Part shown: one piece after another, positions 1 through 64,000 of the stretch
How the letters are laid out: each line of letters opens with the position of its first letter
Numbering within the stretch: position 1 is the stretch's first letter
Source: Branchiostoma floridae
Taxonomy: Eukaryota > Chordata > Leptocardii > Amphioxiformes > Branchiostomatidae
Length of the DNA: 64,000 bases
Reading direction: 5' to 3'
NCBI RefSeq assembly: GCF_000003815.2
Contig: NC_049989.1
Span: forward strand, 19,539,165 to 19,603,164
Position numbers and translations under genes: made by a program
The notes under the pieces: generated by a model
Databases searched by the model: none
The model's input: only the letters and a program-made list of their open reading frames with translations
What the model was told of the DNA's origin: nothing

Positions 1-2245
1 ACTTAGTTTTGATATACATGTATTTACAACCTTCCATAATAGTTTATAAATTGGCCATGAAATATTGGAAGAATAGGTGTAAGACACACCTGTCATGTGC
101 CGTCGACGTTTCGGACGAAAATAAAAGCTATCGTAGCAAAAAAGACAACAGTACCAACATTTCACACAGAACGTACTTTTTTATGGATCAATTATGGTAT
201 ACAAGTATATAAAATGTATATAGCTAGTTCCAAATCAACAACAAAGGAGACAATGCTAATGAAGCTTATTTTATCAACTGTTTGGGGTTGTAAATCAGAC
301 ATAATCACATAAAACAACCGAATAATTCCCTTTATTAAACAGTACATCAAGACATGTGTTTTAGTGGCGCCTTTACGAGTTAGCACATGTGCTAGATATG
401 GGTATGCTAGTAATTCATTCTATTCTATTGAAAGTGTGATACGAGGAGCGGAGGAATATCATCTGCATATTTTACCACACCAAGCAGATATATGTCCTTC
501 CGCGTGAAAAAGTAGACCGTTCATTGACTTTGGGCGTCTCAAACTCAGTTACAAGAAAGTTTGTCCTTGGGAGTATACAGCATTTTGAGTGTGTAACGCT
601 TGAATGCCCCCAAACCACGGAAAGCCATGCCATAATCTTAATTCTAGAGCAGAACGTGCATGGTTGGACCAAGAAGGTACTTTTTAACCTCCTTGGTTGG
701 ACATTTTAGCAATTATCTACCTTGGGTCTTCCCTTTTTTGGCAAGTCTCCTGCAAACTACTGCTATAGAAAGCTTGTTTTCAAAGGTTGTTGTTTTCAAA
801 TCAATCAAGTTTATAAAATACAACTTGGGAAATGTGATTTAATCAAGGACCTTGTTAACATTTCACTGCCATTTGAAACTCTTTGCTTCCACCAATTTAA
901 CAAACACAGTGTGAAATGTCAGACGATAGTTTTGAAGGGCGCAGCTCATAAACTTAACGGACGATGAATGCACCCGAGGCACTTCATGAGATAGGTTGGG
1001 TGTGACTCATAGAAAATCGTAAGCAACTATTTAGAAGTCTACACTGTACGCGCGCGTACACTTGAACGGAGGAACACACATAGTACAAGGACGCACGCAC
1101 ACACATACACACACATACTTACATACAGATACGTGTGCACATGCCCACAAACACACATACTTTTCTGACAGTCTATCTTCCCAGTCAACATTTCTATTGA
1201 GCGAAGTAAATAAAACCAACCACGTAAAATTCTGACAGGGGCAAATAAACCAGTAATACCGTGGAGCTCACGATTGTATGATTACCGCTCACTTGACTTG
1301 ACTAGTAGCAGCGCAAAACTGACAAGTGACATGTAAGCCCATGTAATGAACCTTCAATAACAAGTCGACCAAATTGGGCGTGTCTGGTCTTTCCCAGAAC
1401 GGAGCCGGAATCACACACCAAGAAGACAACAAATCGTGTTAAAACTTACACTTGGCCAGTTCCTCTCTACTTCTGATCTTTGGAAAACATGGGAACTACT
1501 CTAAAATATGCAATTCCAACCCGTGGGTGATTGTTGCATATTGTTCTAACATTTTTGAAATCATTGTTAAAATTTGTTTACTCGTATCAAGGAGGTTTTT
1601 TTTAACCTCCTTGCTCTTATACTTATATTCGTAGAAAGACCGCGCACAAGAATCGGCACAAAGTACTGGTAGTTGGATAAGTATGGTGCAAGTTTACTAA
1701 TGCCAATGAGGTTTTATCTCTATTACTTCCTTGCTAATAGCATTACTTAATTTAGACAGTTTAAAGACATGGCTAATTCTCTACGATTGAAAGGCTAAGA
1801 TGACAACAAAATTATGTTATAAACAATGAGAGCTCGTCACAAAAGATCAAACAAGGTACAAATCAGATATATTATCACATGAATGCAGATCCGTGTCACA
1901 GAGACGCCGCCGTAGTTCGGAGATAAATCAGGAGAGGTGTGAAGTAATTGATAGCCGCACGCAGGTGGTGTGTGTGTCTCAGAGGTGGACTTCTTTTGTC
2001 TTTAAGTATTTCTCACCTGGTCTCGAAGTGTTGTCTTTGTTTTTGTGCAGACACGCTGATTGGAAATGGCTCGCGCGGTCACATCGCTTTGTGCCGGGAG
2101 GTTTATTAGAACCCCATTGTTTCTACAAAGATATATAACATCCTTGTTTCTACCGAGAAACTGACAGGAAGATATTTGGATTATAAAGAGTCAAACTGAC
2201 AAAAATCTCAGTATGGCACATGACGTTTATTTTAATACTAGTAAT
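1..2245. other. no gene seen
   Basis: Only short unsupported ORFs are present. A CA-rich low-complexity patch lies at about 1091-1165. A short hairpin made of AAGGAGGTT and AACCTCCTT arms lies at about 1588-1612. I see no conserved protein, RNA gene or element with clear ends. Confidence 0.5.
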
Positions 2246-2422
2246 TCTACTCTTCAAGCAGAGGTTAGGCTCCGTTTTTGCAGACGTGTTTTCAGGTGTT
2301 TTTCTTGGGATTTGTAATTTTAAAGTTTTTTTCCATGTCTACCAATTAAACCTAGCAAAATAGAAAGCCTGATCGCTGATCGATACGCCCAAAAGGCACC
2401 AAAACTTCTGCTTGGAGATTAT
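2246..2422. mobile_element. MITE, degenerate copy (GCAGAGGTTAGGC family)
   Basis: The left end reads CTTCAAGCAGAGGTTAGGC and the right end CTTCTGCTTGGAGATTA. The inner right arm (AAAATAGAAAGCCTGATCG) matches the right arm of the better copy at 2891-3085. No coding capacity. Fragments of the same family occur near 25657 and 48690. Confidence 0.55.
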
Positions 2423-2890
2423 GATAATAATAATGTGTACACTTGTGAATTACTAGTAATACCGTTTTTAATGTGGCGGTCTAAAGGTACTAGTACTTGT
2501 GGAGTTATGAGAACTGACATTACCAGTATGTATATGTATATGTTTGTGTCAATACATTTTTCCAAAGGCGGAGGTTTGAGCAAGCTTTGTAAATGCATGA
2601 CGTTGTCTAAAGTGAGGAATCCATTGTTTCTTGATATTTCACAAGTCTTTCCGAACTGCGCTAGAACAGACAAGGAGCTTGACTGTCGCGGGCGTCAGGC
2701 GCGCCAATCTACATGCATATGGACAGTATTTATGAGCACAGAATCAATTAAATAAACACATTACACTTGGGGGAAATTAACCTCTAACCAATGATGTTTA
2801 AAAACTTTAACCTCTTCACTGTAACTGTGATGTTAAACCACGAAGGGGTTAGTGTCCCTGTATGTCAATGTGCAGAAGCATGGATGTAAT

Positions 2891-3085
2891 TACTCTCCAA
2901 GCAGAGGTTAGGCTTAGGCTTTTTTTAGTCGTTTTTATCGGGCTTTCTATTTTGTATTATATCTTGCTGTGTCAAAACCTAACGTTAGGCCGGACACAGC
3001 GAAAAAAATGACAAAATAGAAAGCCCGATAAAAGCGACTAAAAACGTTAAAAAACAGCCGGAGCCTAACCTCTGCTTGGAGAGTA
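2891..3085. mobile_element. MITE / foldback element
   Basis: The ends are inverted copies: TACTCTCCAAGCAGAGGTTA at the left and its complement at the right. The inversion continues inward through the stretch containing GGGCTTTCTATTTTGT. The whole 195 bp can fold into one long hairpin. It has no ORF and is probably a non-autonomous DNA transposon. I found no clean target-site duplication. Confidence 0.75.
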
Positions 3086-3480
3086 GGATATAATGTCCTT
3101 GGTTACAAACTACAACTACTTTAGACAAGTTTAGTAAAATGCCAAACCAGGGAGATTGTTCCATTTTCAAGCTCCTTGACTAAACTTTCTTCTAATACTA
3201 AAGTATACACGGAAGTGACGGAACAAATATCTAAAGACCTCAGTTGCCTTCTTCAGGATCAGGATATACTAGTAGACTAGCGATCCTTGCGATTGTGAAA
3301 GTTGTTAAAAATTTGATCCGTGTACACCTTAGTGTTGGCAGAAGGTTTCGCATCGTACCAACTGATATAAGCCTCTTGGTTGTACTATGATTACTACCAA
3401 CACAGACGAGCTGCCATGATTACAAGAAAAGAACGAAATTATAAACTATGTCCGGCATCAACTAGCTTCCATTAATATTA

Positions 3481-6400
3481 ATGTATTTTGCCTTCAAACG
3501 CAGAAAAGTTGACAATATGACAACTAGAAGTTATCATTCTAAAGAATGTCTATTATTTTTGCAATGTGACTCTTGTAGTTTGCAACTTGAGACTACAGAG
3601 GCAGACGGACATACACATGTATGTGAAATGATCAGCCCTCTCTGTAAGAAGATATGCATAATTTATCATGAATAAATTCTATCCTCTTCAAAGGTTTCAT
3701 ACTGGAATGATTTTTCTCCACAATTCTGTACCGTACATGTGAAACGTGTTATTTGGCGGCGGCGCACTTCTCAGTCCCCCAGATTTCTCACACTGAGGTC
3801 TGAACCTCACGGCTAGGTGTGGCCACACGACTCACGTGTCTACTCAACACACCTTTCCAAATGTCTGGGCAGGAATCGTGTCAAAACTTAAGAACCAGGC
3901 GAGATCAGGCCCTTTGAATTAGCATTTTGTGCCCATTTTCTTAAAAATGGTCTGGAAAGAATCAAAACATACTGACTACTGCGCAAGGACTCAGCCTCAG
4001 AAGGAGGTTAAAATCGCAGGGGTAAAATGTTGTCTGGCAAAAATATGTCCCGACCTGCATGCAATTCACCTTTCCAAATTTCTGCACAGGAACCGTGTCA
4101 AAACTTTAGAACCTTGCGAAATTATGCCCCAAGAATTAGCATTTTGTGCCCATTTTCTTAAAATGGCATGCAGTAGGATAAAATTAAAACATATTGATTG
4201 AGCAAGGAAGTTCAATTGTCAGGGCATATTTTGTCTGAAAAATACGCCCCGAGACTCGCGACTTACAATTCGTACTGTCATCTGCATCAAGATATGGATG
4301 AAGTAAAATTAGTGATATTATAACAATGTGGCATCTAACTTTATCTGCAACGTCTATTGTATCTACTAGTACGTACACTTTCAACTTCGCTTTGAATAGT
4401 TTTACTGCTATGTATGTATAAACATGTGCCAGTGTACAAAGACATTTTCTTTTCGATGCAATGTGGCCCTTGTGTTTGAAGTATGAGGCCAAAAAAGACA
4501 GACATGTATGAAACGATCGAGCAGTTGTGTCACAAGTTGTATACATAATTGATATCTTTACCATGAATAAATTCTAGCCCCTTCAAAGGTTTCTGGTGGA
4601 ATGATGACGAATTGTGAAACGTGTTGTTTGGCGGCGGCTCACTTCTCAGTCCCCCAGACTTCTCACACTGAGGTCTGAACCTCACGGCTAGGTGTGGCCA
4701 CACGACTCACGTGTCTACTCAACACACCTTTCCAAATGTCTGGGCAGGAATCGTGGCAAAACCTTACAACCTGGCGAGATCAGGCCCTAAGAATTAGCAT
4801 TTTGTGCCCATTTGCTTAAAAATTGTGTGGAAAAATGAAAGCATATGGACTGAGCAGGGAGGTAATTAAAATCGCAGGGGTTATAATGTTGTCTGAAAAA
4901 TATGTCCCGGACTGCATTGCAATTCATACTGGTATCTGCATCAAGATATGAATGAGTGAATGAATGAAGACGTTAATACTCGTATGGGCTAAGTACAGGC
5001 CAAGAAAAAGAGTTGTTTCAAGTACAATGAGTGATATAACAATGTGGTATCTTGCTATATCTGCATAGTCTATTGTATCTACTACTAGAAATATGTAGGT
5101 TCAACTTCTCGCTTCGAATGGTTTTACTACTATTATGTATATACAATGTACTAGTATACGAAGACAGTTTTTCTTTCAATGCAATGTGGCCCTCGCGTTT
5201 GAAGTATGAGGCCAAAAAAGACAGACATGTATGAAACGATCGAGTAGTTGTGTCACAAGTTGTATACATAATTGATATCTTTATCATGAATAAATTCTAG
5301 CCTTAAAGGTTTCTGGTGGAATGATGACGTATTGTGAAACGTGTTGTTTGGCGGCGGCACACTTCTCAGTCCCCCAGACTTCTCACACTGAGGTCTGAAC
5401 CTCACGGCTAGGTGTGGCCACACGACTCACGTGTCTACTCAACACACCTTTCCAAATGTCTGGGCAGGAATCGTGGCAAAACTTTAGAACCTGGCGAGAT
5501 CAGGCCCTAAAATTAGCATTTGTACCCAATTTCTTAAATATGGTGTGAAAAAATGAAAGCATATGGACTGAGCAAGGAGGTAATTAAAATCGCAGGGGTT
5601 AAAATGTTGTCTGAAAAATATGTCCCGAACGTCACTGGTATCTGCATCAAGATATGAATACGTGAATGGACGAAGACCTTATAACTGTACGTTTCTGCTC
5701 TTATAGGCCTCGCACATGCCAAGAAAAACAGTTGTTTCAAGTACAATTAATGATATAACAACGTGGTATCTTACTATATGTGCAAAGTCTATTGTATCTA
5801 CCAGTATGTACAAGTTCGACTTGTCGTTGTGAATGGTTTTACTGCTATACATGTATACACAATGTACGAAGACAATTTTCCTTTCAATGCAATGTGGCCC
5901 TTGCGTTTGAAGTATTTTAGCCCAAAAAGACAGACATGTATGAAACGATCAAGCAGTTGTGTCACAAGTTGTATACATAATTGACATCTTTACCATGAAT
6001 AAATTCTAGCCCCTTCAAAGGTTTCTGGTGGAATGATGACGTATTGTGAAACGTGTTGTTTGGCGGCGGCGCACTTCTCAGTCCCCCAGACTTCTCACAC
6101 TGAGGTCTGAACCTCACAGCTAGGTGTGGCCACACGACTCACGTGTCTACTCAACACACCTTTCCAAATGTCTGGGTAGGAATCGTGTCAAAACTTTACA
6201 ATCTGGCGAGATCAGGCCCCAATAATTAGCATTTTGTACCTCTTCCTTAAAGATTGTGTGGAAAAAAATAAAACATATTGACGAGGGTAATTAAAATCGC
6301 AGGGCTGTAATGTTGTCTGAAGAAGATATGTCCGATCTGCATGCAATTCATCCTGGTATCTGTATTGATACATGAATGCGTGAACGGATGAAGACCTTTA

Positions 6401-6930
6401 TTCTACGTTGATGCAAAGTTATAGGCCGAGTACAGGCAAAAAATGTTGTTTCGAGTACAATTAGCAATATGTGATATCTTACTACATCTGCAAAGTTTAC
6501 AGTCTATCTACTAGTATGTACAGGTTCAACTTCTCGCTTTAAATGGTTTAACTGCTATATATGTAAACACAATGTACTAGTATACAAATAAATTTTTCCT
6601 TTCAATGCAATGTGGCCATTGCGATTGACGTATGAGGAAAAAAAAAGACAGACATGTATGAAACGATCGACCAGTTGTGTCACTAGTGTTATACATAATT
6701 AATATCTTTATCATGAATAAATTCTAGCCTCTTCAAAGGTTTCTCGTGGAATGATGACGTATTGTGAAACATGTTGTTTGGCGGCGGCGCACTTCTCAGT
6801 CCCCCAGACTTCTCACACTGAGGTCTGAACCTCACAGCTAGGTGTGGCCACACGACTCACGTGTCTACTCAACACACCTTTCCAAATGTCTGGCCAGGAA
6901 TCGTGGCAAAACTTTACAACCTGGCGAGAT
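3481..6930. repeat. tandem array, ~715-bp unit, five copies
   Basis: A core beginning TTTGGCGGCGGC recurs at about 3754, 4629, 5349, 6060 and 6779, giving spacings of about 875, 720, 711 and 720 bp. Each unit also carries a conserved block with GACAGACATGTATGAAACGA followed by ACAAGTTGTATACATAATT. The ~165-bp core (GGCGGCGG to TTCCAAATGTCTGG) is nearly identical between copies, whereas the remainder is clearly diverged and indel-rich. The core contains the palindrome GTGTGGCCACAC and a CACGTG. ORFs inside the array are short and not conserved in frame. Confidence 0.85.
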
Positions 6931-7017
6931 TATGAAATTTGTGTACTGCGATATTTAGCGGCTGCTTAACTTACATTTCCAAGAGCTGGAAACACGCTTG
7001 AATATCAGGCAGCTAGC

Positions 7018-7188
7018 TAATCTCCAAGCAGATCCTACGGTAGCATAATATAGTATCAAAAGCTGGCAGAGGACTGAAACCGGCTTAGGAGTGTGTTTTG
7101 CTATGGCAAATGTACACCTCTTGGCTGACTACACTCCTTGGCCAGTTTGGTACTATCTTATGCCATTGTAAGATCTGCTTGGAGATTA
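7018..7188. mobile_element. MITE with perfect 9-bp target-site duplication
   Basis: The terminal inverted repeats begin TAATCTCCAAGCAGATC. The element is flanked by the direct repeat GCAGCTAGC at 7009-7017 and 7189-7197. It is 171 bp with no ORF. Its interior (for example TAGTATCAAAAGCTGGCA) matches the outer element at 9704-10055. Confidence 0.85.
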
Positions 7189-7664
7189 GCAGCTAGCATC
7201 ACCAGAAAACTTTCCCATTGCAATAAGAATAACAATGGCATTCTACAAGGGAATTCTACAAGTGAAACTCGGCATTTTTTTATTATATTGTAGTTGTGAA
7301 ATTTTATTGGGATCATTTCACCCGGGTGGTCCAAGTTTCTCGACAAAATCAGGATATATCAATATCTTACGTATTACAACAGAAACTCGGACTGTAGGCT
7401 TGAAAAACACCACTGTCCCAATCTTGGATGAGGCTAGAGTTGTAGCCATCTGCTTGAAGATGTAGCCAACTGTGCTTTTTTTTGGGAGGGGGGCATAAAT
7501 TTATGTCTTTGTATGAGGATTTACATACTTGAATCTCAAAACAACTATTTTTATTGTCGGCTGTAAGATTATCGTAAGTGCCATGCTCATTCGTGATTTA
7601 CGTAACTGTAGTGTAGTCTAAAAGTGTTCTCTAATGCTTTAGTTTGTTCAGATCAAGGAGCTTT

Positions 7665-8700
7665 TATAATAACATTTATTTATTTGCAAATCCATGCCCG
7701 TAGGCTAATTGCAATGATACAGACAGTGAAAAGTAACAAGTGTCTATTCTAAATACACACACACGTCAGCTATCTATGTACATGCTTCTACTTCTTTACT
7801 GGGTGGTTTGACTTCTTCTTTGGAGGCAGTGGCTGATGAAAAGTCCCAATTCTTTAATGATTAGTGGGTTCTGTGATTTTAACAGAAATATAGTTTTTTG
7901 AGGTCTACTAACTGGTGAAAAGTTGGAAATAATGTTTTGATTGTGTCAAAAAGGTTGTTTCTTTCGTCCTCATAATGGGGGCAGTTACATATAAAATGTA
8001 TTTCATCTTCCACTGCATCCGTCGCACAGTATTTACACAATCTATCTTGAACTGGCACTTTTTTATAACGACCCTTTTCTATCTCTAGTGAGTGAGCACT
8101 GATTCTTATCTTACATACATTGGATCTCTTGTCAGCGTCGTTCTGGTATAGATAGGTTTCCATGGCATATTCGGTTTTGATATGTTTGTAAAATCTTAGT
8201 TTGCCGTTATCTTTAGACAATTGCTGGAAAAAGGTTTGGACATACACGTCTGACAGTCTTTTCCTTAACAATGTACAAATATGTTTGTTGTCTATTCTAG
8301 AGTGAGCATAGTTCCATAGATAGGAATAACCATTATCATCAAGTATTTGTTTTACATGTTGGAGCCAAGTTTTCTTATGATTGTTTAAAGGTACATTTTG
8401 TTGACAGAGTAGTGCGTCTATTTGTAAAGGGTGTGTAGAGTAATCTAACTGTTTAAGGCGTAGCCAGTACTTAACTATGCGGATTGCTATATCTATGCCT
8501 GTTGGATAGACTCCGAGTTCTGCTCTACATGCGGAGTTACAGGAATTCCTGTGCACGCCAAGAATGTTTTTACAAAAGCGGGTTTGGATATTTTCCACTG
8601 GGCAGTTATCTTTTCCACAGTCTATACTTTTATAAAACTCATTGTTCAAATACAGGTGCAGGTACGCCAGGTGCTTAGACTTGTGCCCGAACAATCTTAC
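7665..8700 (-). mobile_element. 5'-truncated LINE (non-LTR retrotransposon) 3' end
   Basis: A 271-codon ORF at 7879-8694 reads as the C-terminal part of a LINE reverse transcriptase polyprotein. It has conserved WLRLKQLDY and WNYAHSR stretches, then a terminal Cys/His cluster (CKYCATD, EDEIHFICNCPHYEDER) as found downstream of the RT domain in many animal LINEs. After the stop comes about 200 bp of 3'UTR-like sequence with AATAAATAAA near 7680, read on the minus strand. The upstream RT and endonuclease parts are absent, so this is a dead 5'-truncated insertion. Family assignment is by resemblance only. Confidence 0.75.
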
Positions 8701-9703
8701 AGGTACCCGTACAGGTACAGGGTACCCAGTCTTACCTAGTTATTTCTTCAATATCGTAATAATAACACGTCCGTATCGCCGGAAAAAAAAGAAACAACAA
8801 CACAGCACTTTCCTAGACATTTGTCGACTCCACATTCGGGAGACAGAAATGTGCTGCTGACAAATTAGTCCGTGGGATTACCGGCCGCCATGTAACTTAT
8901 CCTGAGATTTATCCTGGGGTCGTACGCTTGCACTCAAAGTGGCCCAAATGAAATATGTCTGCGTGGATTGTACAAGTCCCCAGTGGACCCACTGACGTCT
9001 CCTTAGGAAGAACATCAGGGTTTCCTCTGTTTGATGTCCAGTCCCGGCGCCGGGCACGTGAGAATTTATTGATGCGCCGCGCACCCGACTTTCGCACCTT
9101 GCCGGACTCACTACAAATCCGGGAAGAAATGGGAAGACGCGGAGAGATTGGGCACGGGGTGCATTAGTCCGGGTGCGCACATTTGTGCTGAAAGTCAAAG
9201 CCAGGGTGTGACTAGAGGGGGCATTGCAAGTACTTTTTCACACCTTCCGTTTCTCTAAAAATGGTAATAGCGAGCGACAAGAGTGTAGAGGGGCGTTAGG
9301 CCCAACCTAATGGTCAGATAAAAGTGGACATGCAAGTCAACAAACTATGCTTTCCTCTTTCTTGAGGTCTTTTATGTACATGTTTCTGACTTTGATAGCC
9401 ATGTTGGTTCACTTGATTGTCGTGAAAAGTTAACTTTGCACTTAAAGTTCAATTTATGTACAAAATAGGATAGAAATTCGGAGATTGGTTTGATTTACTT
9501 TCTAGATTGAGCTGAATTTCAACACATACTAGTACACCACTACCGACAAATTGCAAGAGAGCTAGCAGAACCTTCAATCTTCTGGTTGAAAACTCTGAAG
9601 TACAATGTAGTTGAGAAAATAACTTTTATGCTACGTTACATGTCTCTGTGGCGTAAGTGGTTGCACAACCCCGCTATTTGGCCAGCTTGGAGATGTTGTA
9701 ATC

Positions 9704-10055
9704 TAATGTCCAAGCAGATCATACAGTAGCATAAGATAGTATCAAAAGCTAGCAAAGGAGTGTAACCGGCCTAGGAGTGTTATTGGCCCTCGGTTAATCT
9801 CCAAGCAGATCTTGCTGTGGCAAATGGGAAGGAGTTTAATTGCCTGATAATTGCCTTTGACCGGTGCGTTCTGCAGCAGATCTTCGCTGTGGCCAATAAC
9901 TCCTCTGCCGGCTAAACTCCTTCCCATTTGCCACAGCAAGATCTGCTTGGAGATTAGCCCTCGGTAGCCAGTGGCAGTGCACACTCCTAGGCCGGCTACA
10001 CTCCTTTGTCAGCTTTTGATACCATCTTACGCTACCATGGATCTGCTTGAAGATA
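9704..10055. mobile_element. outer MITE interrupted by another MITE
   Basis: The left arm (TAATGTCCAAGCAGATC, then GATAGTATCAAAAGCT) and the right arm (AGCTTTTGATACCATCTTA, then ATCTGCTTGAAGATA) are inverted copies and resemble the element at 7018-7188. The middle is occupied by a second insertion at 9795-9956. Confidence 0.75.
9795..9956. mobile_element. inner MITE nested in the outer MITE
   Basis: This 162-bp element starts TAATCTCCAAGCAGATCTTG and ends with the inverted copy. The arms are almost perfectly complementary for more than 40 bp. It is flanked by the direct repeat GCCCTCGGT at 9786-9794 and 9957-9965. The 9-bp duplication and identical terminus place it in the same family as the element at 7018-7188. 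Confidence 0.85.
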
Positions 10056-11293
10056 CCAGTAAGCTGTAATCGTCATTTCAAATAGAGACGCGCATAAAAC
10101 ATCTCTCCTCAAATCGCACTTTGTCAGGCTATGTCGGACACATTGTATTTAACCACAGCATGAGCGTACTTAATTGAATTAAAGAGTACTTGGGGAATTT
10201 TGCACAATATTGAATGCTTTTTGATGTATGCGAGACTAGTGGGTATTTTATCGTATGATGTGAAGTAACATGCATGTTTTACTTCCTAAAACTAGTACTT
10301 ATCAGAAAATAACACCCTCTTGTGGAGTTTCAAGACTTTTATCGATTATTTCAAATGTTGAGTTCCATGGGTACCATCGGAATTACGAGTGTTGAAGACG
10401 ACGTTAAGAGAACACAGGAAAGTTGACCAAGTTGAAACACTTTATTTCAAGCGTCAGTCTACTTCAGGTATGTATGGCTTAAACTTTAAAGTCATGAGAG
10501 TTTGCCACATGCATATCTTCATTTGGCACCTTCCTTCTAACACAACATCTGACAACATTTTACGTCAAAACTAACAACAAATACACCATAACGAACAAAA
10601 GAACAACAAAAACGAAATCTACTTTCCTACTAGAAGTAGTTTTGTCAAATCTATTCTACTTAACATCGAACCAATTCAAAAACATAAAAAATCTAGTAGT
10701 AAAGAATTTGTACATCAAATCCAAATGCAACTTCTTTTTCCACGTCATCGAATGCTCCTCAAGGTATGCTGCTTCTTAAAATACTGCAGTGGACAGATAA
10801 TAATCTTAAAAAAACATAACATAGTAGCAGCCCTGATACATTGCAACTTGAGTCTTTTCAGCAACTTCTATCCAGGTACACTGGTAGGCCTTACATTGCA
10901 GTTACTGGACAGTCTTCATATATATTTGTATAGAATCTCTTTGTTCTTTAATTTACCCTGAGTTGTCGAGAGAACTCCTGTCACCTTTGTTGAGGTGTCC
11001 AGCGAGGTAGCACCATCATTCAGTTCCTTTAAGACGTTAGTATATACAGGCTGGTTCGTAACAGGAAGTAATAAGACTACTAATTAGGGAGAGTTCCCTT
11101 TTTTCTAATGTTTGATACTTTAGCACTACAGGACTCGTCGTATCGTTGCTTAGTAATACTTAAATCTGGCTTTTTATAACTATCCGATGTTGTGAGTTTT
11201 GGTAAGGCCTGAACTCAATAATCGAAATTCCACTTGTCCGGTTTTACAAAGGAGACAAGCTAGTTTGTTATACTTGCAACAAGCTGGAATTTC
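10056..11293. other. no gene seen
   Basis: AT-rich sequence with short unsupported ORFs. The part next to 11293 should contain the 3'UTR of the minus-strand T-box gene. I could not pick a polyadenylation site with confidence. Confidence 0.4.
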
Positions 11294-12570
11294 TTATAAT
11301 ACCATTCCAGGAGGCAGGGGGAAGTATCCCATGTGCGTAGGGTAAGCCTTGAGCTGTGCCTTGGTGCGGACTGCGATGGGATTGACCACATCGTTGCTGG
11401 TTGGCGTGAAGGTAGCGGGCACGCCCGGGAAATGTCTCATGTAGGCCAGCGCCGTGGGCTGCAGAGGCTGTGTAAGGGGGATGTCGGAGATCTGCTGGGT
11501 GTGGAGGGCGGCGGTGGTGCACGCCATGGGGGCCTGCATAGTGGTGGTCGCCCGTAGTTTCTCCATCTCGGCCGGGTTGTAGAGCTCGCCGAGCATCTCC
11601 TGCTGGATGCACCTTGGCTGGACTCGGCTCACCAGCTGGCCTAGGGACTGAAGGTTGACGTTGACGAGCAGGTCCGACGACAAGTGGTTCAACCTCACGT
11701 CTGGTTGGTGGAATGGGCCGGTGGAGTGTGTCAGCGCTGCGCTGGTTGATGTTTGTTGTTGTTGTCTGGATACGGCAGGGTTTGTAGCAGCCACCAGACA
11801 GGGCTGGGCGGCCATGTTGCTGGGAATGTTCAGTTGGCTGGTGATGTGCGCGATGGACGGCTGGACGGACGCACTGCTTCGAGACGATACCCTGGTGTAC
11901 GGGTGATCGCGGACCTGGCTCTTGCTCCTCATCACCAAGGGGTTGACGGTTGCACTAGATCTAGTGGAGGCAGCGGTGCTACTGGCAGTGGCAGGAACGT
12001 TGGTGAACATCTCCGGGCTAACTCTAACAGTACTAGCAGCAGTTGTGTGGACGTTTGTGGTCAGCCCCGACGACTCGAGCATGCAACTGGGAACGCTGAA
12101 GGGTTCGAATCTCACGGCGGCATCAACGCCGCCTACGCTACACGCCGGCAACATCAGCGTGCTGGGCAGACGCACAGAGTCCTGAGAACTTTTGGAGGTC
12201 CCCCGACGCGCACCGCCCCTCTTAGCAGCAGTGGAGTAGATACTTCCTGGCAGTGCAAAGTTCCTCTGTGGTGCGCTGGCGGAGCTAGAACAGGACGCGC
12301 TAGCGGCGGATGAGGACGGGAACACATCATTGTGGACGCCCGAGGGGGTGGTGTGCTTACTGATGGCCAGGAGACCCTCTGGGTTGGGAGCGAAGGCAAC
12401 CTGATGCTTGTAGACGGCGTAGTGGGACTTGTTGCGGTGGTGCAGGCGGCGGTGAGGCACGGAGAAGCTGTTGAAGATCTTGACGGACAGGGGCGGCTCC
12501 TGGGCCACCTTGGCAGCGTAGGCGGACAACTGGTCGGCTGAGGGCACGCCGGGCTGGAGCGGTACCACAC
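11294..12570 (-). CDS. T-box gene, 3'-terminal coding exon
   Basis: About 425 codons, ending PLPPGMVL and a TAA stop. The acceptor CCTCCAG is at 12571 and the reading frame enters in phase 1. The protein is low complexity, rich in Ser/Thr/Ala/Pro with Gln patches, and without a folded domain I recognise. Assignment to the T-box gene rests on strand, order, GC-rich coding character and lack of any other host gene. Open frames on the plus strand here are shadows. Confidence 0.72.
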
Positions 12571-15500
12571 CTGGAGGTGGAAAAAGGACAAGTCAGGCTT
12601 AGTTTGACAATTCATTACTGGGTTAGGACTATATATCCATTTCGATGTCACAACAGTATGTACATGTGGATTATGCCATAGTAAAGGAATAGCTACATTT
12701 GTCCTAAAATCAAACCAAGTTGTTAGGCTATGACAGAATAAACCAATGACCAGGTCCAGTTACCTACTGCAACAATTTTTCGTCACGAGACAGATAAACT
12801 TGGTAGAACAGCTCTAAAAATGTACTCCATTTGCTGTGTAGCTCATGATGTGGCCAATGTGACCAGGCTCTAAGAAGATAAAACTGTTAACAGCTGTGGT
12901 GTGATCTAGTGCACTAGTGGCCATAAAAGTTGTTCAAGGCAAACTAGATCCTGCTTGTTGGGTGTTTAACCAACCACACATAACCATGTTATCTTTGAAG
13001 CACCCACACACCTTCAGTGACAACAGACTGATAACACACGCTTCCTTATCACGGCCTGATCTACTCTAAACTAGGAAAGGTGTACGGCACCAGGTATTAC
13101 AGTAATACAGCCTACTGCACATCGCCACCATAGTTGTTACTATTGACAGATGCAGGTCAGGGAGGGTGAAATATGTTTCAGCTCCCAAGTCTTGACAGGT
13201 ACTGTCTGGCCTGGTTTCTTTCTTTTCAACTCAACTGGTCTTTTCTTTTTTGACGTTGTAAGTCTCTACTTCTCTGAATAAAGTTTATTGATATAAAAGG
13301 GTGCCCGTATGTTGGATGGTACAAAACGATGACCAGAAACACTCTGAGAAGCTATGAAAGATGAGTTGCTGTCCATAAATGGTTATCAATTGTCTAACTC
13401 ATTAACTCGCCACCTAATGGTGTGTAAGTCAACAGGAGGAACTCCTTTCCCTCAACTTCAATTGTCTAAAAGTACAGTGTCTAGATTGATAAATGTATTT
13501 TAGTTTCTTAAAAGAGTATTAAACTTTATCAAGGTATCCCAAAATGGATGCACAATCACTTCAAAGGCACTTTAATTTACTTCTGTGGATTGATTCTTTT
13601 CTACACCTTCAACTGTATAAAAGTATACAGTGACTAGATTGATACATGTTTGCTTTTTGAGTATCTTGGTTTCTTAAAATAGTATCATTTGTTACTAGTG
13701 TGTGCCCCAAAACAGATACTTTCTTTAATACTACTTCTGTGGATTGATGTTTTGTCAAGTGGCATAGTGCGAGGCAATGGGGCTATGTGTCACAATTTCA
13801 ACCAACAGTTGACAACGCGGGCACATCTTTGGTTCAGATATTTCTTCTTTCGCGCGTCAGCTGCCAAGGAAGCGAGGTTTGAGACATGTTTTCAACACTC
13901 GAGCTGTTGTGTTGGCGGATAGGTCGCCATAAATCTCGCCCCGTGTGTCACACATTGTCGAGGGTTTCCTTTGTTCTGGACAATAAATTGCAAAAAACAG
14001 TTTTTAACCTATTTTTCAGGGAATTTGAAAGAATCAATTGTCCTGGCAGTGCTCTCTTTTGGCCATGGGGATAGACTCTTGAAGTGCAAGCAATCTAGAC
14101 ATAAGAGTTTCTTTTAGAAGAAAACTGTATGCTCACCAATATAGATGTCAATATGATATACTTTGATCTGATCTTTTTATGCAGAAAGACAATAGTATAT
14201 TGTTTTTGCAGAGTTTACAAATTTGATCTCAAACTCTAAAGATGATGCAACGTGAAACATTTCGATTTTGTCGTTCTTCTTCCCATAACGTGTCCATTAG
14301 AACATAACGTTAGCAGACAGGCAGCTTGGCCTACATGTTAACCCTGTAATTAAGCACAGCGCTGCCTCCGTGGTGCGACAGAGACACCCTGTCCCTTCTA
14401 ATGATATACAATTGATGCGGAGGGCTCAGGCAGGAATTATGCGCTGCGGACAGCGATGTCAGGTCGTATATCACCCGGGGTGACTCTCGCGGGTGTTAAT
14501 TGCCCCGGATTGGGGACGCATCACTACAGCGTAACGTACGTACCCTGCTTGGGAGAGACGTGGGTGTCGGCAGCGGTGGGAGAAGCTGTTTGTGTGCTGT
14601 TTCCACAGGTGGTTGGGGGAAGCACGCATGTGATGGGAGGGGGGGACTTCTGCGCTGGTGGCCTCACCATCCGCGGCACTGCCGGCACCTGCCCCTGGCT
14701 ACACATAAAAACGGACAAAGGAGCCGGGATTAAAGTCAAACAGACGGAATAAAGAGCTACAAACAACTGGACAAAACCCACCACAACTTCAAACACAATC
14801 TCCGTAAAACTTAACAACTATCATCATTTAATACGAGCAAACACTAGAAAGAGTACTAAGGAAAAAATTGACGGACATAAATTCCAGTATTAGTATTCCA
14901 GATGCGCTTGCATCACTGTAGGCTCCAGAATCCCCCCAGATTTATTGGTGTCAGGGCAGGGTAGTTATTAACTCAATTACTGCCTCTGTCTAATTGGTTT
15001 ATGGCTCGGAAGAGTCTCATTAGGACCGGGCCTTGATCAGCAGGTTCGGTTACCATGGCGACGGAAGGGAAAAATAAGCTCCGTTCTCATTGTGCATGTC
15101 TGAAGCTTATGATGTCATTTGCCTCCTTCTTTTTACAATGCACTTTAGCAAAGGAATCAACTTATGACACTGAAAACACTAGCAGTTTTATCAAATGTAA
15201 CTTATTTTCTAAAGATCTGCCAGAGCAAGTTAAAGCAAAAATCAAATGGTAGTGCCAAAATTCTCAAAAATTACATCCTGACAAATTTACCTGTCATTCT
15301 TTAACTGCAAACCATGAGAACGCTACTTTAGCTACCACCTGCGGTGACTAGCGAATGGATGGCATGAAATGGTGTGATTTGTAATTAGCTTTTTCACAAC
15401 AAAACTTGCAAGGTTCTTATTAAATGTCACTGTTGCTGCCACACACATAGAGATAAGGAAATCTCACAGACACTTAGCATGTCCCCAGAACACGGGTTTA

Positions 15501-18500
15501 AGACCTGAGTTTAAAACATGTCTTTTTCGGCAAGAAACTGGTTATAATATTGGCTTTTTTTGCGAGATGAGACAGTGTTTTAAAGCTGGGCGTTCCACCT
15601 TGGGTGGTCGATGCACAACAGGGTGGCTACTAGGCATTGCTTTAACCACATCCTGTTTAATAGCCGGGTCCTTCTGCGCCTGTTAGTTCTCTGTACGACC
15701 ATTAAGTCTCGACGGCTACCTCAGTCTCGCCGTACGCGGACAAGATTTACGCTGAAGACATCGAAGACAAACTGCATCTTGACACCTTAATTTCAATTTA
15801 TCCGTGTACCCGGCTATCAAAAACTTGGCAATCAATCTTGAGGAGGATGGCTCGAACGGCGGACTTGTGCGCACGAGGCCATTACTCCCGTATAAAGACT
15901 GGCGCTGTGATTTAGGGGCGCTGCCAATGCTTTGATTACCCCCCCTTTGGCGTTACCGGCAGTACGCTGAATGGACCAACTAACCTTTCCTCAGAAAGAG
16001 CCCGCGGCGGTCTGTCGGAAACTACAAGGGAGAAGCGTAATATTTTCTTCTGCCCTACATACCCGCATGCCACTTTTCTTCACATAACGTAGTAATGTTG
16101 TGGAGCTCTTTTATGCAGTAGTGCTGATGTCACCATTTTAATTAGTGGACCACCAGCCCTTATAATAAAGAAACACAGTTTTACCTGACTAGAGGGGTTG
16201 TTTACAGGCTGGGTTGTTAATTGCACGCTTTTAGCCCATTACTAAACAATATCTACTGTGTGAGGTTCTCAAATGCCAGCCATATATCAGTACAACTAAG
16301 ATAGATGTCGTAGATACCATGCTAAAGGAAGTGGCAGAGTTTATAACTATCTATAAAGGCAGCAGAACTGATGGCTAGGTTTCAGCCTTTTGGGTTCAAC
16401 TTTTTCCAAAGACCTACCAAATTGATGGAGTTAGCAATTCATAGCATGTTATTTAGGGTGTTTTGGTGATAAGCTCACCAAACTGTATGACATACTAGTA
16501 CCAGAAATAAATGCAGAGCTAAGCTAAAACTGTTTGTTTCTTCCCAGTTCAAATCACCATAACTGATAGATTAGTGTCAGCTTTGTTGTTTTGCAGAGCA
16601 TTCTTAATTATAGCATCCTTTTACATACTTAAGACTCTAAGTCCTTTGGGTATGATCAGTAAGCTGGAGAATGTTGCAATTCACAACACTATCACTAGAG
16701 GGAGCTGATGCTAAGCGGCTGAAAGGTTTGCCTAACTCATGATCAGTTGGAGGTCTTCTACATGGACTAGAAGCTTTGTTTCATACAGAAGAAAAACAGG
16801 TTGCCTAACAAGTCAAGATTTTACTCTTATCACACAGGGGTACTATAAAATGAGCAAAACAACAATAAAACAAATTTTTCTATTGGATTAAGAAAACACA
16901 CCTTCTCTCTCTCCGGTCTACTGACTCCAGGTTCCGTAGGTTCTTGGCAAACTTGTTGTTGTCCACCTTCAGCTTTCTGATCTGTTGCCACGGAAACAAA
17001 AACGACAGAATGTTTAACTTCAAGCTGTCTATTCAAAACAAGACAAAACATGTGAAAGGTTTGCACTCATATGATTACCCTGGAAACCATACTTTAAGCC
17101 AGAGCCGGTAGAAAATCTGTTAGGCAGCCAAGGTAGGTCTTCCTGAGGATCTTAGATAAGCACACCAGAGATTTGTCATGCAGGGAGAGTTTGCAGGCCT
17201 AGCTAGTTGTTACGATCCCCACTGAACTAACTAGATATAACAGGAATGTTTCTGGATTACCAGTATGTGGTAGAACTGAAAATGTGAGAGGTTCACGCCC
17301 ATCTGACTTCAGAAGTGTCATGATCCCCACTGCGAAACTAAAACTGGATCTGGCAGGAACGTTTCCAGATAATAGACAGATTGAGATCGCATGACGTATG
17401 ACGTTATCGGCAGCACGTTGGGCTCTGGCCCAAGAGGTCCCAGGTTTGAACCCTGCCGTGTCAGAAATCTTGTGTGCTTGGGAAAGACACTAACTTTCCC
17501 CACTTCACTCAGGTGATGATGAGTACCTGGCTTTGACTAGGGTAAATTAAGACTGTGCTATAATGATCAACATAATGATTGTGGGCACTAAAGGAAGAAA
17601 GAAAAAGGAATGATTCCCAATATGTAGTAGAACTAACCTTGTTGCTGTAGTATGAAGAGACAACCATAAACTCCAATTCAGAACAGGGTAAAACGTGAGA
17701 GGTTCACACTCATGCGATGTCAGTGTCATGATTCCCACTGCGAAATTAAAACTATATCTAACGGGAATATATTTTAAGTTTCCCAGTATGTGTTAGAACT
17801 GACCTTGTCGCTGTAGTATGAAGAGACAGCCATGAACTCTGTAACAGGAAACGAGAACTGCCAGGAAGGAGCCACGGCCAGGTCGGTGGTGTTGTCAGCC
17901 TCCACGACTTGGACCACGGGCTGGTATTTGTGCATAGACCTCAGCTGGACCTGCAACACAAGCAGTGCCATTCTGGGTTAGACAAGTTCACTGGCAGTCT
18001 GACATGATATACCGGGGCAAGTGAAAATGTTGATCTGGCAAGTGCATGACTTTCTGTACTTGCCCGATCAGGAAAAATTATGCAAAATTGTACACACGGT
18101 ACACACTGGGCCCATGTGTAGTCCACTACCTGCACTACAGGCTGGTACTTGTGCATAGACCTCAGCTGGACCTGCAAATACAAGCAGTACCATTCAGGGT
18201 TAGACAAGTCCAAATTGGTAGCCTGATTAAATCTCGCTTATAGCAGCCCGCCCAACATCTGCCGGCCAGTTACAGCCCTGGACAGCTGAGTTTGTTACAC
18301 AGACTTGTCCATTGGCACGAGGGCAGGAGAAAGCGTCGATCAGGATTAGGTACATGTCCTCAGTACTTGCCCGCTCAGGAAAAATGATGTACTCACAGGG
18401 CTGAAAATACAGGGTACATGTGTACTTTTGTACATGTACAATTGGGGCTGTACACAAAATCTATGACTGTGGGTTCACCTAGATATTTGTAGACCGTTAC

Positions 18501-21500
18501 ATAATAGTAGTGTGCGTTTATAATATATTCATTCAATAAATGATTTAAGTGTGACTGTCCAAATAACAATAAATTCAGTTCTAGCACTTGTTAACAATTA
18601 TCAAGTTAGCTACAGAAATTCTTCCAGAGAGACAGTAAGGTTTGTAAGTAAGTTTTGCTACTTAACCCTTTTGAGCAGCTAAATTTTTAGATTTGGAGCA
18701 CAAGCCCACATGAATATGAATTTTGAGGCCAGCATCTTTGTGCAAAATGCACTATGTCCAGAAGGTTATGAAAGCTGAGGGCTGGGCTATGGTGTGTATC
18801 AAAGTGCAGACTTTGTACTCGCCAAGAAGAGATTAGACACCAGCTGGTTTTGACGTCTTTTCTTCTAAACACCTTTTGTGGATTTCTATTTTGCCCAACC
18901 AACTGGCAGGCATAATTGAAAGCCTGCACAGAAATAGAGAAAGAACCTAGCCTCTACCTCTGGTGTACAAATGTTTTTAAAAACTGATTCAGTGTCTTCC
19001 TCATTTTGTAGTTCCACAGTTCCAATATCTAAGAACCAATATATCAGTAATTGTGCTAACCTGAGTACCATCCTCTGTAGTGACCGCTGGCTCAATACTT
19101 TTGCTTGCATTTCAGGTTAGCAACCAAAGTATTGATGCAGCAGTCACTATGAAGGGTGGTACTCAGGCTATAACTGCGCAGGAGCCTGAACCATTGTTTC
19201 AACTAGCACGGCCCTGAAACACTGCAGTATTGATTGACAGAACAAGCCTCCCCTCCCGTGAGTCAGTTATAATGTACTACTAACAGCAGCTGCCGGTGCA
19301 TGATTCACTACTGCACCAGTCCTGCCACCACCACATGACAACCCCCCAACATTTGGCCCGCTGCCACCGCCTGACCCTCGGCAAGCAATTCTGTCAATTG
19401 TTGGGTTTTAAAAGCAATCGATGCACTTAGTACGTCCCCAGCTGTCTGGGTGTGTATGTGACACAAGCTGCATACGACAGCACGGCTCTACTTATAGAGC
19501 ATTGGTTTCTGCATTCAGCATTTTCAACACCAGGGAAGGGCACTGTACCCCTTCATTGTTGCACTTACATAGCAGTGTGTGTGTACACTTACTTATAAGT
19601 TATAAAGGTGTAAATATAGAGTATGAATACAATTTGGTATCCCAATGTTAGACATTTGCACAAAAATTTATGTAGTATTCTTATATGGATGGACTTTTGC
19701 TGCAATATCATTATTAGACTGATTTCTTGCTACATCTTCCATCATTCCAAGGGTGCTAAGTATTAAAACAAACTTTTTTTTGTAAAAGTCATACAATTTT
19801 TACAAAATATATACATAACTAATGATATTCATACCACATGTAATTTCACTATTACCTAGCATCAATATTAGTTGTATAGTATTGCGTGTAGATATAGGTT
19901 TGTACATACTCTCAAAACCTATGAATTCATTCTTGATTATCTAAAAACATGCAGAAAACACTGACACAAAGCTTACATCTGCTTGGAGACTTGTGAATGG
20001 CATACAGAACATCTGGCATAGCTGATCAATGCATCTAGCCAGTTATGAATATTCAGTTCACAGTCCATATGCGAAATAAGACCCTTCAGACAAAAAGATC
20101 AGCAGAGTGTGGACTATTGTACCCTGTTGACAAATAATCACCATGTTCCAGATCAAACTCATGAATAAATAACAGGCTAAACACAAGCTCCCAAGGACAA
20201 AGTTTTTGGATGGTAATTTAAGGATAAACTGTGTAATCATGCAATATTTTATCTCCAAATCCATTATCGATATTGCAGAATCTAGAGCCAAACAAGAAAT
20301 ATGAACTAGGTCCTCCATAAAATTAACGGGAACGTACAGTATAAAGTGTCCTTGAATTTGTCATTGTAAGTACTTTACGAAGGATATGTTTCAGGTCAGT
20401 GTGTGTGTATGAATAGAGCAGCATACTCAAAAAAGCTAAGGGTGGCTTGTGATATAATCTAGTTACAATATTAGCTGCAAGATCGCAAGATTTTCAGTGA
20501 TATGAAATAATATGTACATATTTCATAGGAAGATTCATATGGGACAGCACACGGCATAGTAAAAATTTTACACATAATATCCATACATAAAGTGCTTACC
20601 AACAAGCTTTTGGTCAGTCCTCTCATCCTTCTCAAGTTAAAAAGACCCAAGAGAAGGGTTGACAATGTTCAAAAGAACTGACTGGAAAGCTTGTTAAAAC
20701 CGTTTTACGGTGTGTATGGATTTAATGTGTAAATTTTTTACCGTATCTGCATACTATACAATGTACTTGTATGTTGTTAAGCTAATTGTGGATCTTCAAG
20801 TCAAGATTTTTAGGTTGTAGGTTTCCAACATACCATGTTTTTCCCATCATGCATCCTACTGCTGAGCTTGAGCGCGGGAAAGGCGAGCGGGCGCTCCATG
20901 AGCTTCGCGCCGTACTCCGGACACTTGGGGTGGACATACACGCTGTCCGCTACGCTGGGCTTGGCATCTCCGTTGACCACGACCCACTGGTTGTTGCGAT
21001 AGCCGTACAGCGATTCGTCTGTGAGGATCATCTTCACCAGGATGTAGTATCTGCGCTCGGGTTTCAGGCCGGTGAGGTTCAGAGTCAGAGTTGGGAACAT
21101 GCACCTGGGAGTGAGACAACACAAAAAATATATCATTAGCATCGTTAGCACGGTTGGACGAAATTTTAAAATTCACCAACCCTTTGGGCAAGAATTCATC
21201 TGGCAACTTGCAGCCACGAACAATCTGCATCGTTAGCACAGTTAGACATATACTGTAGTTTTGAAAAAAATTCACCAACCCTTTGGGCAAGTGTATAATT
21301 CATCTGATGAATTACTTGCAGCCATTAGGTACCCAAAGTGTATAAAAGGATTGAGTATTGAAGTGGATAGACAAAGAAATATATTATTTGATTTATTGAG
21401 ATCTCCTTTAGACTTAACAAGTAAAAACTAAAAAATACACTAATGCCGTTTAAAAAAAAAGCAACCTCTACCTCAATCTGGACCTTATCCTCTTTCAGGA

Positions 21501-24500
21501 AGGTGGAAAGTTGCAATTTGAATTTCTTCACCATTTGCATGAAAATTACAGGATTTGAGAACCATGGTACATCGATTCATAATGCTTTGAATGACATCTA
21601 AATAAGGAAGGGCTTGCTTCTGGAAATTGAACTGGGACTATTTTTGCCCATTAGGGGTCAGATATGCCTGAATGGCTCTCATCAAGCATGAAATTTGCTG
21701 CATATTTGATTAGACTTCCAGTTGATAGGTTCTACGGTGAATTTTACAGAATTTGGGACACATGCAACCGGTCAAAACGATGTAAGATATAATTACTGTA
21801 TAACCGATATGATGCGAATATTCCTGAATTTGCTGGATGAAAGTGAAAAAAAAAATGGATGAAAAAATCTACATACTGGAAACAAAAGGATGAAAAACAA
21901 TGCAATTGTATTTGTAATTCTAAACCGAAGCAAAGGACAGATGGTTAAATAGGCTCGCTGTGTTTTATACAAAGAAAATGTCCTTGTACCACGCATCTAC
22001 AGGTTTATATTGGATTGGTGATTGTAAATTATGATACAACATTTTCTAAGAATGGATGAACCCATTTTGAAGCACAATTTTCCAACCTTGAGGAGGAAAA
22101 CAATTGTTATTGTTCATAACAGAGAATGAATGGAGAGGATAAAAAAAGATCTGTTATCTATGGCATACATGGATACGAAAGCAACATATCCTGGTCACAA
22201 ATAACGCAGAACGGAAAGGAAAGGTGGATATAAAAGATACCAGAGACTGTTCTGTGTCGCATTAAAATTCCAATCCAAAATCAATCAAATTTTCCATGGT
22301 TGAAATCATATCCAGCTGTATCAGGCTGGTCTGGCTTTCAGCATCCGGGCATAATACCCCAGTCAATACACCCCACTTCATCGCACTGTTTTACACCGTT
22401 CCAGCCTACAGAACGCGCTACAAAAATAGCATATTCATCTTTACACTATCATAATGCATATCTGCGAGTTTTTAGAGTCTATAAGTACGAATTATGGTCG
22501 TAAAAATGCTCAAAACAGACAAAGAAACTGCGTACCTCTCTTCCCCAAGTCAGCCATTTTGGATTACGACGGCAAGAGAACGCAATAGGTAATTGGTATC
22601 AATTTTCTGACGGGTATCATTGTTTTTTCCTCTACAATTGATAAAAACGAATAAAATGTTGAACTTTTTATATAACAGAATAATTCTAGTTTTATATATA
22701 TTATTATTTGATAAAATTGGGGCGTTGGAGATGACTTTTTTAGTGTTTTTTCTACGGTGGTTTCAGGTACGTTTCCATGTTGTCGATGTTGCATGTTGGG
22801 TATTTTTTTTCCCAGTTGCCAGCAATTTGTTGAAACCGCAAATAAGGCGAAAAACAAATAAATAAACAAACAATCAACAACTCAAAGTAAATTTTGGTGG
22901 GAATGGCACAATATCTATTTTATGTTTTTTTTTTTTCATTTTTCCATACCAAATCTGCCAGAGCAAGACCTTCCCAACTTGTCGCATCTGCTTTCAGACC
23001 CTAGTTCTAGATTACGAAATTCTTGTAGGCAGACTGATTTGCATATTTTTCAATCAAGGAGACACATGAATACCGAATGACGGAGAAGCATTGTCTCCGC
23101 ACAGCTGGGGACCAAAATATCCCCACTAGCCTACTGAGGGAAACAAAAAGTCCCGAAGAAGTGTGAGATATCCTCACCAAGTCGCTAAATATTTGTGGAA
23201 ATTTTACCTTACCCGATCCCTAGACCCAACGTTACAAACATAGAAGAAGGGAGACAAAAAAGTGAAATAAATACTTTTAAAATTGGGCTGTAAAAAGAAG
23301 TCCCTTTTCAAACATGTTGATAACATCTCAAAGGGAAAGCGGGGAAAGAAATCTAAAAAAATATTTCTTGTAACGTTCAATTTGTTTGAACAAAATAACT
23401 TTTCTTGGACGTTTCTTTAATTCTAAAAGCAACGCATAGTCTACTCTACAGATGCACAGACAGCCTCGCAGATATTAACTTTTGACATATTTACCGACAG
23501 AAATTATTTGGGGAATGGCGCATGTAGTGTGCTTGTATTGTTTTCCGTTAGCAAATTTGGAAATTGTCTGACACCATTTTAGACGGTTTTATTTCCGGCG
23601 TGCTAAAAAGAATGGATTTCTGGCGTGAACAACTCTCAACATACTTTTCGGGCGGCCATAATAATAGCTCGCGAAAAATCGTAGCCATTGTCAGGCATTC
23701 AGAATACACACGTGATAAAACCAAACCCTGTGAGATGCAAAAAACTCCCTTGGGCGATTCCCCACGCGTGAAGAGACGACACTTGAATAGACCGAGCTCG
23801 CACGGAGGTGTGAGTTTGTTTTGTGGCCCACCGCATGTGGAGAGAGGTAGCCGGTTCCCACAAAAACCACGGAACCGTTCAAGGAAATAAAATGGCAAAA
23901 GACAACTTATTTCTTCCATAACATGTATCACGTGAAGAAGAAGAAAAATAATCGATTGTCGACACTTTTGTTGAATCACATGATTTGTCACATGATAGAC
24001 TTTTGAAATCTTGAAAAATTAAAAACGGACGGCAGAGATGGAAGCAGACAAGCTACATATTATTCATTATTTTCAGAAACTGACATCTGCAAAAGTGTTC
24101 GACAAAGCTACGTTTAGGTTCACAAGAAGTTGAAGCACGTAAAGTTGAAAAAAAGGTAATAATAAATGTAGTCATATGCCGTTATAATTGCAAAAATCTA
24201 TAACCGGGCAACAGTTTACAACTTCAAGTTTTTAAGACGTGGAGAAAAGAAGGCAGGAATACTTTGATACTGACCGTCCTTTCGTGTTGATGATCATTTC
24301 CGTTCCGGCCTGGTGGAAAAGTTCCCACAACTTGCGGTTCTCGGCCTCGAGTTCCACTTTCGGCCTGGTCGGCATTTCCGAGCATGCACTGGCGGCCTTC
24401 TGGTACATGCACTGCCGCTGAGTTTCGCGCAGCACCGCTCGCTGGTCGCAGGGCATGTTGTTACTCTCCGCCGTTCGAAGCTGTCTGTGATCCCGTGGAG

Positions 24501-24564
24501 GAATCATGAAGAATTTCTCAAAGTCAAAGTTTGCGCGGTTTAACGCCTGAATCAAGCGATGATC
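11294..24564 (-). CDS. T-box transcription factor, divergent (gene model, five exons seen)
   Basis: Minus-strand gene. Exons in order: 24564-24275, 21104-20834, 17950-17804, 16981-16902, (gap in the model), 12570-11294. T-box proteins are nuclear sequence-specific DNA-binding regulators of development. The domain starts at ELEAENRKLWELFHQAGTEM and continues KGRCMFPTLTLNLTGL, YVHPKCPEYG, SMHKYQPVVQV, SFPVTEFMAVSSYYSDK and IRKLKVDNNKFAKNLR, which aligns along the whole T-box. It is divergent at strongly conserved spots: the usual VTAYQN is VSSYYS and NPFAK is NKFAK. I therefore do not assign a subfamily. The C-terminal exon is long and rich in Ser, Thr, Ala and Pro, as in T-box regulatory tails. 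Phases agree across the first four exons. The last junction does not (phase 2 against 1), so at least one small exon is missing. The 5' end is uncertain. Confidence 0.85.
12571..16901. other. intron(s) of the T-box gene
   Basis: Should contain at least one unrecognised small exon. A tandem duplication of about 155 bp lies at 13450-13760. The GC-rich stretch at 14450-14820 has overlapping open frames on both strands but no recognisable protein. Confidence 0.4.
13450..13760. repeat. two-copy tandem duplication, ~155-bp unit
   Basis: The segments starting TTCAATTGTCTAAAAGTACA (about 13458) and TTCAACTGTATAAAAGTATA (about 13607) are diverged copies. Both continue with GACTAGATTGATA-like and ACTTCTGTGGATTGAT blocks. 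Confidence 0.6.
16902..16981 (-). CDS. T-box gene exon, end of T-box
   Basis: Encodes IRKLKVDNNKFAKNLRNLES then VDRRER, matching the final helix region of the T-box (ALKIKYNPFAKAF in Brachyury). The acceptor is GCAACAG and the donor GTGTGT. It ends in phase 2, which does not fit the next exon I can identify. Confidence 0.8.
17200..17800. repeat. intronic tandem repeats beside the T-box exon, including a copy of its 3' end
   Basis: A block with GTGAGAGGTTCAC, TCATGATYCCCACTGCGAA and GGAAYRTTT recurs near 17220, 17285 and 17697. The segment at 17618-17675 also copies the exon's last ~40 coding bases and its donor (minus strand reads ...AGCAACAAG then GTTAGT). The reading frame of the copy is not part of the gene model. 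Confidence 0.65.
17395..17555 (+). mobile_element. tRNA-derived SINE copy
   Basis: Contains a tRNA B-box-like GGTTTGAACCC near 17443, preceded by GGGCTCTGGCCCAAGAGGTC. It is followed by a body with CTTGGGAAAGACACT and CACTCAGGTGATGATGAGTA. The same head and body occur in the minus-strand copy at 41907-42155. This is a pol III-type retroposon, not a functional tRNA. Confidence 0.7.
17804..17950 (-). CDS. T-box gene exon, HKYQP to FMAVSSYYSDK
   Basis: A 49-codon exon, phase 0 to 0. It carries SMHKYQPVVQVV (family SLHKYEPRIHIV) and SFPVTEFMAVSSYY (family CFPETQFIAVTAYQN). The donor is GTCAGT. Degenerate partial copies lie on both sides, at about 17618-17675 and 18125-18215. Confidence 0.88.
18125..18440 (-). 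pseudogene. partial duplicate of a T-box exon 5' end and its upstream intron
   Basis: The minus strand reads GTCCAGCTGAGGTCTATG and then codes HKYQPVVQVV, matching the 5' third of the exon at 17804-17950, including its acceptor. The rest of the exon is missing: it turns into DYTWAQ and unrelated sequence. Similarity to the intron upstream of the real exon continues at both 17950-18095 and 18180-18400 (for example TACTTGCCCG with TCAGGAAAAAT). Confidence 0.75.
18441..20833. other. intron of the T-box gene
   Basis: No exon recognised. A foldback element lies at 19057-19171. The remainder is unremarkable AT-rich sequence. Confidence 0.45.
19057..19171. mobile_element. short foldback element
   Basis: TAACCTGAGTACCATCCT at the left pairs with AGGGTGGTACTCAGGCTA at the right. 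Inner arms with GTAGTGAC and CAATACTTT are also inverted. It is about 115 bp with no ORF. Confidence 0.6.
20834..21104 (-). CDS. T-box gene exon, central T-box
   Basis: Encodes CMFPTLTLNLTGLKPERRYY through YRNNQWVVVNGDAKP and VYVHPKCPEYGAKLMERPLA to DGKNM. The acceptor is CCCAG and the donor GTATGT. It joins the preceding exon by completing the Arg codon and ends in phase 0. Confidence 0.88.
21134..21325. repeat. two-copy tandem duplication, ~95-bp unit
   Basis: Both copies start at a CATCGTTAGCAC block and contain TTCACCAACCCTTTGGGCAA followed by CTTGCAGCCA. They lie in the intron just upstream of the T-box exon at 20834-21104. Confidence 0.65.
21330..24274. other. intron of the T-box gene
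   Basis: No exon recognised. Overlapping ORFs on both strands at 23548-23991 lack codon bias or a recognisable family. I treat them as chance. Confidence 0.4.
24275..24564 (-). CDS. T-box gene, first recognised coding exon (start of T-box)
   Basis: Encodes an N-terminal region (DHRLIQALNRANFDFEKFF) and then the first T-box strand, ending INTKG plus two bases of an Arg codon, with donor GTCAGT. A pyrimidine-rich stretch ending in CAG precedes 24564, so I take this as an acceptor and expect an upstream exon. Alternatively translation starts at an ATG near 24615 in the same open frame, or at the internal Met of FFMIPPR. Confidence 0.75.
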
Positions 24565-24740
24565 CTGACAGAATAAAAATAATTTGCAGACGACCGTTTG
24601 GTCAGTCTGAGGCAAAATCTGAAAACTCGCGCGGGATTCTGAGACCGAGAGAAAATAACGTCTGAAACAGACGATATCCTGACAGAAAAGCTGTGTGCAG
24701 ACGACAGTGTGGTCAGACTGTGAGGCAATATGTGAATTAG
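24560..24740. repeat. tandem copy of the T-box first-exon acceptor region
   Basis: The block ATCCTGACAGAA, then GCAGACGACCGTTTGGTCAG, then TGAGGCAA occurs at 24562-24620 and again, diverged, at 24675-24735. In minus-strand sense both carry a pyrimidine tract followed by TCTGTCAG, so a second potential splice acceptor lies about 110 bp upstream of the chosen one. Confidence 0.6.
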
Positions 24741-25882
24741 GACCGTTGACAATGCAAGTTTACAAGGAAACACGGAGGTGTGACAGTGCACAAATGATGC
24801 TGATTGGAGGAGCGCTAATCAACCAATGAGAGCCCAAGTGTTGGGTGACACCGTTGCTAGACGAGTTATAGGGTGATTATCATATCACACTGTGGGTACA
24901 AAAGTCTTAATCAAAGGGACGCCGGCGACCGTTTTCATATTCATGCCAGATAGTTCTCATGTCTGGTGTCTAAAAAGATTTTTCTGCGTCTTTTGTTTGA
25001 TATGCAGGCTTCCCATGTCGTTCTGAAGCGTGTCTGTGCAACTACAAGTTGAACCAAGGAGGTTTCCTTTATTCAAGGTCAAAACAACGACATCCTTCCA
25101 ACCAACTTCCTGACTTCGCACTGCAGCTACTAGGATCTCTCTGGGGATTACCGAACATTGCCGATGTTGAAAATCGCGCTCCCAAAAAAACTTTGGAGGT
25201 TAAAACTTCACCTCACTAACCTCCTTGACCTCACGGTTTCCCATTAAATTTGGCAGTAAACCTTGCCACATGTCAACTTTTGAATAAAGCAACGTTATAT
25301 ATTATATAGTAGAATCCCTAATTTTCAAAAAAGCTCCTTGCTAATAGTACCACGGACGTTGTTTAGTAGTATAGCGTCCTTGCTAATACGTGTACCGTAG
25401 GAACGGAGGAAAATGCTCGTCAAGACCCAAGGTGGCAAGGTGCCTCCGGAACTCGTAACGAAATGACTTTGGGTTCAAATTTTAGTTTAAAAAAAGAGTG
25501 TCGAATAACTTGAAAATATTTTTAAAGTTACGATCAGACATGTTCCGCATTATCATTTCCGCCTTCGATGTTCTTAAGTTTTCGTTAATTAAATGGGGAC
25601 TTTGGCGTTGTTGGCGAGTTTATTTCGCATATATTTGTAAACCATGTTCTCAACTGAGCAGAGGTTAGGCGTCAGGCTTTCTTTTTCACTGGCGGAAAAA
25701 TAGGAGTCAACTAAGCTTCATCAAGCTCGCTAAGTCCAGTTGTTTGTTAACTTTTGGACGTCTTCCTGGTAGTCTGCGTTTTCTCTCTGCCTCACCCGCT
25801 GTCCCCCAAACGAAGCCTACCCTACATCTGCTTAGAAAATTACGCTAAGTTGACCTTCGACCTATCCGAGGCAGTCGCCAAG
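24741..25882. promoter_or_regulatory. head-to-head interval between the T-box and ERAL1 genes
   Basis: The two genes diverge from here, so the upstream regions of both should lie in this ~1.1-1.3 kb. No TATA box is convincing. Two AACCTCCTTG-type motifs (about 25060 and 25225) and a MITE fragment (about 25657) are present. Confidence 0.4.
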
Positions 25883-25892
25883 ATGGCTGCGC
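25876..25892 (+). promoter_or_regulatory. YY1-like motif overlapping the ERAL1 start codon
   Basis: The sequence CCAAGATGGCTGC around the ATG at 25883 fits the known YY1 consensus (CAAGATGGCNGC). That motif is common at the 5' ends of nuclear genes for mitochondrial and ribosomal proteins. It is also a good Kozak context. Function here is inferred. Confidence 0.45.
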
Positions 25893-25976
25893 CCATGGCA
25901 AAACGCGCGCTTGTGATGAAATTTTCTATCGGCTGCCTGAAACAAAACAATTTACCCAACTTTTTAAGCATAAGGG
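25883..25976 (+). CDS. ERAL1: ERAL1 exon 1 (targeting peptide)
   Basis: Starts MAAPMAKRALVMKFSIGCL at an ATG in AAGATGG context and ends before GTGAGT in phase 1. An upstream in-frame ATG exists at 25754, but the context and the basic start favour 25883. Confidence 0.75.
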
Positions 25977-28900
25977 GTGAGTATAGCATACGTCTATCAT
26001 CACAGCTATGTGTGATTATTAGATATTGTCGTGAAATGCGCTAACGTTAGAGATCGAGCTTCATTTGGGACATTTTGGGGAGGGGGGCATGGCGCACATG
26101 ACGACGAAATATTCTGTCTGTTCTAGGGCTGGGTACCGGTACAGAAAATTCAGGTCCAGGTCCGGTTCAGGTCCAAGGGATCAGGTCCAGGTCCGGACCT
26201 GAACCTGGACCTGATGCAGTATGACTCATTACAATGGTCCATTTCACTACAAATAGATCTGTTTGGTGGAGTATTAGACTTACACTGGCGTTTTAAAATC
26301 CTTCAACACTAACTGCACCTGTACGATAGGCTGTAAAACTTGGTAGAAATTACTATAAACTCTACTGTACTTCACTCTTGTTGTTTTCTTCCACCTACAA
26401 GCGCCAAAACGTGTGAATGCCTGATAAAATAATATTTTAATTTTCTAATCGGTCCAACATCCGGTTCACCTAATTTTTTCAGGTCCGGTTTTTCTGGACC
26501 GGTCCAATAAGAAAAACCGGTTTTGTACCGGTACGCTGTACCGATACCCAGCCCTAGTCTGTTCCCATTTCAGGAAGTAGTAAAAGAAAGGCATTGAATA
26601 AAGTTGTGAAATATTGTATAAAATATACAGTATATTCAAGACAAATTTTCAGGTTCAAAACCTAGCCGGTAGTAAATACACACCCACAGCCAGACAGAAC
26701 TACTAGTATGTTGTCTGCTCTGGTCCAAACTATCACGGCTTTTGTAGAAACAAAAGGTGAGAAATATCTGCTAACTCTATTGTCCTATTGTAAATATGCT
26801 TCTGATTGAAGTAAAAACAATCCAGACACAGCATGCTGTACCCAAGGAGGTTAAAAATCTTTTTTTTTTAACTCCTTGCTGTACCTAAAGTTGTCAGCAC
26901 AGATTTGTGCTGGCAAAAATATTTTTAAGTTAAAAAACATGACAGTTCACAGTTTTTCAGGGATAAACCTCCTTGGTTGTAGGTAATATTCTTAGAGAAT
27001 ATATGGAGTTCTTATAAGGAATATCTGAAATTATAGAAACAGTGGAATAAGTAAATGGCAACTTTTTTGCCAGTAAATAAGTAATGGTAGTGAGTCCTTT
27101 TGTAATGGTGACATTTGTTATGTTTTTTTTTTTCAGCTCTGTGCCAAACGAGACCAGAGAGAAAATCTCTAGTCCCAGCATTATTCTTGAACTTGAAGAG
27201 TGGTCTTCATAGTGACGGCAGCTCCAACAATGGACAATGTGAGAATATAGTTACCTCCAAGAAAAATGGAGGTATTGTTTTTGGTGTGTCTGGGTGTTTA
27301 TGTTTCTTTGGATTCTCTGACTGAAATGTGATTACTTTCAGAAAAATACAGTTATAAGAAATACAAATAACTGGCTTCCACTGTATATTTTGTTTGTGGG
27401 TGGGTGGGTGTTGGGAGCACAAAAGTCAAAGTCAATTTTGGACCCCCTGCCCCTGGTATTTGACTTTGGTACTGCAGCAGAACTTTCAGTTCTTGTATCT
27501 TTTGTCTATAACAAAATACCTCATGTTTGCTTATGGTTAAACAAACAAACAAAAAATATTGGTTGCCATTAATTATCGGTGTAATCTTTGAATACTAGTA
27601 CTATGTACAGTATCTTTAGAAAGCGTTTTCTTCTCATTCCTGGTGCACCAGATGCCACAGATGCCGTGAAAGCCTTCTCTGTCCCGGGGCAGCCTGCGGC
27701 CGCCCGTGTGGTGACGGTAGCCATCGTAGGAGCACCCAACTCTGGGAAGTCTACCCTCACCAACAGACTCATGGGAAGAAGGGTAGGCTCCACTGTCTGG
27801 GTTTAAAATATCTTATAAAATCTTTATTCAACATACCAATATTAAACTTGCTGAGTCTGAATTATGTTAGTATTTAGTAACTATTTACATGAAAACTTAC
27901 GATACACTTAAGTTAAGTTCAAAGGTTGTTAGGTTGACACACTGATCGTAAGAAATGCAGATTAAATCTTCTAACTTGAAAATTTCTTAGTTCTCCCATG
28001 TTTTGTTGTCTTCCCCTTTCAGGTACAAAACATTGATTGGCTTATCAGAGGATCTGCTCCCCAGTGTAAGGGCGGCTAGTGTTCAATTTCTTGTTATTTT
28101 AAGAAAAGCCTTGAAGCATGCCTGCTAAAAGCCTGTGGTATCTCCTCCCCATCAGGTGTGCCCTGTGTCCAGTAAGGTCCACACCACCCGCAGGAAAACT
28201 CTGGCTGTTCTGACTGAGGGCGACACGCAAGTGGTACGTACCCCGCTGATAAGGCTAGGGTTTTAGGCTAGAAAATGCAATATGATCTAACCATGTGCTC
28301 ATCTGTATACTGTAAATCCATTTAAGTTTGCGGGGAGTTAATTTCGCGGTAGCGGGATAAAGGACTTTTTGCGGTGGTTTTAAGTTCACGGTAGCACCAT
28401 GCACTGTAGTCTTTTACTGCCATGGAAAAATGTTCGTGGTGGTTTTAAGTTCTCGTTGAAGCGGCCACCGTAAAAACCGCGAGCATTCAACCACTGCGAA
28501 AGTTTCTGCATTTACTGTATATGACTAGGATTTAGTTTTAAAACCCTTAAACTGCCAAACCCAGATATATTCGGCACACATATACATGTCCTGTGTGCCG
28601 CACCCGGATATATCCAGGATAGCGTATTACCCCGAAGAAGCAACTTTGCGCAGGCGTATCGCAGGAACCCCGGAAGTTAGGGACTTCGGCCTTGTTCGGG
28701 GGCTTCTTTTTAGAGGTCAGCAGCCAACCCTGGCACTGATAGTATTTTATAGTGCTGAAACTCTGGCAGTTTAAGGGTTAAGAATTTGAGTTTCTTTTTT
28801 TTCCATATCGACTTTTGATTGCTTTCTGTGTCTCAACTGTTTGCATGACATTGTGTAAATTGCAACATATTTGTCCATTTTGCCATTCAGGTGTTCTTGG

Positions 28901-31900
28901 ACACTCCAGGGTTCACAAACACAAGTAAAGCAGGAAGGTGGGTGCTCCTGTTTTCATCAGCTCTGTCTCCCTGATAATAACGTATGTTTCTACTTGCATT
29001 CTACTCATTCTTAGACTGGGTACCACCCAGAAAGTACTTCACTCCGGTGTTAATTATACATCATATACAGTTGCTTCTCACTCTGATATCTATCATACAC
29101 TACAGTCACTTGAACTCACTTCTATTCTGTTCTGTCTGGGAACCTTGACATGTGTTATGTGCGGAATCGTCCAAATTGTGGACGAGGGTGCTGATTGGTC
29201 CCTACAAATGAGTAATGTATTCCAAATGCGAGACCAGATTGCTCATGTACTGTACTGTTATCGATAATGTTTTGTTGTTGTTTTGTATGTAGCCTCTTAG
29301 TACTATTGTCTGTATAGCTATTAGTTGTTATTAGTTGCCATACATTGTACCTTGTGCGATTGTTGAGCAAATAAAATTCATTCATTCATTCATTCATTCA
29401 TGAGCGAATTAAGGAATGGATTAAAGCGCTCAGTCGAATAGGCATGCCAACACCCGAAGAGCCCTCCGTCCGCTTGCGGGAGGGCTTGTTGTCGTCAAAC
29501 AAGCGCTCTTGAACCCATTCCTTAATTCGCTCATTAACTGATGTTAGCACCAATCGTTTTGAATGTACAGTTCCCCAGACGGATAGCAGAAGTGAACATA
29601 GGAGCGAACTACTAGTACTATCCAGATGTTACCCCTGCTAAGCTATTTTCCTATGCAGAAACAAATCTGCTTGGTTCGTACTTTGCTTAATCATGCAATG
29701 CTTTTCTTCAGGCACCACTTAGAAAACACCATGGTGAAAGACCCCAAAGCCAGCATGTTGGAAGCAGACTTAAGTAAGTTTTATTTTGCCTCTGTCTTTG
29801 TACAATTCTACTGTATGGAACCAAAGTACGTTTTCTGCTTGTGAACAATGACAATGATATAAGTATTACTCAATCAACTTGACACAACTATACACAAACT
29901 TGCCCTTCTCCTGTTATTAAGTATTGCACCATCACTGAATGATTCTTCAGACTCCAGGTTTTTGTTGCAAGGTAATTCACTTGTGATTACCACTGGTGTT
30001 ATGTTGGAAACACAGCACAGTAGCAGCACAGCATACATCATTTGATTAGTGTGCTTTGTTACTTTTCATAACTATTTCTAATTTGAACAATTCAACATTT
30101 TTTTAAAATCATTTTAACTAACTTGGCAAGTCATAAACAACTTATCAGGCTGGAATTTAAATGTGCATTTTTTGTTGTAATCAGAAGATTTTCATTGTTG
30201 TTCTAGTCGCAGTGATGGTGGACCCTACAGAAAGGCAGTCTCAGAAGAAACTGAAGTGGGATCTCCGTAAAGCACTGTACACCTTACCTAAACCCATTCC
30301 TGCTGTACTCATCCTCAATAAGGTATTTCTATGCTATATCTATCATCTAATTATGTTGCCAACCAATCAAATGCCTTGAATACTGTTACAATACCTGTGA
30401 TTGGTCAAAGCATTTTCAGAGGTTAAACCAATGAAAGTGACTGTTGTACTGATAATGTTATCTACTAGTACATGTATGTAACTTAAGAAATAGACTCCTC
30501 TATTGACTGTTGCACTGGAATTCATTATTTTGTATGAATTTTCTATTCCAGACAGACTTGATGAGGCACAAAACCAAGCTGCTGGAAATCGCGGCAAAGT
30601 TAACTACAGGGGTTGTTGGAGGGGAACCCATTCAGATTACGGAGGCCAAAAAGAGACTAATACCTGAACTGAGTCCTTTGGAAGCTGCATTGATCAAAGC
30701 ACAAAAGAAAAAAGTCCTCAGTGAAAAGAAAGAAGAATGTGTCCAAACTGATACAGAAGAAAGACTAAGAGTAAGAAATACAGTAGACTCTGAAGCTAGA
30801 GAGCCAAAAGAGAAAACTATCGATGCTGTCACTTCTTCTGAAGATACTATCGACAAGCCGACACAATCGCAAGAGAGCGACTTGTCAGCAAAGACACATG
30901 GAGTAGACAAATGTGAACAGTTACAAAGCACAGTAGAAGCACACATACGAGACTCAATGACTGATGCCAGTGTGGTAGAAGAAAGAGACATCCACAAGAG
31001 AGACTCAAAGACTACAGACTCAGAGATGATGTATGATAAGGGTTATGTTGCGGAAGATGGTTTGGATGGTGCGACTAAAGAAGAGATGAAGATGGCACTT
31101 GGTTATGATGTGGACGCCTGGGACAGGATTGTGGAGGAAAGAGACAAGACTGTGAAGAGGTAGGTAAAGTCACTTCCCTGCTGTGTCACCGATCGTGTGC
31201 CCACACAACTTTCGTCACTTCACACTAGTGAAAATGCCATTCACCTGGACTCCAGGAAGAATAGTGATGTATCAGTCACTAATGGAGATCCTAATTACCA
31301 CCAAACAAAACATGCAAAATAAAGATTATTATACATTATATATATTATGTACAGACAGAAGAGCAAAGACCCTGAGAAGACAGCCCTGCACCAGGAGATT
31401 TCCAGACAGTGTGGCTGGCCAGGGTTCCAGTTGGAGTTCCACTAATGTTGTTCTGGAAGTGATATGGTCCTGACATTTTGTTTTTGATGTTATTTTGTAC
31501 AGACAGAAGAGTAAAGACCCTGAGAAGACAGCCCTGCACCAGGAGATTTCCAGACAGTGTGGCTGGCCTGGCTTTCAGGAGGTCTTCATGATGTCTGCAA
31601 AGGAAGGTCAAGGTGTCGACAATTTCAAGGTCAGAATGTCTTAAGAAGTTGACCTATAGAATCTGACTTCTTGTTAATGTTCAGTTTTGATTGCTGCTGG
31701 TATCATAGAGTCCCTGTTCTTTTGGCAACTGTACAGTGCATACACATAACCTAGCAAGTAGTACATGTACTAGTAGTAGTACTCACGTACAAGTTATCAT
31801 AGTTCAGCCCTGTATCAAATACGTCAATGAATTTCCATTTGCACAACCTGACATTTTTGTGAAATGATATTCAATTTTTTTAAATCAAGTATTTTGTTTT

Positions 31901-34007
31901 CCCTCCCCAGGACTACCTCCTCTCCATGGCTAAGCCAGGAGACTGGCAGTACTCTCCTGACTTCCTGACGGACCAGAGTGAACATGAGATCGCCTACCAT
32001 GCCATCAGGGAGAAACTGTTGGAGTATCTACCACAGGAGGTGCCTTACAACATACAACAGGTGACAGATACACTTCACTCAAAGAATAGATTCTCTCCCT
32101 CTCTCTCTCTCTGTCCTATACACATCTTCAAGTCCACTACGTAGGACTAATGTTGTTCGTTAGAGAAAATGATGTAGTTTATTGGAGTACCAAATATCCT
32201 TTAAACCCAGGGCTCGAAACATCACCTGCATAGTGAAGGTAAAATTGGATCTGTGCAGGTATTTCTGGTGTCTACCTGCACGTAACCTGCACTGGTCCAT
32301 GTACTGGGTTTTATACATAAATGTTCTGTAATGTACTAGGTGTATGTGGATCGCTATTAGCTGCATTGACTGTTACCACATATAAAGTATTAAAAAAAAA
32401 TAGCAAAGGTTCCTGAACAATTTTAGTATGATCCATACTTCCTAAATTCAGAGTGCTGCAGGTAGAATTTGTCTGGTGCAGGTAATTTTCAATGTAACCT
32501 GCACCAGTGCAGGTATGCAGAAAAAAGTATTTCGAGCCCTGAAACCAGGAAGTTTGTAATTTGCTTTTTGTGTGTCAGATACCTTTTTCAGCACCAAGGA
32601 CAGATACATGGCAACAAGCCAAAAAAATCGTTGCCTGGCTAAAATCGCGCTGCTAGGGACCGACCCTACTGTTGCTGCCACCTCGGGCAGGGGATCATTA
32701 TCCCAGCCAGTGAGAGATTGTGTAAACATAGTCTAGAAAAAAGGCAGTGTTTTTGCCTTTTAGGTTGTACTGAATGTACTCTGATAGAGGTAGTAGTATC
32801 TATGTTTCCCCAGTATGTGTAATATTTGTTTGTGGAGAGTATGTATATCTAGTATTTATTTGACTATAGTTTTACAAATGAAAGCAAATCTACCTGACAA
32901 CTTCTAGGTTTAAAGGATATTTCCAACTCGAGTAAACTCCACTAAACTACATCATTTTCTTCAACAAACAACATCTGTCCCACGTAGTGGGCCTGAAGAT
33001 GGGTAAATTGTCATTATCAATGGATGCAGCATCCCCTGTTTTACCAAAGGCTGTTGAGTTGACTCTGTTTGACAGGATATTTTGTGACCTACATTGTTAA
33101 CGCTGGTTCACCTTAATCCGAGGGTGACCTATATCTGTTTGTTTGTAAGAAAAAAGCATATTTAGGGATATGAAGTTGACAGACAGTGGTTTCAAATTAG
33201 AACATTTTGGAAATATTGCAAATTTGAAACCATCGTCAGCCGACTTAATACTTCTAAATGTTATGTTTTTAAAGACAACGGATAAAGGTCACCCCGCGGA
33301 TAAAGGTGAACTAGCGTTATATGTGTTGACTCTCTGATGTATTTGTACAGGAGGTTGAGATGTGGCAGGAGGGGGAGGGGGGCGACCTCCAGATTGTCAT
33401 TCAGCTCATCGTCAGCAAGTCTACACAAGTGGTAAGTGTTGTGTCTTGATATCTAGTTGTAGTTATTGTTTTACCTTTGCCAAGAAAGGTATGTTTTTTG
33501 TAGCGTTAATGAAGGTTAGACATTCAGGTAATAAGATAAACCAAAAAGCAGTTACTCAAGCAACTCACCCTACAGGCACACTACTGGAAATTGGCGCAGT
33601 TCTTAGGACAGGACATAAAACCATGGTCCACTGTTCCTTGTGCTTCTCGATAAGAGCTTGGGGAATCTTCCCCGTACAATAAACCTATAAATACTGCACA
33701 TGACCAGCATATCTATAAGAAGTGAGCTAAGTTGAATTAAGATATCCATCACTTTTACATTGGCTGAGATTTTATTACTATATAGTATTCTGTTAAAAGA
33801 ACTTTGTGATCCTGTTATTTCCTAACCTGATGAAATGATGCATGGAATATTAAAGTCCCTTTGTGTCCCCGGCAGCCTATGCTGATTGGTCCAAAAGGAG
33901 CCACCATCAAGAAGATCGCCAAGGAGGCAGCTCAAGAAATGGAGGACACCTTCTTCACTGATGTCTTCCTCAAGCTGGGAGTGAAGTACGCTGGGCTGCA
34001 AAAGTAA
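25883..34007 (+). CDS. ERAL1: GTPase Era, mitochondrial (ERAL1), complete 13-exon gene model
   Basis: Exons: 25883-25976, 26694-26756, 27137-27238, 27652-27782, 28156-28233, 28891-28937, 29712-29773, 30207-30322, 30552-31159, 31503-31629, 31911-32060, 33351-33431, 33876-34007. All junctions keep phase, giving 596 codons before the TAA. Era-family proteins bind the 3' end of the small-subunit rRNA; the animal form acts in the mitochondrial matrix on 12S rRNA during 28S subunit assembly. Visible motifs: G1 GAPNSGKST, G2-region Thr pair in VHTTRRKT, G3 DTPG, G4 NKTD, G5 SAKEG, then REKLLEYLPQEVPYNIQQ and a C-terminal KH domain with the GPKG loop (LIGPKGATIKKIAKEA). The N-terminus is basic and hydroxylated with few acids, fitting a mitochondrial targeting peptide. 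It is longer than human ERAL1 (437 aa, from memory), mainly because of an acidic insert in exon 9. Confidence 0.93.
26124..26556. mobile_element. hAT-type MITE in ERAL1 intron 1
   Basis: The ends are TAGGGCTGGGTACCGGTAC and its imperfect inverted copy. It is flanked by an exact 8-bp direct repeat GTCTGTTC at 26116-26123 and 26557-26564, the duplication length of hAT transposons. It is 433 bp with no transposase ORF. Confidence 0.88.
26694..26756 (+). CDS. ERAL1: ERAL1 exon 2
   Basis: Encodes TTSMLSALVQTITAFVETK between CAG and GTGAGA, phase 1 to 1. Support is splice sites and phase only, because this N-terminal region is not conserved. Confidence 0.55.
26842..26976. repeat. foldback with AAGGAGGTT / AACCTCCTT ends
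   Basis: CCAAGGAGGTTA at the left and TAAACCTCCTTGG at the right are inverted. A second AACTCCTTG lies inside. The same motif recurs elsewhere in the window. Confidence 0.45.
27137..27238 (+). CDS. ERAL1: ERAL1 exon 3
   Basis: Encodes LCQTRPERKSLVPALFLNL and onward to NNGQ, after a strong polypyrimidine tract and CAG. The donor is GTGAGA. Phase 1 to 1. Presequence or linker before the GTPase domain. Confidence 0.75.
27652..27782 (+). CDS. ERAL1: ERAL1 exon 4 (G1 / Walker A)
   Basis: Encodes ATDAVKAFSVPGQPAAARVV, then VAIVGAPNSGKSTLTNRLMG. The P-loop GAPNSGKST is intact. Phase 1 to 0, donor GTAGGC. Confidence 0.92.
28156..28233 (+). CDS. ERAL1: ERAL1 exon 5 (switch I / G2)
   Basis: Encodes VCPVSSKVHTTRRKTLAVL and the following strand to DTQV. 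Era-type switch I with the TTRRKT motif. Phase 0 to 0, donor GTACGT. Confidence 0.92.
28308..28521. mobile_element. MITE (TACTGTAAATGCAGAAACTT family) in ERAL1 intron
   Basis: The ends TACTGTAAATCCATTTAAGT and AGTTTCTGCATTTACTGTAT are inverted. The interior has CGCGGT and TTTTAAGTTC repeats. A second copy in the opposite orientation lies at 47836-48052. Confidence 0.78.
28542..28779. mobile_element. MITE (AACCCTTAAACTGCCA ends) in ERAL1 intron
   Basis: The terminal inverted repeats AACCCTTAAACTGCCA and TGGCAGTTTAAGGGTT bound 238 bp of non-coding sequence, immediately next to the MITE at 28308. Confidence 0.78.
28891..28937 (+). CDS. ERAL1: ERAL1 exon 6 (G3)
   Basis: Encodes VFLDTPGFTNTSKAG plus two bases of Arg. 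DTPG is the G3 motif. The donor is GTGGGT. Confidence 0.9.
29000..29399 (+). mobile_element. retroposon 3' tail ending in an ATTC microsatellite
   Basis: The segment ends GAGCAAATAAAATTC followed by repeated ATTC units, the form of 3' ends of CR1/L2-like LINEs and their derivatives. The upstream boundary is not visible and no protein is preserved, so the start is approximate. Confidence 0.45.
29402..29532. mobile_element. MITE with GAGCGAATTAAGGAATGG ends
   Basis: GAGCGAATTAAGGAATGG at the left is exactly inverted at the right. The interior has a second strong hairpin, GCCCTCC with GGAGGGC. It sits in an ERAL1 intron directly against the ATTC microsatellite. Confidence 0.8.
29712..29773 (+). 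CDS. ERAL1: ERAL1 exon 7
   Basis: Encodes HHLENTMVKDPKASMLEADL, the switch II region and following helix of Era GTPases. Phase 2 to 1, donor GTAAGT. Confidence 0.9.
30207..30322 (+). CDS. ERAL1: ERAL1 exon 8 (to G4)
   Basis: Encodes AVMVDPTERQSQKKLKWDL through IPAVLILNK. The Asn-Lys starts the G4 motif, completed as NKTD by the next exon. Phase 1 to 0. Confidence 0.92.
30552..31159 (+). CDS. ERAL1: ERAL1 exon 9 (G4 and acidic insert)
   Basis: Starts TDLMRHKTKLLEIAAKLT, conserved after G4. It then runs about 140 residues of charged low-complexity sequence rich in Glu, Asp, Lys, Ser and Thr, ending EERDKTVK. Human ERAL1 has a shorter variable insert at this place. Phase 0 to 2, donor GTAGGT. 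Confidence 0.9.
31355..31430 (+). pseudogene. partial duplicate of ERAL1 exon 10
   Basis: A 76-base copy of the 5' part of exon 10 (31503-31578) with about four substitutions, preceded by the same TGTACAG acceptor. It codes KSKDPEKTALHQEISRQCGW and then leaves homology for LEFH and a stop. It lacks the G5 part and a good donor. Confidence 0.85.
31503..31629 (+). CDS. ERAL1: ERAL1 exon 10 (G5)
   Basis: Encodes KSKDPEKTALHQEISRQCGW, then EVFMMSAKEGQGVDNFK with the G5 SAKEG motif. Phase 2 to 0, donor GTCAGA. A near-identical partial copy lies about 150 bp upstream. Confidence 0.9.
31911..32060 (+). CDS. ERAL1: ERAL1 exon 11
   Basis: Encodes DYLLSMAKPGDWQYSPDFLT through IREKLLEYLPQEVPYNIQQ, a highly conserved Era signature between the GTPase and KH domains. 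Phase 0 to 0. Confidence 0.93.
32208..32541. mobile_element. hAT-like MITE in ERAL1 intron
   Basis: The ends CAGGGCTCGAAA and TTTCGAGCCCTG are inverted. The interior holds repeated ACCTGCA motifs on both arms. I could not confirm an 8-bp duplication. Confidence 0.7.
33098..33319. mobile_element. MITE (TAACGCTAGTTCACC family), copy 1
   Basis: TAACGCTGGTTCACC at the left and GGTGAACTAGCGTTA at the right are inverted. Inner arms carry ATCCG and CGGATAAAGG. Related copies are at 39696-39896 and 46029-46188. Confidence 0.75.
33351..33431 (+). CDS. ERAL1: ERAL1 exon 12 (start of KH domain)
   Basis: Encodes EVEMWQEGEGGDLQIVIQLI to STQV, the first KH strand region. Phase 0 to 0, donor GTAAGT. Confidence 0.88.
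33876..34007 (+). CDS. ERAL1: ERAL1 exon 13 (KH domain, stop)
   Basis: Encodes PMLIGPKGATIKKIAKEAAQ and ends LGVKYAGLQK-stop. The GPKG loop of the RNA-binding KH fold is intact. Termination at TAA. Confidence 0.93.
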   Translation, partial: PMLIGPKGATIKKIAKEAAQEMEDTFFTDVFLKLGVKYAGLQK

Positions 34008-36280
34008 CCATCATCTATTCAGGTGGTTTTCCCAATGCCTTAGATTTTATTATGGTTCAACTGTACTGTGGCTGCAGTACCAATACAGACTGATAGGTGG
34101 CGTCAGTGAGTAGGCCAGTTAGTCAGCTTGCCACCTAGCTGGGCAGTAGTCTCTACCATACTCTGGCCTGGCTCAATAGTAACAGGAGGCTTTGGACAAA
34201 TTAATAGGAATAACAGCCTAGTAGGAGTTAACTAACCTAGGAGTGAACTGACCGGCAGGTAGACATGATAGCTGGATAGACTGCAAAAGACTGACTGAGA
34301 TCCCATGGCAAATTATTTGTCCCTATCTGGACAAATTCTTCTCTTTTCTCATCCAGCTGACAGGTCTGCTTGGAGACTAGCTGGACAGCATCATTTAGAA
34401 TCAATACATCATATCCTTTACCACCACAAACTCTTACGTTTGGCAGCTGATATGTTGTTGGTATGAAATTTACAGTTGTGAAAGTATATTGGCGAGGTAA
34501 GAGAAAAAGAGGTGGCTCAATGCTAGAACCACTGTTCCCAAAAAACCCTCTGCAAAGACATATGCAGAATGTATACATTATAGCATAGACACTGGTTGTT
34601 GAGTAAATGCTTCAATATGTATTGAGGATATGGTATCTGTTGTTCAGTCCATGGTGGTATGATTTTCTCATGAATATGTTGAAAATAAATGAGATATAGC
34701 TGCCAGTAAATTGATAATGCTTCATCATTGCATTGCAAAAATATTTCTCTAACTAAGAATGTTATATAACATCTTTAAGAATATATATATATATATAATT
34801 AAAAATATTGCTCTAGTATGATTCTTTTTTGTGTGTGACAAAGTGAGGAAACAGGAGTGCATGTTTGTTGCTTCTCTGACAGGCACTGTACTGTAGCCGC
34901 AGTACTGATACAGCCTGATAGGTGGTGCTAGTGAGTATGGCATCCACCTTGGATTTCTTCAAAACTTTGTCAGCTTCTAGTATGCAATCGGAGAGCCTTT
35001 TCGTAGCACTAAGATCTTTGCTGCTTGCTTCATGGAACTAAATAAACTACCAGTCATCAAGTTGAAACAAACATTCTGCTCCACTCCACAATAGACTCAT
35101 TTCCTTTTTTTTTTCACTCTTAATTTGCATTGTGTTGGTTTGATTTTTGTGGTGACCTATCCACTATAAATTCCTGACTGTCTATGGTTACAGTTGTAAA
35201 GGAGTGTTTCAATCGTAAAGCACAGCAAAAGCCCTACTATCATGAAATGAAGTCCCTGTGAAAATAAATGATTTTACAGTACCCATTTCTTAAGGCCAAG
35301 GATAGTATGACCCTGCAGAAGGCCAGACACGTGTCTAACATGTTTGCATCAGACAATGCTGACAGTGTGCTCTCTTGCGTCAGTGTACTGATGACGTTAC
35401 ACAGCTTGGGGCTATAGTCCTGCATTCTGGATCAAATCAGTAGCATATGGTTTTATTTCTACATTGTACTATGCTCATTTGAGCCCATAACACTGAAGAA
35501 GCCACACGGCAAAACATGTTTGTTGTGTACTGGTTTGAATTAAGTTCCTGTACGGGGAACATGCTCCAGCGTCTTTTCTGAAGACGTTGCTTACTCGTAA
35601 GTGTGAACGGTTGGCTTGAGGTTGTCTTTTCCCACGTACTCCATGGTTTTATTTCTAATCACTTTCCATCATAAGGTATTTCAAATCTTTTCCCACAGTA
35701 TTGCTTGTCATGACAAAAAAATCAGATGTGGCATAAAATATACATTTTGCATTTTCAATAAAAAAGTTTGTCTGATGGATACCATTTTCTTTTGTATTAC
35801 TTCTTGCTTGTTTAGTAGTCTTCTATTCATTATTTTGGCTTTTTTCTTGCTCTAAAATGTACTATATTGTGAGTACTGTTCACAGCTGTTTAAAGATAGG
35901 AATTTTGCAAGCACGGTTAGATAGACAAGTTGTGTAATGAAATGAATAATCGGACTGTACTCTGTGACCTGTGTGCCTCCGCTTGTATCACAGGGAGAGT
36001 TGTCTGTACAACCCTGAGGGCCTTTGGATTGTTTTGTGTCCAACAGCCTAGTGAGTATTCTAACAAGCCTCGATGATCTCTGTCATTGGGGTCAAGGAAA
36101 GGACTGAACAGCTCTGAGTAAAATTTACAGAGATTTGCATTTAATCCATTCTTTATTCTTTTGAGAGGATATCGGTAGTAATACTAGTATGTGTAGTTTT
36201 TTTTCTGAATCAGCATCATCTTCTAGAAAAGAGTACTGTACCAATGTTACAATACTGGGGAGTAAAACAGAAAATGAGCT
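34008..36280. other. intergenic; no gene seen
   Basis: Downstream of ERAL1. A diverged ~55-bp block (GTACTGTGGCTGCAGTACCA at about 34062, GTACTGTAGCCGCAGTACTG at about 34886) is present twice. No protein family recognised. Confidence 0.45.
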
Positions 36281-36289
36281 GGATTTGCT

Positions 36290-37085
36290 TGGAGAATACT
36301 TCTGTTATGTTCCTTGACACAGCTGTACATATCAGAGAGTGTTGTCTTCAAGGTGATTTGTGTGTCCTATAATATGATTGATGAGATGACCCTAAGGGCT
36401 CATCGCAGCCGTCAGCAGGTTAGTTACAGTACTGGGTACTGACAATAGGAAGATTCTCTCTTAAGTTTCTGTTGGTTTACCTCAGGTAAATATCTTTGCA
36501 CGTTTTTGACGCAAAGAGAAAAAGGGGATGACCAAACCTGACACTCAAGAAAGTTCTGGAGGAGGAGGTCGGTTTTAAAGGACTACAACCTGCTAGCCGC
36601 CATGCTAGATAGAGATGCATGGTTAGACATTGTTAATGGCAACTCATATGAGGATGAAGTTCCGATGAACTGAACTGAACATGCATGATAACTTATACTT
36701 GGGCAAGATGGCACCTGTAATAGTATGCAAGTTTTCCAATGGAAGTTCACTGCTTTGAGAAATATTCTTCTGCATGTACACAGCAGTATACACCAGGGAG
36801 TGTTGTCTTCATGGATTTGTGTATCTTGAGATGATTGATGAGATGTTTAAGTTGACCCTAAGGGCTGGTTTCAGGTTAGTTACGGTACTGGGTACTGATA
36901 ATAGAAAGATTCTCCCCTTCTGTTGGGTTACTTCAGGTAAATGCCATTGTTGAAGGTGAGGTCAGTTATCTTGTCATACACATACTTATGTTGTAGTATC
37001 CTTCTCACACCCGGGCAAGATATCACCTGTATCGAATGCAGTTTTGAAAGGAACTGTAAGGACAACTATTCTTCTTCATGTACTA
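36290..37085. repeat. diverged tandem duplication, ~450-500 bp unit
   Basis: Blocks GAGTGTTGTCTTCA, ATGATTGATGAGATG, GACCCTAAGGGCT, then GGTTAGTTACAGTACTGGGT occur at about 36337-36440 and again at about 36797-36900. The GGGCAAGATGGCACCTGTA block at 36703 is repeated at 37013. Confidence 0.65.
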
Positions 37086-37859
37086 GGAAATTGTGTTTTT
37101 AAAAAGATGTTCAGAATATATTGTGTACTTGTGTCTGGGCAAGCTTAAAGGCAATTTGCCTGAAAAGGAGTGGATGTGCTATACCGGTAGTCACCCTGTG
37201 TGCTTGGCCAAAATGCGAGCTGTCACAAAGCCGCATTGCAGGCTACTTTATAAAGCATCATGCTTCACTTTGATTAAGCCGATGACTGGTTTACCTTTTA
37301 TATTTAAGTCCCTACAAACTTAAGATAGTTAACATTACAACTTGTCACATGAGAGTGCCTCGTGCACTGACCTTGTGTTGTTGGTAGTATGAATGTGAAC
37401 TGAGTCAACTGACCACGGACCAGAGACATGAATGACCAATCAGCACCAAGGACAGGGACACAGTTGTTGGTTGCTTTTCTTTTATAATCATTTATATCAA
37501 AGATGGTAATACCTATACTGACACAAAGAAGAGGTGGAGTCAAAAGTCACCATTTTACTCCATATTTATTGCACCATAGTTGTTGCAAAGTTTGCAGTTT
37601 CACTATTTGCCCACAAGTTTGAATTTGTGTGCTTACATTGAAGAAATCATGATCACTGTGATCACTGGCACCACTTGCAGTTCTAAGCAAACATTGCACC
37701 ATTTTTGCTGAGTATACATTTCACTATGGTCAAAAAGCAAAACTGTCTATATATAAGGGAAGGGTGCGTGAGGGGAGGGTGCATGGGGGAGTGTGATTGG
37801 GGAGAGGGTGCATTAGGCGAGAGTGAGAAAGGGGAGGCAGTGTTAGGGCAGTTGCCTTT

Positions 37860-38806
37860 GAGGGGAGGGCACGTGAGGGTAGAAGCGTGAGGTGAGAGCA
37901 CGTGATGGGGAGTTTTTGTGAGAGCACGTGATGGGGAGGGTTCGTGAGAGCACGTGATAGGGAGGTTTCGTGAGAGCACGTGAAAGGGGTTTTGTGAGAG
38001 CACGTGAGGGGAGGGTTCGTGAGAGCACGTGATGGGGAGGGTTCGTGAGAGTGTGAGGGGGGGGGGGTTGTGAGAGCACGTGATGGGGAGGTTTCATGAG
38101 AGCACGTGATGGGGAGGGTTCGTGAGAGCACGTGATGGGGGGGTTTCGTGAGAGCACGTGATGGGGAGGGTTCGTGAGACCACGTGATGGGGAGGTTTTG
38201 TGAGAGCACGTGATGGGGGGGTTTCGTGAGAGCACGTGAGGGGAGGGTTCGTGAGAGCACGTGAGGGGAGGGTTCGTGAGAGCACGTGATGGGAGGTTTT
38301 GTGAGAGCACGTGAGGGGAGGGTTCGTGAGAGCACGTGAGGGGAGGGTTCGTGAGAGCATGTGAGGGGGAGGGTTCGTGAGAGCACGTGATTGGGAGGGT
38401 TCGTGAGAGCACGTGATGGGGAGGTTTCGTGAGAGCACGTGATGGGGAGGGTTCGTGAGAGCACGTGATGGGGGGGTTTCGTGAGAGCACGTAAGGGGAG
38501 GGTTCGTGAGAGCACGTGAGGGGGGGTTTCGTGAGAGCACGTGAGGGGGGTTTCGTGAGAGCACGTGATGGAAAGGGTTCGTGAGAGCACGTGATGGGGA
38601 GGGTTCGTGAGAGCACGTGATGGGGAGGTTTCGTGAGAGCACGTGGTGGGAGGGTTCGTGAGAGCACGTGAGGGGAGGGTTCGTGAGAGCATGGATGGGG
38701 AGGTTTCGTGAGAGCACGTGATGGAAAGGGTTTGTGAGAGCATGTGAGGGGGGGTTCATGAGAGCACGTGAGGGGGGGTTTCGTGAGAGCACGTGAGGGA
38801 AGGGTG
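37860..38806. repeat. G-rich minisatellite, ~25-27 bp unit with CACGTG
   Basis: The unit is GGTTCGTGAGAGCACGTGA plus TGGGGA or GGGGA, with length variation. About thirty exact CACGTG hexamers are visible. The minus strand is free of stops in all three frames only because the unit lacks stop triplets, so the long Ser/Pro/His/Leu-rich ORFs there are not genes. Confidence 0.9.
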
Positions 38807-39205
38807 CCTGTGAGAGGATTGTGCATGAGGGGATGGTGCATTATGGGAGAGTGCATCATGGGATGGTGCATTAGGGAGGGTGCGCTACGGGAGGGTTTGA
38901 GAAGGGGTGCGTGAGGGGGTGCGTGAGGGGATGGTGCATTATGCATATATAGGGGAGGTTGCATGAGGGGAGGGTGCATTATGCATATATAGGGGAGGTT
39001 GTGTGAGGGGATGGTGCATTATGCATATATAGGGGAGGTTGCATGAGGGGAGGGTGCATTATGCATATATGGGATGGTGCATTAGGGAGGGTGCGCTAGG
39101 GGAGGGTTTGTGAGGGGGTGCGTGAGGGGATGGTGCATTATGCATATATAGGGAGGGTGCGTGAGGAGAGAGCATGTGAGGGGAAAGTGCATGAGGTGAG
39201 GGAAA
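38807..39205. repeat. second tandem array with GTGCATTATGCATATATAGG
   Basis: A block GTGCATTATGCATATATAGG followed by GGAGGTTGCATGAGGGGA recurs at about 38931, 38967, 39013, 39054 and 39132. It continues directly from the minisatellite and shares its G-rich strand bias. Confidence 0.8.
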
Positions 39206-39695
39206 CATGCAAACTATTAGATATAATCTCCCTTTAATAAGATACCCATAATCCGAACAACTTAAGTCTTACTGAAATCAAGGCAGAAACTATTCTTTAT
39301 ACATGTAAATAGATTGCTTAGTCTGTAGTTTCACTGCACTTTAACCAATGATACACCGATTTAATTTGCTTTTTTTTTCACTACAAAACAAGCATTTATC
39401 ATCTTGAGCATTGTATCGAGGTCTTAAAAAGTCATTTAAAGAAAATCATTACTGGCAAACAGTTTGTCTTGTCTACAATGTCTAATTAAAAATATAAACT
39501 TAATGATGGTACTCTCAGAAACATTTTGCGTTGTTAAGTTGTTTCTGAATATGAAGTGAGTCTTGCTTTGGCCTGAAACAAAAATACAGATTATTGATAA
39601 GTTGTACAGAAGACTTGTCACCTTAAAGTTTCCAACTATATTACGTACTAGTATTAAGAATAACTGAGAACTACTAAATGCTGCATTAAATTTGG

Positions 39696-39896
39696 TAATG
39701 CTTGTTTACCTTTATCTGCGGGGTAACCTATATCTGTTGCTTTTAAAAACGGGGTATCTAGGCACATCAAGCCGATGGGTGGTAGTTTTAAACTGCAATG
39801 TACTGAAACTATTGCAATTTGAAACCAACGTCTGTCGACGTGATATCCCCAAATAGCGTTTTTGGTTACCCAATGGATAAAGGTGAACTAGCATTA
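39696..39896. mobile_element. MITE (TAACGCTAGTTCACC family), copy 2
   Basis: TAATGCTTGTTTACCTTTAT at the left and ATAAAGGTGAACTAGCATTA at the right are inverted, with inner GGGGTAACC and GGTTACCC arms. Confidence 0.7.
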
Positions 39897-40188
39897 CATC
39901 TCTTTAAATCACTTTAAATTCAAACTTGTGTTTTTTCTCATGTGACAATCAACAAATGAGACAAGTATAAACAAGAACAAACTCCAATGTACTGCTCCCC
40001 AGGTTGCAAACTGTACTCCTCGACCAACCAACTCCTCTGGTGTGTTTTCTGTCTATTTGGCCAATTTCTACTATTTTTCCAGCAACCTGGGGAGCCTGAT
40101 AGAGGCTATGTCTATTGTTTTGTCCTGTAAAGAACTGATGGAGATAAAGCGTACTAAGTATCACGCGAAAATAGAATTGAAGATTGCT

Positions 40189-40384
40189 NNNNNNNNNNNN
40201 NNNNNNNNNNNNNNNNNNNNNNNNNNNNNNNNNNNNNNNNNNNNNNNNNNNNNNNNNNNNNNNNNNNNNNNNNNNNNNNNNNNNNNNNNNNNNNNNNNNN
40301 NNNNNNNNNNNNNNNNNNNNNNNNNNNNNNNNNNNNNNNNNNNNNNNNNNNNNNNNNNNNNNNNNNNNNNNNNNNNNNNNNNNN
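40189..40384. other. assembly gap (N)
   Basis: A run of 196 undetermined bases. It truncates the last visible exon of the modular minus-strand gene. Confidence 0.99.
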
Positions 40385-40474
40385 CAGGGGCAGGCTGGAT
40401 CTGCTCCCTCTTGGCTTTAAGTTGATCCATCAGGCTCCTTAGCTTCTGCATGCCCAGCTCACGTTTCTTGGCGG
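40385..40474 (-). CDS. modular gene: last visible linker exon, cut by the gap
   Basis: Acceptor CTGCAG, then AAKKRELGMQKLRSLMDQLK and AKREQIQPAP, running into the N gap. Resembles the AAK-type helical linkers. Degenerate copies of its acceptor lie just upstream at 40567-40830. Confidence 0.6.
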
Positions 40475-43400
40475 CTGCAGTGATTGGAGAGAGACTTGGA
40501 AATTAGAGTTGTTGTACAAAAACTCATCAGACTGGCCACACATGAAATAGTGCAAACATGAAGAAAAAATGTTTCTTGGCAGCTGCAGTGATTGGAATGA
40601 CTTTGCATTTAGAATTGAATGTAATATACAAAATCACACTTTTGTACAGATGAAATAGTGCGAACATGAAGAAAAAAAAGTTTCTTGGTCGCTGCAGTGA
40701 TTGGAGAGACTCAGCATTTAGAGTTGATATGATGTGCAAAAACGCATCAGAGCGGCCACAAGGAAAATACATGAAGAAAATACTCCAATCCATACCATAT
40801 ATGTTATATACAAACATTGGCTGTGGTGATTGGAGAGACTTGGCAATTAGAGTTGTTGTATTGTATTTTCTTGAATAAAGTACACACCCAAATTGAAATG
40901 TGCAGCCCTGCTTTGGTGCAATTGCGTGAGGGTATTTCGTTTGGTAAGAAAGCACCAAGACAACACCAATGTGTATGTTTTGCATCTTCTCTAGAAGCGT
41001 AGTTTCACCTTGCTTTATTTAGTAGATATAAGATGAATTAAAGAACAGAAACGGTTGAGATATATTAACAGTCAATCAGAAGACAATGACTGAGCAATAT
41101 ATGAAACTTAAAATGCTTGTAGTAAGCCAGGGCTTTAGCCAGCGTCCATTTTTCCGTCAATTGACGGAAATTTGCTGCGTGTGACGGAAAAATTTTAAAA
41201 CCAATCCGTCAACTTTGACGGACAAAAATCTGATAAAACCTCCTTGGTGGAAGCTAGAGGCTGCTTGGGGACGCCGTCCACGGCCGTAAAAGCCACACAC
41301 TGTTTGTTTTGCTATTGTTATGATTGTAGACAATGTGTGTCGGTGCCCTTTCGCATACGATAATCTCATTAAAACCCGTTTTTCAAGGTCTCAGTTCAGT
41401 TTCTCTATCTCCTGAAATAGTGTTTTTGCGACAATGGGAATTGGCTGACGGAAAAAAATGTCGAGCTGGCTAGAGCCCTGTAATAAGCTAACTATAGTGT
41501 AAGTCAGAATAAGACAACAGTAATTTGTCTGGACTTACCACAGACGGTTCCAGCGAGCTCAGCATTGGCCTCTTGGAAGGCAGCATCCGTACACCATACA
41601 GCTGAAGAAAACATGTTACGTTCAGTAAGATAATCTATGCCTCTATCATATTTATATCATTTAAGTACCCACCACACTCATATACTTAAGATCAGAACCA
41701 TGTTCAGACCAAACCTTTTGGTTTGGTTGGGTTTGGCTATACAGATCTTCATTAGTGACTGTTATGTCACTATTCTTTTATTCTGGAGTCCGGGCCTGTG
41801 ATTTGTNNNNNNNNNNNNNNNNNNNNNNNNNNNNNNNNNNNNNNNNNNNNNNNNNNNNNNNNNNNNNNNNNNNNNNNNNNNNNNNNNNNNNNNNNNNNNN
41901 NNNNNNCCAGTTCTAGACGGAAGGGTTTTGCACCATCACACACTGCACGTGTGGGGGTTCTTTAACATGCCTCAGGACCTCCATTTTACGTCCTATCCGA
42001 GGGACGGCCCTAGCCGAAGCTAAGTACTCATTTTCACCTGAGTAAAGTCAGGAAAGTCGTGTAAAGTGCCTTTCCCAAGGGCACAAGATCGGCAGCCGGA
42101 TTCGAACCCGAGACCTCTCGGTCCCGAGCCGAACACACTGCGACTGCGGTACCTGTTTGTTTCTGGCTAAGGCTGAATGCCACATGTCCACAAAGGGGCC
42201 CAGTCGGGCAGTTTTGGGGAACGAAACGTACAGTATTGTATACGAAAGACAACAAGAATACAAAACGGATTCAACAGCATGCTGTGTGTACAATAATTAT
42301 ACTCATCGGCATAAACTTTCAAACTGATTTTTGTAATCTGAGTACTCACGTTTGCAAGCCTGTGCAACGGTATCAACCTGGCCTGGGTTACTGGCCTGTA
42401 TCGCTGGTAACCACTCTGACCACTTAGCACAGTCAAGTTCTGAGGGCAAGAACAATAATCATTAGTTATGGAATTTAGCATGAAAGTTCATCTGTGTTGG
42501 TAGAATACATTATAGAGAATTGCTAAACTTTCATTCCAACACAAAGATGATGTAGGGACTTACCCCTAAATTTTCGGTCGATCTCCGTCGACCTTGTTCA
42601 CAGAATGACCATTTCTCACTCTAGCAGTGACGTCAGGAAGACACCACTTTTGCAGAAAATTTAGGGGTAAGTCCCTACATTATCTTTGTGTTGGAAGTGA
42701 AAGTTTAGCAATTCTCTATAAGTTATGGAATTATTTAATTGTTGAATTGCTGAATGGTCTGAATTGTGAGGATATTCCAAAGAGTAACTGGATAATTATG
42801 ATTTGGAAAACAGTCAGACATTTCAACTGGCATCCACTAGTTTTCATCAGTGACACTGAAGTGATCTGAAAGAAACTGGTCTTTTATACCCTAACTATGA
42901 ATGCAAAAGGGATGAAGACAATTTTAGTTGTCCAATAGAAGGCAAGACGAGGTCAAGCTGAAGACAATTTGGATCCAAAATCATATCCAGTTGCTCTTTG
43001 GCAATTGTCTTATTATCTGGATGTCTAAAAAAAAAAACCTTCATCGACGTGTGCATTGTGAGGAGCTTCAAAACTGGTATTATGGCTTAATGGCAAGGGT
43101 CTGTAACAGCAGCCTGTATGCTACTTTTAGTGACCTTCATATGACAGTAGTTTACCCAGTGATTTTATAGTACATTAATTGTACAACCTTGACGCAGGGA
43201 GTTACTGTGGGTGTATATTATTTTTAACTCCATCGACCTGGATCCAATTCATGGGGCATGTCGCTAGGGGTCAGCTAAAAGCATGGTAGCTCTGCACAAT
43301 ACTCTGGCTTTCCAGAGTAGCAAAGTTGATGTCTGAACCTTCTGCCAAAAGCTGTTGTTCTTGTTAGAAAAACAAATTAGGACAAAATACTTACGCTGAC

Positions 43401-46400
43401 TGGCAGAGGCAGTGTGAGACATGGTCATGGAACCACCAGCAGCACCTGCATCAAAACCTGTTACAGGAGAGAAACAAAATGAGTTTGTTTAATATTTGAA
43501 TGCATGTATCTGAATGGGGGGTGGGGGCTAAATAAAAATGACACTAATTATATACATTATACAGCATGACATGTTCAGTTACTGTTAGTATTAGAATACT
43601 AGTGGCATTTCAAGAAGTATTTACAGCTTCTTACACCAGTTTTACTGTGGAAATATACAAGTGTACAATATACAGTTGCTGTTCAAGGAAATTAATTGCA
43701 TTGTAGAAAACTTTTGAAGGATGTTAAATTACAGGAGGCACATTACCACAACAAGATGGCTGAATGCAAAGTGAGTCTAAACTGTAGTTTAAAGCTAGCC
43801 CATCTGACAGATGAGGCTTAATGATTACATGTTAGAAATGAGCAGTTCATGGAATTTAAAAAAAACTTCTGTCACAGTTGTACTTTGTATGTACTATATG
43901 CTGATTTTGTTAACTAACTAATAAGCTGCTCACACTATTTTGAGCGTGCTGAGTGCATATATTACGTAACTGAAGTTAAGTGTAATAAGTATTACCTGCA
44001 CAGGCTTGCCCATGTAGTTCTGCTTGTGCCTCAGCAAATGCTGGATCTGTGCACCAAACCGCTGTTGGGTAGAGGAAACACAAAAAAAAGAAATTCAAAA
44101 TGTAATCCATAGATATGTCGGTCAACACTACAAAATTATGCAAGTTTGTTTTCTGTTTTTTTTCCCTAAGTATGTAGTGTTATTGTAAAAGAAAACGAAA
44201 CCATGGTGGTCCAAGAAGTATGCATATTATCTGTGTATGGAATATTACCAATTCATGCCGATGGATAAATCATCTGAACTAGCATTCTAAACTTGAAAGT
44301 GTAATGGAAATGTCATGGTAAGATTCATCCTCCTATGTCCGGTCCCCAACGGCACTAGCCTATTGGGGCCCTGCTGTCTGGATGCCCACCAGCGGTTACT
44401 GTGATTGTCGCCACAAACCAGCTGTCAACCAATCAGAGAATAGGCCCTTCTTGGGCTTTCTGTTTATGAAAGCCATCTCTCAAAGGCCGCTGGGAAGCTA
44501 TCAGCCAATCATGTTACGTCTTACATAGCTCCATCCTCCTACGCCCGATCCCCAACGTCTGACTGCCCATATAAGGGTAAGCTCATTAATGTTCATAAGC
44601 AGGGCGGTCATTAACTAATCTGAGTGCACCAGACAGCAGAGGTTCAACAAGGAGTTTCGACACGACTGTGGTCCCTCTGCGTAGGAGAATGGGTAAGATA
44701 TTAATGGTTCTGGTCAGGGCTCTAGCCAGCTCGAAATTTTTTTTCCGTCAGCCAATTCCAATTGTCACGAAAACCGCGAAAACACTATTCCAGGAGATAG
44801 AAAGAGTGCACGGAGATCTTGAAAAACGGGTTTTAATGAGATAATCGTATGCAAAAGGCCGCCGACAAACTTCGTCAACAATAATAACAATAGCAAAATA
44901 AACAGTGTGTTGCTTTTACGGCCATGGATGGCGTCCCCAAGCCGCCTGTAGCTTCCACCAAAGATTTTTGTCCGTCAAGGTTGACGGATTGGTTTTAAAA
45001 TTTTTCCGTCAGACGCAGCAAATTTCCGTCAATTGACAGAAAAACGGATGCTGGCTAGAGCCCTGGTTCTGGTACTCACGTCTGCAGGCCTTTGCCAGCT
45101 TGGGAACCATGGAAGCCTGTGGTCCTGCCATCAACCCGCCAAGCCACTCACTCCACTTGGCACAGTCCAACTCTGTTGTTGGGGAAATAAAATGGAAGAT
45201 TCAAACAAGGTGACAATTCCTGAAATAACATGACAATTTCAAAAATGCTGAAGTCTTTTTCGAAAACCCGATGTGCCTAAACGTTACCAATTTTAAACTA
45301 AATTGTAAGACAATGATGGAATTTGAAATTGTAAAGCAGTGCAGTTAACATGTTTTACAGGAGTTACTCGATTGTATTAGGTTCATTGTTTATTGTTTTA
45401 TTATCTCCTTAATCTGTTGACATCTTATAATTGTGACAGCTGCTTTTCCAGGAGTAACAAAATTACACATAAAACTCGAGTCGGTGAATTACAGTGGTAG
45501 ATCATTAAAGGAAGGTGTTTAATTTTGGATGATCTACAAAGGTGTTTACGTTGGGAGGATGATGATGATGATGACTGCATGTGAGCTTGCATCTTTGCCA
45601 TGTACGCTGCTGCCTTAGCTGGAAAAAACAAACATGAGCTATTATGTTCTCTTTTTTAATATTAGCTCATTGTTGAAGAGTTTCATCAGTCGCTAATATG
45701 ATTAGAGTTGATAGTAGTCGTCAAACACTGATATGCCTTTCATGCCTTTCAAAGTGTCACTGTTTTTTTAAGAATATTCTATCAAATGATATGATGTTCT
45801 ATAGAAAATTGTAGGAAAGAGCAATGTTCACGCAACTGGACATGACATAACAAAATTGAAGGGATATTTTTAGCGTTGTGGGGTCAGTCTATTCAATTTG
45901 CCTCTAGCATAGCTTAATGCTAGAGGCAGCACCGTCATATATCCTAATATAAGTCTTAAGCTATAGAACTGTGGTTATGAAGATGCCATACTTTCAACCT
46001 TGTATAATTGCTGTGCAATAAAGTTATATAACGCTAGTTCACCTTTATCCGCAGTGGTTTCAAGCTGTAATATGTTTACCCACACGGTATTAAGGGATAC
46101 CGTCCGTCGATTTCATATCCCTAAATACCAATTTCTGAAAGCAACGTATATAGGTTATATCCCCGCGGATAAAGGTGAACTAGGGTTATATAACTTTATT
46201 GCTCAGCAATTGTACAAGGTTCAAAGTATGGCATCTTCATAGCCACAGTTCTATAGCTTAAGACGTATATTAGGATATATGACGGTGCTGCATTACTGAG
46301 CTGACTTGTAAAAATCAGACTTTTCCATTCCTACCATTGCTAATGAGAGGGCTAGCTCGCAGGCCGATTCCACCGGCACTCCATCCACCAGCTATTGTCA

Positions 46401-49400
46401 CAATTCTCAAATAGCGGGCCTTGAAGCCTTCGCCGAGGGCCTGGAAGTTCTGGTTCTCTCCGTCCGTATTGCCCTGTATTTCCTGTAATGATATGTACAG
46501 AGAAAGTTTTATTGACGTAATGAAACTAAAAGGTACAGTGAATCTACTCCTCAAGCATAGACTAGGCTATGGCTGTATTTGACATTGTTTTAGGCGTTTT
46601 TAAAAATGAATATCGAAACCTTTAGCTTTGCAACTCATGCATATCTATCAAATAAGTTACTGGAAATTATTGACTTTAAATGCACAATACTCTGAAAAGT
46701 GTAATGATAATCATATATTACCCCTGGTAGGTCAGTCCAGGTTTCGCCATCCTCGCTGTACTTGACTGTGAACTTGGTGAGCCAGCGCGCACCGCCTCCC
46801 ATGGTGGCGATACCCTTCACGGTGATGGCGTGAGTCATGTCGATTTGTAGGTACTCGCCGGCCTGGTCGGTGCTGGGAGCCCAGAAGTGGTCTGCCCCGG
46901 AAGCGTACTTGCCGAGGTTTCCATGGGCGGCGCCGTGGTCCGCGTCCAGTGTCGAAGAAGCCGTCCAAGACGAGTCGGGTAGGAGATTTGCGATCGCCGT
47001 GAATTCTGGGGACAGAACGCAAGTTTATTGATCCAAAGGTTTAATAAATACAGCGACATTAAAAATAGCATCACTTCTATTATCTTAAGACAAGAAGGGA
47101 CTAGAACTGTTGTGCAAGCTGCCATACATTTGTAGCATATACAATTTGTATCAATAGGGTTATGTACATGTACGATCAGCACTTTCACTTGCACTAGACA
47201 ATAGGGCTAAGTGGATGGACTTGTCCAACGGGCCTGAATGAGGGAACTTAAAGTTGTGAGGCAACACGCTTAATTGCTTTACACGAGTTGCTCAGTGATT
47301 TATAGTGGTAAATCATTTAAGGAAGGTGTTTCATTTTGTATGATCTACAAACTTGAAGGTGCTTACCTCGGGTGATTGTTGATGACATATGAGCTTGCAT
47401 CTGCGCCATGTACTGTGCAGCTTTAGCTGGAACCAAAAAAAGGGCTAATTTTAGAAAAGTTGGCATTTTGCCATCAGCTATTATGTTTAACTTATCTTTT
47501 TTCAATATTTTCTGAAGCAAAGTCCGATCCTGACTGTCCATCTTAATTAGCAGTTCTGTATCTGTATCTATATAGCCGGTATAACCGCCCTTCGGCGTAA
47601 CACACCAGCTTCGCAGGCACGCGGCGCGGCAGCAGCTGGTTATATTACACCGAAGGACCCGTCACACCTAACTCTGTTAAACCAATAAGAGAATTATAAT
47701 TAGCAGTTCCGAAAATTAGAAAGTGTCTGCATGTCCGTCAATATTTGCATCTTTATGTATTCACTTGACAAGTGGATCTATTTCATGCCTCTTATCTGAA
47801 CCATATGCCAATTTTGCAATTCTTAATTTGGAGGGATACTGTAAATGCAGAAACTTTCGCGGTGCATTAATGTTCGCGATTTTCGACGTGGCCGCTTCAC
47901 CGCGAACTTAAAAACACAGCACACATTTTTCCACGGCAGTAAGAGACTACAGTGCAATTAGGTGCTACCGCTAACTTAAAACCACCACGAAAAGTCCCTT
48001 TTCCCACTACCGTTAAATTAAAACCCCGCGAAGTTAAATGCATGTACAGTATCATTAGTGTCATGAGATCAGCCTATTGGCCTCTAAAGCTAAGGACACA
48101 ACCCGCCGTACGTGCAATTTGTCCGCACGTTTTTTTGGGTGGCCACGTATTATTGAAAACGTTCAGGCTGTACAGGGCAGGTGCGTCGCCTGTACTGACA
48201 CGTACGGGGGGTGAATCCGCAGTCCGATGGCACACAAAGTTCTACGGCATGTCTGCGTGCTCCAAAATCCGTCGGATTCCCTACAGGTTTGTACGGAGAC
48301 GGTACTTACCACGTACGGATCCCAAAAGATTGCCCACGTTTTGCCACGTAGACAGCGAATTTGCACGTACGGCGGGTTGTGCCCTTAGTTTAACACAGTT
48401 CAATGCCACATGCTACACTGCAGTGCTGCATTAATATTACTGCGCTGACTTGTAAAAAGCAGATTTTTAATATCCTACCATTGCTGATGAGGGGACTGCA
48501 TCGCAGGCCCGCACCGCCGGCACTCCAACCACCAGCTACAGTCACAATTCTCAAATAGCGGGCCATAAAGCCTTCACCGAGGGCCTGGAAGTTCTGGTTC
48601 TCTCCGTCAGTATTGCCTTGTATTTCCTGCAATGATATATACACAGGAGTTTTTATTGACGTAACTTAAAAAAGTTGAAGCAGCGAATCAACTTTGGAAG
48701 CAGAGGCTAGGCTCCAGATGTTTTTGGACACGATTTTATGCGTTTGAATTGGGCTCTCTATTTTGTGCTGTTTTCTTGATGTCTCACCGAGCCATCTAAT
48801 CTAATCTAACTAATTTCCAAATCCAGATGTATCTACCAGTGGCAGGCGGGTACTATCTAATGGCTGAAAGAATATCCATTGGCTACGGTCTTTCAGCTTT
48901 GTCTAGCTAGTTGGAACAACAAGCCTGAAGTAAAGTAAGGATTTTTGATCAATGAACCCTTAATACTAGATTAAAAGGTATTGTTAAAGTAACTGTCATA
49001 GTTCGCTAAAACAATTCTAGCTTGTTCTTCAAGTGGCACGCAAAATGAATATTGAAACCCTTAGCTTTGAAACCATTCATATTCAATATTCAGATACATT
49101 ATTGGAAGGTGTTGGCTTTAGAGGCATTATGTTAAACCCAAAGTACTATAGAAAGGTCAATGTTTATCCTAAATTACCCCTGGTAAGTCGGTCCAGGTTT
49201 CGCCATCCTCGCTGTACTTGACTGTGAACTTGGTCAGCCAGCGGGCACCGCCTCCCATTGTGGCGATACCCTTCACGGTGATGGGGTGGGTCATGTCGAT
49301 TTGGAGGTACTCTCCGGCCTGGTCGGTGCTGGGAGCCCAGAAGTGGTCTGCCCCGGAAGCGTACTTGCCGAGGTTTCCGTGAGCGGCGCCGTGGTCAGCG

Positions 49401-52400
49401 TCCAGTGTCGAAGAAGCCGTCCAAGACGAGTCGGGGATGACATTCGCGATCGCTGTGAATTCTGGGGACAGTTTATTAACCCGAAGGTTTGATAAATACA
49501 GCGACATTGAAAATAGTGTCATTTCTACTATCTCGATTTAACACAGGATGGCATTAGAACTGTTGTAAAAGCTGCCACATATCATACAGTTTGTATGGAC
49601 AAAGTTATCATTATATTATGACTATTGCCACGCACTACATACATTCAAACAGAAATAGAAACTTAAAATCGTACGCAATTATCATCATGGTGTAGACGAT
49701 TTCTTTACATAGATACACTCACTGAAGATTAGCATTTTCTGAGCGGACAATGTTGTATATGATGACTAAAAACGTAGCCCTAACTTACCCAGCTTTGTCA
49801 CTTTGGTCCTGTGAAGGAGAGTGAAGGCTCTTGCGGCAGCTGGAATAAAAGAGAAATCACAAGTTTATTCAGCCAAGGTGTTGGTCAAGTCTGAGGAAAA
49901 TGTTCGCTAAAACTTGACTGGATGGTGCCTTGCCCTGTCTACTAAGGGGGAACGTTATGAAGGGGATATTTTCTTATTCTGGCTGAGAAGGAGAATGTTC
50001 CGAGGAGGATTTAGGCGTACTCATTGTGAAGACGAAACACAGTTTATGTCTTTTCATTCCACGGTCACAAGAAAAGAGTTGTTTGAAGAAACCAGCAAAC
50101 TCCACCCAAATTTCTTCGCATTCAATAACAACAAGAAAGCAATTCTCCTTCTAACATCACAAAACCCACACATAATAGAAAATACTAGGTCTTTCGTCCG
50201 TTCCACTGTCCAAAAAAGACGTCGAACCCAATGAACTAGAATCTAGAGTTAGCCTTAGACTACTAGACACTTGCTATGTTGTTTTTTCTCTCATGGCAAT
50301 TAGCCCGTGGGCAAGAATTTGCTAAAAACTTTTATATTATGAGGAGGGTCTTGCATTTGCCTTACTCTTACCAAAAAGAGTGTTGGCCCTTTTTTAAAAC
50401 TCTGACAGAGGATAGCGACGTTATGGAGAGGAGTTTGGCTTACTCGTGCTGAGGAGGACGTTGATTCTGAAGGCGATACCGCCAGCGCTCCACTCCGCTG
50501 GGAAGAAACGCAGGTATCTACAGGTGAATTCAGCAGGGGCCGGCTGGATACTGGGGGCATTGCCATCCGTGTTCCCCGTAAATACCTGAAACAACAATTG
50601 TAAACCCATCGTTAAATTGATAAGGTAAAAACATTATGCTTTTGGGTGGTATTAGCACAGTTTGGCTTCGCTTTAGCTCGCGTTTTCTATCAAGCATACT
50701 GTATTATGATAAGTCGCTTCCACGTGCCTTTTGGTTTAAATAATATCATGTTGAGATATATCGTAAGAGTCTTCTCATATCACGGGATCGAAGGCTTAAA
50801 ATGCAACCCGGAATAAAGCTGTTCAAACTTATGATCTATTGGGAAAAGTTTTATTGTAATTTGTGCAAGCTTAGATACAGATGTATGAACGCCTTTTCTG
50901 AAGTTTCAATGCCATTGTCTTGACCTACAACTCGTACTTAAGTAGCCTGCACCAGTATCGTCTGTCACAGGCTGAAAGTACTTCGAATTTCTCATCTCTG
51001 GGGCGAAGCTTTCTTGCAATTTGTGCAACCATCAACAAATCTTTGGTGTGAAAAATGCATGTGGGTCAAACTTACGTAGGCTGCACCGGTGTCGTCTGTC
51101 ACAGGCTGGAACTCCGTCCCGTCCATGCTGTACTGCAGAGTGAACTTGGTGACGTAGCGCGTCAGGGCGCCCTGTACCATGACTCCCTGTAGCGTGGTGG
51201 GCTCGGTCATGTCCACCTGCAGGTACTGGTCCGTGCCGTCCGTTGCGGGGGCCCAGTAGCCCGGCGAGCCGTCCGGCATGGTCATGCCGATGCGGGCGTA
51301 CTGGGGCGTGTGGGTGTCGTCCAGGTTGGAGGAGGCGGTGTAGGAGGAGTCAGGCAGGGCACTTCCCACCGCGACAAAGTCTAGGCAGTGGGATGAGTTT
51401 TGATTGATTGGTTAAATGAATGAATGACCTATATAATTATACATGTGTCCTCCTTGGGTCAAAATTGACCATGGTAAAATCCTAATTGATATCAGCCCTA
51501 CAGCGTCGACTGTGGCTAAACAGTCCTATACGAGAATCACGAAATACGAGTCTTTGGCACATAGGGCATATCTGTATGCTGACCATGTCGTTCAATATAT
51601 GCGTGAAATATTTATATTTACTATTAGTACTTTCAATGATGCACTCTGCAGATCTTTAATGTCTGACCCTTTACCTCTTTTACATGGTCTCAATGAAAAG
51701 TGGCATTTACATGTAAGATGACATGTACTGTTGCGGAGCTGCGATATAACCTTCTATTCATTCATGGAATTAAAAGAAAATGTAACATACGTAGGGCACA
51801 ATAACTTGAAATTTAAATTGTAAAAAATACTTACTTCTATTCTGTGTTTTCCGGATCTTGTACAGCATGTAATATGTGAAGGTCTTTGATGACACTGGCA
51901 AGGAAGAAGAAAAAAGGACATTAGACATGTGGACTTTAAAGTGCTATTAAATATATTGCAATAAACATATCATTAAAGACTTCCAGATGCCCACTTGCCG
52001 CTTAAAACGGCTTAATCGTCACTGCATGTTTTTGTATGTGGTCGACTTACAGGTAGTGATCTTGGTGTTCACTCGTAGACCAATTCCACCGGCAGGCCAG
52101 CTCAGTGGTGCAAATCGCAGGTACCGGCAGAGAATGGTGCGGCTGAGACGTATTGTCTGTGTTCCACTGTCATCGCTGTTGCCTGTGAAAACCTAAGAGG
52201 ACATATATGGAAAAATTTTCGTTTTTCATGGCAAACTACATAGTATTACTCAAAGACAAGATGAATGTAAAAGGAATATGGTAAGGTTAAACGAACAACT
52301 GTTAAAACAGAACAGGGCATTTTGAAGAATACTGTATACTTTTGATGTCCTGATAAGTTTAACGTCGACATTGGAAATATTTTCCATACCATATCCTGAC

Positions 52401-55400
52401 CATCGTCCCCTTTGTAAGTTATCCATGTGACGCCATCCACGCTGTAACGCAGGAGGAATGTTGTGACGAAACGCCCGGCGGCACCTTGTGTCTCAACGGT
52501 GGACAGTTGTGTCGGCTGGCCCATGTCGATCTGAAGGTACTGGTCGGTATCGTCAGAGGCAGGAGCCCAGAAGGCAGGGCTGCCGTCTTCGTATGTCTTG
52601 CCGATGACGGCATAGTATGACGAGTGCTGCTCGTCAAGTGTGGAAGACGCAGTGAAGGATTCCTGAGGGATGGACTCGATCACAGACACTGTGTCTGTGA
52701 AGAGAAAAGAGTTTCAGCACATCGTCAAAATGTCTGCCTACATCGTCAAAATGTCTGCCTCTTCAACAAGTTACTAGCACTAGGACTATGACTCATATTG
52801 TAGTAGGAATGGATTTTTTATTGCACAGATGCGCAGGACAGACCATCTGTACAATCTGTGCAAACACCTGATGTGTTACGTCATGAGGCGGTTTCCCGGA
52901 TACACAATACAAACAAACAAACAAAGAAATAAAAAAAAGCTAGCTGCCATGTACCTCCTTCTTCTTCGGGTTCCTCTTCTGATGATCCTTTTCCAAATAG
53001 ACAAAGTATTTACATGTTAACTAAATTCTAAATTCTAATTGGAGATCGAAATAAACAAACAAACAAACAAACAAACAAACTACTTAATTTTATCAGCCAA
53101 GGAAAATAATATCAATAAAATTTTTGGTGCGTGGCCATAGGGTTGCTGATCATCCCACACGTACAATGTCCTTCGGAAGTTAAATTTCTGATGCCCAGGC
53201 AATACATTCAAGAAGGTAATATCCAAGTTAGATGTATGTGACATTTGGTTCATATGACTAACCTGGCTGTTCCATGGTCGCTCCTCCGGCCTGTGTCAGG
53301 AGGGTGAAGCTGCGTGCTGCAGCTGCGGGAGACATAACACAACCGTAACTTCAGAATATTCAGTAAAATATTTTGTCTTTGTTCCAATGATATTCATACC
53401 TCTGTTATAGATTTTTTTCTGGATGGTTCGAAATATCACAATTAATGTTTCAGCCTTAACGATTAGGAAATGTTATTACATACCCCTTAATCATTTAGTG
53501 GTTCCATTAAGTAACATGATGCTAATGTCGACTTACTGTGAGATGCCAATAATGAGTTTCTCTGATGATGCTAATGCTGACTTACTCTGATAATACTAAT
53601 GCTGACTTACTCTTATAATACTAATGCTGACTTATTCTGATGATGCTTACTTTCTTGTCTCTGGCTGAGGCAAATCTAGGGAGGGATCTGACTTAATCTT
53701 AGGTTGTTGCCTTGATGATTAAAATGTTGTTTTCGTCTCACTGAGGATTAAGAGAATTTTAGCTTACCCTGGCTGAAAGGGACGTTGCCTTACTCTTTTG
53801 AGGCTTGTTGACAGAGAATAACGTTCACTCTAGGAACAATGCTTACTGACTCTGGATGAGGCAAGTGAACTGGGGAGCCTTCTGACTTAATGTTAAGCTG
53901 TTGCCTTGATGAAGAAGATGTTGGTTTCGTCTCACTGAGGAAGTGCTGAAGAGAATTTTGGCTTACTCTGACTGTAAGGGACTTACTCTTTTAGGCTTTC
54001 TCTGACAGAGAATAACGTTCACTCTAGAAACAATGTTTACTGGATGAGGCAAGTGTACAGGGAAGGCTTCTGACTTAATGTTAAGCTGTTGCCTTGATGA
54101 AGAAGATGTTGGTTTAGTGTCACTGAGGAAGTTCTGAGGAGATTTTTTGGCTTGCTCTGACTGTAAGGGACTTAATCTTTTAGGCTTTCTCTGACAGAGA
54201 ATAACGTTCACTCTAGAAACAATGTTTACTGGATGAGGCAAGTGTACAGGGAAGGCTTCTGCTTTCATGTTGGATTGTTGCCTTGATGATGAGAATGTTG
54301 GTTTAGTCTCTCTGAGAAAGTTCTGAAGAGAATTTTGGCTTACTCTGACTGAGGAGGACGTTGATTCGGAAGGCGATGCCGCCAGGGCTCCACTCCGCTG
54401 GGAAGAAACGCAGGTATCTGCACGTGAATTCAGCAGGGGCCGGCTGGATACTGGGGGCATTGCCATCAGTGTTCCCCGTAAATACCTGAAACAAGAAATC
54501 ATCCACTCCATAAGGTGAAACATTACACATTTTCTTATCCGGCAGGCTGATACAATGTAGCTCCACTACGAATCAAGATTTCTGCCGGGCCTACTGGTTT
54601 ACCCAACCGATAAGCGTGTTGGAGTCTTTCACGTGCAGTTTTAACGTATACATGTATATAGGTCGCACTTTGCGACCCTATTGAAGGATGGATGCGTCCG
54701 AAACAAGAAATTACTTTTTTAAGAATTCTAATTTCTCCACTCTTGGGCAAAGCTTTCTTGCAATTTGTGCAACCGTCAACAAACCTTTGGTGTGAAAAAA
54801 TGCTTTTGGGCAAAGCTCTCATGAAGCTTATATTCAATCTTCAGGACCTGATCTGAAACTTACGTATGCTGCACCGGTGTCGTCTGTCACAGGCTGGAAC
54901 TCCGTCCCGTCCATGCTGTACTGCAGAGTAAACTTGGTGACGTAGCGCGTCAGGGCGCCCTGTACCATGACTCCCTGTAGCGTGGTGGGCTCGGTCATGT
55001 CCACCTGCAGGTACTGGTCCGTGCCGTCCGTTGCCGGGGCCCAGTAGCCCGGCGAGCCGTCCGGCATGGTCATGCCGATGCGGGCGTACTGGGGCGTGTG
55101 GGTGTCGTCCAGGTTGGAGGATGCGGTGAAGGAGGAGTCAGGCAGAGTACGTCCGACTGAGACGAATTCTGGATAGTGGGATGGATATTTGATAATAAAT
55201 GGCTAGTTGATAACGAAGATAATAGTTTCGACGACGATAATAGTTTCCGTAAATGATTTCATCAGGTTCGTAATTACTCTTGTAGTAAAGTTGTTGTAAA
55301 CACAACCAGTACTTACTAGTACTAGTTCTTACATTCAACGTTTCGATGTCTGATGATCGTGTCTGACCGACATCGAAAGGTTGGGTGTGAGTACTACCCT

Positions 55401-58400
55401 GATTGTGTTTAAAAGAACTTTAATATATGACGATACTTGTGGGTTTTTTTTTTCATGATCGTGCACCAGAAGGATTGATGATTTTCTAATCAAATGCAAG
55501 TGTGCTGCACAAAGGCTGCAAGTCCGGAAGTTAATTTTGCCAATACAAAGCTTCTGAGAGTCACTAACATCACATACGTGCTCTTTTAGTGGTCTAGAAG
55601 ACCTGTACTGGCACAAAGCTGTAATATATGTCTCCATTCATTCATTCATTACAATAAAAGGAAATACAAGTAACACACGGGCAAACACAACGAGGCTCCA
55701 TACTTAAATGATATGGCAAAGGAAACTTACCTCTATGCTGAGTTGTCTTGTACTTGTTCAGAATGTAATATGTGAAAAATTTCGATGACGCTGACGAGTA
55801 AGATAAAAAAATGACGTGTTAGAGATGTTGATATTTGTAGTGTTGAATGTCTACCGCATATACTCAATTATCACATCACAACAATGCCTGTTTCGCATAT
55901 AATAATCAAAGCTACAAAGCTAAAGCTACAAAGTTAAAATTGAAAGGAAGGAAATCCGTATTAGCTTGATGATTTTACGTGATCACCAAAAGATACAATG
56001 CAGACGTTTACATAAAAGATAATCAGATAAAGATTATCAAGTTAAGATGTAATTAAGGACGTTGATTGTCACTGTATGTTTTGTATCAGGTCGACTTACA
56101 GGTAGTGATCTTGGTGTTCACTCGTAGGCCAATTCCACCGGCAGGCCAGCTCTGTGGTGCAAATCGCAGGTACCGACATAGAATGGTGCGGCTTAGATTT
56201 ATTGTCTGTGTTCCACTGTCATCACTGTTGCCTGTGAAAACCTATGAGGACACACATAGAAACACTTTCATTCTTCATGGCAAATTCCATATATTCAAAG
56301 ACAGAAGATATGAGTATGAAAGGAATATGTAAGGTTGAACGAATTCAACAATTAGAACTGGGCATTTTGGAGAATAAATATGGTTAGAAAGTTTTGGTAT
56401 AATACTATACCATATCCTCCCCGTCGTCCCCTTTGTAAGTTATCCATGTGACACCATCCACGCTGTAACGCAGGAGGAATGTTGTGACGAAACGCCCGGC
56501 GGCGCCTTGGGTCTCCACGGTGGACAGCTGTGTCGGCTGGCCCATGTCGATCTGCAGGTACTGGTCGGTATCGTCGGTGCCCGGAGCCCAGAAGGCAGGG
56601 CTGCCGTCTTCGTAAGTCTTGCCGATGACGGCATAGTATGACGAGTGCTGCTCGTCAAGTGTGGAAGACGCAGTGAAGGCTTCCCGGGGAATGGACTCGA
56701 TCACGGACACTGTTTCTGTGAAGAGAACAAAAATCTTTCAGCACACTGTCGTTGTCCATATATCTGCCTGTTCAGAAAGTCACTTGGGCTATGGGTCTTA
56801 GCTTAGACTAAGAAGGAACATGCTTCAGTCTATTCCACAGATGCAACAGGAAAGATCGTCAATGCAGTAACGGTACAAACCTGATGTGTTTCGCCCCGAG
56901 ACGGTTTACCAGGTGTGCAATACAAATAGACAAACAAATAACAGCCATGTACCTCCTTCTTCTTCGGGTTCCTCTTCGGGTTCCTCTTCGGGTTCTTCTT
57001 CTTCTTCGGGTTCTTCTTCTTCTTCGGGTTCTTCTTCCACATAGACAAGATATCGAGATGTTAAATGACTGTAAAACTACCTCACTCAAGACCCAAATCT
57101 ATCAAACAATAATATCAATGTGGTCATTGGTGCATTGCCGTAGAGTTGCCAAGAAACCGAGACACACCTACAATGAGTCTCGGAATCTAAATTTGTGAGA
57201 CCCAGCCAATGCGCTCAACTAGAGAATATGTGGGTTGACGAATATGACATGACTTCAAATGACCTGAGCACACAATGGCATTGGGAGGTAGTGTTATAAT
57301 AGTTATGGCCACCGGAGGTATACTAATCTGTGCAAACATAATGTCCAAGAGGTGTCAATAGTCCAACAGGATACTGACATTACCACTTGTTATGAATTGC
57401 TTCAAATGTTTGCGTCGACGTAATAACTACTGGTTAATCACTCTCTACTATCTTTGCAACAACAGATACACATAAGACCACATGCTAGTGCTGATCACAA
57501 TAGAAGAAGACGCGGAGTAAATTGAATTGTTTTTTCTTTTTAAATGTTGAATGCAAACTGTAGAATGCGTTTAAATAGAAATTGCTAGCACATAACGAAG
57601 AGACATACCAGACTAGTGCAACATTATACACATTTCAAAGCTGTGCTGCTGCATAACACAGAAACGCAATAAGTATTTAATTCACCGTACAGACCTTCAA
57701 TATAGAAGCACCTTTGCATATGCCTGTCAATATTGTGATGTGGCTGATATAGTATATATCATAATTAAGATATTTTACACTCACCAACACCTGCTGCCTC
57801 GTTGACAGCTTCTTCCACCTCCTGTACGGTTTCCTCGATCGTCCCTTGTATTGCCACTTGTGCCGCAGTGTCTCCAGACTCAACGGCTTCCTGCAAAGCT
57901 TCTACCTGCTCCTCCAGCTGATCCCGTGCTTCGTCTTAACGACAAATGAGATGTTGATAAGTAAGTGTTTTACCGCTAGAGATCAAAGTTATTATATCCA
58001 ATCGATTGTCAAACAATTGTGAGTTAAATGTTGATTTCAAGGTATGCATTAATACAACAAAAGACTATACCACTCAGTGATTAAACAATGTACCCAGGAC
58101 TGGTGACAACATGCTCAGTTAAGGCAAAGCTTTTAATGTGCAGCCTGCAGGTCTGTGTGGGGAAGTCCCCCAAACCTTAAGGTGGTATCTCATGTACTTG
58201 GGGCATCGGTGCGGCACTGCGGGGTTCGTTCACTTTTGTGTTATTTTCGCCGATTTTTTATAATCAAGATACTGCGTAATACGTCAAAGTATGGCTTTAA
58301 AGACAACAAAATAGTATTACACAAAACCTACGAAAATTAGTTCTTTATCTCTGAAATTCGTTGAGTAATCTTTCCGCACCGGTGCCCCAAGTTCAGTGAG

Positions 58401-61400
58401 ATACCGCCTTTACATCACCTTCTGCAGAGCTGCTTACTAGGCCCAACCTGTACAAACGTACAGACCTACGACAAGCCAAAATCGCTGCCCGGCAGCAAGT
58501 TGTGATGGCCAAGGAAAGGTTAGATAGAAGCAAAAGATGAAGAAAAAGGAAACATTGCACCTTCCCCGACACTAAGTAGCCATGCAAGAAATCAGTCGTT
58601 ACGGAATGGCCCACTTTCACTGGGAAATGATGTATAATAGTTCATGCCCCGTATGTGGGTTCTTGCTCACCTACGGTCTCTGATTCAACGTTGGCTTCTT
58701 CGATGTCTTCAATCAGTGTCTCTACATTGGATTCCAGTTCATCGACTACTTCCTGCTTTTCCTCTTGGGTACCCTCTTGGAGGACTTCCTCAACTTCGTC
58801 CAGGGTTTCGGTTATCTCTTCCTCGGTTCGCACTGTATGGGGTAAGGAACATAAGGTTAGAACACCAAGGATGGTGGTTCGGTATGATTTTGTGTTTATT
58901 AGCTTACCGTTTACCGGTCTCTTCACATGGAGTTCTCATGGGGGGTGTCTGAGCTGAGCATACCGCCTGTCTCAGTTTCCCCCTATCATGTGCCAGCGCT
59001 CGGGTGCTGGTGAGGGGCATTCCGTCCCTTCCCTAAGGCCATGTTGATTTGATTATATGAATGTCATCCACGCGCGATCAATGTTTATGTGTTTCCAAAA
59101 AAAATTGTGAACCGTGTTTTGAATCGTAGAAAGCAGCTGCAGTAATAACATACCGCTGTCTATATTCGTTGATGTCACTACTACTATTTAGCGAAGCCGT
59201 ATTCTCCACTCACCAACGGTCTCAACTGCCTCCTGTGTTTCCTGTACCTCTTCGATGGCTTGTTCCACCTCTTGAACCGTCTCCGATATCGTCTCTTGTA
59301 TCTCCACTTGTGCCGCAGTGTCTCCAGACTCAACGGCTTCTTCCAAAGCTGCTACCTGCTCCTGCAGTTCCTCCTGTGCTTCCACTTTACGATGAAATAT
59401 CAAATACGTAATTGGTTAACCACGAGAGATTAAGTTCATCATGTTCAGTCATTTGTCAAACTGAGTTCAGGTTCCGAAAATACTTTCATCAGGTTGGAAG
59501 AGTTTTCTTTTACACAACCAGTTAATCTCACCTTAGCGATTGTTTTCTCAATCAAGCAAAACTCCAGTTAGAAGCCCTGAGAAAGATGTCTGGCAGGCAT
59601 TGACACGTCAGCTAACATAGGATTAACTGATTGTGTACGCTCGTAAAAGAGAACTCCTATATCCTAAGTTCAAGGTTGATTTTAAAGAATACATTGAAAC
59701 AACGTATGACTACCAAGAAGGGATGAGAAGCGCTGAAGATGACGAAAGAAACTCCACACCTTCTTCAAACATTGTCAGACAGAAGAGACCATTTTTGTTG
59801 ATAAATATGAATAGTCTCCGATTCATGCTCACCAACAGTCTCTGATTGAACTTCGGCTTCAGCGATGTCTTCAATCAACGTATCCACAGTCTCTTCTAGT
59901 TCTTCGACTACTTCCTCCTTTTCCTCTTGAGTACCGTCTTCAAGAACGTCTTCGACTTCGCTAAGGGTTTCAGTCATCTCCTGCTGGGTCTCCTCTGTAT
60001 AAGGTATAGATTGAAGTTGGGACACATAAGAATGCGGTTCGTTAAGCCAAACTCTACCACTTACGCCACACACGACGACATTTACTTTTTAAGAGCTCCG
60101 AGTGTATTAAAAAAACTCTACATTCAGATATTAAATACACATATTCTTTAAGTGTGGCTTATTATGGACCCACGTATTTGAGTAACAACTATATGAAAAA
60201 GTAACTTTCCCACAATAAAACGTTAGAACATTGTATCAATGATTAATGGTGTTCCTCGGGACAATGAGGTTTATGTAACAGACTTCTCACCGACAACTGC
60301 TGCTGCTTCCTCTCCTTCTTGTGTTTCCTGTACCTCTTCGACGACTTCTGCAACCTCCTGTATAGTTTCCTCTATCTCCTCTTGAATCGTCTCTTGCGCC
60401 GCAGTGTCTCCAGACTCCACGGCTTCTTCCAAAGCTGCTACCTGCTCCTCCAGCTCATCCTTTACTTCGTCTTTACGATGAAATATCAATACGTAATTTG
60501 TTAACACGAGAGGTTAAGGTGATCATGTTCAGTCATTGGTCAATCTGAGTTCAGGGTTGATTTTAACAGATACATTTAAACAACGTAGGACTAAAATGGT
60601 GGGATAAGAAAGAAGCACTGTACTGAAGATGACAAAAGAACACCACCCCTTCTGCAAACATTGTGAGACAAAATAGATCAATTTTGCTTGTTGAAAAATG
60701 AAATGGTGTCCGTATGTGGATTCATGCTCACCTATAGTTTCTGATTCAACACTGGCTTCAGCGATGTCTTCAAACAACGTATCAACAGTCTCCTCCAGTT
60801 CTTCGACTACTTCCACCTTTTCCTCTTGAGTGCCTTCTTGAAGAATGTCTCCGACTTCACTAAGGGTTTCAGTCATCTCCTGCTGGGTCTCCTCTGTGTA
60901 GGGTATAGATTGAAGTTCGGACACATTAGATTGCGGTTCGTTAGGCCAAACTCTACCACTTACGCCACACACAACGACACATTCAGAGTATATTTAATAA
61001 CTACATATTCTTTAAGTGTGGCTAATTGTGGATCCATGTATGTAGGTTACAAATATAAGAAAACCTTCTCACATCAATCAAATGTGTTAAAAGTGTATTT
61101 AATCATATTCTTCGGGACAATGATATTAATATAACGGACTTCTCACCAACATCTTCTGCTGCTTCCTCCCCTTCTTGCTCCTCTTGAGCCTCCTCCGCAG
61201 TATCCTTCAGTTCGTCTACAACCTCTATCAGTTCTGCTGCGGCTTGCTCCTGTTCTTCTTGGGTTCCAGACTCTATGACAGACTGCATCTCCTCTACTTG
61301 CTCCATAACCTCTTCCAGTTCACCTACGAAGATCGAAGTGCGATACCATACGTTAGGAACACTTTATGTAGAATTGACAAAATGTATTCAGTGTATCCAA

Positions 61401-64000
61401 ATCAATTACAGTAAACTTTGTACTACGGTGGACATGGATATCAGTATTGGTAGTCTACGTATGATCGACAAGGAATTTTGATCATCCTCGTTCATTTTTG
61501 CTGTTTACTGCATGTATTTTGTTTTGTTTCTTTAATGGTCAAAATTGGTGGAAAACTGGAATTCCAGAGCCCACTCTATTCCCACTCTATTCTTGTGATA
61601 CTTCCAACCTATAGAAGCTTGATCCATATAACAAGCTTAAGAAAAATTGATAAATGATCCACCTTCATTATAATTGTAATCACCATGATATCAGTGTAGG
61701 TACTAACCGACGTCTTCAGTGTCGACCCCGGCGCCCTCCAAGGCCGTTTCCAATTCCTGCACCTCTTCCGCAATGCTTTCCGTCAGCTCCTCTAATTCTT
61801 CGGTGTCGCCGGTTTGTGCAGCTTGCATTATATCATCAGCAGTCTCTACAACATCATCCTGAGTTTCATCTGTGACAAGAGGAACAGAACATTCCAAATT
61901 TATCCGTGAGTAAAATGATGTACTATGTCGTTATATGATGGAATAGGAAGTCATGCTCTGTACACCTGAAGTACGAAACAAAATTACGACTGTGTTTGCT
62001 GGTATTCCTCATACCCCTGTCACATTTGGCGAAAATCGATCGGACGACGATTCTGCGGCAATTGCCCGAGCCTCGCTTATAGTAATAACTTTATTGCACA
62101 ACAATTGTGCAAGGTACAAAGTATGGCTTATATATGACAGTGACAGTTTTCAGGTGAAAATACGTGCAACCCTCTGTCGATCTTAAATATGGCCGATCGT
62201 GGATAATGTGACAGGGGTATTAGGACAATAGAAGACATTAAAAAAATACTTACCAACTTCTTCTGCTGCTTCCTCCCCCTCTTGCTCCTCTTGAGCCTCC
62301 TCCGCAGTCTCCTTCAGTTCGTCTACAGCCTCTATCAGTTCTGCTGCGGCTTGCTCCTGTTCTTCTTGGGTTCCAGACTGCATAACGGATTCCACCTCTT
62401 CTGCTTTCTCTATAATCTCTTCCTTCAGTTCAACTACAAACGTGAAGTACGTTATTGTTGCGTTAGGAATTCATGATAAAGGATTGAAAAAAAATTATTC
62501 CTTGCTTGATATATGTATTGTGACTTTACATTACGCATTTGAAAAAAAAATAGGTATGAGAACTACTAACAACAAAAAATCAGTACATCACGGCATAGAT
62601 CGTGAAATTTGTAGCGAATTATACATTTCATGACCAATGGTGTTGTGTTGCATATAAAACTTGTGTTTATCCGTATCTAATGTTTAAAGTTAGCTTTGCA
62701 TTACACTACACATCGATATCAAGATTCATGAATTATTTGATATTGAAATTAAGTTCTTACGCTTCATGATCATTAGCCATCATTTTATATAGTTTTCATG
62801 TATCATAAATTTCTTGCATAACGATTCAGAGCTCATTTTTCATGTGAGGCCTCTATACGTTGTACATATAGAATTCCGAAAAGTCAAAACATATGCATTA
62901 TTTTTTTTCATTATGAACCTCGTGGAATCGGTTTTTATGGCGTGTACTGTCATGATTTTTTGCTTTAAAGTCCTTGCTGGTAGAGCTATTCAGTACCAAC
63001 TATACGTGTGAGGGTTTGATAAATGCCTGAACCTTAATGATACGTCTATCGATGAATACTGATTTCCATGTTGCCGTAACAGTACTGAAGGTACTAACCG
63101 ACTTCTTGAGTGTCGACCCCGGCCTCCTCCAAGACCGTGTCCAATTCCTCCACCTGCTCCTCAATGTTTTCCGTCAGTTCCTCCACTTCATCAGTATCGC
63201 CGGTTTGGACAGCTTCCAATATATCATCAGCAGTCTCTTTGACTTCTCCCTGGGTTTCCTCTGTGAAAAGCGGACAATTTCGTTTGAAACTTCATCTTAG
63301 AGTAAAAAGACATTTGCTGACGAGAAGGACATGGTGTGTCCACCGTTCTGGAATACACAAAGAAGCCGTCTTAAAAACTGGAGTCATCTGAAAAAAGGTA
63401 ACAAAAATTTCCGACCGGGTTATTTCCTTGAGGACTAAGTTGCTCAGACAGCCCAGGACCTGATATAACTGTTTCCTTTTTTTGTCTCGGTGTTCTATGG
63501 CTTTAGGTAAAATGCTGAATGGTAATGCTACAAGGAGGTAACATATATTTCTAACGGCATTCCTTAAACCTAATCTATCATGACAAAGCTGTGTGTCTAA
63601 TTGAGATAAGGACAGCTAATGTAAGTGTCATCTAGCCCTTTGTAATAGCCACAGATTGCGTGCTCAACAGCCAAACCAATGAATGAATAACAGTGAATCA
63701 TGTGATAAACTAAAAGTTACAACATATTTCCAAAAAGAACAATCATCAGCTATTAGTCAAGCCTTTATTTTGGGACTGTGAACTGCGGATGTAGGCTAGT
63801 AATATACATCAAACAAACAACTCACCAACATCTTCAGCAGCTGCCTCCACTTCTTGCTCCTCTTGAGCCTCCTCCGCAGTCTCCTTCAGTTCGTCTACAG
63901 CCTCTATCAGTTCTGCTGCGGCTTGCTCTTGCTCTTCTGAGGTTCCAGACTGCATAACGGATTCCACCTCTTCTGCTTTCTCTATAATCTCTTCCTTCAG
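40385..64000 (-). CDS. giant modular gene: acidic helical repeats, six discoidin domains, four-Cys domains (partial, 37 exons)
   Basis: I do not recognise this as a named gene. Reading leftward from the right edge: 11 acidic helical-repeat exons (63826 to 57785), a Glu/Pro exon (57033-56953), six F5/8-type-C (discoidin) domains each on two exons (phase 1-0 and 0-1) and each followed by a short linker exon (one Glu/Pro exon also precedes domain 3), then two four-cysteine domains on two exons each with a Gly/Ser/Met linker between, and a last linker cut by the gap. All 36 internal junctions keep frame with GT-AG introns. Discoidin domains are beta-barrels that usually bind lipid, collagen or sugars on secreted or cell-surface proteins, so an extracellular scaffold or adhesion role is plausible but inferred. 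No membrane segment is visible. The N-terminus (signal peptide) is outside the window and the C-terminus beyond the gap. Confidence 0.85.
40467..40835. repeat. tandem copies of an exon 5' boundary, ~107-bp period
   Basis: The block TTTCTTGGCGGCTGCAGTGA plus TTGGAGAGA, then a TTTAGAGTTG-like stretch and GAAATAGTGCAAACATGAAG, occurs at about 40467, 40570 and 40680, with a weaker copy at 40817. Each retains the CTGCAG acceptor in minus-strand sense. Confidence 0.7.
41128..41480. mobile_element. hAT-type MITE, copy 1
   Basis: The ends CAGGGCTTTAGCCAGC and GCTGGCTAGAGCCCTG are inverted. The flanks TAGTAAGC and TAATAAGC form a 7-of-8 target-site duplication. It is 353 bp and is inverted relative to 44715-45065. 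Confidence 0.85.
41539..41601 (-). CDS. modular gene: four-Cys domain 2, second half
   Basis: 63 bases, phase 1-1: PVWCTDAAFQEANAELAGTV then CG. Shares VWCTD and AEL with copy 1. Confidence 0.72.
41807..41906. other. assembly gap (N)
   Basis: A run of 100 undetermined bases, a conventional unknown-length gap size. It cuts the 3' part of the SINE copy. Confidence 0.99.
41907..42155 (-). mobile_element. tRNA-derived SINE copy (truncated by the gap)
   Basis: In minus-strand sense: GGTCTCGGGTTCGAATCCGG (tRNA B-box) near 42100, then CCCTTGGGAAAGGCACTT, ACTCAGGTGAAAATGAGTAC and a GGCATGTTAAAGAACC tail. Same family as 17395-17555. Confidence 0.78.
42350..42439 (-). CDS. modular gene: four-Cys domain 2, first half
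   Basis: 90 bases, phase 1-1: LDCAKWSEWLPAIQASNPGQ then VDTVAQACK. Shares DCAKWSEWL with copy 1. Confidence 0.72.
42510..42721. mobile_element. MITE with ~67-bp terminal inverted repeats
   Basis: TTATAGAGAATTGCTAAACT at the left is inverted at the right, and the inversion continues to TAGGGACTTACCCCTAAATT. The loop has a second small palindrome, GGTCGA with TCGACC. It is 212 bp. Confidence 0.85.
43395..43457 (-). CDS. modular gene: Gly/Ser/Met linker exon
   Basis: 63 bases, phase 1-1, FDAGAAGGSMTMSHTASASQ, between the two four-Cys domains. Supported by phase and splice sites only. Confidence 0.6.
43996..44061 (-). CDS. modular gene: four-Cys domain 1, second half
   Basis: 66 bases, phase 1-1: PVWCTDPAFAEAQAELHGQA then CAG. 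Two cysteines. Confidence 0.72.
44325..44695. repeat. element with repeated CCTCCTA..CCCCAAC blocks
   Basis: CATCCTCCTATGTCCGGTCC at 44326 and CATCCTCCTACGCCCGATCC at 44522 are direct copies, both followed by CCAACG. GCGTAGGAGAATGG at 44681 is the inverted end. Two CCAAT motifs and CATATAAGG lie between. Probably a compound MITE. Confidence 0.5.
44715..45065. mobile_element. hAT-type MITE, copy 2, beside a splice donor
   Basis: The ends CAGGGCTCTAGCCAGC and GCTGGCTAGAGCCCTG are inverted. A perfect 8-bp duplication GTTCTGGT lies at 44707-44714 and 45066-45073. The next six bases (45074-45079) are the donor of the exon at 45080-45172. Confidence 0.92.
45080..45172 (-). CDS. modular gene: four-Cys domain 1, first half
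   Basis: 93 bases, phase 1-1: LDCAKWSEWLGGLMAGPQAS then VPKLAKACR. Unknown domain. Its donor lies immediately beside the MITE at 44715-45065. Confidence 0.72.
45550..45618 (-). CDS. modular gene: linker exon with Ser run
   Basis: 69 bases, phase 1-1, AKAAAYMAKMQAHMQ followed by seven Ser and Gln. The TCA/TCC run is a coding microsatellite. Confidence 0.7.
45926..46291. mobile_element. long foldback element (~104-bp arms) with a MITE at its centre
   Basis: The arms start GCAGCACCGTCATATATCCT and run through CTATAGAACTGTGG and GATGCCATACTTT to AATAAAGTTATATA. The right arm is the inverse. The centre is the element at 46029-46188. Confidence 0.82.
46029..46188. mobile_element. MITE (TAACGCTAGTTCACC family), copy 3, nested
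   Basis: TAACGCTAGTTCACCTTTAT at the left and ATAAAGGTGAACTAGGGTTA at the right are inverted. It sits at the exact centre of the larger foldback. Confidence 0.78.
46335..46482 (-). CDS. modular gene: discoidin domain 6, second half
   Basis: 148 bases, phase 0-1: EIQGNTDGENQNFQALGEGF then ARYLRIVTIAGGWSAGGIGL. Confidence 0.88.
46722..47005 (-). CDS. modular gene: discoidin domain 6, first half
   Basis: 284 bases, phase 1-0, almost identical to domain 5: LPDSSWTASSTLDADHGAAH, YLQIDMTHAITVKGIATMGG. Confidence 0.88.
47367..47426 (-). CDS. modular gene: linker exon
   Basis: 60 bases, phase 1-1, AKAAQYMAQMQAHMSSTITR. Probably an amphipathic helix. Confidence 0.7.
47588..47660. repeat. short strong hairpin element
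   Basis: CCTTCGGCGTAA pairs with TTACACCGAAGG, and ACCAGCT with AGCTGGT, around a GC-rich loop. This looks like a small foldback transposon remnant. Confidence 0.5.
47836..48052. mobile_element. MITE (TACTGTAAATGCAGAAACTT family), second copy
   Basis: ATACTGTAAATGCAGAAACT at the left and AAATGCATGTACAGTAT at the right are inverted. The interior matches 28308-28521 in reverse orientation, for example ACCACCACGAAAA. Confidence 0.78.
48091..48387. mobile_element. MITE with ACACAACCCGCCGTACGTGC ends
   Basis: TAAGGACACAACCCGCCGTA at the left and TACGGCGGGTTGTGCCCTTA at the right are inverted for about 30 bp. It is about 297 bp and GC-rich against its intron. Confidence 0.85.
48479..48626 (-). 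CDS. modular gene: discoidin domain 5, second half
   Basis: 148 bases, phase 0-1: EIQGNTDGENQNFQALGEGF then ARYLRIVTVAGGWSAGGAGL and ending SPLISNG. Confidence 0.86.
48689..48780. mobile_element. half of a GCAGAGGTTAGGC-family MITE
   Basis: GGAAGCAGAGGCTAGGCTCC followed by TTGGGCTCTCTATTTTGT matches the left arm of 2891-3085. No right arm was found. Confidence 0.5.
49178..49461 (-). CDS. modular gene: discoidin domain 5, first half
   Basis: 284 bases, phase 1-0: IPDSSWTASSTLDADHGAAH, FWAPSTDQAGEYLQIDMTHP, WLTKFTVKYSEDGETWTDLP. A different subtype from domains 1-4, shared with domain 6. Confidence 0.88.
49789..49839 (-). CDS. modular gene: linker exon
   Basis: 51 bases, phase 1-1, AARAFTLLHRTKVTKL. 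Confidence 0.68.
49940..50234 (+). mobile_element. degraded LINE reverse-transcriptase C-terminal fragment
   Basis: The open frame ends with HCEDETQFMSFHSTVTRKEL then HPNFFAFNNNKKAILLLTSQ and NPHIIENTRSFV. This resembles the region after the RT domain of CR1/Jockey-like LINEs (usually ...H.CP.Y...R...F). It lies in an intron on the opposite strand to the gene. Assignment is by resemblance. Confidence 0.5.
50444..50585 (-). CDS. modular gene: discoidin domain 4, second half
   Basis: 142 bases, phase 0-1: VFTGNTDGNAPSIQPAPAEF then CRYLRFFPAEWSAGGIAFRI. Confidence 0.88.
51076..51380 (-). CDS. modular gene: discoidin domain 4, first half
   Basis: 305 bases, phase 1-0: LPDSSYTASSNLDDTHTPQY, YWAPATDGTDQYLQVDMTEP, then the same end as domain 2. 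Confidence 0.88.
51835..51894 (-). CDS. modular gene: linker exon
   Basis: 60 bases, phase 1-1, SSKTFTYYMLYKIRKTQNR. Close copy of the linker at 55731-55790. Confidence 0.7.
52051..52192 (-). CDS. modular gene: discoidin domain 3, second half
   Basis: 142 bases, phase 0-1: VFTGNSDDSGTQTIRLSRTI then CRYLRFAPLSWPAGGIGLRV. Confidence 0.88.
52390..52694 (-). CDS. modular gene: discoidin domain 3, first half
   Basis: 305 bases, phase 1-0, almost identical to domain 1: IPQESFTASSTLDEQHSSYY, FWAPASDDTDQYLQIDMGQP. Confidence 0.88.
52955..52987 (-). CDS. modular gene: short Glu/Pro exon
   Basis: 33 bases, phase 1-1, SSEEEPEEEG. A short relative of the exon at 56953-57033, with matching flanking intron sequence. 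Support is phase and homology. Confidence 0.55.
53051..53082. repeat. AAAC microsatellite
   Basis: About eight AAAC units in an intron. A shorter relative lies at 52907-52925. Confidence 0.85.
53263..53322 (-). CDS. modular gene: linker exon
   Basis: 60 bases, phase 1-1, AARSFTLLTQAGGATMEQP. Related to the linker at 49789-49839 (AARAFTLLHR). Confidence 0.7.
53750..54343. repeat. intronic tandem repeat of ~190 bp carrying copies of the adjacent exon boundary
   Basis: The block GAGAATTTTGGCTTACTCTG recurs at about 53752 (diverged), 53949, 54138 and at the true exon end (54330). Each is followed by CTCTGACAGAGAATAACGTT and GTTGCCTTGATGA. Units near 53950 and 54140 are closest. One minus-strand frame stays open across about three units. 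Confidence 0.8.
54344..54485 (-). CDS. modular gene: discoidin domain 2, second half
   Basis: 142 bases, phase 0-1: VFTGNTDGNAPSIQPAPAEF then CRYLRFFPAEWSPGGIAFRI. The donor side is followed by tandem copies of its own boundary. Confidence 0.88.
54864..55168 (-). CDS. modular gene: discoidin domain 2, first half
   Basis: 305 bases, phase 1-0: LPDSSFTASSNLDDTHTPQY, YWAPATDGTDQYLQVDMTEP, YVTKFTLQYSMDGTEFQPVT. Nearly identical to domain 4 at 51076-51380. Confidence 0.88.
55731..55790 (-). CDS. modular gene: linker exon
   Basis: 60 bases, phase 1-1, SSKFFTYYILNKYKTTQHR. A short, probably helical, basic linker between discoidin domains 1 and 2. Confidence 0.7.
56100..56241 (-). CDS. modular gene: discoidin domain 1, second half
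   Basis: A 142-base exon, phase 0-1: VFTGNSDDSGTQTINLSRTI then CRYLRFAPQSWPAGGIGLRV. This is the typical C-terminal half (RYLRF...W.GGI.LR) of the fold. Confidence 0.88.
56411..56715 (-). CDS. modular gene: discoidin domain 1, first half
   Basis: A 305-base exon, phase 1-0. Contains IPREAFTASSTLDEQHSSYY, FWAPGTDDTDQYLQIDMGQP and FVTTFLLRYSVDGVTWITYK, the F5/8-type-C signature. A TGA-free shadow frame exists but is not conserved. Confidence 0.88.
56953..57033 (-). CDS. modular gene: Glu/Pro-rich exon
   Basis: An 81-base exon, phase 1-1. In the only phase that joins both neighbours it encodes repeats of EEEP and EEEEEP ending EEEG. Other frames read as Lys/Asn/Pro or Arg/Thr and do not splice in frame. 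Repeat-length polymorphism is likely. Confidence 0.68.
57785..57934 (-). CDS. modular gene: helical repeat exon B2
   Basis: A 150-base exon, phase 1-1, encoding DEARDQLEEQVEALQEAVES then GDTAAQVAIQGTIEETVQEV and ending AAGVG. This is the last helical repeat before the Glu/Pro exon. Confidence 0.82.
58179..58410. mobile_element. MITE with AAGGTGGTATCTCA ends
   Basis: AAGGTGGTATCTCATGTACT then GGGGCATCGGTGCGG at the left is inverted at the right as CCGCACCGGTGCCCC then TGAGATACCGCCTT. It is 232 bp in an intron. Confidence 0.8.
58671..58832 (-). CDS. modular gene: helical repeat exon A
   Basis: A 162-base exon, phase 1-1, encoding RTEEEITETLDEVEEVLQEG then EEKQEVVDELESNVETLIED and ending VESETVG. 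Confidence 0.82.
59214..59384 (-). CDS. modular gene: helical repeat exon B2
   Basis: A 171-base exon, phase 1-1, encoding EAQEELQEQVAALEEAVESG then DTAAQVEIQETISETVQEVE and ending AVETVG. Confidence 0.82.
59833..59994 (-). CDS. modular gene: helical repeat exon A
   Basis: A 162-base exon, phase 1-1, encoding ETQQEMTETLSEVEDVLEDG then EEKEEVVEELEETVDTLIED and ending VQSETVG. Confidence 0.82.
60291..60470 (-). CDS. modular gene: helical repeat exon B2
   Basis: A 180-base exon, phase 1-1, encoding DEVKDELEEQVAALEEAVES then GDTAAQETIQEEIEETIQEV and ending AAAVVG. Confidence 0.82.
60732..60893 (-). CDS. modular gene: helical repeat exon A
   Basis: A 162-base exon, phase 1-1, encoding ETQQEMTETLSEVGDILQEG then EEKVEVVEELEETVDTLFED and ending VESETIG. 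Confidence 0.82.
61147..61323 (-). CDS. modular gene: helical repeat exon B1
   Basis: A 177-base exon, phase 1-1, encoding ELEEVMEQVEEMQSVIESG then EEQEQAAAELIEVVDELKDT and ending EDVG. Confidence 0.82.
61708..61869 (-). CDS. modular gene: helical repeat exon A'
   Basis: A 162-base exon, phase 1-1, encoding ETQDDVVETADDIMQAAQTG then DTEELEELTESIAEEVQELE and ending VDTEDVG. Confidence 0.82.
62011..62220. mobile_element. MITE with ATACCCCTGTCACATT ends
   Basis: ATACCCCTGTCACATT at the left and AATGTGACAGGGGTAT at the right are inverted, with CGATCGG arms inside. The centre has AATAACTTTATTGCACAACA, also found in the foldback at 45926-46291. Confidence 0.8.
62254..62433 (-). CDS. modular gene: helical repeat exon B1
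   Basis: A 180-base exon, phase 1-1, with VESVMQSGTQEEQEQAAAEL then EAVDELKETAEEAQEEQEGE and ending EEVG. Nearly identical to the edge exon. Confidence 0.82.
62440..63098. other. intron of the modular gene
   Basis: AT-rich, with no repeat of clear structure and no exon recognised between 62434 and 63098. The intron 63261-63825 is likewise featureless. Confidence 0.45.
63099..63260 (-). CDS. modular gene: helical repeat exon A'
   Basis: A 162-base exon, phase 1-1, encoding ETQGEVKETADDILEAVQTG then DTDEVEELTENIEEQVEELD and ending VDTQEVG. Closest to the exon at 61708. Confidence 0.82.
63826..64000 (-). CDS. modular gene: helical repeat exon B1 (partial at edge)
   Basis: Encodes LKEEIIEKAEEVESVMQSG, then EEQEQAAAELIEAVDELKET and ends AAEDVG. 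Donor GTGAGT, phase 1. The 5' end lies beyond the window. Confidence 0.8.

Follow-up and report, generated by a model that had tools for sequence, protein, structure and literature searches.

Discoidin (F5/8C) domains typically have an N- and C-terminal cysteine pair, and in known proteins they bind glycans or lipids. They are joined to EGF domains in the short proteins of the MFGE8/EDIL3 type, while spider-type silk is built of Gly-rich and Gly/Ala/Ser repeats with folded end domains. Among adhesive proteins, the part of PMC10057474 accessible to us describes nectin of the sea urchin as a secreted adhesive of 984 aa with a predicted signal peptide and six tandem discoidin domains, and the temporary-adhesion proteins of echinoderms, flatworms, limpets and cnidarians as mosaics of EGF, VWD, lectin and discoidin domains.

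Here we analyse a stretch of 64,000 nucleotides of Branchiostoma floridae (C11:19539165-19603164, hereafter the window; coordinates above 64000 are the window numbering run on rightward). It holds the back half of a predicted gene that runs 28 kb further right, to extended coordinate 92123. By analogy, nectin as described in the accessible text of PMC10057474 appears to be the nearest functional precedent in print. Both have tandem F5/8C domains; nectin has a predicted signal peptide, the window gene a first exon that looks like one by eye, and the one cysteine of nectin that is proposed for dimerisation may be set beside the single cysteine in seven of our eight F5/8C domains. Yet only F5/8C domains are reported for nectin in that text, whereas our predicted protein is not limited to a signal peptide and six tandem discoidins but has many other modules, of which the helical, Gly-rich and four-Cys parts are its own. 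It resembles the temporary-adhesion proteins, as the same text presents them, in being a predicted large secreted mosaic that reuses discoidin domains, but differs in that the whole predicted protein gave no Pfam match to a VWD or lectin family, nor to EGF. At C11:11.33 Mb a second predicted gene combines EGF with F5/8C as the MFGE8/EDIL3-type proteins do, but its EGF exons number 17 and it also has four-Cys domains and a tail. Spider-type silk and the window gene both have Gly-rich repeats and folded ends, but the latter consists mostly of acidic helices and discoidins. No title or abstract start among the matches listed in our literature search, with subscription journals mostly outside its range, describes this architecture. 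For lancelet species the available part of PMC6071037 traces differences in domain architecture to gene-prediction errors, and therefore both gene models given here are to be read with caution.

Exon chain of the window

The exon model comes from a dynamic program on splice sites and codon use, which was trained on the most obvious exons, and its exons were then joined by hand. In the window the program gave a chain of 33 exons. Hand editing from the paralogous copies (4 exons added, 1 corrected and 1 dropped) turned it into 36 exons from 64000 to 41539, with 5,344 nt and 1,781 aa and no stop. A 37th exon at 40474-40385 follows in phase and is open into the N gap at 40189-40384. It was preferred to a very short last exon with a stop near 41477, which was dropped; the program exon 47635-47606 was dropped for having no repeat partner. 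The earlier note on this DNA had claimed 37 minus-strand exons joined in frame with GT-AG junctions, and the same count was rebuilt from 64000 to 40385, stop-free and with AG/GT borders. The order that it gave is also kept, namely 11 helical exons, a Glu/Pro exon, six F5/8C domains with small linkers (Pfam finds these six in the window, and eight in the whole gene) and two four-Cys domains, with a basic tail beyond them. The exons of the window are as follows.

63826-64000, minus, helical exon, 5′ end cut by the window edge (true start 64005)
63099-63260, minus, helical exon, 53-aa type
62254-62433, minus, helical exon, 59-aa type
61708-61869, minus, helical exon, 53-aa type
61147-61323, minus, helical exon, 58-aa type
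60732-60893, minus, helical exon, 53-aa type
60291-60470, minus, helical exon, 59-aa type
59833-59994, minus, helical exon, 53-aa type
59214-59384, minus, helical exon, 56-aa type
58671-58832, minus, helical exon, 53-aa type
57785-57934, minus, helical exon, last of the array, 49 aa
56953-57033, minus, Glu/Pro exon, EPEEEEEPEEE...
56411-56715, minus, F5/8C D1 exon 1 (Pfam)
56100-56241, minus, F5/8C D1 exon 2 (Pfam), 5′ border set by hand after the D3 copy
55731-55790, minus, linker exon SSKFFTYYILNKYKTTQHR, added by hand, paired with 51835-51894
54864-55168, minus, F5/8C D2 exon 1 (Pfam)
54344-54485, minus, F5/8C D2 exon 2 (Pfam)
53263-53322, minus, linker exon AARSFTLLTQAGGATMEQP, less certain
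52955-52987, minus, second Glu/Pro exon, SSEEEPEEEG, short, less certain
52390-52694, minus, F5/8C D3 exon 1 (Pfam)
52051-52192, minus, F5/8C D3 exon 2 (Pfam)
51835-51894, minus, linker exon SSKTFTYYMLYKIRKTQNR, added by hand
51076-51380, minus, F5/8C D4 exon 1 (Pfam)
50444-50585, minus, F5/8C D4 exon 2 (Pfam)
49789-49839, minus, linker exon AARAFTLLHRTKVTKL, less certain
49178-49461, minus, F5/8C D5 exon 1 (Pfam)
48479-48626, minus, F5/8C D5 exon 2 (Pfam)
47367-47426, minus, linker exon KAAQYMAQMQAHMSSTITR, paired with 45550-45618
46722-47005, minus, F5/8C D6 exon 1 (Pfam)
46335-46482, minus, F5/8C D6 exon 2 (Pfam)
45550-45618, minus, linker exon KAAAYMAKMQAHMQSSSSSSSQ, added by hand
45080-45172, minus, four-Cys domain 1, first half, LDCAKWSEWL...C
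43996-44061, minus, four-Cys domain 1, second half, WCTDPAF...C, added by hand
43395-43457, minus, linker exon FDAGAAGGSMTMSHTASASQ
42350-42439, minus, four-Cys domain 2, first half
41539-41601, minus, four-Cys domain 2, second half
40385-40474, minus, basic tail exon AKKRELGMQKLRSLMDQLKAKREQIQPAP, cut by the gap 40189-40384, weakly like the terminal exon of the second gene

All introns of the window have GT/AG ends and are of phase 1, save for a phase-0 intron within each F5/8C domain. Exons of less than 40 nt are the least certain of the model, and assembly gaps lie in or at it at 40189-40384, 41807-41906 and 91514-91613. The chain score for 41500-64000, a stretch that holds the training exons, is 864 on the minus strand and 97 on the plus strand, and 20 dinucleotide shuffles did not exceed 24. 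The stretch 64010-84900, which belongs to the same gene and has no training exon, scores 778 against 91 on the other strand and at most 26 in shuffles. Of two neighbouring controls, 93500-101500 scored 13 and 13, and 24800-41400 scored 25 (minus strand) and 136 (plus strand). The exon series is thus not a chance product, because its scores far exceed the other-strand and shuffle values. The differences between exon copies in the window are mostly silent (dN/dS 0.06-0.67, computable in 21 of the 22 pairs tried); upstream the values are 0.11-0.44 in 10 of 11 pairs, and 1.00 for exons 14 and 18.

Other features of the stretch may be recorded here. A 189-bp tandem array (53687-54351) lies at and after the end of exon 54344-54485; its units copy the last bases of that exon and the donor region and are a possible source of alternative donors. 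A 26-bp minisatellite of about 36 copies (37892-38805) lies downstream of the gene. Exons of a divergent T-box gene are seen on the minus strand at 20810-21172 and 24235-24759 (Pfam T-box 2.9e-18, and 1.1e-4, the latter below the cut-off), with Brachyury/T as the closest solved relatives. Also on the minus strand, a long open stretch at 7879-8736 looks by eye like the end of a non-LTR retrotransposon, and had no Pfam match at E<=0.01.

Upstream half and full-length model

The series runs on to the right of the window, with the strand unchanged and the phase mostly so, and comprises a signal-like exon, Lys/Ser/His- and Gly-rich exons, two F5/8C domains, 16 helical exons and a Pro/Gln linker. 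Taken up to the gap, the predicted gene has 74 exons on the minus strand and reads for at least 3,761 aa without a stop; with the tail left off, the remaining 73 exons have a computed pI of 4.05 and a mass of 396 kDa. For the upstream phase, a second program run was restricted to phase 1, and the first, unrestricted run had given the same phase for most exons. The modules are bounded by phase-1 introns on both sides (class 1-1), and only the introns internal to F5/8C domains differ.

The earlier note had suggested looking rightward for a signal peptide. On that side a first exon was found at 92123 which is signal-peptide-like by eye (MGFYVRCLILLLGVLAVSSLP, in the context CGCCACCATGG). It lies 4.2 kb from exon 2 and could be another gene's, because this interval holds the gap 91514-91613. 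Exon 2 carries RVRR, which we take to fit the pattern of a furin-type site; a partial copy of this exon (IQNSDRMSRSL...) is seen just upstream of it, at extended 87943-87863. Exon 3 is Lys/Ser-rich and then His/Gly/Ser-rich (158 aa with 36 His), and exon 4 is Gly-rich (54% Gly) with a repeated GGHGWSMSGG. For both of these exons the unrestricted and the phase-restricted programs preferred alternative open frames, and the frames given here were chosen by hand because they have phase 1 at both ends. In its chosen frame exon 4 ends in GSIFEGLAEG, like GLIEGVAEG of the linker exon. Differences among internal repeats in the chosen frames fall as 17, 15 and 36 at positions 1, 2 and 3 for exon 3, and as 35, 75 and 106 for exon 4, both from overlapping comparisons that are not independent; as a yardstick, the first exons of D2 and D4 differ at 3, 1 and 8 sites for the three codon positions. 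No Pfam match was found for the N-terminal 379 aa.

The upstream F5/8C pair is joined by a Gly-rich linker. Exon 10 has a weak donor, and the borders of exons 10 and 11 differ from those of the unrestricted program. The first helical array has 16 exons (860 aa, net charge -266) and the second has 14, of which 11 lie in the window (759 aa, net charge -271). The linkers between them are small exons, partly Pro/Gln-rich, with a collagen-like PGVPGSPGRKG and CGGC, and the linker stretch 70136-66629 is made of small, low-scoring exons. Six upstream program exons (90329-90206, 88281-88247, 86329-86297, 84919-84895, 78214-78044 and 75261-75172) were dropped, as they have no repeat partner or break the phase-1 series. 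Beyond the gene, exon-like stretches on the minus strand at extended 103850-110556 resemble by eye a kringle domain and an NLR-type protein.

Discoidin domains and helical repeats

Pfam matches PF00754 (cut-off 28.2 bits) in six stretches of the window (417 bits together, 1.1e-126) and two upstream (168 bits together, 1.1e-49). Their closest solved relatives, among the best 60 of 66 matches, are coagulation factor VIII, the venom prothrombin activator and neuropilins. None of the eight domains has the terminal cysteine pair; seven have a single cysteine and D6 has none. A single cysteine in seven of eight fits dimerisation, and would also fit a reducing place. The protein sequences of D1/D3, D2/D4 and D5/D6 share 92-97% identity, and their exons have dN/dS of 0.06-0.20. 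F5/8C exons are abundant in the genome, with at least 166 matches in a search of the animal's own sequence. Two F5/8C-rich regions, C10:13.648-13.708 Mb and C7:16.695-16.765 Mb, were set aside, as the best matches at each place there included neither a helical nor a four-Cys exon. The first of these (C10:13648000-13707999) looks by eye like a mucin-like gene, in which long Thr-rich exons alternate with F5/8C and Cys-rich exons.

The 30 helical repeat exons of the two arrays are acidic and amphipathic. Their hydrophobicity has a periodicity peak at 100 degrees per residue of 2.58, against at most 1.29 in 100 shuffles, and by eye each exon looks like two helices about a turn of the GDT/SGT type. 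The closest relatives of exons 12, 13, 14 and 15 are exons 16, 17, 18 and 19, as in growth by blocks, while in the second array the closest relatives are mostly two exons apart. A genome search with two of the window helical exons gave eight matches at E<=0.01, all of them in the second array of the same gene. For the apolipoprotein A1/A4/E repeats (PF01442) the helical array reached 26.5 bits, under the cut-off of 90; this match and those to Psb31, GIT1 and other Pfam families are below cut-off and were taken as effects of composition. Profile matches of the helical exons in PDB (the best being a designed helix bundle, 0.0029) were read as helix-likeness only.

The four-Cys domain and a second gene

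The two four-Cys copies of the window, searched singly, matched no Pfam family at E<=10. At E<=1 four of five copies were without a match and the fifth was VP16-like (0.071, 13.4 bits against a cut-off of 27), and the joined pair gave ADAMTS_CR_2 (0.021) and PSI_integrin (0.19), both below cut-off. PDB held no acceptable match for the domain (best E 0.31 and 0.085), and a profile of six copies found nothing there at E<=10. The six joined copies share D4, C5, W8, W11, C31, P33, C36, D38, F41 and C54 (numbering of the first copy), so that the four cysteines are invariant in 6/6 aligned copies.

A search of the animal's own genome with one window copy returned the window copies and a weak match at C11:11332515 (E 0.48). 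At this match both halves of the domain lie between AG and GT; before them come an F5/8C exon and a linker, and after them a tail exon that bears a stop. A search with a copy from this second gene, taken without the junction residue, gave seven further first-half exons at C11:11384-11389 kb, one of which has a stop inside the match. A 1,051-base piece of this cluster (C11:11384900-11385950) contains one full four-Cys domain, a small linker exon and the next first half. The cluster as a whole (C11:11384022-11389127) repeats the four-Cys domain in tandem, its copies separated by the linker exon (IQSKVQSQTQ), and lies upstream of the second gene. First-half exons so far number 13, all on C11, and 8 of the 13 were read in DNA with their splice sites. 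Judged from sequence, the four-Cys domain is a real module family, because it recurs in the second gene and in the nearby cluster. The earlier note had called the domain unfamiliar, and it stays so: Pfam and PDB give no acceptable match, and the same chromosome carries it at two other sites.

The second predicted gene lies on the minus strand and was read over 50 kb, a stretch in which no signal exon was found. Its first part has acidic exons, linker pieces (GVYIQIGADGG and INVINNQISVYGG, which resemble GVNLVIGPNSG and QIVNNQITV/QIINNQII of the window gene) that sit upstream of the EGF array, then the 17 EGF exons (by eye) and a Gln/Ser/Glu-rich exon. Its end runs four-Cys, four-Cys, F5/8C, F5/8C, four-Cys, F5/8C, four-Cys and a tail with a stop. 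Pfam confirmed one EGF and one spliced F5/8C peptide. The F5/8C domains have three exons each, as against two in the window gene. On comparing four-Cys copies between the genes, none of 2,000 shuffles reached the score in 8 of 8 pairs. For the NNQI linker pieces 1 and 0 of 2,000 shuffles did so, and for the tails 8 of 2,000; the linker exons are not significantly alike between the genes (227, 34 and 1,920 of 2,000). The C-terminal order common to both genes is F5/8C, linker, four-Cys and tail.

Discussion

We consider it somewhat probable that one gene of at least 74 exons encodes a secreted, giant, acidic modular protein, and that this would form a scaffold outside the cell, whether gel, mucus, cuticle-like or adhesive. 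An extracellular place is favoured by the signal-like exon and by the EGF exons of the relative, and the role may be that of a matrix, gel or adhesive. The protein would be stored and secreted as a polyanion whose two acidic arrays serve as extended rods or spacers and bind cations. Chains may associate through the Gly-rich block, the basic block of His/Gly/Ser and the tail. The discoidin domains may bind a glycan or other surface ligand, and at the C-terminus chains might be joined by the four-Cys domains together with the helical tail, giving the scaffold. The earlier note had also proposed an extracellular mosaic assembled by exon shuffling. The mosaic part agrees with the phase-1 framework, the signal-like first exon and the second gene with its F5/8C, four-Cys and EGF exons. 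The shuffling part agrees in part: the helical array of one gene against the EGF array of the other looks like module exchange, but much of the size has come from tandem duplication of exons and multi-exon blocks.

The model would break down if the exons belonged to two or three successive genes, the first ending in or near the Pro/Gln linker, another carrying the helical exons and another the discoidin and four-Cys parts. The small, low-scoring exons at 70136-66629 and the prediction errors behind lancelet architecture differences (PMC6071037, in its available part) speak for such a split, but no stop or phase break is required across the 74 exons, helical arrays flank the linker with F5/8C domains beyond each array, and the second gene has similar linker pieces before its EGF array together with the same C-terminal order; we regard separate genes as unlikely. 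Much the same low probability is given to a secreted immune recognition protein, in which the discoidins would be lectin-like binders of microbes and the arrays spacers. The glycan or lipid binding of F5/8C domains and the wealth of F5/8C exons in the genome agree with it, yet the near identity and low dN/dS of D1/D3, D2/D4 and D5/D6 are the opposite of what diversifying binders would have, and the acidic and Gly-rich blocks suggest a material and not a receptor.

The same evidence on place bears on whether the protein could be an intracellular acidic scaffold, with the signal exon belonging to another gene. In its favour, acidic helical repeats are common in cytosolic proteins and all eight F5/8C domains lack the terminal cysteine pair; but the signal-like exon is in phase with exon 2, EGF exons, typically extracellular, accompany the same modules in the second gene, and the four-Cys cysteines are invariant in all six aligned copies, so we hold this to be very improbable.

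Returning to the secreted scaffold, we put forward more tentatively, as a possibility that may well fail, that the window gene and the C11:11.33 Mb gene found a new family of giant matrix proteins. Its members would share a similar tail, discoidins that lack the terminal disulfide, a four-Cys domain of a new kind (DC-x2-W-x2-W ... C-x-P-x2-C-x-D ... C) and whole phase-1 arrays that are interchangeable (acidic helical or EGF), and the helical array would have grown by tandem exon duplication into a polyanionic silk- or mucus-like material. The four-Cys domain itself adds a family for which Pfam and PDB, at the sensitivity used, have no acceptable relative. The two genes also offer a worked case of how a giant extracellular protein can grow on a phase-1 framework, through duplication of exons and blocks, and swap whole arrays between relatives. 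The window protein is a candidate natural material, whether gel, mucus, cuticle or adhesive, in the lancelet, an invertebrate close to the vertebrates.
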